From: Heliopora coerulea
Lineage: Eukaryota > Cnidaria > Anthozoa > Scleralcyonacea > Helioporidae
Assembly (NCBI GenBank): GCA_030142905.1
Contig: JASJOG010000550.1
Location: forward strand, 1-64,000
Direction of reading: 5' to 3'
Length of the DNA: 64,000 nt
Shown here: positions 1 through 64,000 of the stretch, piece after piece
Numbering within the stretch: position 1 is the stretch's first letter
How the letters are laid out: each line of letters begins with the position of its first letter
The notes under the pieces: model-generated
Databases searched by the model: none
Told to the model about the DNA's origin: nothing
What the model saw: only the letters and a program-made list of their open reading frames with translations
Position numbers and translations under genes: made by a program

Positions 1-1301
1 ACGTTGGAAATTGTGAGTTTAGTCCAGTACAATGTTCAAATGAGGGTTGTGAGTTAATCGTGAACAGAAAAGATCAACTAGACCACGAAATGAATGAGTG
101 TGACTTTCGTTTGGCGGAATGTCGGGTATGTGGAGAGCGCGTAAGTTATTGGGAAAGAAAATTTCACTGTTACGTGAAGAGGGAGGAAATGGACGAAATG
201 AAAAGAAGTTTGAAAGAAACCAAAGATGAAATGTCAAGCATGAAGGAGATGATGACGAATATGAGCAGACAGTTGACGAGGAAGATGGATGATATGATGA
301 AACAGATGGGTGACTTGAAGTGCCAGGTTATTGCAGGCAAAAGTGATTTTCCTAGTACGAAAAAAAAGCTCGAAAATGAAGACCGTTTTCCTGGATTAAC
401 TGCCTCTTGTTTGCTAGCTAATGTTAGTGTTAGGGAAAATATTATCATTGCTGGAGGGCATAATCAGAAGTCAGTTGAAATATTCAGCTGGATAACAAGA
501 CAGTGGACTCACCTCCCACCAATGACGTCATTACGTTCCAGTTCATCGTCGTTTGTCCATGAAGATCAAATGTTTGTTTGTGGAGGATGGTGGTTGTGGA
601 GTTATGACAGTATTGAGGTATTGAACTTGAAGGAACAAGGTGCACAATGGAAGAAATTTACTGCCAGGTTACCACAGAAGACCTACGGACATACCACTGT
701 AGTTTATGGAAATAATTTATTTATTTTTGGAGGTAAAAGTGGTGGTAAGGTATTTAATGATATCTATAAAGTAAGTTTGGTTCCTCCTTATTCTTCCCAG
801 TTGGTTTGTCATTTGCCAGAACCAAGAGCATACCATGGTGCACAATGTTTTGGTGACAAGGTTGTCATTGTTGGAGGAACAACAACAGTTCTTTCAAGAC
901 ATTCTCTTGACACAGTGTTATTATATGATATTACTAACAACTGTTGTCAAACTCTGGCTCCATTGCCTTTTGGTGTCAGTGGCATGGCAACTGTTGCCTG
1001 GAAAGACAACATTATCATTATTGGAGGATGGGACAAGAACAATAAAAGATTAAACAGTGTTGTAGTTTATAATATAACAAATGGAAAGAGTACAATGTTA
1101 CCACCAATGAAACATGAGAGATCAGGCTGTAGTGCAGTGATCACAGGAAATGTTATTGTGGTCATGGGAGGAATGAATGAGAGAGGAGAATATCTTAATT
1201 CTGTGGAATGTTTTAACATTCATAATTATACCTGGGAAGAACTTCCCACAATGAAAGAGAAAAGATCTTATGCAACTGCAGTTGTGAAAAGTATTAGTTG
1301 A
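1..1301 (+). CDS. RING/TRAF-zinc-finger/kelch E3 ligase, copy A (5' end outside window)
   Basis: The reading frame is open from the first base and ends with TGA at 1299-1301, so the RING finger lies upstream of the window. What remains is the second half of the TRAF-type zinc-finger region (Cys/His pairs such as CSNEGC and CRVCGERV), a Met/Lys/Glu-rich coiled coil, and six kelch blades each marked by a hydrophobic stretch ending in Gly-Gly. By analogy with RING-kelch proteins it should bind a substrate with the propeller and promote ubiquitin transfer in the cytosol. There is no intron in the visible part. Compared with copies B and C, the coiled coil and blade cores are nearly identical, while residues right after each GG and around the conserved Arg of each blade differ. 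Blade 2 has a longer loop (GGWWLWSYDS) than copy B. Confidence 0.9.
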   Translation, partial: VGNCEFSPVQCSNEGCELIVNRKDQLDHEMNECDFRLAECRVCGERVSYWERKFHCYVKREEMDEMKRSLKETKDEMSSMKEMMTNMSRQLTRKMDDMMKQMGDLKCQVIAGKSDFPSTKKKLENEDRFPGLTASCLLANVSVRENIIIAGGHNQKSVEIFSWITRQWTHLPPMTSLRSSSSSFVHEDQMFVCGGWWLWSYDSIEVLNLKEQGAQWKKFTARLPQKTYGHTTVVYGNNLFIFGGKSGGKVFNDIYKVSLVPPYSSQLVCHLPEPRAYHGAQCFGDKVVIVGGTTTVLSRHSLDTVLLYDITNNCCQTLAPLPFGVSGMATVAWKDNIIIIGGWDKNNKRLNSVVVYNITNGKSTMLPPMKHERSGCSAVITGNVIVVMGGMNERGEYLNSVECFNIHNYTWEELPTMKEKRSYATAVVKSIS

Positions 1302-4300
1302 TAGGTTAAAACAATTGTTTTAGCACAAACTTTAGTGTGAAGTTTTATAAAATTAATTCGTGGATATTGAGTGTAAAAGAACAATTTAGTGTTGAATGGA
1401 AGTAAATGATTAGTTGTTAAAAAAAAGTTTGGAAAATTAAGAATATTAAGAGATTAAGACTGAGAGTTTGCACCTAACATAGAAAATGTGGAAAATAAAT
1501 AATGAAGAGAGAGTTAAATCATAAAAAAATATCATGTCAGATATCTTGGTAGACAATTTATGTAATGTTTTGTTTACTTAAACTGTGTGAGTCTAGCAGT
1601 AAATAATTTAAATCTTGTACAGTTGTTGTTATAAATATCTGTGTAATGTTCAAGCTAGGTCAGTTCAATCACTGAAGTTGACAGTCGTGCCATAAGTTTT
1701 TACTACAGACCGACTAGTTTTGGCGGGAAAACTTCCGAGTTCATTTGAAGATAAACAAACGAGATTGTGGTTCGTTTTACAGAAGATTTATAAAAACAAA
1801 CTTGGAGAAAAGAAGTTGAATGTTTTCAACGATAATTTTAAACAGAAAACTAGATGAATAGATGCCAAAAAACACGAAGTAATAAGTAAAAATACGCAAG
1901 TAAACTTAAGCCGTTAACTCACGAACACAAAGCTTGGTTAAAAGCGATGAAGAAAGGAACCAAAAGTCATATAATAAATTCCTTATTAATCTCGTTTGTT
2001 CGGTCTTTACGGGAAAGTATTTATCCTCGTTTTTTTTTCCCACAGACGTCGCTTCGTCGGTCGGTCTGTTGTTGCCACTCATGTTGGTGGCATTTTTCTT
2101 TGATGTTTCTGCAAACCTGTAATGAAGTTGTGAAACATTTAAAATAACACTTTTCAGAAGTATCAATGCATTTGTTGGTGATATCTTAAGTTAACAGCTC
2201 AAAAACTCACAGTTCTATCACCGGAATTTCATCACCAATAAGTATTAGGGGTGTGACACGCTGTCCTTGCGACGGCCCAGGACTTACATCAAAAAGGGCA
2301 ATCTTTGAGCTGATCTCCACTTGAAGGTTGTCACGTACTGTCGTTCATTCACTAGAGTCTTCAAAAGGTATAGTAAGATTTGTGAGAGAAAGTTAGCAGT
2401 AATTGTGCTCTTAACACTTTATTGAGTAAGACCAGGTGAACAACCGTATCTGGCAACTTAAAAGCAAATACCGTAGAATCGCGAAAGTAGCGAGCCCCGG
2501 TTACTTTCAGGTTTATCCGCCATTGGGAGCCGTTACTATCGAAGGGCCGTTCTTTTTGTGTACTAAAGTACGTTAAAGTAGCATGGGAATATTGTTATTT
2601 ACCCGTTTAATGGCTTTACGATTGTCTACCGCATTTGTCTTCTTCGTTGCAACTTTGACAGTTTTACTTTACTTTTGGTGGGTCGAGATTTGAAACTTGA
2701 TACTTTAGAGTTACTCAAGCGATGAGTGAAACAGCACTTTCAAGTGTTGAGTGTTATCATCATCTTCATCAGTCGTATTTGTTGTACGACGCGGAAACGC
2801 AGTATTTTCGAAAGGAACTCTACTGTGGGAAAAATTCCAAGACATCTCAAATTTACCGTTATTTTCGGGATTCTACGGCACCATGATACGTTCTAATCTT
2901 CAGGCTTACTAGTGATGACTTATTTTTCTGCGAGAACTTTCGAATTTCACTAGGATGACAGTCATGCTTTTGTGACATTCTTCCAAATACAAGAACATTT
3001 TAAAAGTATTGACGTGATGCAAGAAAACCTTCGTAAAACACACGCCTTGTGTACCTATTTTTAAAACTTTTATATGATTTTTTTTTCCTCTGCTGTTGAC
3101 AGGTTATCGAACCTCTTTCCAACAGTCAAGTTGTCATGATATTTTGGATCTACACTATTTAATTTATCACAGGGAGGTGCAACTAAGAGAAAGCAATTGA
3201 GGAATTACCTTCCCATAGGGGAAATCTGCCAAGAAAATGTTCTATATTCTTTCAAGAACATCAGAAAATGTATTTCTGGAACATTTTAAAGGATCTTTGG
3301 ATGAAAAAATTTTCTACTAAGCTTTCCATGACTTTCCATTTATGAGAACTCGTGAGTATGATTGAAGCAATGCTCTAGTTACACTGAGGTTTCATGAGCA
3401 GATGAATATAAATAAATTGTGCTCCACCTGGCAGCTCGTGCTCATTCCAACACAGAGACCTTTTTTTTCTTCATTCATTTCGTATCATTCCATTGCATTT
3501 GGTTGCTCATTGGCCATTTTGTCCATGCATCAGTTTATTTTCAAACTTTATTTCAAATTTTCTTTCATCCTTAATAGGTTGTTTCATTTTCCACATTCCT
3601 TTTTCTGTTCCATTAAGGTTTTGACCCAGATTTCAATACAATGACCAAACAATCCTTCAATAAATCATTTATTCTTTACAATTTTCATCTTTAAACACAA
3701 TAAAAAATTTAAATAGTCAACTTCTGTATCCTCACTTGCTGTGAAAACTATAACCTGAAGAGTTGCATGTGAGAAGGGTTAAGAAATCCCAAATTACTAT
3801 AAATTTATTTTCTAATAATTCATCCATATTCAGCCTCATCCCCTAAACTTAAGATTGAATAAGGTTTACATAGTTGTAATAACACCTGCTTAGTCAGCTA
3901 ATGTTCAAGCTCAGCAACACTTTGTAAAGATCAAGGGTAAGATGCTACGTGATCACATTTCATTTGAACTAAAGGCTGTTTTGGTAAACCACACCCAAAG
4001 AGGTTTCATATTGTAACTCTCTCACTCTTCCAGATAAATTGTCCAAGTGCAGAACCTTGTGCATGTCTTCATAGTGGTAATTCACCCAAAATAAAATACA
4101 GTACCTGAGAAACAAGTAGTATGTACTGAAATGAAATATGTCAGTGATAAGGTACTTGTGTTATTGCTTTTGTCCTATCACCATCTTTGTCTTGTTCTCC
4201 AGAAAGATTCTTTCTCAAAATAGCATTTTAAGCAACTTCACTTTCACTGACTCTTCTCCTTTGTTACATTTCTTGATTGATTTTCCTGCTTTAAAGATCA

Positions 4301-5032
4301 CCTTGGTCACTGTCTTAACCTCTGTCTTTTCCAGGCAGGTGCTTATCTTTCAATCATTGAGAGAGGAAACTCGGGATGTTCTTATAACCACCAAGTAGTT
4401 GGCATGAAACATGTCCAGCACTGTTCTGTAACAGTCTTCACACAGTATGTTCAGGTTCAGCATCTGGTAAAAAGATCAATTGTTCATGAGTTGCCGTTAC
4501 TATATTTCACAAAGAGAAGCCGAATTTTTCTCTGCTTTATCCAATAAGCAAGTGCACTGTTTTACTGGTTTTAATTTGAGTAGTACAGTATCCTTTAATT
4601 GTAACACATTATTGTTCTTACTAAGAATATTCTGCAAGGGGACATACCACTGTCACATTGGACACAACACACTGTTAGAAGAGACTTAAGAAGTTTTGCC
4701 ATTTGTCTAAGTCAACATCACTGGTTTGGCAAGAACTTAGGAGTTCAATATGAAAGGAAAAAGACAAGGAAATATTGTATAGTTAAAAATAAAACAACAA
4801 AGTCATGACTAGTTGCTTTCTTTAACAAAAAAAAAAAATAAGAAATTAGGATTTCAAGTGAGTTGTACTGGGTATTTCATTTTTTTTTTTTATGTTACGG
4901 TACTTAAAAGAGAAAACAATTGACATGAAGTGTTTATTCCAACTTTAAACAGGGTTCTCACATCCTTGCTGAGGAGACTACTGCATTTGCTAATTTATAA
5001 ACATCCCCAAAGCTGATAAACCTTTCATGACT
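1302..5032. other. Spacer between kelch copy A and the RNF43/ZNRF3-like gene
   Basis: This AT-rich stretch holds the kelch 3' untranslated region (AATAAA-type signals near 1494) and then sequence in which I see no gene. Short open frames exist, but they are not supported by domains, codon bias or splice context. Unit B has the same sequence at 32908-36505 but lacks A bases 2820-2951. The deletion is flanked by the microhomology ACT, and unit C retains the segment, so the loss is private to B. The 3' end of the minus-strand RNF43/ZNRF3-like transcript should lie in the last part. Confidence 0.6.
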
Positions 5033-12134
<7,102 letters not shown>

Positions 12135-12485
12135 CTATTGCAATACAGCAGAGACAAAGGAACCAGTGGTCTAGCAAATTAACGTCAGGATATTAACCGC
12201 AACGACTTCAGTTGTGAAATTAAAAATGATTTTTCTAGGCCGTGAGCGATGATCAGCCAATACCAGACCTTTATGGTTTGTTGTTTTTGTACGCAATGAT
12301 TCGCAATCACTTTCCGGAGTTCCACTTGAAATAAGGGCTGATAAAAATCAGTTAGAGGAACTAAGCCATTCAAACAACAAACCCGGTGTTAAGATATTGA
12401 TTTATTATTGGGGTTTCAAGTTCAAATGAATATAGGACTAAAGCTCTTAGTTTCGCAGCGAGGTAAAATAATTTAGGGTGAAAGA
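12135..12485. promoter_or_regulatory. Candidate shared upstream region of two divergent genes, unit A
   Basis: The minus-strand RNF43/ZNRF3-like gene and the plus-strand gene starting at 12486 point away from this interval. It should hold the missing first exon of the former and a shared promoter. A minus-strand open frame at 12185-12373 is kept in unit B, but it shows neither a signal peptide nor similarity to family N-termini. No promoter motif stands out. Confidence 0.3.
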
Positions 12486-12908
12486 ATGTCGTTTAGTGAT
12501 GCTGGTAGTCTTGTCAAAAATACATTTTGGCTACAGGTGGCTCCAAGATGTCTAGTCACCATTATTTGAATGTTGTGGCATGATACAATCAATATTTGTC
12601 AAGTGCCATCTTCTCTATATCATCATTGAACCCCAAAGACGTGACAGTTTTAATGAAACTTTTTGAACTTGCTACACCTTTCACTGAAACTCAGGTTTGT
12701 ATACGTATAGCTACACTTTTTACAGAAAGATGATATAAAATACTGTTTTCTTTATAAAGGCTTGCAGGGAACTCGCCACATGTTTTCACCACGTCCATAT
12801 AATGAATCCAGCATGTTAAAAACTTTCGATAAAAAATCGCACACATGCACTTCAGTAGTCCAAGTCAAAGGGAACCTTCCGAAGTTCTATTCATGGCAAG
12901 GACCTTAG
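12486..12908 (+). pseudogene. Small three-exon gene, unit A, with a stop codon in exon 2
   Basis: By comparison with unit B, exons are 12486-12504, 12537-12694 and 12768-12908. The unit B version encodes 105 residues (start MSFSDAGGSKMSSHHYLN, then PKDVTVLMKLFELATPF) and I do not recognise the family. In unit A the Trp codon TGG has become TGA at 12581-12583, and the first intron's donor has changed from GTAAGG to GTAGTC by loss of two bases, so this copy looks dead. A further possible exon begins at 12969 after a TTTACACAG acceptor and reads KYCEKCEEVCHGW, a Cys/His-rich stretch vaguely like a zinc finger, before a stop. Whether it belongs here is unknown. Confidence 0.5.
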
Positions 12909-13417
12909 TTCACATAGGGTACTGTTTTTGTTTTCATGGAGTTGTTTTTTAACCTAATTTTTACACAGTATAAATTGGATAAATATTGTGAGAAATGCGA
13001 AGAAGTCTGCCATGGATGGTTAGGATTATGCACAGCTGGATAATTCGTAGTTTGTTATTCGGCCAAGGAAGCGATTGCTGTCACTTAAAGAGAAAGGTGA
13101 AGACAGATAATTTAAGTAGAACTAAAGTACTTGTCAATAAGGGGAAAATTCGGAGCAATTCACGGAGTACTGAAGCACTACTTACTGTTCCCCGGGGTGG
13201 CAAATGCAAGCACCAAACTTTAGTTTGCTCAAAGAAACGAAGATCAAGTAAATCAACTTTGACTATCACAATCGCACGAGAATTTTCAGGCCACATGGTT
13301 TTAATTTTCCATTATCAAGTGTTGGGGTGCAGGTAGCAAGCTTTCGATACTGCCACGTACATATATGACAAATTAAGAGAATGATGCCTAAGTATTTCGC
13401 CATTGTTTAAAATTGTG

Positions 13418-13655
13418 AACGCATTGGGACGTGCTGGAAGTTCGAGATGGTGTGTTGTATCGTCGTTGGGAGAACGAAAGTGGAACAGTCTCGAAACTAC
13501 TGCTGGTTGTGCCTCGATCGTTGGTTAATGACGTGTTGACTTCGCTTCGCGATGGTCCAACAGCAGGTCATTTGCGGATAACCAAAACTCTGCAGAAGGT
13601 ACGTGAGCGATTTTATTCGCCTGATCACAGAGTAAATAATGTCCGACGACCATAA
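13418..13655 (+). pseudogene. Ty3/gypsy integrase N-terminal zinc-binding piece, unit A
   Basis: The frame reads HWDVLEVRDGVLYRRWENE, then SLVNDVLTSLRDGPTAGHL and LQKVRERFYSPDH. This is typical of the H2C2 zinc-binding domain at the start of gypsy integrases, with the His pair at HL and the Cys part displaced. No gag, protease or reverse transcriptase precedes it, so the element is 5' truncated. The frame loses similarity at about 13640, where the next piece appears on the other strand. Confidence 0.75.
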
Positions 13656-13836
13656 TAAACTTATGATTCGCGGTTTCCGAGAGCGCTACTAGAATGTCAA
13701 TGGCAACTCCCTCCATTGGATAGCTAGAGAGTCAAATAACCAACGGGGCTCGAGTTTCGTTCGTCGCGCCCTCACCACTCGCACACTTCTCGCATTTCCT
13801 CAACCAGTCCTGCACGTCCTGCCTTTGACCAGGACA
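13656..13836 (-). pseudogene. Inverted gypsy integrase piece, unit A
   Basis: On the minus strand the continuation of the integrase can be read: DVQDWLRKCEKCASG (the Cys pair of the zinc domain), then YPMEGVAIDILVALSE (start of the DDE core with its first Asp) and FIMVVG. It is in the opposite orientation to the pieces on either side, so a local inversion broke the gene. In unit A the frame is also disrupted between the Cys pair and the DDE start; unit B keeps it open for 97 codons. Confidence 0.7.
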
Positions 13837-13847
13837 AAGAGTAAATA

Positions 13848-14662
13848 CCGTAAATATTCGAATAAACGCCGCGGCGTTTATTCGAGGGCGGCGTTTATTG
13901 CAAACCTTGTAACAACAACTGTGAATTTATTGTGTAATTTAAACGTCAATTTAACCAATACAATCAACCCCAAAAAAACTAAGAATAAAAGTTATATGTC
14001 TTTTCAATTTATATGATTATATATGAAAGTTGAACTGTCCACTGTCTTTTATATAATGGCTAGACTAGTAAGTTTCAGACTTTCAGTCTATTTCAATGTC
14101 ACTGTCTCCTTCGTGGTCCGAGTCTAACTGCTGAATAATCGGGCATGCCTCTTCAACATCAGAAGACGTGTATTCTTCAGTGTCGAAAGGATTCGTTTCT
14201 TGCTCGTCGAGAATATCCAGTTGTGACTTCAGGACGGCTAGTCCGGTGCTGCACGGCTGTCCCTCCTTGAAACAGTGAATCGCGTCATCTTCTGAACCGT
14301 CAACTGGAACGTTCAATGCACAACTTGTGAACGATTTCTTAACCACATCTGTAGGCAATTCAGCCCAGGAATTCAGGATCCACTGGTTTAGATTGAATGT
14401 TGTCTTTTGTTTTTAAAGATAGGTACTTGAATTGCTTATAGTGGTTGTAAATAAATGCTTCGAATAAACGCCGCAATGACGAGAAAGATTGCGGCGTTTA
14501 TTCGAGGGCGGCGTTTAATCATATTTTTGCTTGTCCCTGCGGCGTTTATTCGAGGGCGGCGTTTAATCATATTTTTGCTTGACCCTGCGGCGTTTATTCG
14601 AGGGCGGCGTTTATTCGAGGGCGGCGTTTATTCGAGGGAGGCGTTTATTCGAATAATTACGG
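13848..14662 (-). mobile_element. pogo/Tigger-like non-autonomous DNA transposon, private to unit A
   Basis: The element is 815 bases with a TA target duplication (13846-13847 and 14663-14664). Unit B has the empty site GTAAATAATCC near 46092. The inverted ends share CCGTAA and TATTCGAATAAACGCC, and behind them are direct and inverted copies of GGCGTTTATTCGAGGGC. The middle holds a minus-strand frame (14083-14358, 91 codons) with VVKKSFTSC and DGSEDDAIHCFKEGQPC, resembling the C-terminal end of pogo/Tigger transposases. It appears to be an internal-deletion derivative that kept the 3' end of its transposase. Confidence 0.75.
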
Positions 14663-14664
14663 TA

Positions 14665-15542
14665 ATCCAACCAGAGGTCCAACTCACCGTCGGCAGCTTT
14701 GATGTTTGTGTCCTCGCGCATGTTGCCTCGCGCATCTCATTAATTCAAACGCCGCCATGTTCCTGGCAAGCGTCTAGCCCACTGTCCTCTAAGTCAGTGG
14801 TCTATCCCTCGAAGCGTCAAGGTATGTGTTCTTCAACTTTCGTGCTCGTCTTAACTGAATTTTCGCATAATTTAAGTGGTTTTACGGTCTTCGTCAACCT
14901 TAAATTGTGATCGCAGGACCAGAAAAGGTAAGCGAAAAAATTGCTGATAGCCACATGTATGCCAGTTGATCTTTTAACTGTTTTTGACTCGTTTAAAATC
15001 GTGGCAAGATTAACAATAATTTATTCCAAGGCGCGGAGGTCCAGTGTAGATAGCTTCGATAAAACAGCGGCGTTCTAGAGGTTATACACTATCTAAAATA
15101 TAGAAAATAAGCTTCTCAAAAGTGTATAAGCTTCTCAATAGTGTATAACCTCTAGAACGCCGCTGTTTCGACAATAATTTAGCGCATGTTTGAATCCATC
15201 GAGCGTTGTCAACACGTTAGTACGATATTTGTAAATTGTGGAGTAAATTTCATTTTGTAAGCTTACTGAACAAATACCCCTCGATGGGTTTGAAAAGCTA
15301 ATTTCAATCTACCAGTTTAGTACTAAAGCATGTTTATGTGTGGTGGAGAAATCGTGAAAAGAACTTTATTAATATTCAAAATGTATTTTATTTTACATAC
15401 CCAAAAAAATCTATCAATGTGATTTAGACATTGACATCTAGTAACCCTAGTAACAGATTACAAACAAACTACAGTAGCAGAAGAATAGTCACATTTTTCC
15501 AATGTGTATAGTAATTATAAATGCTGAATCGTAAAATATTTT
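14665..15542. other. Non-coding stretch with a 30-base palindrome, unit A
   Basis: No gene is visible. It contains a near-perfect inverted repeat: AACAGCGGCGTTCTAGAGGT... at 15063-15092, returning at 15138-15167 with a 45-base loop that itself holds two copies of AAGCTTCTCA. Unit B repeats it. It may be a terminal or subterminal part of the neighbouring THAP/P-type transposon. Confidence 0.5.
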
Positions 15543-18500
15543 CTATTTTTTTTTACTTACAGTAGATAATTCTCGATTGCCAAACTTCAATGCATAATAT
15601 ATTCTCATTCTTACAAACAATTTTAAAACATAAGTCTTTGGAAATCCTGAACAATGAGGCTCTGAAAATTTATCAAGTTTTTCCAGAAGATATTTTCCAA
15701 TTCCAACCTGAGTCATGGCATTTGGGAATTCATCAATGAAAGTATTTTCTAGTCTAGTAATATAATTGACAAAATTGGTTACTGGGACCAGTAATCCACC
15801 AAACAATTTGTGTGTTGACTCGTATCCCTTAAAATAACAAAATAATTTGGAGCTGTTGTCCAGTTCTGAACTAACAAGATACTTATGGCAATCTTGACAT
15901 TTATGCTTTTCAAAACATTTTTTGAGAAGGTAACCAGCAACATATGTTATAGCATTAAGGCTAAATAGATCATTTTCAAACAAGTTCAATTTATAGTTGG
16001 AATCCTCAATGTTGAAGGGTTGAGGACCTTTTTCTGATGCCTGTGAATTTATATTATAATTTGAACCAACCAGAACAGAGTCCAAATCTTCTGTGCAGTT
16101 TCCTGTAGACTGAACTAAGATGATAACTTCACAATTAACCTACACTACTTATGTCAACTGAAAAATGTTGACTCGAGCAGGATTTGAACTCGCACCTTTG
16201 GGATACCAGTCCGCCGCTCTACCTGTTGAGCTATTGAGTCCACAGGGATTGGAGTCCAATCCCTGTGGACTCGATAGCTCAACTATAGATCGGCAGACTG
16301 GTATCCCAAAGGTGCGAGTTCAAATCCCGCTCAAGTCAACATTTTTCAGTTGACATAAGCAGTGTAGGTTAATTGTGAAGTTATCATTTCATAATACCCT
16401 GAGGATGATTCTGAAATAGAACTGAACTAAGATGTTATGGTAAAATAGCTTCCTGAATGCACTTCAGAACTGGATAGGAGTTGGGTTGTTGGCATTACTT
16501 CCTTGCTGTCGTATAGATCCAAAAAAGTTCTCCAGTGGGTCCTGATTAAGTTGGCGTGTGAAAAGAAATTTGACTGAATATAGGGCTTGAAGATGTTTCC
16601 ATAATGCCAAAGTTCCATTCAAAGTTAATTTTAACCCTTTTAAGCATTTCAGAATGTTGGTTACAATACATCTTTGTTAGTAGTTGGATCAATGACTCTA
16701 AGTGACGAAATGAAGTCAACCATTTCAGTGAGAAATTTCTCATGAGGTGAGTCAGTTGACATTGGGTGACGGAAAATCTTTGAATCATGAAAAGATCAGA
16801 TGTTTAGACTGTCAAAAATCTGGTCAAATTTAGAGATTATTTCTGCTGTGCCAGATGCTGTTGTTGGTAGAGCACCAACACTAACAGACATTGAGATTGC
16901 AGCTGCTACTGTGTGACTTAAAACCTGAGTGGCATATTTGACTTTCATTTTTTTGAAACCATTTGGATGGATGTGGTTTTCAGTCAACTTAGGACAACAA
17001 CAAATTGACAAAGCACTGTCCTTTTTATAAATAGCTTTGATGTCTTTCCAACTAGCAACTTTGTCTCCATGATGGAAATTGTATTTCAAAAGGTTATTCC
17101 TTATTGCCTTTATTAAATGAGGTGTATCATAGAGATAAAAAATCTTGTTACCATTGTGCATAAACCAAGGCTTTAATGGGGTAATGTCAAGGTCTTTAAG
17201 TACTTTCTGGAAATTAGTGCCAAGGTCTGAAACAACTGCAATAACTTTTAAACTGATGCTGCTAATCTTAATGATTGTTTCTAGTAACTTTTCTTTAATT
17301 TTTGTGCTGTTACAGGACTCATGGACCATATAATATCCAAGAGGCTGTTTCCAGTTCTCCAGTATTCCACGGGCCATAAATACCAATGCAGATGTTGGTA
17401 TTGCACTATTTTTTACACCATCACCGAATTCTTCTAATCCAATAATTTCATCTTTGTATTCATCATAGGACAGGTTTGCCTTTATTGAAATCTCATCCAT
17501 TGAGATTGTGCACAATCTACTGCTTTCACTCATTGTTCTTACCTTGCTATGGATAACATGCATGGTAGCATCTGAAAGACCAGGTGATTTTGATAGTCCT
17601 GAAACCCACTTCAGCAAACTAGACTTTGAAGGTAAATAAAAAAACTTAGAAATCATTCTGTAAGCCTTTCCACTGATATGATAGAGAGACAGAGCAAAAG
17701 CTTTGTTGTGTGGATCATATCTGTGGCCTCTTGCTTTTTGAAGGTGGAGGTTAACTTGCATTTCAACAAATGTTGATATCCTATCAGGTAGCATATTTCA
17801 TAAGACAGACATGGCTGCTTCTTTGGTGAAGTTTTTTGGGGGATTCTTTTTCTTCATGTTTAGAGCCTGTCTAATATGTATGAGTTGTTTTCTTTGTCTG
17901 TTAATAATAGCTCCTTGTCTCCGCTTCCTTGGAGTGTCATTTGACAATGTTTGGCTTGTTTGACAATCCATCTCAACTGGACAAATTAGAAAAGTTTTAA
18001 TTAATAGAGACTGAATCAATTTTACATTTGTTTAGTCCTCTTATATAAAAATCAATACCTGTGGAGCTTCTAGTTCATGTTTCTTGGTGACCTTGTCCAG
18101 ATTTTCTTGGTGTCAGTGGGAAAACAAACTCTAATATGAATTGAAAATAACAATGTTTTATGTACAATATTGTTAAAATAACATTGATAATCTTTCCTAA
18201 TTATATTGAATAATTTACTGCTACATAACAAATAGTGTAACTAATGTATACCTTCATCAGCATTCTGTGGGGTAATAACATCTCTGGCTGCTATTGGTGG
18301 TATTTTTTGTGGATTTAATGATTTAACAGGCACTGATACTTGATAAGAAAAAATGTCTGTTAAATATTGATTTGCACGAAATGGTAAAGACTATAATTTA
18401 TGCAAAATCTTTAATTTGATATACCTTCTTTGTTAGAAATATGACCTTCACAATCAGGTTGCACAGGCACATGTATGGTTTGTTGTGGTATTTCCATAGT

Positions 18501-19455
18501 AGACTCTGGTAAAAGTTTTAAAATCCCTACAAGCATTACAGTTTATTTACAAAATTTATGACCGTTCTATATTTAGTCATAATATTTTTTTTGTCATGAT
18601 GCTATAGCTAACAACAGATAGGCTCAGTAGTGGAGTAATGTTTAATTACATTACAGTACCTTCATCAGTGATACTAGAGATAGGCCCTTGATTACAAGGA
18701 ATTGGTATTATTTGAGATTGTCATGATCACAGATTCTGCCAATGATAATTTATAGACACTGTTATGTAACTTTAAATAAATCGTTTATTTGCATTAAAGA
18801 TTAACAACTACCTTCATTGTCTTCATGGTGGTCAAAAATTTGGTTGTTTGGTTTCCTTTTTGGTGGCTGAGTTGTCGTAGCAGCTGATCCTATCAACATA
18901 AAATATTTGATGTGGACTAAGTTTTCCAAAGATGATTGCCTGTAGCCTTGGAACTGAAAAGCCCATTTCTCATGTTTTCTGAAGAATGCTACGTTACCGT
19001 CATACAAAGTTCGTCTTTTAATGAAGTTGGTTTGACAATCGCTCATTGTTTCAACTATGTGTAAAAAAACAGGAGGAGAATAAAATCAGTTAAAACTACT
19101 TTCATGTTGGTTAATCTACTGCCTGAATAAAGTTTTACTGACCTTCAGGGGGTGTATCCTCGTTGAACAATATGCGTTTCACTCCAGCTTTTTGATTTGG
19201 TCGGCTGAAAAGAGTCGGCACGGCATCTTCTCGAAGTCTGTTTTTTAGGTAGTTTTGAAAACTGGCCTGATTAAAATGACTTCCACAAACTCGGCAGTTG
19301 TTATATAAATAATCAGCGTCCTCATCCAGTAAATCCTTTCGATTGCAATTAATAATCCATTGCTTTGACCTGCAGTATACAAAAAAGCTCAGTTTATGAA
19401 GCCTTCTTATCAAAAAAGGCAAACAAAGCGACACAAAAAAACTTAAGCTATTCAA
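15543..19455 (-). pseudogene. THAP/P-type DNA transposon (THAP9-like transposase), unit A, broken
   Basis: Minus-strand pieces follow the order of P-element/THAP9 transposases. First is a THAP zinc-finger part (19135-19380: NCRVCGSHFNQASFQNYL, RLREDAVPTLF), then several short exons ending near ...DEG before GTAT donors (for example around 18245-18345). Next comes the helix-turn-helix and RNase H-like catalytic region (16796-18019: [42 protein letters not shown]), then the C-terminal domain (15543-16085: YVAGYLLKKCF, CQDC). The first THAP exon is not visible. Lesions: Arg codon to TGA just upstream of 17794, a frameshift near 16790, and a foldback inserted at 16123. It sits inside the gypsy remnant. 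Confidence 0.85.
16123..16422. mobile_element. Foldback element with tRNA-like arms inside the transposase, private to unit A
   Basis: This 300-base insertion has a perfect 12-base target duplication TGAACTAAGATG (16111-16122, 16423-16434), and unit B has the uninterrupted transposase. It is an almost complete palindrome. A tRNA-like sequence lies on the minus strand at 16170-16240 and on the plus strand at 16268-16337 (TAGCTCAAC box A-like, GGTGCGAGTTCAAATCCC box B-like). A unique tail follows the right arm (about 16390-16422) with CTGAGGA at 16399-16405 and GAAA at 16413-16416. Confidence 0.8.
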
Positions 19456-19469
19456 TTAGTTATAACTTT

Positions 19470-20026
19470 AAGCACACGAATTAGCCCGAAAACACCTGAA
19501 GAAAGCGCAAAAACGGCAAAAACAATATCACGACAAGAAAGGTACTGGGCAAGCTTTTGGTGTTGGGGATCGAGTTTGGTTGTTTAATTCCGCTACGAAG
19601 AAAGGTGAATCCAGAAAGTTACAGTCGCCGTGGGTAGGACTTTTCATAATTGTAGACAGAATTTCCGAGGTGAACTACAAGATCCAGCCAGAGAACAATG
19701 CAGGGCGCAAGCACATTGTTCATTACAACCGACTTAAGCTCTGCAAAACTCAACCACAAAATGGCAACGGAAATCTTGACGCAGACGGAGTGCGAAGACA
19801 TACCGACCCGACTAGTCATGAGAAGAACAGCGACGACAGAAGCTATGTACCAGACGACACTGATCTTCTGCATAGCGAGGATCTACCTGTTTTTCTCCAA
19901 GATGAACCTCACCCCGAATGTGAGCAACCTTTGACGGAGGATCAAGAACATGTTCCACCCATGAGGCAACGGCGTGTTGTGAGACCGCCGTCATGGTTGC
20001 AAGATTATGAAGTAAACTTAAGCTAA
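19470..20026 (+). pseudogene. Ty3/gypsy integrase C-terminal piece, unit A
   Basis: The open frame (KKAQKRQKQYHDKK, FGVGDRVWLFN, QSPWVG, KHIVHYNRLKLC, then an acidic tail ending WLQDYEVNLS and a stop) matches the integrase C-terminus of gypsy elements, including the SH3-like GDRVW...GPF..HYNRLK core. The DDE core between this and the 13.4-13.8 kb pieces is replaced by the THAP/P-type transposon region. Confidence 0.8.
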
Positions 20027-20137
20027 GAAATTAACAGCAAGACTTCCATGTCTTTCTGTTAGACTTTATTGCATTGTAAGTACCTTACTCATTTAGTGAG
20101 ATATTAACCTGTACGGCATGAGGACATGCCTTTCATT

Positions 20138-20865
20138 AAAAGGGGGTAGTATAGCGTCAGAGTAGTGAAGCAGTGAAGCAATGAAGCGAGAACAAGCATG
20201 ACTATGCGCGTGGAACGGAACTGCAAACAGCCAAAGCAATGTGCGTGTAAGCGCTAAAAGTACATCGTAGCAGTGCTAGAACATGCTTGAACACTTAGGC
20301 TACAGATTTTGGTAAATTGCGGTTATTAGGGCTGCATTCTTGGCAGATAAAGGTAGAATGCCTTCCTTTGACACTCACAAATATAGTTACGTCATTTAAC
20401 CACTAGTAATGTCTATAAACCGTACTACAGGGTGTCCCAAAAAAGCAAAAACTATTGAAATCACTTATTGTTAAAATAGGAATGCCCTACGAAAAAGCTA
20501 AACGTAATGATGCGTAAAATATTGACAAGGTGCATGTATTAAAATATAGGTAAGAAAATCGCCTTGTAAAGTGCGCGATTTTTTGCCCGTGGGAATTTAA
20601 AGCAAATTATAAAATTACTTATATCAATCATTTATGCACTCGTGGAGACCAACAGAGTGCTAAGGCATTCAAATTCTAACAATTAAATTGTTATTGGTGA
20701 TTTCAATAGTTTTCGTTTTTTTTGGGACACCCTGTACAACGTAAATAAATAGCTTGAATACACTTAGTGTAGATTGTGTCCTTGATGATCTAAGCTAAGA
20801 GGAGTACCAGAACCAAGAACCTTAGTGCGCCGGTTCGCTGCATCCAATACCGGTCCAACGCTACA
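20138..20865 (+). mobile_element. Gypsy polypurine tract and 3' LTR with a nested MITE, unit A
   Basis: AAAAGGGGG at 20138-20146 directly precedes an LTR-like segment whose ends carry TAGCGT and ACGCTACA, weakly inverted. Removing the nested 307-base MITE leaves an LTR of roughly 410 bases. No matching 5' LTR is seen in the window. The segment is absent from unit B because of the deletion there. Confidence 0.55.
20428..20734. mobile_element. Mariner-type MITE (CAGGGTGTCCC ends) inside the gypsy LTR
   Basis: This 307-base element has long inverted ends, CAGGGTGTCCCAAAAAA and its inverse, extending through ACTATTGAAATCAC. TA is present on both sides (20426-20427, 20735-20736). There is no coding capacity. 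The ends and TA target place it with Tc1/mariner-type MITEs. Confidence 0.85.
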
Positions 20866-21834
20866 GATATGTGTCAAGTTGCTCATACACTAGCTTTTCA
20901 AATATTTTGAAAACGACTGACAAAACAGATATCGGTCGATAGTTGCTACAATCTTCTTTATCTCCAGATTTAAAGATTGGGGATATTCGAGTCTGTTTCC
21001 AATCATCAGGAAAGATACCCCGACATAGAGATAGATTGAAAATATTGGTTAAGTAAGAAACTATAACGAGCGAAGAATCTTTCAGCAATCTAGCAGGTAT
21101 TTTATCGAGACCTGCAGCCTTACTTGATTTCATTTCATTAATAACTTTTGAGACAGGATTTTCAGTGACAGTTGAAAATTTAAACTCGTTCTGGACTGGT
21201 ATCACATAATCATAAAATTCTCTGTCAGCTTCATCTAGATTAGAAGGATTCTCACCTATGTTACTAAAATGTGTTTAAAGTTTCCACAATTTGATCCTCC
21301 TGTGTAAATGTCGTATTGTCGACTCTGATTGAAGGTATTATTGTAGTTTTTGAGCAGCGACCACGACGCCCAAGAATCACGTTGATGTTCTTCCACATTT
21401 CCTTTGGATTATTTCTATTTCGGTCAATAGTTTGCAAACAGAATTTCTTTTTTCCAGATCTAATTAAATTATTGACACGATTTCTTTCTTTCTTATATGC
21501 TAAATATTGGTTATCGTATTTAGAGGCAACAGCCCTCCTTTTTAAATAGTGACGATGCTTCATCTCCCATTTTATATTTGAAGTCATCCACAGAGCATAT
21601 TCGCTTCTCACCTTGCTCATTTTTAAAGGAGCGTGCATCTCGGAAAGTAAAGATGCACTTAAATATATCCCAGAATTTATTAGGATCGTCTGATTGCCAG
21701 TCATACTTGTTCAGAGCGTCAAAAAGATCTCTTCTAAGCAGATCTTCTCGGTAGTTTTTAAAATTTCTCCTTTCAATCAGCGTTGGATCTGTCCTTGGGA
21801 CCGCAATTTCAAAACATCCAAAGACGAGACTATG
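20866..21834 (-). pseudogene. CR1-like LINE: reverse transcriptase N-terminal part, unit A
   Basis: Minus-strand frames encode the linker (PRTDPTLIERRNFKNYRED, DPNKFWDIFK) and the start of a non-LTR reverse transcriptase (SSKAAGLDKIPARLLKDSS, WKQTRISPIFKSGDKEDCS, NYRPISVLSVVFKIFEKLV). Frameshifts separate the pieces. The catalytic part is cut off at the gypsy LTR edge (20865/20866), and the upstream part continues at 27577 beyond the BEL insertion. Confidence 0.85.
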
Positions 21835-24800
21835 TGTTCCGGATTTCCTCGCCTCCAGAAGGGAAAGTATCCTGAACAATTCACTCAACTAGTTTACTTG
21901 ACTTTTTTTAGCTTTATTTTCGCTTGTAGCTTTACAGACCACACCTTCGCAACTAGACTCACTCAGGTTCTCATATTTCAACAGATGTCAACTACCACAC
22001 CCTCTGCCGTTTGACGTCATAATCCCCGACACACTCCCCCCATATATACTCCCGAAGGGAGATATATGTCGTAAAAACGTGAACTATTCTAAGAAAATTA
22101 AACCAGTTGTTCTTTAACTAAATGTTATAATATTACAATTGTTCTTCTCTTGCAAGTTCTTTAATTCTGATGTTAGCTGCGGTAGCAGCATCTCTCCTCG
22201 GTCTAAAGATCGGGGCTGCCGGGTTGAGCTGTGCTTGTGGCTTTCTATCACAAGACAATTCAAAGGGATATAAATGTTGTATCGCCCTTTCCAGAATTCC
22301 TTTACCTGAACGCAATTTCGCGGCGCGTATTATTCCGTCTCCTCCTTTAATAAGCTCCACAACAATTCCAATTTTCCAATGATTGCGATTTCGTTGATCT
22401 CCTTGGATAACTACCACGTTTCCAACTGAAGGATGGCTTGTCTGTACCCCTCCAGCTCGTCTGTGTTGTTCTCGTAGACTACGGACATATTCCTTGGTCC
22501 ATCGGTTCCACATCATGTCTTTACAATGGGAAAGGTATTTTGCTCGTCGTCTTAAATCAGTCTCCGGAATATGATGAGCGTTTAGTTCGGGCAAGTCACT
22601 GGGATTCTGGCATAGCATCGCATTTAGTGTAAGTAGAGGAAGCTGTATGTCGTCATCCAAGTATTCGAGCGGTCGATTATTTAGAGCAATTTCAACATCC
22701 AACACTACCTCCTGCACTTCTTTCCATCTCAAGATACCGTTGCCGATCACTTTGTTGAAGGCGTTCTTGAATACTCCAATCAATCGTTCATATTGACCTC
22801 CCCACCACGGGGCCTTGCTGAGGTTAAAATACCACGTGATGGATTGTCGTGCCAAATAATCGTGAAACTTCTCATCCTTTTGTACTTGTTCAAGCCACTT
22901 AGCTGCGGCCTTGAAAGTTCCCCCGTTGTCAGAGTAGATAACTTCAGGTCTTCCACGTCTGGCGATGAAGCGCTTAAAGCTGGTAAGGAACTCGTCAGTT
23001 TCTAATGACTGTAGTAGGTCCAAGAAGACTCCTTTGGTCAAGCTACAAGCATATATAACCAGGTATGCTTTATCCTCAGTCTTAGCTCTCACTAGATACT
23101 TCATGGGTCCTGCGAAGTCAACGCCTATCACCTGATATGGTGTGTCCCCTTGGGTACGTGCTACTGGTAAGTTACCTGGAGGTGGTGACTCGAATGCTCG
23201 TATTTGAAATCGTTTAAATCCCCAACAGCTTCTTCTGACTTTCTTTACTAATCGCCTTAAGTCTGGGAACCCAGTATCGTTCTCGTACTCTCGTCATGGT
23301 TAGTGCTACTCCCCCATGCAAGGTAGCAAGATGGGCTTGGTGAACCAGCTTTTTGGTGTATTGATGATCATCAGGGAGGTATGTAGGATATTCACCTTGG
23401 ATGCGTCCTCTGCATTCTAAAATATTTTCTTTGTTTGGCTGTAAGTTTAGTCGTAGTCGGTCTTCGTTGAAGCCTTGATTTGCTTGGGCATCACGCTGAA
23501 CCCTTTTTATCCACCACATCTTCTGACGTTCTACTTCAACCGACTTTAAAGGACCTGAATTTCGTTCCTTTATTGGCATTCTGCAGTTATGAAAAAACCG
23601 TCGTATCGATGAACAAATTCGAAGGACTTTCCACAGCTCGTGCTTGTTCAACAACTCGTCGAATGTGTCGTTCCTAGGAAGAGCGACAGCCAACACCTCT
23701 CGCGTGGTCTTGGCTTCTGCATTACTCGCAGCACTGGGTTCAAGTGTTATATCTGGTGGCCACTGATCACGGTTTAACGACCACTCTGGTCCGAATCGCC
23801 AATATTGGTTGTGGACCACACTCCCCCCACGGCTCCCCAGATCTGCCGGGTTTTCTCCTGTTGGTACGTGGTGCCATTGTATTTGTGTATGTTGTTGGAT
23901 CTTGTTTACTCGGTTCGTGACAAATTGTTTGTATTCCCCTTTTCCCTTTATCCAATATAATGCTACTGTGCTATCCAACCAGCGGTGAAGTTCTGCTGCA
24001 ACGAACTGAACCAGAGACCGTTGTACGTTGACAATCAAGTTGGTTGCCATATGGGCAGCTACTAGTTCCAATCTTGGAATCGTTAGTCCACGTTTAGTTA
24101 AGCGTGATTTGGCAGCTACTATATTCTGTGTGATTCCATCTGCTTGTTCGACTACGGCATAAACTGCAGTGCTCACTCCTTGGCTACTCGCGTCCCCAAA
24201 AGCGTTTAGTTTGATGTTCTTGATGGGTTGTCGATGCGGCACAACTGATCTTGGCATTGTGATCGACTCTTTTAGAGACTGGAACTAATTCTCCCAACGT
24301 GCTCGTAATGGATCGGGAAGCTCCGTATCCCATGAAAGTTTCTCCTCGTTGATGTCTCGAAATATCAGTTTGCCGATTAAACTTACAGGTGAAGCTAAAC
24401 CCAAGGGATCATAAACTTTGGCTAGACATGACAGGACTCCTCTCTTAGTTGGCTCCGATTTCTCATGAGGGAAAACTACCTTTAAGGTGTCATTTGTTTT
24501 ATTCCATGGCAACCCAAGCATCTTTGTTTCTGTCGACCTAGTTCCGAGTTGTTGTTTAGCGAAAGACAACTCCTCTTGTCCATCTGGCACATCCTTCTCC
24601 ATTTCCAGCTCACTTACATTACTGTGCCACTTGTGTAGTTTAAAAGTAGCATTTTCAAAAATCTTCTTTGCGACCGATTTCTTGATCTGCGTTTCTTCAA
24701 CAGTGGCTCCACCTGTGAGCAAATCGTCCACATACAGACTTCTTCGTATTTCCTCGACTATCTCGGGATGCTTCTCTTCCCATGATATGAGATGTTGGTT

Positions 24801-27576
24801 GATCACTCCACCCAACAAGAAAGGAGATGACGTTAAACCAAACAGGGCACGAGTGAATCGATAAGTCTCTACGTTGGACCGATGAGGGTGTTTCCAGTGA
24901 AAGCGTAATGCGTCACATTCTTCTTCTCTTATTCGAATCTGTAAAAATGCTTTCTGTAGGTCTCCAGTAATCACGACTGGGTGAAATCGTGCTCTCACAA
25001 GACTGTTCTATAAAAGATTCTGTAGGAGTGGTCCAGGTTGAAGGCAGTCGTTGAGAGACGGTTGGTCTACTCGCTCTCTTGCGGAGGCATCATATACCAC
25101 TCTTAGCTTGGTACTCTCTGCTTCATCTCTGATTATGGCTTTATGTGGAAGGTAAAATTCTTTGCCGGTTGCGACTAGGGGCGCTGGTTCCACAATTCCT
25201 TGTTCGATCTGTTCTTGGATGACTTCGTCGTACTTCGCATAATTTCCGTCACGTTCTAACTTTCGAATAAGCTGTTGAAGTCTTCTTCGACTTCCGGTCT
25301 CGTTAGTAGGTAACTCTGGGTGATTGCTTTTCCAGGGAAGGCCAGTTTTATACCAACCATCCGGACTGCGTTCTAATTGTTCCTTAAATTCTTGATAAAC
25401 TGCTTGTTGGTCATCTTCTGGTGAATCAGTCAATCCAAGCACGTCCAAACTGCAAAGCTGCTCATAATCGTTGCTCGTAGATCGTATAACCAATAATGGG
25501 CTGGTGTCTACTTCTCGACCAGGGGAGATAATTGTCCATCCCAGGTGAGTCTTCTCTGCCACTGGCTCTCCTGGTGATCCCACTCTTGGTGCTGTTTTTG
25601 TTTTTATCGCTGCATACTCGCTGCCACCCAGTATAACGTGTATTGGTAGCTGTTGTTTGTCGTCGTAGTCATGAACCTTTACCCCATCAAGATGTGAATA
25701 TTTCTTCAACAAGGTCTTAAAATGTGGATTCTCCACATACATCAACAGCGGTTTATCTATCTTAGTTACGCTGACGTCCATCGTAAATTTGCCGTTTATT
25801 GACTTGATCTGAGCAGAGTAGTTTTCCACTTTCGTTGTAGATGAACCTAGCATCATTTCAATCCGTTTCGTCCTTATTTCCGTCGGTCTTTTGTGAAGAG
25901 TGTCAATTAGCTGAGCGGAAGCGTAACAGCTCCTGGCACCGTTATCTAGCAAAGCTCTCGTTTTGATACCATCCACTTCCACTAGCACGATCGGATATAT
26001 CACTTCGCTCTCGTCAGGTAGATGTACTGATAATAAACCCTCGGCTTTAGGTTTGGATTCGCAAATCGAGGTATGGTGTCGTTTAGCACAGTTACGACAC
26101 GTCGTCGTACTGCGACATTCAGCGGAACGATGTGATCCTCCTGTGCAATTGAAACATAATTTCTTTTGCGACAGTACTTTCCTACGGTCTATCGGTGTTT
26201 TAACTTCTGTACAAACTGATGGTTTATGGTCGTGCGAATCGCAGTAGACACAAGCGTGTGGTTTAGTGTGGTCTCTTTGCTGTGTGTTATAGATTTGACC
26301 CGCCCTTTGTCGCCTCCGGGTCTTGTCCTCGGTATTAAGACTATCCACGGGATTTCGTTGGGTCCAAAGTCTCAACGCTTCAGAGAACTGCACGAAGTTC
26401 CACTTTTCCCAATTTACGTCGGTGCGAACCAGATCTCCTCTAATTGCAGGAAGTTTATCGAGAACTAAAGCAACGGCCCCATCAACTTGGTTTAGTTTGT
26501 TGTGTGTTTGAAGTGATTGTACGTTGTATGTTAACTTCTCGCAAAAATCATGGATCTGCTTTGTGTCGGCCGTTGCAATACAAGGGAGATCTAATATTTC
26601 TCTAACGTAAGCTTTTACTATTTCACTTTCTTTGCCAAATTTCTCTTGAAGTATTGCCTTAGCACAATTGTATCCTTCCGGTGTATACGGCAACGCCTCC
26701 ACCACTTTCTTGACTTTGTCACCTAACAGTTCTCTTAGATAAGTAAATTTGGTAACTGGAGCAACACTGGTTTTGTCAATAGTTTCCGAAAATTGACCCC
26801 AGAATCTGGGCCAATCCGCATAAGACTCATTATATTTCGTTATTACCAGCTTTGGTAATTTGGCTTGTAAATTGAGATCTTCACTTGTCGATTTTGGCGG
26901 GTTGACTGATTTCGCTTCAAGCTCTGCTTGTAGTTTCATTTTTGTTTCGTGTAGTTTCAATTCGAACTTTATCCGCTCCTCCCGCTCCTGGGTTTCACAT
27001 TGTACTTTCTGGTTTTTCAACCACTCCTTCAGATATTGAACATTTTCGTCTGCTTTGGCCATTTCTGTTTCTATATTTGTATTCCAGATGTCAATCACTT
27101 CGGCTTCTTGTTTATCTGCTATTTTGCGAGCTTCAATCTCTCTTCGCAATTCATCAACTTCGGCTGTTATGATCTTTAAGGCTGCTTGGTGTCTTTCTAT
27201 TGCTTCGGTCAGGTCAGTATCCAGGATTGATTTGGTTCTCTTCGCTGTAATCCTCAACTGAGTGAGTTTCGTAGATAATTTAGTTTCGGCTTCGTCTATT
27301 GTTCGTCCAAGGTTTGCGCGTCACATCGATTAGATAGATTTTCTCACTCTCACAAGAGATCCCGTCGGAGGTGCCACGTGTTTCGGATTTCCTCGCCTCC
27401 AGAAGGGAAAGTATCCTGAACAATTCACTCAACTAGTTTACCTGATTTTTTTTAGCTTTATTTTCGCTTGTAGCTTTACAGACCACACCTTCGCAACTAG
27501 ACTCACTCAGGTTCTCATATTTCAACAAATGTCAACTACCACACCCTCCTGCCGTTTGACGTCAGAATCCCCGACA
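21835..27576 (-). mobile_element. BEL/Pao LTR retrotransposon, unit A, full length but inactive
   Basis: The LTRs are 21835-22031 (3') and 27379-27576 (5'), 197-198 bases, TG...CA ends, about 95% or more alike by eye. A 4-base target duplication TATG flanks the element (21831-21834, 27577-27580). Next to the 5' LTR, in minus-strand sense, lies TGGCACCTCCGACGGGATC, the expected place and TGG start of a primer-binding site; I cannot name the tRNA. It is inserted into the CR1-like LINE, so it is younger than the LINE. Confidence 0.92.
22133..27290 (-). pseudogene. BEL/Pao gag-pol, unit A (stops, frameshift, altered protease site)
   Basis: Order on the minus strand: coiled coil, DUF1759 gag region (WPRFWGQFSETID), CCHC knuckles (CFNCTGGSHRSAEC), aspartic protease, reverse transcriptase (RVVYDASARE, YVDDLLTG at about 24730), Pao RNase H (FGDASSQG, IPRLELVAAH), integrase (VIGVDFAGP, YSDNGGTF, PWWGGQYERL with the DDE residues) and a C-terminal DUF5641-like domain. 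Lesions against unit B: the gag start ATG is ATA, the protease DTGAGS is DNGARS, two Trp codons are TAG (near 25010 and 24285), and one extra base near 23264 shifts the frame before the integrase. Confidence 0.9.
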
Positions 27577-29990
27577 TATGATCACTGATCCCAATATGTA
27601 ACACTCCAGAAGTTAATAGTTTTTCTGGCCTATTTGTTGCCAAGATGTTAATTAAAGACTCAGAGCAATTTGTTACTCTAGTAGGATCAGTGATCATTTG
27701 CCCAAGTTGATAGAAATTTAAAATTTCAATTAATCTGTTTGTATGAGTTTAACTGGCATTTGATAATAAATCACAATTTAAATCTCCAATGAGAATTATT
27801 TCTTTCTTTTTATTATCTAAATCATTTAGAAAACCTTCAAGGTTGTTCATAAATTCGGATCCAGAATTAGGGGCTCGGAAAATTGAGACAATTTGTACAG
27901 GTTTTGATTTTGGTTTTACAATTTCAATACATACAGCTTCAAGTTCATTCGACACCAAATGCATTTTGTTAACCACATTAAACACATTTCTTACGTAAAA
28001 GGTGACAGCACCCCCATTTCTTGATCTGTCTTTCCTAAATAATTGATAGCCAGGAATATTCATCTCATCTTTATCTATAGTATAGTCTAGTCTGGTTTCA
28101 TTTATGCTAAATACGTCGACTGGATTAACAGTGATAAGAAATTTAACTTCATCAAATGTTTAGGCAAGGAGGCGATATTGAGATGAGCAAGTTTAAATTC
28201 CCTTAAGTTATTCAGTGTGTTCATAGTCACCGAGTTACTATCTGAATGATTACTAGTGGACTCCCTGTCATGATTTATAAACTGGGTGTTTATGCGTGTT
28301 GGTGAGGTGCCATGAAATAATTTGAACTCTTCCGTCAGATTGCTATTTATTCTCTACTAATCTTACCTTTAATGTCACTATTCAAGTTATCACTAGAACT
28401 GAGTTCGCAGATAGTCTCATAAGAAACGTTCACTACCATATCTTCTTCAACTAATTCATTGTTGTTACATGGTGTACGTACTCGAGACATGTTCTTCAGC
28501 TCTTGGCTTGCTCTCGTTGTATATGTAGAGTTTGAAACGGGGCATGGTTCGTACGTCTCTTGAAGAAAAAATTTTGCTCGCCACCATAAGGATGATCATG
28601 ATGCGTGTTAGTACATTGACGTATTGATCTCAGATAGGAACAAAAATTTTTACCAAGGGCTTTGTCTCTAGTTCTGTTCAGGTGTAGTTTGGACCCATTC
28701 AAGTCTGAGCCATGAATATTGTTGTTATCGATGTAATGAACATTCAGTTTTCTACACAATTCTTCAGTGAGATCATTATAAAGGGAAATTCTTCCCTCGG
28801 GTACTCTACCATCTTCTCTCTGAATGACACCAGAGATGGCAATCGTATTTATGTAATGCTGTGCGTCTTGAATGAATCCTTCTAATGTTTTATAGACGGT
28901 TACAGCAGCATCTTTTGGCTAGGTCATTCGTACCAACGTGTGTCACCATCGCGCTGTATCCTTGACAGTTGGATCCGTCTTTAATCTTATTTTGTATCTC
29001 TTTCAAGGTTGCTCCACTATAAACTTGACCAGTTGCTTTCCTGCGAAATGCTCTTTCAATTTTCGTATGTTGGATATGTTTAAACATCGAGTCGCCGACC
29101 AGTACAACTCTTATTTCCTTAGTAGTTGGTTGCTCACGCTGTCGAGACAACTCGATATTTCGTTTCTGGTTTGTTTTTGTAGTTTTTTTATGCTTAAGCT
29201 GATGTACTGCTCTATAGCTGGCGATCTGACTTTTGAACGTATATTGTGAGCTGGTGCATTTGTTATGTACTCCTTGGTCAAATGCTGGCCATACATGGGG
29301 TACTTCATCTTGTGGACATTCATAACGGTTTATATGAATAGGTATTTGATAATTTTGGGTTTCGTTGACTAATGACGTTCCCGAAGGACGTATTCCCTTT
29401 GGTTCAATCCAAAGTGCGTCAGCCCGCCTACACCTTTGTCGATGCTTTTCTCTACATTCATCTAAGAGATTTGCAACTGAGTTTGGAACGGGTGTGTTAA
29501 TACTAGGAATGAGGTTCCCCCCACGGTGGAGTGACTTGGAGTTAATTCTTTCTTTAATGGTGACATCTTTTGTAGAATTTGAGTTATCATATCGTCGATT
29601 CTTTTCCCTTTGGGTTTCCTTATCCTCAACATTTGAATGTTCAAATGATGATGAAACTAACACATGGCATACTGTTGATGAATTTCAAGGGATTCCTTCT
29701 TCATCTGGTCGATTTCTTGGCGTATTTTTTTATAATTATATTTAAGTACAGCAAGGTCGTTCTCAATATTCTGAATAGAATTAGTGTTATGCCTAATCTC
29801 CAGCTCAGCAATAGTCACATCCAGTTTATCACCTTCCACATCGATCGATAGCTCATTACATTTGCACGAGCAAGAGAGATTCTCGCTATGGTTCACGGCT
29901 TCAGTCAAGGCATGTTCACCTTCAAAGACACTTTCCCTTTCAAAGACACTTTATACAAGAGAAATCAGAGTAATTATCTTATAAAATTGA
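27577..29990 (-). pseudogene. CR1-like LINE: endonuclease and ORF1 with an SGNH esterase, unit A
   Basis: The apurinic-type endonuclease start is seen at 27749-28063 (NIPGYQLFRKDRSRNGG, KKKEIILIGDLNCD). Further upstream in the element is ORF1 (about 28340-29908): an N-terminal coiled coil (NSIQNIENDLAVLKYNYKK) and an SGNH/GDSL-type domain (RVVLVGDSMFKHIQ, YSGATLKEIQ, VTHVGTND, GSKLHLN). An esterase in ORF1 is known from CR1/L2-group LINEs. An extra base at about 28918 shifts the frame inside the esterase in this copy; unit B is open there. Confidence 0.85.
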
Positions 29991-31296
29991 TTCTATTATA
30001 TGAGAACCATATGACGTGACGCCACAACTGTGGCGGTCCTCATATTTCACAAGTGAATTATTACAAGATTATTATGTTATGACGAGCTGGTAGCATAGTA
30101 ATGAATGAATTTATGGATTGGAATTTTCTCGATTGGATTTTTTAGATAGAATTATTTGATGGAATTTTTGTGAAACTGCACGAACGCCATTTGGTTAAAA
30201 ATTTCTTTCATGTAAATACGTGGTGAAACCTTCGAATTTTATCACATGGTGGTACCGGCGCACTTTTTCATTTTTATGGTGAAAAAATTTGATTAATCCA
30301 TTTTGTGGTGAGAAATTTTTGTAGTAGGAAAATTTCTATTTGCTGGTAAAAGTGTATTGTGGCAGTCATATTTCACGAGTGTCACAAGCAAATTATTATG
30401 ACGAGCTGGTAGCATAGTAATTCATGAATTTATGGAGTGGATATAAGCGTGTGGTGAAAATGCCCTGGTACCGCTATGTGCTATACTAATAATTTTTGAA
30501 CTCTAACTTTTGGAATTTTTGCTTGGAATTTTTGGCAGATGGATTTTCAAGTGCGTTCTAAGGCTTGTATGCTATATGATGGAAAAATGCGCTGGTACCG
30601 CCATGTTCTTTACTAATTTAATGGGCTCAAGTACTGCAAAATATCTCAAGGGCAATGCCGCATGCCTTTAGCTGGCAGTGTAATAACTAAAAAACTACCA
30701 GGAAATGTTGGGACCTTTGCCTATGTTGTGCCCACGTTACATTTGCTTTCTGGCTACTCCACTGATTAACTCACATGATTTTAGGGTTCGAGGCGCTTTG
30801 GCGCCATAACCAACCATCCTGCCTGTCAAGACGATGAAACATCTATTAAATAAATCCTGGTGCCCCAAAAAAATCACAAGGTCAGTATAGAAATAAAAAA
30901 GTAGGCACCAATCAGTGATAATCGGCTAGGAAGTAGAAATGGTTTCATCTAAGAGAACTTTTCAATTTTTTAAACAAAAATTGAAAACTCAGAAGTCTAC
31001 TCAGTTAAGAAACGGCAGGAGTTCTATCACATGGTTTTGCACGTGACATGTACCAAAATTTCTAATTTGGGCGTTCACATTACAAAAGGTCAACGAAACT
31101 TGTGTCTTTGTTGTGGAGACTAGTTTAATGTTCGTAGATCAATCTCTTGCTCTCTTTAATAGCGAAACGAACTATTACTCCAACAAGTTCTTGAGGATTC
31201 AAGTATAAAGTATTTTTGTGGTGGTTCGATATTGAGGACAGAAAGTGATTTGGCTGAAAGAAAATTGGGAGTTTACTGCGTCAATATTTAACAACG
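29991..31296. promoter_or_regulatory. Upstream region of kelch copy B
   Basis: No gene is visible. Two imperfect direct repeats (TCATATTTCAC..., GACGAGCTGGTAGCATAGTAAT, near 30038-30115 and 30366-30437) and three GGTACC-centred repeats (30251, 30467, 30594; consensus AAATGCGCTGGTACCGCCATG) occur. The kelch start lies about 20 bases after TCAATATTTAACAACG. The transcription start is not evident. Confidence 0.4.
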
Positions 31297-32907
31297 ATGG
31301 CTTCCGCCCAAGAAGGATACGATGACGAATGCTTTGAAAATCCTGTTCCTCAGAATCTCCATTGTGCCATTTGTTTGAATGTGCTGAAGCAGCCAATGCA
31401 GTGCTTAAAAAATGAACATTCGTTTTGCAAGCCTTGCATCAATCGCCATTTACAAGTAACCCAGAAATGTCCAGTTTGTATTGAACCATTAACACAACAA
31501 ACATTGCGACCTTCGAGACTTGCCGCAGATCTCTTATCAGAGCTGAAGATAAGTTGCGACAATTCAAGTAGAGGATGTGGCGAGTTTGTGAAGTTGGAAG
31601 TTCTGGAAGTTCACGTTGGAAATTGTGAGTTTAGTCCAGTACGATGTTCAAATGAGGGTTGTGAGTTGATCGTGAACAGAAAAGATCAATTAGACCACGA
31701 AATGAATGAGTGTGACTTTCGTTTGGCGGATTGTCGGTTATGTGGAGAGCGGGTAAGTTATTGGGAAAGAAAATTTCACTGTTACGTGAAGAGGGAGGAA
31801 ATGGACGAAATGAAAAGAAGTTTGAAAGAAACCAAAGATGAAATGTCAAGCATGGGGGAGATGATGACGAATATGAGCAGACAGTTGACGAGGAAGATGG
31901 ATGATGTGATGAAACAGATGGGTGACTTGAAGTGCCAGGTTACTGCAGGCAAAAGTGATTTTCCTAGTACGAAAAAAAAGCTGGAAAATGAACACCGTTT
32001 TCCTGGATTAACTGCCTCTTGTTTGCTAGCTAATGTTAGTGTTAGGGAAAATATTATCATTGCTGGAGGGTTTGGTAAGAACTCAGTTGAAATGTTCAGC
32101 TGGACAACAAGACAGTGGACTCACCTCCCACCAATGACGTCAAAACGTTACTGTTCATCGTCGTTTGTCCATGAAGATCAAATGTTTGTTTGTGGAGGAA
32201 GGTGGAGTGATGACAGTATTGAGGTATTGAACTTGAAGGAACAAGGTGCACAATGGAAGAAATTTACTGCCAAGTTACCACAGAAGACCTACGGACATAC
32301 CACTGTGGGTTATGAAAATAATTTATTTATTTTTGGAGGTAAAAGTGGTGGTAAGATAGTTAATGATATCTATAAAGTAAGTTTGGTTCCTCCTTATTCT
32401 TCCCAGTTGGTTTGTCATATGGCAGAACCAAGAACATGGCATGGTGCACAATGTTTTGGTGACAAGGTTGTCATTGTTGGAGGAACAACAACAGGTGGTT
32501 CAAGACATTCTCTTGACACAGTGTTATTATATGATATTACTAACAACTGTTGTCAAACTCTGGCTCCATTGCCTTTTGCTGTCTGTAAGATGGCAACTGT
32601 TGGCTGGAAAGACAACATTATCATTATTGGAGGATGTGACAAGAACAATAAAAAATTAAACACTGTTGTAGTTTATAATATAACAAATGGACAGAGTACA
32701 ATGTTACCATCAATGAAACATAAGAGATCAGACTGTAGTGCAGTGATCACAGGAAATGTTATTGTGGTCATGGGAGGATGGGGTGAGAGAGGAGAACATC
32801 TTAATTCTGTGGAATGTTTTAACATTCATACTTCTACCTGGGAAGAACTTCCCACAATGAAAGAGAACAGATGGTGTGCAACTGCAGTTGTGAAAAGTAT
32901 TAGTTGA
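31297..32907 (+). CDS. RING/TRAF-zinc-finger/kelch E3 ligase, copy B (complete)
   Basis: A single-exon frame of 536 residues. RING finger at about 23-61 (CAIC, HSFCKPC, CPVC); TRAF-type zinc fingers at about 87-162 (CDNSSRGC, CSNEGC, CRLC with spaced His); coiled coil about 165-212; six kelch blades from about 240 to the end, with Gly-Gly at 257, 300, 347, 395, 445 and 493. The likely role is a cytosolic ubiquitin ligase whose propeller selects the substrate; partner unknown. The start MASAQEG is shared with copy C. Differences from the other copies cluster at loop residues, e.g. 259-261, 283-286, 302-305, 349-355, 380-382, 400-404, 430-431, 447, 453, 472-479, 495-501 and 525-527. Lack of introns suggests a retro-copied ancestor or ancient intron loss. 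Confidence 0.93.
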   Translation: MASAQEGYDDECFENPVPQNLHCAICLNVLKQPMQCLKNEHSFCKPCINRHLQVTQKCPVCIEPLTQQTLRPSRLAADLLSELKISCDNSSRGCGEFVKLEVLEVHVGNCEFSPVRCSNEGCELIVNRKDQLDHEMNECDFRLADCRLCGERVSYWERKFHCYVKREEMDEMKRSLKETKDEMSSMGEMMTNMSRQLTRKMDDVMKQMGDLKCQVTAGKSDFPSTKKKLENEHRFPGLTASCLLANVSVRENIIIAGGFGKNSVEMFSWTTRQWTHLPPMTSKRYCSSSFVHEDQMFVCGGRWSDDSIEVLNLKEQGAQWKKFTAKLPQKTYGHTTVGYENNLFIFGGKSGGKIVNDIYKVSLVPPYSSQLVCHMAEPRTWHGAQCFGDKVVIVGGTTTGGSRHSLDTVLLYDITNNCCQTLAPLPFAVCKMATVGWKDNIIIIGGCDKNNKKLNTVVVYNITNGQSTMLPSMKHKRSDCSAVITGNVIVVMGGWGERGEHLNSVECFNIHTSTWEELPTMKENRWCATAVVKSIS

Positions 32908-35900
32908 TAGGTTAAAACAATTGTTTTAGCACAGACTTTAGTGTGAAGTTTTATAAAATTAATTCATGGATATTGAGTGTAAAAGAACAATTTAATGTTG
33001 AATGGAAGTAAATGATTAGTTGTTAAAAAAAAGTTTGGAAAATTAAGAATATTAGGAGATTAAGACTGAGAGTTTGTACCTAACATAGAAAATGTGGAAA
33101 ATAAATAATGAAGAGAGAGTTAAATCATAAAAAAATATGTCAGATATCTTGGTAGACAATTTATGTAATGTTTTGTTTACTTAAACTGTGTGAGTCTAGC
33201 AGTAAATAATTTAAATCCAGTACAGTTGTTGTTATAAATATCTGTGTAATGTTCAACGTAGGTCTGTTCAATCACTGAAGTTGACAGCCGTGCCATAAGT
33301 TTTTACTACAGACCGACTAGTTTTGGCGGGAAAATTTCCGAGTTGATTTGAAGATAAACAAACGAGATTCTGGTACGTTTTACAGAAGACTTATAAAAAC
33401 AAACTTGGAGAAAAAAGTTGAATGTTCTCAACGATATTTTTAAGCAGAAAACTAGATGAATCGATGCCAAAAAACAACGAAGTAACAAGTAAAAACACGC
33501 AAGTAAACCTAAGCCGTTAACTCAAGAACACAAAGCTTGCTCAAAAGCGATAAAGAAAGGAACCAAAAGTCATATAATAAATTCCTTATTAATCTCGTTT
33601 GTTCGGTCTTTACGGGAAAGTATTTGTCCTCGTTTTTTTTTCTCACAGACGTCGCTTCGTCGGTCGGTCTGTTGTTGCCACTCATGTTGGTGGCATTTTT
33701 CTTTGATGTTTCTGCAAAGCTGTAATGAAGTTGTGAAACATTTAAAATAACACTTTTCAGAAGTATGAATGCATTTGTTGATGATATGTTAAGTTAACAG
33801 CTCAAAAACTCACAGTTCTATCATCTCAATTTCATCACCAATAATTATTAGGGGTGTGACACGCCGTGCTTGCGACGGCCCAGGACTTACATGAAAAAGG
33901 ACAATCTTTGACCTGATCTCCACTTGAAGGTTGTCACGTACTGTCGTTCATTCACTAGAGTCTTCAAAAGGTATAGTAAGATTTGTGAGAGAAAGTTAGC
34001 AGTAATTGTGCTCTTAACACTTTATTGAGTAAGACCAGATGAACAACCGTATCTGGCAACTTAAAAGCAAATACCGTAGAATCGCGAAAGTACCGAGCCC
34101 CGGTTACTTTCAGGTTTATCCGCCATTGGGAGATGTTACTATCGAAAGGCCGTTATTTTTGTGTAGTAAAGTACGTTAAAGTACCATGGGAATATTGTTG
34201 TTTACCCGGTTAATGGCTTTACGATTGTCTACCGCATTTGTCTTCTTCGATGCAACTTTGACAGTTTTTTTACTTTACTTTTGGTGGGTCGAGATTTGAA
34301 ACTTGATACTTTAGAGTTACTGAAGCGATGAGTGAAACAGCACTGTCAAGTGTTGAGTGTTATCATCATCTTCATCAGTCGTATTTGTTGTATGACGTGG
34401 AAACGCAGTATTTTCGAAAGGGACTAGGATGACAGTAATGCTTTTGTGACATTCTTCCAAATACAAGAACATTTTAAAAGTATTGACGTGATGCAAGAAA
34501 GCCTTCGTAAAACACACGCCTTGTGTACCTATTTTTAAAACTTTTACATGATTTTTTTTCCCTCTGTTGTTGACAGGTTGTTGAACCTCTTTCCAAGAGT
34601 CAAGTTGTCATGGTATTTTGGATCTACACTATTTAATTTATCACAGGGAGGTGCAACTAAGAGAAAGCAATTGAGGAATTACCCTCCCATAGGGGAAATC
34701 TGCCAAGAAAATGTTCTATATTCTTTCAAGAACATCAGAAAATGTATTTCTGGAGCATTTTAAAGCATCTTTGGATGAAAAAATTTTCTACTGAGCTTTC
34801 CATGACTTCCCATTTATGAGAACTCGTGAGTATGATTGAAGCAATGCTCTAGTTATACTGAGGTTTCATGAGCAGTTGAATATAAATAAATTGTGCTCCA
34901 GCTGGCAGCTAATGCTCATTCCAACACAGAGACCTTTTTTTTCTTCATTGATTTCGTATCATTCCATTGCATTTGTTTGCTCATTTGCCATTTTCTCCAT
35001 GCATCAGTTTATTTTCAAACTTTTTTATTTGTACTTTTTCTTTCATCCTTAATAGGTTGTTTCATTTTCCACATTCCTTTTTCTGTTCCATTAAGGTTTT
35101 GACCCAGATTTCAATAGAATGACCAAACAATCCTTCAATAAATCATTTATTCTTTACAATTTTCATCTTTAAACACAATAAAAAATTTAAATAGTCAACT
35201 TCTGTATCCTCACTTGCTGTGAAAACTATAACCTGAAGAGTTGCATGTGAGAAGGGTTCAGAAATCCCAAATTACTATAAATTTATTTTCTCATAATTCA
35301 TCCATATTCAGCCTCATCCTCTAAACTTAAGATTGAATAAGGTTTACATAGTTGTAATAACACCTTCTGCTTAGTCAGCTAATGTTCAAGCTCAGCAACA
35401 CTGTAAAGATCAAGGGTAAGATGCTAGGTGATCACATTTCATTTGAACTAAAGGCTGTTTTGGTAAACCACACCCAAAGAGGTTTCATATTGTAACTCTC
35501 TCACTCTTCCAGATAAATTGTCGAAGTCCAGAACCTTGTGCATGTTTTGATAGTGCTAATTCACCCAAAATAAAATACAGTACCTGAGAAACAAGTAGTA
35601 TGTACTGAAATGAAATATGTCAGTGATAAGGTACTTGTGTTATTGCTTTTGTCCTATCACCATCTTTGTCTTGTTCTCCAGAAAGATTCTTTCTCAAAAT
35701 AGCATTTTAAGCAACTTCACTTTCACTGACTCTTCTCCTTTGTTACATTTCTTGATTGATTTTCCTGCTTTAAAGATCACCTTGGTCACTGTCTTAACCT
35801 CTGTCTTTTCCAGGCAGGTGCTTATCTTTCAATCATTGAGAGAGGAAACTTGGGATGTTCTTATAACCACCAAGTAGTTGGCATGAAACATGCCCAGCAC

Positions 35901-36505
35901 TGTTCTGTAACAGTCTTCAAACAGTATGTTCAGGTTCAGCATCTGGTAAAAAGATCAATTGTTCATGAGTTGCCATTACTATATTTCACAAAGAGAAGCC
36001 GAATTTTTCTCTGCTTTATCCAATAAGCAAGTGCACTGTTTTACTGGTTTTAATTTGAGTAGTACAGTATCCTTTAATTGTAACACATTATTGTTCTTAC
36101 TAAGAATATTCTGCAAGGGGACATACCACTGTCACATTGGACACAACACACTGTTAGAAGAGACTTAAGAAGTTTTGCCATTTGTCTAAGTCAACATCAC
36201 TGGTTTGGCAAGAACTTAGGAGTTCAATATGAAAGGAAAAAGACAAGGAAATATTGTATAGTTAAAAATAAAACAACAAAGTTGTGACTAGTTGCTTTCT
36301 TTAACAAAAAAAAAATAAGAAATTAGGATTTCAAGTGAGTTGTACTGGGTATTTCATTTTTTTGTTTTTATGTTACTTAAAAGAGAAAACAATTGACATG
36401 AAGTGTTTATTCCAACTTTAAACAGGGTTCTCACATCCTTGCTGAGGAGACTACTGCATTTGCTAATTTATAAACATCCCCAAAGCTGATAAACCTTTCA
36501 TGACT
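32908..36505. other. Spacer between kelch copy B and the RNF43/ZNRF3-like gene
   Basis: This matches A 1302-5032 with scattered substitutions and a 132-base deletion near 34421 (A bases 2820-2951 missing). The kelch 3' untranslated region lies at the start. I see no gene in it. Confidence 0.6.
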
Positions 36506-44382
<7,877 letters not shown>

Positions 44383-44730
44383 TTATTGCAATACAGCAGA
44401 GACAAAGGAACCAGTGGTCTAGCAAATTAACGTCTGGATATTAACCGCAACGACTTCAGTTGTGAAATTAAAAATGATTTTTCTAGGCCGTGAGCGATGA
44501 TCAGCCAATACCAGACCTTTATGGTTTGTTGTTTTTGTACGCAATGACTCGCAATCACTTTCCGGAGTTCCACTTGAAATAAGGGCTGATAAAAATCAGT
44601 TAGAGGAACTAAGCCATTCAAACAACAAACCCGGTGTTAAGATATTGATTTATTATTGGGGTTTCAAGTTCAAATATATACAGGACTAAAGCTGGTTTCG
44701 CAGCGAGGTAAAATAATTCAGAGTGAAAGA

Positions 44731-45155
44731 ATGTCGTTTAGTGATGCTGGTAAGGTCTTGTCAAAAATACATTTTGGCTACAGGTGGCTCCAAGATGTCT
44801 AGTCACCATTATTTGAATGTTGTGGCATGGTACAATCAATATTTGTCAAGTGCCATCTTCTCTATATCATCATTGAACCCCAAAGACGTGACAGTTTTAA
44901 TGAAACTTTTTGAACTTGCTACACCTTTCACTGAAACTCAGGTTTGCATACGTATAACTACACTTTTTACAGAAAGATGATATAAAATACTGTTTTCTTT
45001 ATAAAGGCTTCCAGGGAACTCGCCACATGTTTTCACCACGTCCATATAATGAATCCAGCATGTTAAAAACTCTCGATAAAAAATCGGACACATGCACTTC
45101 AGTAGTCCAAGTCAAAGGGAACCTTCCGAAGTTCTGTTCATGGCAAGGACCTTAG
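44731..45155 (+). CDS. Unrecognised small three-exon gene, unit B (open)
   Basis: Exons 44731-44749, 44784-44941 and 45015-45155 join with GTAAGG/CAG and GTTTGC/CAG signals into 105 codons plus TAG. The protein begins MSFSDAGGSKMSSHHYLN, continues VVAWYNQYLSSAIFSISSL and PKDVTVLMKLFELATPFTET, and ends VKGNLPKFCSWQGP. I do not recognise it. It starts close to, and points away from, the RNF43/ZNRF3-like gene. A Cys-rich stretch after an acceptor at 45215 (KYCEKCEEVCHGW) could be a further exon of another isoform. The unit A copy carries a stop and a changed donor. Confidence 0.5.
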
Positions 45156-45655
45156 TTCACATAGGGTACTGTTTTCGTTTTCATGGAGTTGTTTTTTAAC
45201 CTAATTTTACACAGTATGAATTGGATAAATATTGTGAGAAATGCGAAGAAGTCTGCCATGGATGGTTAGGATTATGCACAGCTGGATAATTCGTAGTTTG
45301 TTATTCGGCCAAGGAAGCGATTGCTGTCACTTACAGAGAAAGGTGAAGACAGATAATTTAAGTAGAACTAAAGTACTTGTCAATAAGGGGAAAATTCGGA
45401 GCAATTCACGGAGTACTGAAGCACTACTTACTGTTCCCCGGAGTGGCAAATGCAAGCACCAAACATTAGTTTGCTCAAACAAACGAAGATCAAGTAAATC
45501 AACTTTGACTATCACAATCGCACGAGAACTCTCAGGCCACATATTTTTAATTTTCCATTATCAAGTGTTGGGGTGCAGGTAGCAAGCTTTCGATACTGCC
45601 ACGTACATATATGACAAATTAAGAGAATGATCTCTAAGTATTTCGCCATTGTTTA

Positions 45656-45893
45656 AAATTGTGAACGCATTGGGACGTGCTGGAAGTTCGAGATGGTGTG
45701 TTGTATCGTCGTTGGGAGAAGGAAAGTTGAACAGTCTCGAAACCATTGCTGGTTGTGCCTCGATCGTTGGTTAATGATGTGTTGACTTCGCTTCGCGATG
45801 GTCCAACAGCAGGTCATTTGCGGATAACCAAAACTCTGCAGAAGGTACGTGAGCGATTTTATTCGCCTGATCACAGAGTAAATAACGTCCGAC
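45656..45893 (+). pseudogene. Gypsy integrase N-terminal piece, unit B
   Basis: The counterpart of A 13418-13655. The frame is interrupted at about 45720 by a change in the GGGAGAACGAAAG stretch (an A lost and GGAAAG to GGAAAGTTG), so only parts stay open. Confidence 0.65.
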
Positions 45894-46078
45894 GACCATA
45901 ATAAACTTGTTATGATTCGCGGTTTCCGAGAGCGCTACTAGAATGTCAATGGCAACTCCCTCCATTGGATAGCTAGAGGGGCAACTAACCAACGGGGCTC
46001 GAGTTTCGTTCGTCGCGCCCTCACCACTCGCACACTTCTCGCATTTCCTCAACCAGTCCTGCACGTCCTGCCTTTGGC
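45894..46078 (-). pseudogene. Inverted gypsy integrase piece, unit B
   Basis: On the minus strand DVQDWLRKCEKCASGEG, LVSCPSSYPMEGVAIDIL and NHNKFIMVVGRY are continuous, showing the Cys pair and the first Asp of the DDE core in one frame. The orientation is opposite to the flanking integrase pieces, as in unit A. The inversion therefore predates the unit duplication. Confidence 0.75.
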
Positions 46079-46092
46079 CAGGACAAAGAGTA

Positions 46093-46974
46093 AATAATCC
46101 AACGAGAGGTCCAACTCACCGTCGGCAGCTTTGATGTTTGTGTCCTCGCTCATGTTGCCTCGCGCATCTCATTAATTCAAACGCCGCCATGTTCCTGGCA
46201 AGCGTCTAGCGCACTGTCCTCTAAGTCAGTGGTCTATCCCTCGAAGCGTCAAGGTATGTGTTCTTCAACTTTCGTGCTCGTCTGAACTGAATTTTCGCAT
46301 AATTTAAGTGGTTTTACAGTCTTCGTCAACCTTAAATTGTGATCGCAGGACCAGAAAAGGTAAGCGAAAAAATTGCTGATAGCCACATGTATGCCAGTTG
46401 ATCTTTTAACTGTTTTTGACTGGTTTAAAATCGTGGCAAGATTAACAATAATTTATTCCAAGGCGCGGAGGTCCAGTGTAGATAGCTTCGATAAAACAGC
46501 GGCGTTCTAGAGGTTATACACTATCTAAAATATAGAAAATAAGCTTCTCAAAAGTGTATAAGCTTCTCAATAGTGTATAACCTCTAGAACGCCGCTGTTT
46601 CGACAATAATTTAGCGCATGTTTGAATCCATCGAGCGTTGTCAACACGTTAGTACGATATTTGTAAATTGTGGAGTAAATTTCATTTTGTAAGCTTATTG
46701 AACAAATACCCCTCGATGGGTTTGAAAAGCTAATTTCAATCTACCAGTTTAGTACTAAAGCATGTTTATGTGTGGTGGAGAAATCGTGAAAAGAACTTTA
46801 TTAATATTCAAAATGTATTTTATTTTACATACCGAAAAAAATCTATCAATGTGATTTAGACATTGACATGTAGTACCCCTAGTAACAGATTACAAACAAA
46901 CTACAGTAGCAGAAGAACAGTCACATTTTTCCAATGTGTATAGTAATTATAAATGCTGAATCGTAAAATATTTT
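46093..46974. other. Non-coding stretch with palindrome, unit B; empty site of the pogo-like element
   Basis: No gene is seen. The junction GTAAATAATCC near 46088-46098 is the uninterrupted target of the unit A pogo-like insertion. The 30-base inverted repeat with AACAGCGGCGTTCTAGAGG recurs near 46495-46600. Confidence 0.6.
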
Positions 46975-49900
46975 CTATTTTTTTTTACTTACAGTAGATA
47001 ATTCTCGATTTCCAAACTTCAATGCATAATATCTTCTCATTCTTACAAACAATTTTAAAACATAAGTCTTTGGAAATCCTGAACAATGAGGCTCTGAAAA
47101 TTTATCAAGTTTTTCCAGAAGATATTTGCCAATTACCACCTGAGTCATGGCATTTGGAAATTCATCCATGAAAGTATTTTCTAGTCTAGTAATATAATTG
47201 ACAAAATTGGTTACTGGGACCAGTAATCCACCAAACAATTTGTGTGTTGACTCGTATCCCTTAAAATAACAAAATAATTTGGAGCTGTTGTCCAGTTCTG
47301 AACTAACAAGATACTTATGGCAATCTTGACATTTATGCTTTTCAAAACATTTTTTGAGAAGGTAACCAGCTACATATGTTATAGCATTAAGGCTAAATAG
47401 ATCATTTTCAAACAAGTTCAATTTATAGTTGGAATCCTCAGTGTTGAAGGGTTGAGGACCTTTTTCTGATGCCTGTGAATTTATATTATACTTTGAACCA
47501 ACCAGAACAGAGTCCAAATCTTCTGTGCAGTTTCCAGTGGATTGAACTAAGATGTTATGGTAAAATAGCTTCCTGAATGCACTACAGAACTGCATAGGAG
47601 TTTGGTTGTTGGCATTACCCCCTTGCTGTTGTATCGATCCACAAAAGTTCTCCAGTTGGTCCTGATTAAGTCGGCGTGTGAAAAGAAATTTGACTGAATA
47701 TAGGGCTTGAAGATGTTTCCATAATGCCAAAGTTCCATTCAAAGTTAATTTTAACCCTTTTAAGTGTTTCAAAATGTTGGTTATATCTTTGTTGGTAGTT
47801 GGATCAATGACTCTAAGTGACGAAATGAAGTCAACCATTTCAGTGAGAAATTTCTCATAAGGTGAGTCAGCTGACATTGGGGGACAGAAAATCTTTGAAT
47901 CTTTAAAAGATGAGCTGTTTAGACTGTCAAAAATCTGGTCAAATTTAGAGATCATTTCTGCTGTGCCAGATGCTGTTGTTGGTAGAGCACCAACACTAAC
48001 AGACATTGAGATTGCAGCTGCTACTGTGTGACTTAAAACCTGAGTGGCATATTTGACTTTCATTTTTTTGAAACCATTTAGATGGATGTGGTTTTCAGTC
48101 AACTTAGGACAACAACAAATTGACAAAGCACGGCCTTTTTATAACTAGCTTCAATGTCTTTCCAACTAGCAACTTTGTCTCCATGATGGAAATTGTATTT
48201 CAAAAGGTTATTCCTTATTGCCTTTATTAAATGAGGTGGATCATAGAGATAAAAAATCTTGTTACCATTGTGCATAAACCAAGGCTTTAATGGGGTAATG
48301 TCAAGGTCTTTAAGTACTTTCTGGAAATTAGTGCCAAGGTCTGAAACAACTGCAATAACTTTTAAACTGATGCTGCTAATCTTAATGATTGTTTCTAGTA
48401 ACTTTTCTTTAATTTTTGTGCTGTTACAGGACTCATGGACCATATAATATCCAAGAGGCTGTTTCCAGTTCTCCAGTATTCCACGGGCCATAAATACCAA
48501 TGCAGATGTTGCTGTTGCACTATTTTTTACACCATCACCAAAATCTTCTAATCCAATAATTTCATCTTTGTATTCATCATAGGACAGGTTTGCCTTTATT
48601 GAAATCTCATCCATTGAGATTGTGCACAACCTACTGCTTTCACTCATTGTTCTTACCTTGCTATGGATAACATGCATGGCAGCATCTGAAAGACCAGGTG
48701 ATTTTGATAGTCCTGAAACCCACTTCAGCAAACTAGACTTTGAAGGTAAATAAAAAAACTTAGAAATCATTCTGTAAGCCTTTCCACTGATATGATAGAG
48801 AGACAGAGCAAAAGCTTTGTTGTGTGGATCATATCTGTGGCCTCTTGCTTTTTGAAGGTAGAGGTTAACTTGCATTTCAACAAATGTTGATATCCTATCA
48901 GGTAGCATATTTCGTAAGACAGACATGGCTGCTTCTTTGGTGAAATTTTTTGGGGGATTCTTTTTCTTCATGTTTAGAGCCTGTCTAATATGTATGAGTT
49001 GTTTTCTTTGTCTGTTAATAATAGCTCTTTGTCTCTGCTTTCTAGGAGTGTCATTTGACAATGTTTGGCTTGTTTGACAATCCATCTCAACTGGACAAAT
49101 TAGAAAAGTTTTAATTAATAGAGACTGAATCAATTTTACATTTGTTTAGTCCTCTTATATAAAAACCAATACCTGTGGAGCTTCTGGTCCATGTTTCTTA
49201 GTGACCTTGTCCAGATTTTCTTGGTGTCAATGGTAAAACAAACTCTAATATGAATTGAAAATAACAATGTTTAATGTACAGTATTGTTAAAATAACATTG
49301 ATTAATCTTTCCTAATTATATTGAATAATTTACTGCTACATAACAAATAGTGTAACTAATGTATACCTACATCAGCATTCTGTGGGGTAATAACATCTCT
49401 GGCTGCTATTGGTGGTATTTTTTGTGGATTTAATGATTTAACAGGCACTGATATTTGATAAGAAAAAATGTCTGTTAAATATTGATTTGCAAGAAATGGT
49501 AAAGACTATAATTTATGCAAAATCTTTAATTTGATATACCTTCTTTGTTAGAAATATCACCTTCACAATCAGGTTGCACAGGCACATGTATGGTTTGTTG
49601 TGGTATTTCCATAGTAGACTCTGGTAAAAGTTTTAAAATCCCTACAAGCATTACAGTGTATTTACAAAATTTATGACCATTCTATATTTAGTCATAATAT
49701 TTTTTTGTCATGACACTATAGTTTACAGATAGGCTTGGTAGTGGAGTAATTTTTAATTACATTACAGTACCTTCATCAGTGATACTGGAAATAGGCCTTT
49801 GATTACAAGGGATTGGTATTATTTGAGGTTGTGTCATGATCACAGATTCTGCCAATGATAATTTATAGACACTGTTATGTGACTTTAAATAAATCGTTTA

Positions 49901-50565
49901 TTTGCATTAAAGATTAACAACTACCTTCATTGTCTTCATGGTGGTCAAAAATTTGGTTGTTTGGTTTCCTTTTTGGTGGCTGAGTTGTTGCAGCAGCTGA
50001 TCCTGTCAACATAAAATATTTGATGTGGACTAAGTTTTCCAAAGATGATTGCCTGTAGCCTTGGAACTGAAAAGCCCATTTCTCATGTTTTCTGAAGAAT
50101 GCTACGTTACCGTCATACAAAGTTCGTCTTTCAATGAAGTTGGTTTGACAATCGGTCATTGTTTCAACTATGTGTAAAAATCAGGAGGAGAATAAAATGT
50201 TAAAACTACTTTCAAGTTGGTTAATCTACTGCCTGAATAAAGTTTTACTGACCGTCAGGGGGTGTATCCTCGTTGAACAATATGCGTTTCGCTCCCGCTG
50301 TTTGATTTGGTCGGCTGAAAAGAGTCGGCACGGCATCTTCTCGAAGTCTGTTTTTTAGGTAGTTTTGAAAACTGGCCTGATTAAAATGACTTCTACAAAC
50401 TCGGCAGTTGTTGTATAAATAATCAGCGTCCTCATCCAGTAAATCCTTTCGATTGCAATTAATAATCCATTGCTTTGACCTGCAGTATACAAAAAAGCTC
50501 AGTTTATGAAGCCTTCTTATCAAAAAAGGCAAACAAAGCGACACAAAAAAACTTAAGCTATTCAA
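46975..50565 (-). pseudogene. THAP/P-type DNA transposon, unit B, broken differently from A
   Basis: The pieces are as in unit A but better kept. At 48099-49133 there are 344 codons with the DNA-binding linker and catalytic region ([37 protein letters not shown]). At 46975-48126 there are 383 codons with the insertion and C-terminal domain (NAITYVAGYLLKKC). They are separated by one lost base near 48130. THAP-type exons lie at 50245-50490 (CRVCRSHFNQASFQ, REDAVPTLF); the second Cys-region residue G of unit A is R here. Several short linker exons end before GTAT donors. Neither unit encodes an intact transposase, and their lesions do not coincide. Confidence 0.85.
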
Positions 50566-50579
50566 TTAGTTATAAATTT

Positions 50580-51074
50580 AAGCACACGAATTAGCTCGAG
50601 AACACCTGAAGAAAGCGCAAAAACGGCAAAAACAATATCACGACACAAAAGGTACTGGCCAAGCTTTTGGTGTTGGGGATCGAGTTTGGTTGTTTAATTC
50701 CGCTACGAAGAAAGGTGAATCCAGCAAGTTACAGTCGCCGTGGGTAGGACCTTTCATAATTGTAGACAGAATTTCCGAGGTGAACTACAAGATCCATCCA
50801 GAGAACAATGCAGGGCGCAAGCACATTGTTCATTACAACCGACTTAAGCTCTGCAAAACTCAACCACAAAATGGCAACGGAAATCTTGACGCAGACGCGA
50901 AGACATACCGACCCGACTAGCCATGAGAACAGCGACGACAGAAGCTATGTACCAGACGACACTGATCTTCTGTATAGCGAGGATCTACCTGTTTTTCTCC
51001 AAGATGAACCTCACGCCGAGTGTGAGCAAGCTTTGACGGAGGATCAAGAACATGTTCCACCCATGAGGCAACGG
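50580..51074 (+). pseudogene. Gypsy integrase C-terminal piece, unit B, cut by deletion
   Basis: The same frame as A 19470-20026 (DRVWLFN, QSPWVGPFIIVDR, HYNRLKLC), but a small deletion near 50897 shifts the tail. At 51074/51075 the sequence jumps directly into the BEL element, so the gypsy end and LTR are missing. Confidence 0.8.
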
Positions 51075-54000
51075 GACAATTCAAAGGGATACAAATGTTG
51101 TATCGCCCTTTCCAGAATTCCTTTACCTGAACGCAATTTCGTGGCGCGTATTATTCCATCTCCTCCTTTAATAAGCTCCACGACAATTCCAATTTTCCAA
51201 TGATTGCGATTTCGTTGATCTCCTTGGATAACTACCACGTTTCCAACTGAAGGATGGCTTGTCTGTACCCCTCCAGCTCGTCTGTGTTGTTCTCGTAGAC
51301 TACGGACATATTCCTTGGTCCATCGGTTCCACATCATGTCTTTACAATGGGAAAGGTATTTTGCTCGTCCTCTTAAATAAGTCTCCGGAATATGATGAGC
51401 GTTTAGTTCGGGCAAGTCACTGGGATTCTGGCATAGCATCGCATTTAGTGTAAGTAGAGGAAGCTGTATGTCATCGTCCAAGTATTTGAGCGGTCGATTA
51501 TTTAGAGCAATTTCAACATCCAACACTACCTCCTGCACTTCTTTCCATCTCAAGATACCGTTGCCGATCACTTTGTTGAAGGTGTTCTTGAATACTCCAA
51601 TCAATCGTTCATATTGACCTCCCCACCACGGGGCCTTGCTGAGGTTAAAATACCACGTGATGGATTGTCGTGCCAAATAATCGTGAAACTTCTCATCCTT
51701 TTGTACTTGTTCAAGCCACTTAGCTGCGGCCTTGAAAGTTCCCCCGTTGTCAGAGTAGATAACTTCAGGTCTTCCACGTCTGGCGATGAAGCGCTTAAAG
51801 CTGGTAAGGAACTCGTCAGTTTCTAATGACTGTAGTAGGTCCAAGAAGACTCCTTTGGTCAAGCTACAAGCATATATAACCAGGTATGCTTTATCCTCAG
51901 TCTTAGCTCTCACTAGATACTTCATGGGTCCTGCAAAGTCAACGCCTATCACGTGATATGGCATGTCTCGTTGGGTACGTGCTACTGGTAAGTTGCCTGG
52001 AGGTGGTGACTTGAATGCTCGTATTTGAAATCGTTTACATCCCCAACAGCTTCTTCTGACTTTCTTTACTAATCGCCTTAGTCTGGGAACCCAGTATCGT
52101 TCTCGTACTCTCGCCATGGTTAGTGCTACTCCCCCATGCAAGGTAGCAAGATGGGCTTGGTGAACAAGCTTCTTGGTGTATTGATGATCATCAGGGAGGT
52201 ATGTAGGATATTCACCTTGGATGCGTCCTCTGCATTCTAAAATATTTTCTTTGTTTGGCTGTAAGTTTAGGCGTAGTCGGTCTTCCTTGAAGCCTTGATT
52301 TGCTTGGGCATCACGCTGAACCCTTTTTATCCACCACATCTTCTGACGTTCTACTTCAACTGACTTTAAAGGATCTGAATTTCGTTCATTGGCGTTCTGC
52401 AGTTATGAAAAAACCGTCGTATCCATGAACAAATTCGAAGGACTTTCCACAGCTCGTGCTTGTTCAACAACTCGTCGAATGTGTCGTTCCTAGGAAGAGC
52501 GACAGCCAACACCTCTTGCGTGGTCTTGGCTTCTGCATTACTCGCAGCACTGGGTTCAAGTGTTATATCTGGTGGCCACTGATCACGGTTTAACAACCAC
52601 TCTGGTCGGAATCGCCAATATTGGTTGTAGACCACACTCCCCTCCCCCACGGCTCCCCAGATCTGCCGGGTTTTCTCCTGTTGGTACGTGGTGCCATTGT
52701 ATTTGTGTATGTTGTTGGATCTTGTTTACTCGGTTCGTGACAAATTGTTTGTATTCCCCTTTTCCCTTTATCCAATATAATGCTACTGTGCTATCCAACC
52801 AGCGGTGAAGTTCTGCTGCAACGAACTGAACCAGAGACCGTTGTACGTTGACAATCAAGTTGGTTGCCATATGGGCAGCTACTAGTTCCAATCTTGGAAT
52901 CGTTAGTCCACGTTTAGTTAAGCGTGATTTGGCAGCTACTATATTCTGTGTGATTCCATCTGCTTGTTCGACTACGGCATAAACTGCAGTGTTCACTCCT
53001 TGGCTACTCGCGTCCCCAAAAGCGTTTAGTTTGATGTTCTTGATGGGTTGTCGATGCGGCACAACTGATCTTGGCATTGTGATCGACTCTGGTAGAGACT
53101 GGAACCAATTCTCCCAACGTGCTCGTAATGGATCGGGAAGCTCCGTATCCCATGAAAGTTTCTCCTCGTTGATGTCTCGAAATATCAGTTTGCCGATTAA
53201 ACTTACAGGTGAAGCTAAACCCAAGGGATCATAAACTTTGGCTAGACATGACAGGACTCCTCTCTTAGTTGACTCCGATTTCTCATGAGGGAAAACTACC
53301 TTTAAGGTGTCATTTGTTTTATTCCATGGCAACCCAAGCATCTTTGTTTCTGTCGACCTAGTTCCGAGTTGTTGTTTAGCGAAAGACAACTCCTCTTGTC
53401 CATCTGGCACATCCTTCTCCATTTCCAGCTCACTTACATTACTGTGCCACTTGTGTAGTTTAAAAGTAGCATTTTCAAAAATCTTCTTTGCGACCGATTT
53501 CTTGATCTGCGTTTCTTCAACAGTGGCTCCACCTGTGAGCAAATCGTCCACATACAGACTTCTTCGTATTTCCTCGACTATCTCGGGATGCTTCTCTTCC
53601 CATGATATGAGATGTTGGTTGATCACTCTACCCAACAAGAAAGGAGATGACGTTAAACCAAACAGGGCACGAGTGAATCGATAACAAGGGTGCACCGGAA
53701 CCAGTATTTCAGGTTCCGGCCGGAACCGGAACCAACCGGAAATGACCAAGAAATCCGGCCGGAAGTTCCGGCCGGAACCGGAACTGAGTTATTTAGGCCA
53801 TATATGGTAATATTTGATTTTGTCTGATGCCAGTACCTGACTGGTACTTCCCTGACTGGAATAAATTAAAAGATTGAGCAACGTAAACGTCTTCATAAAG
53901 TGTTCGTATATTAGTATACAAATACATGTATCCTTGTATAGTTTCTTCCTTACAATAATATGAAAGCTCTAAACAGTGCACATAGCATTACTTGTTTTTA

Positions 54001-56724
54001 AACCAATTTTCAAACTTTCTAATCGATAACTTCACTGGACACCATGTTGTATCATATTATTTATGTACTTTAGTTCACATTTTAATTATTTATCTTCTTA
54101 GAAACTAAGTAGAAATATGAAATGCGATCTGTTCAGTCTATTTGATGTTCTTTCTCTCTGAAAACGAGAGTTCCGGTTCCGGCCATGCTTTTTTCAACAG
54201 TTCCGGCCGGAACCGGATCTCTGAAAAATCGGGGTTCCGGCCGGAACTAACCGGCCGGAACCAAGATCCGGTGCACCCCTAATCGATAAGTCTCTACGTT
54301 GAACTGATGAGGGTGTTTCCAGTGAAAGCGTAATGCGTCACGTTCTTCTTCTCTTATTCGAATCTGTAAAAATGCTTTCTGTAGGTCTCCAGTAATCACG
54401 ACTGGGTGAAATCGTGCTCTCACAAGACTGTTCCATAAAAGATTCAATAGGAGTGGTCCAGGTTGAAGGCAGTCGTTGAGAGACGGTTGGTCTACTCGCT
54501 CTCTTGCGGAGGCATCATATACCACTCTTAGCTTGGTACTCTCTGCTTCATCTCTGATTATGGCTTTATGTGGAAGGTAAAATTCTTTGCCGGTTGCGAC
54601 TAGGGGCGCTGGTTCCACAATTCCTTGTTCGATCTGTTCTTGGATGACTTCGTCGTACTTCGCATAATTTCCGTCACGTTCTAACTTTCGAATAAGCTGT
54701 TGAAGTCTTCTTCGACTTCCGGTCTCGTTAGTAGGTAACTCTGGGTGATTGCTTTTCCAGGGAAGGCCAGTTTTATACCAACCATCCGGACTGCGTTCTA
54801 ATTGTTCCTTAAATTCTTGATAAACTGCTTGCTGGTCATCTTCTGGTGAATCAGTCAATCCAAGCACGTCCAAACTGCAAAGCTGCTCATAATCGTTGCT
54901 CGTTGATCGTGTAAGCAATAATGGGCTGGTGTCTACTTCTCGACCAGGGGAGATAATTGTCCATCCCAGGTGAGTCTTCTCTGCCACTGGCTCTCCTGGT
55001 GATCCCACTCTTGGTGCTGTTTTTGTTTTTATCGCTGCATACTCGCTGGCACCCAGTACAACGTGTATTGGTAGCTGTTGTTTGTCGTCGTAGTTATGAA
55101 CCTTTACCCCATCAAGATGTGAATGTTTCTTCAACAAGGTCTTAAAATGTGGATTCTCCACATACATCAACACCGGTTTATCTACCTTAGTTAAGCTGAT
55201 GTCCATCGTAAATTTGCCGTTTATTGACTTGATCTGAGCAGAGTAGTTTTCCACTTTCGTTGTAGATGAATCTAGCATCATTTCAATCCGTTTCGTCCTT
55301 ATTTCCGTCGGTCTTTTGTGAAGAGTGTCAATTAGCTGAGCGGAAGCGTAACAGCTCCCAGCACCGGTATCTAGCAGAGCTCTCGTTTTGATACCATCCA
55401 CTTCCACTAGCACGATCGGATATATCACTTCGCTCTCGTCAGGTAGATGTACTGATAATAAACCCTCGGCTTTAGGTTTGGATTCGCAAATCGAGGTATG
55501 GTGTCGTTCAGCACAGTTACGACACGTCGTCGTACTGCGACATTCAGCGGAACGATGTGATCCTCCTGTGCAATTGAAACATAATTTCTTTTGCGACAGT
55601 ATTTTCCTACGGTCTATCGGTGTTTTAACATTTGTACAAACTGATGGTTCATGGTCGTGCGAATCGCAGTAGACACAAGCGTGTGGTTTAGTGTGGTCTC
55701 TTTGCTGTGTGTTATAGATTTGACCCGCCCTTTGTCGCCTCCGGGTCTTGTCCTCGGTATTAAGACTATCCACGGGATTTCGTTGGGTCGAAAGTCTCAA
55801 CGCTTCAGAGAACTGCACGAAGTTCCACTTTTCCCAATTTACGTCGGTGCGAACCAGATCTACTCTAATTGAAGGAAGTTTATCGAGAACTAAAGCGACG
55901 GCCCCATCAACTTGGTTTAGTTTGTTGTGTGTTTGAAGTGATTGTACGTTGTATGTTAACTTCTCGCAAAAATCATGGATCTGCTTTGTGTCGGCCGTTG
56001 CAATACAAGGGAGATCTAATATTTCTCTAACGTAAGCTTTTACTATTTCACTTTCTTTGCCAAATTTCTCTTGAAGTATTGCCTTAGCACAATTGTATCC
56101 TTCCGGTGTATACGGCAACGCCTCCACCACTTTCTTGACTTTGTCACCTAACAGTTCTCTTAGACAAGTAAATTTGGTAACTGGAGCAACACTAGTTTCG
56201 TCAATAGTTTCCGAAAATTGACCCCAGAATCTGGGCCAATCCGCATAAGACTCATTATATTTCGTTATTACCAGCTTTGGTAATTTGGCTTGTAAATTGA
56301 GATCTTCACTTGTCGATTTTGGCGGGTTGACTGATTTCGCTTCAAGCTCTGCTTGTAGTTTCATTTTTGTTTCGTGTAGTTTCAATTCGAACTTTATCCG
56401 CTCCTCCCGCTCCTGGGTTTCACATTGTACTTTCTGGTTTTTCAACCACTCCTTCAGATATTGAACATTTTCGTCTACTTTGGCCATTTCTGTTTCTATA
56501 TTTGTATTCCAGATGTCAATCACTTCGGCTTCTTGTTTATCTGCTATTTTGCGAGCTTCAATCTCTCTTCGCAATTCATCAACTTCGGCTGTTATGATCT
56601 TTAAGGCTGCTTGGTGTCTTTCTATTGCTTCGGTCTGGTCAGTATCCAGGATTGATTTGGTTCTCTTCGCTGTAATCCTCAACTGAGTGAGTTTCGTAGA
56701 TAATTTAGTTTCGGCTTCGTCCAT
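51075..56724 (-). pseudogene. BEL/Pao gag-pol, unit B (split by a hAT element)
   Basis: The 825-codon frame 54247-56724 keeps the gag start (MDEAETKL), the CCHC knuckles, an intact protease site (LLDTGAGS) and the beginning of the reverse transcriptase. A 597-base hAT element then interrupts it at 53685-54281. The rest of reverse transcriptase with YVDDLLTG and RNase H follows (52583-53749), then frame breaks near 52640 and 52380 (small indels). A 431-codon frame (51044-52339) follows with the integrase zinc domain, the DDE core (VIGVDFAGP, YSDNGGTF, WWGGQYERL) and the C-terminal domain. Unit B carries fewer stop codons than A. Confidence 0.9.
53685..54281. mobile_element. Non-autonomous hAT element inside BEL pol, private to unit B
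   Basis: 597 bases with an 8-base target duplication ATCGATAA (53677-53684, 54282-54289). The ends are CAAGGGTGCACCGGA and, inverted, TAGGGGTGCACCGGA, typical of hAT. Near both ends lie clusters of GGTTCCGGCCGGAACC-type palindromes, GC-rich against an AT-rich middle. No transposase is encoded. Unit A has the empty site near 24860. Confidence 0.88.
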
Positions 56725-57002
56725 TGTTCGTCCAAGGTTTGCGCGTCACATCGATTAGATAGATTTTCTCAGTCTCACAAGAGATCCCGTCGGAGGTGCC
56801 ACGTGTTCCGGATTTCCTCGCCTCCAGAAGGGAAAGTATCCTGAACAATTCACTCAACTAGTTTACTTGATTTTTTTTTTGGCTTTATTTTCGCTTGTAG
56901 CTTTACAGACCACACCTTCGCAACTAGACTCACTCAGGTTCTCATATTTCAACAAATGTCAACTACCACACCCTCTGCCGTTTGACGTCAGAATCCCCGA
57001 CA

Positions 57003-59404
57003 TATGATCACTGATCCCAATATGTAACACTCCAGAAGTTAATAGTTTTTCTGGCCTATTTGTTGCCAAGATGTTAATTAAAGACTCAGAGCAATTTGTT
57101 ACTCTAGTAGGATCAGTGATCATTTGCCCAAGTTGATAGAAATTTAAAATTTCAATTAATCTGTTTGTATGAGTTTAACTGGCATATGATAATAAATCAC
57201 AATTTAAATCTCCAATGAGAATTATTTCTTTCTTTTTATTATCTAAATCATTTAGAAAACCTTCAAGGTTGTTCATAAATTTGGATCCAGAATTAGGGGC
57301 TCGGAAAATTGAGACAATTTGTACAGGTTTTGATTTTGGTTTTACAATTTCAATACATACAGCTTCAAGTTCATTCGACACCAAATGCATTTTGTTAACC
57401 ACATTAAACACATTTCTTACGTAAAAGGTGACAGCACCCCCATTTCTTGATCTGTCTTTCCTAAATAATTGATAGCCAGGAATATTCATCTCATCTTTAT
57501 CTATAGTATAGTCTAGTCTGGTTTTATTTATGCTAAATACGTCGACTGGATTAACAGTGATAAGAAATTTAACTTCATCAAATGTTTAGGCAAGGAGGCG
57601 ATATTAAGATGAGCAAGTTTAAATTCCCTTAAGTTATTCAGTGTGTTCACAGTCACCGAGTTACTATCTGAATGATTACTAGTGGACTCCCTGTCATGAT
57701 TTATAAACTGGGTGTTTATGCCTGTTGGTGAGGTGCCATGAATTAATTTGAACTCTTCCGTCAGATTGCTATTTATTCTCTACTAATCTTACCTTTAATG
57801 TCACTATTCACGTTATCACTAGAACTGAGTTCGCAGATAGTCTCATAAGAAACGTTCACTACCATATCTTCTTCAACTAATTCATTGTTGTTACATGGTG
57901 TACGTACTCGAGACATGTTCTTCAGCTCTTGGCTTGCTCTCGTTGTATATGTAGAGTTTGAAACGGGGCATGGTTCGTACGTCTCTTGAAGAAAAAAATT
58001 TTGCTCGCCACCATAAGGATGGTGCGTGTTAGTACATTGACGTATTGATCTGAGATAGGAACAAAAATTTTTACCAAGGGCTTTGTCTCTAGTTCTGTTC
58101 AGGTGTAGTTTGGACCCATTCAAGTCTGAGCCATGAATATTGTTGTTATCGATGTAATGAACATTCAGTTTTCTACACAATTCTTCAGTGAGATCATTAT
58201 AAAGGGAAATTCTTCCCTCGGGTACTCTACCATCTTCTCTCTGAATGACACCAGAGATGGCAATCGTATTTATGTAATGCTGTGCGTCTTGAATGAATCC
58301 TTTTAATGTTTTATAGACGGTTACAGCAGCATCTTTTGCTTGGTCATTCGTACCAACGTGTGTCACCATCGCGCTGTATCCTTGACAATTGGATCCGTCT
58401 TTAATCTTATTTTGTATCTCTTTCAAGGTTGCTCCACTATAAACTTGACCAGTTGCTTTCCTGCGAAATGCTCTTTCAATTTTCGTATGTTGGATATGTT
58501 TAAACATCGAGTCGCCGACCAGTACAACTCTTATTTCCTTAGTAGTTGGTTGCTCACGCTGTCGAGACAGCTCGATATTTCATTTCTGGTTTGTTTTTGT
58601 ATTTTTTTTATGCTTAAGCTGATGTACTGCTCTATAGCTGGCGATCTGACTTTTGAACGTATATTGTGAGCTGGTGCATTTGTTATGTACTCCTTGGTCA
58701 AATGCTGGCCATACATGGGGTACTTCATCTTGTGGACATTCATAACGGTTTATATGAATAGGTATTTGATAATTTTGGGTTTCGTTGACTAATGACGTTC
58801 CCGAAGGACGTATTCCCTTTGGTTCAATCCAAAGTGCGTCAGCCCGCCTACACCTTTGTCGATGCTTTTCTCTACATTCATCTAAGAGATTTGCAACTGA
58901 GTTTGGAACGGGTGTGTTAATACTAGGAATGAGGTTCCCCTAACGATGGAGTGACTTGGAGTTAATTCTTTCATTAATGGTGACATCTTTTGTAGAATTT
59001 CAGTTATCATATCGTCGATTCTTTTCCCTTTGGGTTTCCTTATCCTCAACATTTGAATGTTCAAATGATGATGAAACTAACACATGGCATACAGTTGATG
59101 AATTTCAAGGGATTCCTTCTTCATCTGGTCGATTTCTTGGCGTATTTTTTTATAATTATATTTAAGTACAGCAAGGTCGTTCTCAATATTCTGAATAGAA
59201 TTAGTGTTATGCCTAATCTCCCGCTCAGTAATAGTCACATCCAGTTTATCACCTTCCACATCGATCGATAGCTCATTACATTTGCACGAGCAAGAGAGAT
59301 TCTCGCTATGGTTCACGGCTTCAGTCAAGGCATGTTCACCTTCAAAGACACTTTGCCTTTCAAAGACACTTTATACAAGAGAAATCAGAGTAATTATCTT
59401 ATAA
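57003..59404 (-). pseudogene. CR1-like LINE: endonuclease and ORF1 with SGNH esterase, unit B
   Basis: Endonuclease start at 57175-57489. ORF1 esterase at 57773-58507 is open in this copy (GDS... start at about 58507, VTHVGTNDQAKDAAVTVYK, GSKLHLNRTRD). The coiled-coil N-terminus is at 59077-59328. A lost base in the T-run near 58600 breaks ORF1 upstream of the esterase. The catalytic reverse transcriptase is not in the window. Confidence 0.83.
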
Positions 59405-60761
59405 AATTGATTCTATTATATGAGAACCATATGACGTGACGCCACAACTGTGGCGGTCCTCATATTTCACAAGTGAATTATTACAAGATTATTATGTTAT
59501 GACGAGGTGGTAGCATAGTAAGGAATGAATTTATGGATTGGAATTTTCTCGATTGGATTTTTTAGATAGAATTATTTGATGGAATTTTTGTGAAACTGCA
59601 CGAACGCCATTTGGTTAAAAATTTCTTTCATGTAAATACTTGGTGAAACCTTCGAATTTTATCACATGGTGGTAACGACGCACTTTTTCATTTTAATGGT
59701 GAAAAAATTTGATTAATCCATTTTGTGGTGAGAAATTTTTGTAGTAGGAAAATTTCTATTTGCTGGTAAAAGTGTATTGTGGCAGTCATATTTCACGAGT
59801 GCCACAAGCAAATTATTATGACGAGCTGGTAGCATAGTAATTCATGAATTTATGGAGTGGATATAAGCGTGTGGTGAAAATGCGCTGGTACCGCCATATG
59901 GTAAAAATGCGCCTGTACCGCTATGTGCTATACTAATAATTTTTGAACTCTAACTTTTGGAATTTTTGCTTGGAATTTTTGGCAGATGGATTTTCAAGTG
60001 CGTTCTAAGGCTTGTATGCTATATGATGGGAAAATGCGCTGGTACCGCCATGTTCTTTACTAATTTAATGGGCTCAAGTACTGCAAAATATCTCAAGGGC
60101 AATGCCGCATGCCTTTAGCTAGCAGTGTAATAACTAAAAAACTGCCAGGAAATGTTGGGACCTTTGCCTATGTTGTGCCCACGTTACATTTGCTTTCTGG
60201 CTACTCCACTGATTAACTCACATGATTTTAGGGTTCGAGGCGCTTTGGCGTCATAACCAACCATCCTGCCTGTCAAGACGATGAAACATCTATTAAATAA
60301 ATCCTGGTGCCCCAATAAAATCACAAGGTCAATATAGAAATAAAAAAGTAGGCACCAATCAGTGATAATCGGCTAGGAAGTAGAAATGGTTGGCTGAAAC
60401 CCAAGACTGTTTCATCTAAGAGAACTTTTCAATTTTTTAAACAAAAATTGAAAACTCAGAAGTCTACTCAGTTAAGAAACGGCAGGAGTTCTATCACATG
60501 GTTTTGCACGTGACATGTACCAAAATTTCTAATTTGGGCGTTCACACTACAAAAGGTCAACGAAACTTGTCTTTGTTGTGGAGACTAGTTTAATGTTCGT
60601 AGATCAATCTCTTGCTATCTTTAATAGCGAAACGAACTATTACTCCAACAAGTTCTTGAGGATTCAAGTATAAAGTATTTTTGTGGTGGTTCGATATTGA
60701 GGACAGAAAGTGATTTGGCTGAAAGAAAATTGTGAGTTTACTGCGTCAATATTTAACAACG
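59405..60761. promoter_or_regulatory. Upstream region of kelch copy C
   Basis: Matches 29991-31296. An additional GGTACC-type repeat unit (59887-59930 region, TGCGCTGGTACCGCCATATG then a variant) is inserted compared with unit B, and the first GGTACC is changed to GGTAACG near 59671. No gene is visible. Confidence 0.4.
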
Positions 60762-62378
60762 ATGGCTTCCGCCCAAGAAGGATACGATGACGAACGCTTT
60801 GAAAATCCTGTTCCTCAGAATCTCCATTGTGCCATTTGTTTGAATGTGCTGAAGCAGCCAATGCAGTGCTTAAAAAATGAACATTCCTTTTGCAAGCCTT
60901 GCATCAATCGCCATTTACAAGTAACCCAGAAATGTCCAGTTTGTATTGAACCATTAACACAACAAACATTGCGACCTTCGAGACTTGCCGCAGATCTCTT
61001 ATCAGAGCTGAAGATAAGTTGTGACAATTCAAGTAGAGGATGTGGCGAGTTTGTGAAGTTGGAAGTTCTGGAAGTTCACGTTGGAAATTGTGAGTTTAGT
61101 CCAGTACAATGTTCAAATGAGGGTTGTGAGTTAATCGTGAACAGAAAAGATCAACTAGACCACGAAATGAATGAGTGTGACTTTCGTTTGGCGGAATGTC
61201 GGGTATGTGGAGAGCGCGTAAGTTATTGGGAAAGAAAATTTCACTGTTACGTGAAGAGGGAGAAAATAGACGAAATGAAAAGAAGTTTGAAAGAAACCAA
61301 AGATGAAATGTCAAGCATGAAGGAGATGATGACGAATATGAGCAGACAGTTGACGAGGAAGATGGATGATATGATGAAACAGATGGGTGACTTGAAGTGC
61401 CAGGTTATTGCAGGCAAAAGTGATTTTCCTAGTACGAAAAAAAAGCTCGAAAATGAAGACCGTTTTCCTGGATTAACTGCCTCTTGTTTTCTAGCTAATG
61501 TTAGTGTTAGGAAAAATATTATCATTGCTGGAGGGTATAATCAGAAGTCAGTTGAAATGTTCAGCTGGACAACAAGACAGTGGACTCACCTCCCACCAAT
61601 GACGTCAGAACGTGTCTGTTCATCGTCGTTTGTCCATGAAGATCAAATGTTTGTTTGTGGAGGAATGTTGTGGGGTGAGGAGGACAGTATTGAGGTATTG
61701 AACTTGAAGGAACAAGGTGCACAATGGAAGAACTTTACTGCCAGGTTACCACAGAAGACCTACAGACATACCACTGTGGTTTATGGAAATAATTTATTTA
61801 TTTTTGGAGGTCACAGTGATGGTAAGGTAGTTAATGATATCTATAAAGTAAGTTTGGTTCCTCCTTATTCTTCCCAGTTGGTTTGTCATTTGCCAGAACC
61901 AAGAACAGACCATGGTGCACAATGTTTTGGTGACAAGGTTGTCATTGTTGGAGGAACAACAACAGATAATTCAAGTGATCGTCTTGACACAGTGTTATTA
62001 TATGATATTACTAACAACTGTTGTCAAACTCTGGCTCCATTGCCTTTTGCTGTCTGTAGCATGGCAACTGTTGCCTGGAAAGACAACATTATCATTATTG
62101 GAGGATGTGACAAGAACAATAAAATGTTAAACACTGTTGTAGTTTATAATATAACAAATGGAAAGAGTACAATGTTACCAGCAATGAAACATGAGAGAGA
62201 AGGCTGTAGTGCAGTGATCACAGGAAATGTTATTGTGGTCATGGGAGGGGAAGGTGAGAGAGGAGAAGATCTTAATTCTGTGGAATGTTTTAACATTCAT
62301 ACTTCTACCTGGGAAGAACTTCCCACAATGAAAGAGAAAAGATTTTATGCAACTGCAGTTGTGAAAAGTATTAGTTGA
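60762..62378 (+). CDS. RING/TRAF-zinc-finger/kelch E3 ligase, copy C (complete)
   Basis: A single exon of 538 residues. The frame extends upstream to an ATG at 60732, but MASAQEG at 60762 is chosen because copy B begins there and the extra ten residues are not shared. Domains are as in copy B: RING (CAIC...CPVC), TRAF-type zinc fingers, coiled coil, six kelch blades. RING and zinc-finger residues are all kept. The first 250 residues differ from copy B at about a dozen places, while the propeller differs at roughly three dozen, concentrated after each GG (IAGGYNQK, CGGMLWGEED, FGGHSDGK, GGEGERGED) and around the blade Arg (SERVCSSS, EPRTDHG, HEREGCS, EKRFYAT). Blade 2 is two residues longer than in copy B. 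Confidence 0.93.
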   Translation: MASAQEGYDDERFENPVPQNLHCAICLNVLKQPMQCLKNEHSFCKPCINRHLQVTQKCPVCIEPLTQQTLRPSRLAADLLSELKISCDNSSRGCGEFVKLEVLEVHVGNCEFSPVQCSNEGCELIVNRKDQLDHEMNECDFRLAECRVCGERVSYWERKFHCYVKREKIDEMKRSLKETKDEMSSMKEMMTNMSRQLTRKMDDMMKQMGDLKCQVIAGKSDFPSTKKKLENEDRFPGLTASCFLANVSVRKNIIIAGGYNQKSVEMFSWTTRQWTHLPPMTSERVCSSSFVHEDQMFVCGGMLWGEEDSIEVLNLKEQGAQWKNFTARLPQKTYRHTTVVYGNNLFIFGGHSDGKVVNDIYKVSLVPPYSSQLVCHLPEPRTDHGAQCFGDKVVIVGGTTTDNSSDRLDTVLLYDITNNCCQTLAPLPFAVCSMATVAWKDNIIIIGGCDKNNKMLNTVVVYNITNGKSTMLPAMKHEREGCSAVITGNVIVVMGGEGERGEDLNSVECFNIHTSTWEELPTMKEKRFYATAVVKSIS

Positions 62379-64000
62379 TAGGTTAAAACAATTGTTTTAG
62401 CACAGACTTTAGTGTGAAGTTTTATAAAATTAATTCATGGATATTGAGTGTAAAAGAACAATTTAATGTTGAATGGAAGTAAATGATTAGTTGTTAAAAA
62501 AAAGTTTGGAAAATTAAGAATATTAAGAGATTAAGACTGAGAGTTTGCACCTAACATAGAAAATGTGGAAAATAAATAATGAAGAGAGAGTTAAATCATA
62601 AAAAGAATCATGTCAGATATCTTGGTAGACAATTTATGTAATGTTTTGTTTACTTAAACTGTGTGAGTCTAGCAATAAATAATTTAAATCTTATACAGTT
62701 GTTGTTATCAATATCTGTGTAATGTTCAAGCTAGGTCAGTTCAATCACTGAAGTTGACAGCCGTGCCATAAGTTTTTACTACAGACCGACTAGTTTTGGC
62801 GGGAAAACTTCAGAGTTGATTTGAAGATAAACAATCAGATTCTGGTACATTTTACAGAAGATTTATAAAAACAAACTTGGAGAAAAGAAGTTGAATGTTC
62901 TCAACGATAATTTTAAACAGAAAACTAGATGAATAGAGGCGAAAAAAACACGTAGTAATAAGTAAAAACACGCAAGTAAACTTAAGCCGTTAATTCACGA
63001 ACACAAAGCTTGGTTAAAAGCAATGAAGAAAGGAACCAAAAGTCATATAATAAATTCCTTATTAATCTCGTTTGTTCGGTTTTTACGGGAAAGTATTTAT
63101 CCTCGTTTTTTTTTTTTCCCACAGACGTCCCTTCGTCGGTCGGTCTGTTGTTGCCACTCATGTTGGTGGCATTTTTCTTTGATGTTTGTGCAAACCTGTA
63201 ATGAAGTTGTGAAACATTTAAAATAACACTTTTCAGAAGTATCAATGCATTTGTTGATGATATCTTAAGTTAAAAGCTCAAAAACTCACAGTTCTATCGC
63301 CTGAATTTCATCACCAATAATTATTAGGGGTGTGAGACGCCCTGCTGGCGACGGCCCAGGACTTACATCAAAAAGGGCAATCTTTGAGCTGATCTCCACT
63401 TGAAGGTTGTCACGTACTGTCGTTCATTCACTAGAGTCTTCAAAAGGTATAGTAAGATTTGTGAGAGAAAGTTAGCAGTAATTGTGCTCTTAACACTTTA
63501 TTGAGTAAGACCAAGGTGAACAACCGTATCTGGCAACTTGAAAGCAAATACCGTAGAATCTCGAAAGTAGCGAGTCCCGGTTACTTTCAGGTTTATCCGC
63601 CATTGGAAGCCGTTACTATCGAAGGGCCGTTATTTTTGGGTAGTAAAGTACGTTAAAGTACCATGGGAATATTGTTGATTACCCGTTTAATGGCTTTACG
63701 ATTATCTACCGCATTTGTCTTCTTCGTTGCAACTTTGACAGTTTTACTTTACTTTTGGTGGGTCGAGATTTGAAAGTTGATACTTTAGAGTTACTCAAGC
63801 GATGAGTGAAACAGCACTGTCAAGTGTTGAGTGTTATCATCATCTTCATCAGTCGTATTTGTTGTATGACGCGGAAACGCAGTATTTTCGAAAGGGACTC
63901 TACTGTCCGAAAAATTCCAAGACATCTCAAATTTACCGTTACTTTCGGGATTCTACGGCACCATGATACGTTCTAATCTTCAGGCTTACTAGTGATGACT
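62379..64000. other. 3' flank of kelch copy C, start of the unit C spacer
   Basis: This aligns with A 1302-2920 and retains the segment deleted in unit B. By eye it is closer to A than to B (for example CACGAACACAAAGCTTGGTTAAAAG shared in part with A). No gene is visible; the unit continues past the window end. Confidence 0.6.

Follow-up and report, generated by a model that had tools for sequence, protein, structure and literature searches.

The window, which is the whole stretch of Heliopora coerulea DNA analysed and makes up the opening 64 kb of a contig of 117,573 bases, carries three members of a large, mostly clustered gene family encoding a RING finger, a TRAF-type zinc finger and a kelch propeller. 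In this family the propeller is probably a diversified recognition module generated by duplication, exchange and selection on its loops (rough probability 0.7). Tandem duplication would multiply the copies; gene-conversion-like exchange would keep the propeller scaffold near-uniform across otherwise old subfamilies, even out the 3′ flank in subfamilies I and II, and reassort propeller variants; and diversifying selection would drive amino-acid replacement at some 30 loop positions of the BC/DA face, which in KEAP1 binds degron peptides. The proteins would most simply be ubiquitin ligases, and because the RING end is conserved, the copies most likely represent one and the same ligase directed at different targets.

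Gene Copies and Domain Structure

All features described here are on the + strand. Copy B (L001, 31297..32907) is an open frame of 536 aa, with a RING finger, a TRAF-type zinc finger, a helical linker and a six-blade kelch propeller; copy C (L003, 60762..62378) is a complete frame of 538 aa. Copy A (L013, 3..1301), open at the window start, comprises codons 107–536, the 3′ portion of a RING-kelch gene truncated by the contig start, and a fourth copy lies on the contig beyond the window; these two points correct the sequence-only reading. The residue strings originally quoted for A, B, and C are all found in the translations.

In copy B, the RING finger (31363..31479, residues 23–61) matches Pfam zf-C3HC4_2 with 33.9 bits against a cut-off of 27. 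The TRAF-type zinc finger (31612..31758, residues 106–154) matches zf-TRAF with 27.7 bits in copy B and 26.7 in copy C, marginally under the cut-off of 27 in the latter. The propeller occupies 32044..32904 (residues 250–536), and Pfam matches together with the structure model give it the six blades of KLHL adaptors. The order of RING and then TRAF-type zinc finger is that of RNF151/NRDP1-like proteins, and in an alignment of 55 relatives the RING Cys/His positions do not vary. At E 0.001, no B-box family was among the 17 and 19 Pfam matches, and no BTB domain was among the Pfam matches. Compared with the TRIM coiled coil, there are helices at residues 166–185 and 194–205, both in a low-confidence stretch of the structure model.

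Divergence Among the Three Copies

The genes sit in tandem units, in which aligned blocks of at least 400 bases share 95.2–98.3% identity, in agreement with the near-identity of DNA reported earlier. Mobile elements are also present in these units. Pairwise among the three copies, the propeller has a dN of 0.075–0.081 and a dS of 0.009–0.017, while the B–C comparison gives dN values of 0.006 for the RING and 0.013 for the zinc fingers, which are indeed almost unchanged. The whole-codon differences noted at matching positions were recovered in a set of 29 hypervariable (HV) columns, defined by entropy and counting: 24 of these codons differ by amino acid between B and C, 21 between B and A, and 22 between C and A, with no synonymous difference in any pair. 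For the remaining 243 propeller codons, the respective counts are 11, 16, and 13 for nonsynonymous differences and 1, 1, and 2 for synonymous ones. Even scatter over the blades, which would have counted against a diversified recognition face, is not seen: when subfamily II by itself is used to define the HV columns, 23 of these 26 columns vary among the three copies, compared with 24 of the 246 remaining ones (p 2e-17, Fisher test).

Such differences could in principle arise as artefacts of assembly, haplotigs or pseudogenes. Two family members, L028 and L029, are identical in coding sequence and lie close to opposite ends of one contig, and several arrays are on short contigs, possibly haplotigs. 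Nevertheless, the frames are mostly open (87 of 97 family matches are without a stop codon), the HV differences nearly all change an amino acid and occur at matching columns in genes from separate contigs, and the mobile-element ORFs of the same units do not have this pattern. Three pairs of the latter yield pN/pS of 1.11, 0.65, and 0.30, so the differences between gene copies are not general sequencing noise. An artefactual origin is thus very improbable. Some contigs may be alternative haplotypes.

Position of the Variable Residues

The 29-column set starts at residue 265 of copy B. Among the BC loops, BC2 (32200..32211, residues 302–305) has HV residues 302, 304, and 305; BC3 (32341..32358, residues 349–354) has 349, 351, and 354; BC4 (32494..32511, residues 400–405) has 400, 401, 404, and 405; BC5 (32635..32655, residues 447–453) has 447 and 453; and BC6 (32779..32799, residues 495–501) has 495, 496, and 501. 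BC1 (32065..32082, residues 257–262) varies at 259–262, outside the 29-column set. The DA loops contribute residues 283, 285, and 286 (loop at 32143..32154, residues 283–286); 330 and 332 (32284..32292, residues 330–332); 376 and 381 (32422..32439, residues 376–381); 431 (32587..32589); 472, 476, 478, and 479 (32710..32733, residues 472–479); and, in the last DA loop, 526–527 (32872..32877).

According to the structure model, the BC and DA loops of one propeller face hold all 29 HV residues, and 13 of the 20 listed residues of the KEAP1 Nrf2 pocket align to HV columns (p 8e-10). The placement of the variation on a KEAP1-type ligand face is therefore borne out for the predicted propeller. KEAP1 is a single gene with set degrons, whereas the face of the coral family is varied. 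KEAP1 and other KLHL proteins are also of BTB-BACK-kelch type, while BTB was not detected in the coral proteins.

Selection Versus Targeted Mutation

The family-wide comparison covered 26 paralogues in two subfamilies (I and II), with selection measured by counting. At their second base, HV codons show a divergence about 17-fold that of fourfold sites (95% 10.9–29.5). Fourfold third bases differ at 3.8% in HV codons vs. 4.0% in the scaffold, and in a split-box test third-base changes in HV codons are mainly amino-acid-changing (19:3 vs. 20:25, p 0.001). Taken together, these three results argue for diversifying selection rather than targeted mutation as the source of the pattern.

A targeted mutator (a diversity-generating retroelement, a deaminase or similar) that writes the HV codons could explain why positions 1 and 2 of many of these are near saturation while neighboring codons hardly differ, and why 13 and 15 HV residues already separate the members of two gene pairs whose flanks are 99.2–99.3% identical. 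Also in its favor, pS within one codon of HV positions is 0.073 in set II, vs. 0.042 elsewhere; in set I, however, the corresponding values are 0.053 and, in the far scaffold, 0.054. The third-base results above speak against it as well, and in all 26 genes the third base is invariant as A at columns 283, 354, 376, 472, and 478, as G at 330, and as T at 351 and 405, beside first or second bases that vary, which is at odds with one-base mutagenesis on either strand. The five constant third-position adenines in particular do not fit the adenine-directed variation of a diversity-generating retroelement. On balance, targeted hypermutation is largely refuted by the fourfold third bases, the split-box changes and the neighboring synonymous change, and we consider it highly implausible. 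Of the origins put forward in the sequence-only reading, selection with gene-conversion-like exchange is thus retained and a targeted process is dropped. Mutation limited by codon phase was likewise rejected: at HV codons, nonsynonymous differences of a single base, scaled to opportunity, amount to 0.57 for base 1, 0.54 for base 2, and 0.32 for base 3, so the third base also participates.

Two measures of synonymous change are higher at HV codons. Nei-Gojobori pS is 0.148 and 0.158 there vs. 0.050 and 0.042 elsewhere in the propeller, which is attributed to path averaging because direct counts in the pooled set lack the excess; in set II, when the HV columns are taken from I, fourfold sites diverge by 0.052 vs. 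0.038. Diversification is not universal among gene pairs, since L032 and L034 (subfamily III) differ at a single HV residue despite clear neutral divergence.

Exchange of Propeller Scaffolds

The propeller is homogenized between subfamilies whose N-termini have strongly diverged, and propeller polymorphisms, unlike those of the N-terminal part, are close to linkage equilibrium; both observations point to exchange within a shared pool of propeller cassettes. In AU tests on the propeller, monophyly of subfamilies I, II, and IV was not rejected (p 0.163, 0.058, and 0.454), so the case for homogenization is built on synonymous distance, homology of the flanks, interleaving and linkage disequilibrium. 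Synonymous constraint was ruled out as the source of low propeller pS by the near-uniform 3′ flank common to subfamilies I and II and by high N-terminal pS. A mutual-information search for HV haplotype blocks found 4 of 406 column pairs with a z above 3, led by the adjacent 526/527.

Subfamilies exchange sequence extensively, and many HV codons are found in more than one of them, as might be expected if ancient HV variants were kept by selection as an old balanced polymorphism while conversion homogenized everything else. Ancient variants should carry their own diverged third bases, however, and in the pooled set they do not. We regard this explanation as unlikely, although some variants could have some age, since exchange also copies HV codons. 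The fast-changing predicted binding face on a shared, reshuffled scaffold is as expected of a germline-encoded recognition repertoire.

Relatives and Possible Roles

Named relatives among the matches listed are octocorals, those from Paramuricea being labeled RNF151/NRDP1-like. The same columns vary in 11 Paramuricea paralogues, and other relatives too vary at HV columns; 10 of the 29 fall outside the 40 most variable columns of the octocoral-type group. The suggestion that no coral system of this form has been described agrees with the literature searched (kelch/NRDP1 in corals or cnidarians and hypervariable kelch propellers, by title and start of abstract), where none was found among the matches listed; the sole coral match for NRDP1 is a row in a primer table.

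Cnidarians are not known to have lymphocyte receptors. For the recognition of fast-changing non-self by these animals, the family offers a concrete, sequence-defined candidate repertoire, with presumed contact residues that can be read from sequence and tested. We infer peptide-like targets and a role in defense or other non-self recognition. In its widest form, which we would put somewhat short of even odds, the proposal is that anthozoans in general encode in the germline hundreds of recognition ligases acting inside the cell. A single shared kelch cassette that recombines freely, and whose ~30 contact residues on a KEAP1-type pocket assort freely, would be joined to a number of older RING frameworks. 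Every copy, and probably every colony, would then have its own set of degraders against fast-changing non-self proteins. Alternatively, the diversification may be real but serve in allorecognition, in gamete interaction, in tolerance of symbionts or in control of the cell's own mobile elements. The variation of the same columns in Paramuricea and other relatives would fit any long-lasting recognition conflict, and the tandem units do carry mobile elements; present evidence favors neither these uses nor defense, and we rate the former as possible, at clearly less than an even chance.

Comparison to Known Diversified Sensors

Expansion, a conserved RING end and a diversifying recognition domain place the family with diversified ligase recognition families of the finTRIM and F-box type. 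Like teleost finTRIMs and TRIM5alpha, as presented in the finTRIM paper (PMC2657112), it is a large duplicated RING family with positive selection focused in loops of the C-terminal recognition domain and congruent sites in distant relatives. TRIMs carry B-boxes and B30.2, whereas the coral proteins carry TRAF-type zinc fingers and a kelch propeller; and the 16–17 selected B30.2 sites come from site models, the 29 coral columns from entropy and counting. The same paper has a recombination point detected in finTRIMs, to which the coral family adds homogenization across old subfamilies. Nematode F-box adaptors (Thomas, 2006, as cited in PMC12062965) are likewise an expanded group, in which the substrate-binding domain is under positive and the ligase-linking domain under purifying selection; they are SCF adaptors with another recognition domain, however, and the coral proteins are single-chain RING proteins.

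Two further parallels are beta-propellers. HNWD fungal NLRs (het-d/het-e of Podospora; PMC12222747) combine a propeller sensor and homogenized scaffold with hypervariable, diversifying positions on a predicted interaction surface, but there WD40 repeats are homogenized within one gene, on an NLR, rather than whole kelch propellers between genes, on a RING. With this family, the rule by which beta-propellers and ligase adaptors turn into diversified sensors would extend to RING-kelch proteins, with scaffold exchange and residue-level selection separated unusually cleanly. Tachylectin-2 of Oculina (PMC2880987) is a putatively immune coral beta-propeller under positive selection with high amino-acid diversity, although it is a five-bladed sugar-binding lectin varying as population alleles rather than a six-bladed kelch domain on a RING, and its sugar-binding residues are described there as highly conserved, whereas the RING-kelch family varies at its predicted ligand face.

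The RING-kelch gene family

The Heliopora coerulea genome contains an expanded family of genes encoding a RING finger, TRAF-type zinc fingers and a kelch propeller. A search of the assembly gave at least 97 matches, 87 of which have no internal stop; the count is a minimum, since 81 of 284 candidates were scored, and some genes account for two matches. Of 61 loci retrieved, 39 form four subfamilies (I, the window type, n = 10; II, n = 17; III, n = 5; IV, n = 7), 13 distant loci entered a single comparison, and nine were excluded as broken or lacking a match at one end. All own-genome results are for one assembly, with possible haplotigs among its contigs. More distant copies, ~41-53% identical and often in clusters, are found on contigs G000:C190, C77, C235, C412, C479, C667, and C752. 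L028 and L029, near opposite ends of contig G000:C404, are identical in coding sequence and 3' flank and 97.5% identical in 5' flank, which may stem from very recent duplication or from the assembly. Immediately upstream of a complete gene, L007 has a fragment (581-853) that matches the 5' part, codons 1-91, at 97.8% identity.

The RING of copy B (window 31363-31479) has C-x4-H spacing at C36 and H41, both invariant in a 55-sequence alignment; the usual spacing at this place is C-x1-3-H.

Hypervariable positions and the propeller face

At a threshold of at least 1.3 bits of entropy per column, 29 of 272 propeller columns (copy B residues 265-536) are hypervariable (HV) among 26 genes of subfamilies I and II. 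Subfamily I alone yields 24 such columns and II alone 26, with 22 in common (p = 3e-26). Across all four subfamilies (L029 dropped), no two of the 38 genes share an HV signature. A pair differs on average at 21 of the 29 residues; the closest pair, L032/L034, differs at one, and the next closest at 13. The L032/L034 pair, in subfamily III, shows clear neutral divergence yet differs at that single HV residue, and no diversification is going on in it. Tyr makes up 13.2% of residues at HV positions but 2.4% in the remaining propeller (the scaffold); Cys (7.9 and 3.2%), Gly (12.8 and 7.7%), and Trp (5.1 and 2.3%) are likewise enriched, as are Asp, Glu, and Arg.

The sequence-only reading had placed the variable codons on a KEAP1-type ligand face, and a six-blade structural model bears this out: all 29 HV residues are in BC (15 of 56 residues) or DA loops (14 of 56), with none in strands or among 41 AB/CD loop residues (p = 5e-5). 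For comparison with KEAP1, whose residue letters were verified, columns 259-262 were added to the HV set; the Nrf2 pocket list is that of PMC10045749, with Gly423 retained though apparently a misprint. The alignment spans 278 positions, among them 30 HV and 20 pocket positions, and 13 belong to both sets (p = 8e-10). The other 17 HV positions fall outside the pocket list; of the seven pocket residues that are not HV, five adjoin an HV position.

Selection or mutation

Variation on this one face is driven by selection, on the evidence of counts of base differences. Diversity at codon bases 1 and 2 is 0.44 and 0.457 at HV codons, vs. 0.034 and 0.037 in the scaffold. A targeted process had also been proposed, but a mutator would hit synonymous third bases too, and these are spared: at fourfold sites the third base differs in 3.8% of pairs for HV codons, against 4.0% for the scaffold, which argues against a mutator as the source and for diversifying selection. 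Same-residue pairs use different codons at similar rates (3.3% HV, 3.0% scaffold). In the pooled set, second-base divergence at HV codons is 17.2 times the fourfold value (10.9-29.5); with HV columns taken from the other subfamily the ratio becomes 17.1 (9.4-35.8) and 21.8 (13.8-46.2), vs. 0.92-1.13 in the scaffold; for 39 columns picked solely on relatives' proteins it is 9.8 vs. 1.09. In split codon boxes, synonymous and nonsynonymous third-base events number 3:19 at HV codons and 25:20 in the scaffold (p = 0.0014). Against this, Nei-Gojobori pS is raised at HV codons (0.148 and 0.158), which we read as an artefact of averaging over multi-step paths; fourfold divergence in set II is 0.052 at HV vs. 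0.038; and pS one codon from HV is 0.073 in set II and 0.053 in set I.

Exchange between subfamilies

The propeller is common to the subfamilies and recombining. When I is compared with II, the RING has a pS of 0.53, the zinc fingers 0.55, and the coil 0.66, vs. 0.096 for the propeller, where within-subfamily values are 0.065 (I) and 0.055 (II). Windows of 30 codons taken from residue 271 onward give 0.022-0.099, the range also seen inside a subfamily. In the comparison with IV, the low-pS stretch (0.04-0.15) stops at residue 480. Compared with three subfamily-II genes, L001 (copy B) has 84-91% nucleotide homology in the propeller, with one alignment covering the whole gene, and homology extending 840-920 bases beyond the stop; the upstream flanks have no nucleotide match. 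With L046 (IV), homology spans bases 783-1571.

N-terminal trees recover I (100/100) and IV (100/99) as clades. On the propeller scaffold the two are interleaved, I taking eight changes (shuffled mean 8.2), although AU tests there do not reject a single clade for I or IV. Linkage disequilibrium (r2) within 30 bases is 0.48 among N-terminal sites, in I and in II; among I+II propeller scaffold sites it is close to the 0.042 expected by chance (0.060 below 30 bases, 0.032-0.049 farther), and for II alone 0.227 below 30 bases, from nine pairs. HV columns are nearly independent, with four of 406 column pairs exceeding z 3. Loci L002 and L004, with flanks 99.3% identical, differ at 15 HV residues, and their scaffold differences exceed those of the flank (17/795 vs. 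19/2987, p = 0.0006); L025 and L028 show no differences from codon 457 to 1.5 kb into the 3' flank, but 13 HV differences before that codon. The propeller variants look like a mosaic pool.

Relatives and possible function

Ranking the 272 columns by variability in an octocoral-type group (59 proteins, some from Paramuricea) places 19 HV columns in the top 40 (p = 1.5e-11). Variable columns of the 13 distant own-genome copies are partly the same (13 of 40, p = 3e-5). Pairwise differences among 11 Paramuricea paralogues average 0.67 over HV columns, against 0.21 over the other propeller columns; three sets of eight, six, and four proteins, each apparently from one contig, are concordant, with HV columns making up 18, 16, 13, and 10 of the 30 most variable (11-, 8-, 6-, and 4-protein sets). 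A search with one Paramuricea protein gave 933 relatives.

By fold, conserved RING, and precedent, these proteins may be active ligases capturing varied, probably non-self, peptides. Precedents include finTRIM B30.2 loops (PMC2657112), HNWD propellers (PMC12222747), F-box adaptors (via PMC12062965), and, in a coral, the propeller lectin tachylectin-2 (PMC2880987). No description of such a RING-kelch family in cnidarians is among the literature matches listed.

Neighboring elements

Two tandem units carry a P-element-like transposase ORF on the minus strand, disrupted at different places: one at 16796-17794, in a block matching the second unit, and one at 46975-49133 (Pfam TNP-like RNase H and Tnp_P_element HTH). 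Minus-strand retroelement ORFs, presumably BEL/Pao-like, are at 22133-27257 and 51044-56724 (the latter with Pfam DUF1759, Integrase_H2C2, and DUF5641), and served as a control for coding divergence in the units. Minus-strand tRNA-Thr (AGT) genes are at corresponding places in the two units (7304-7377 and 38777-38850).
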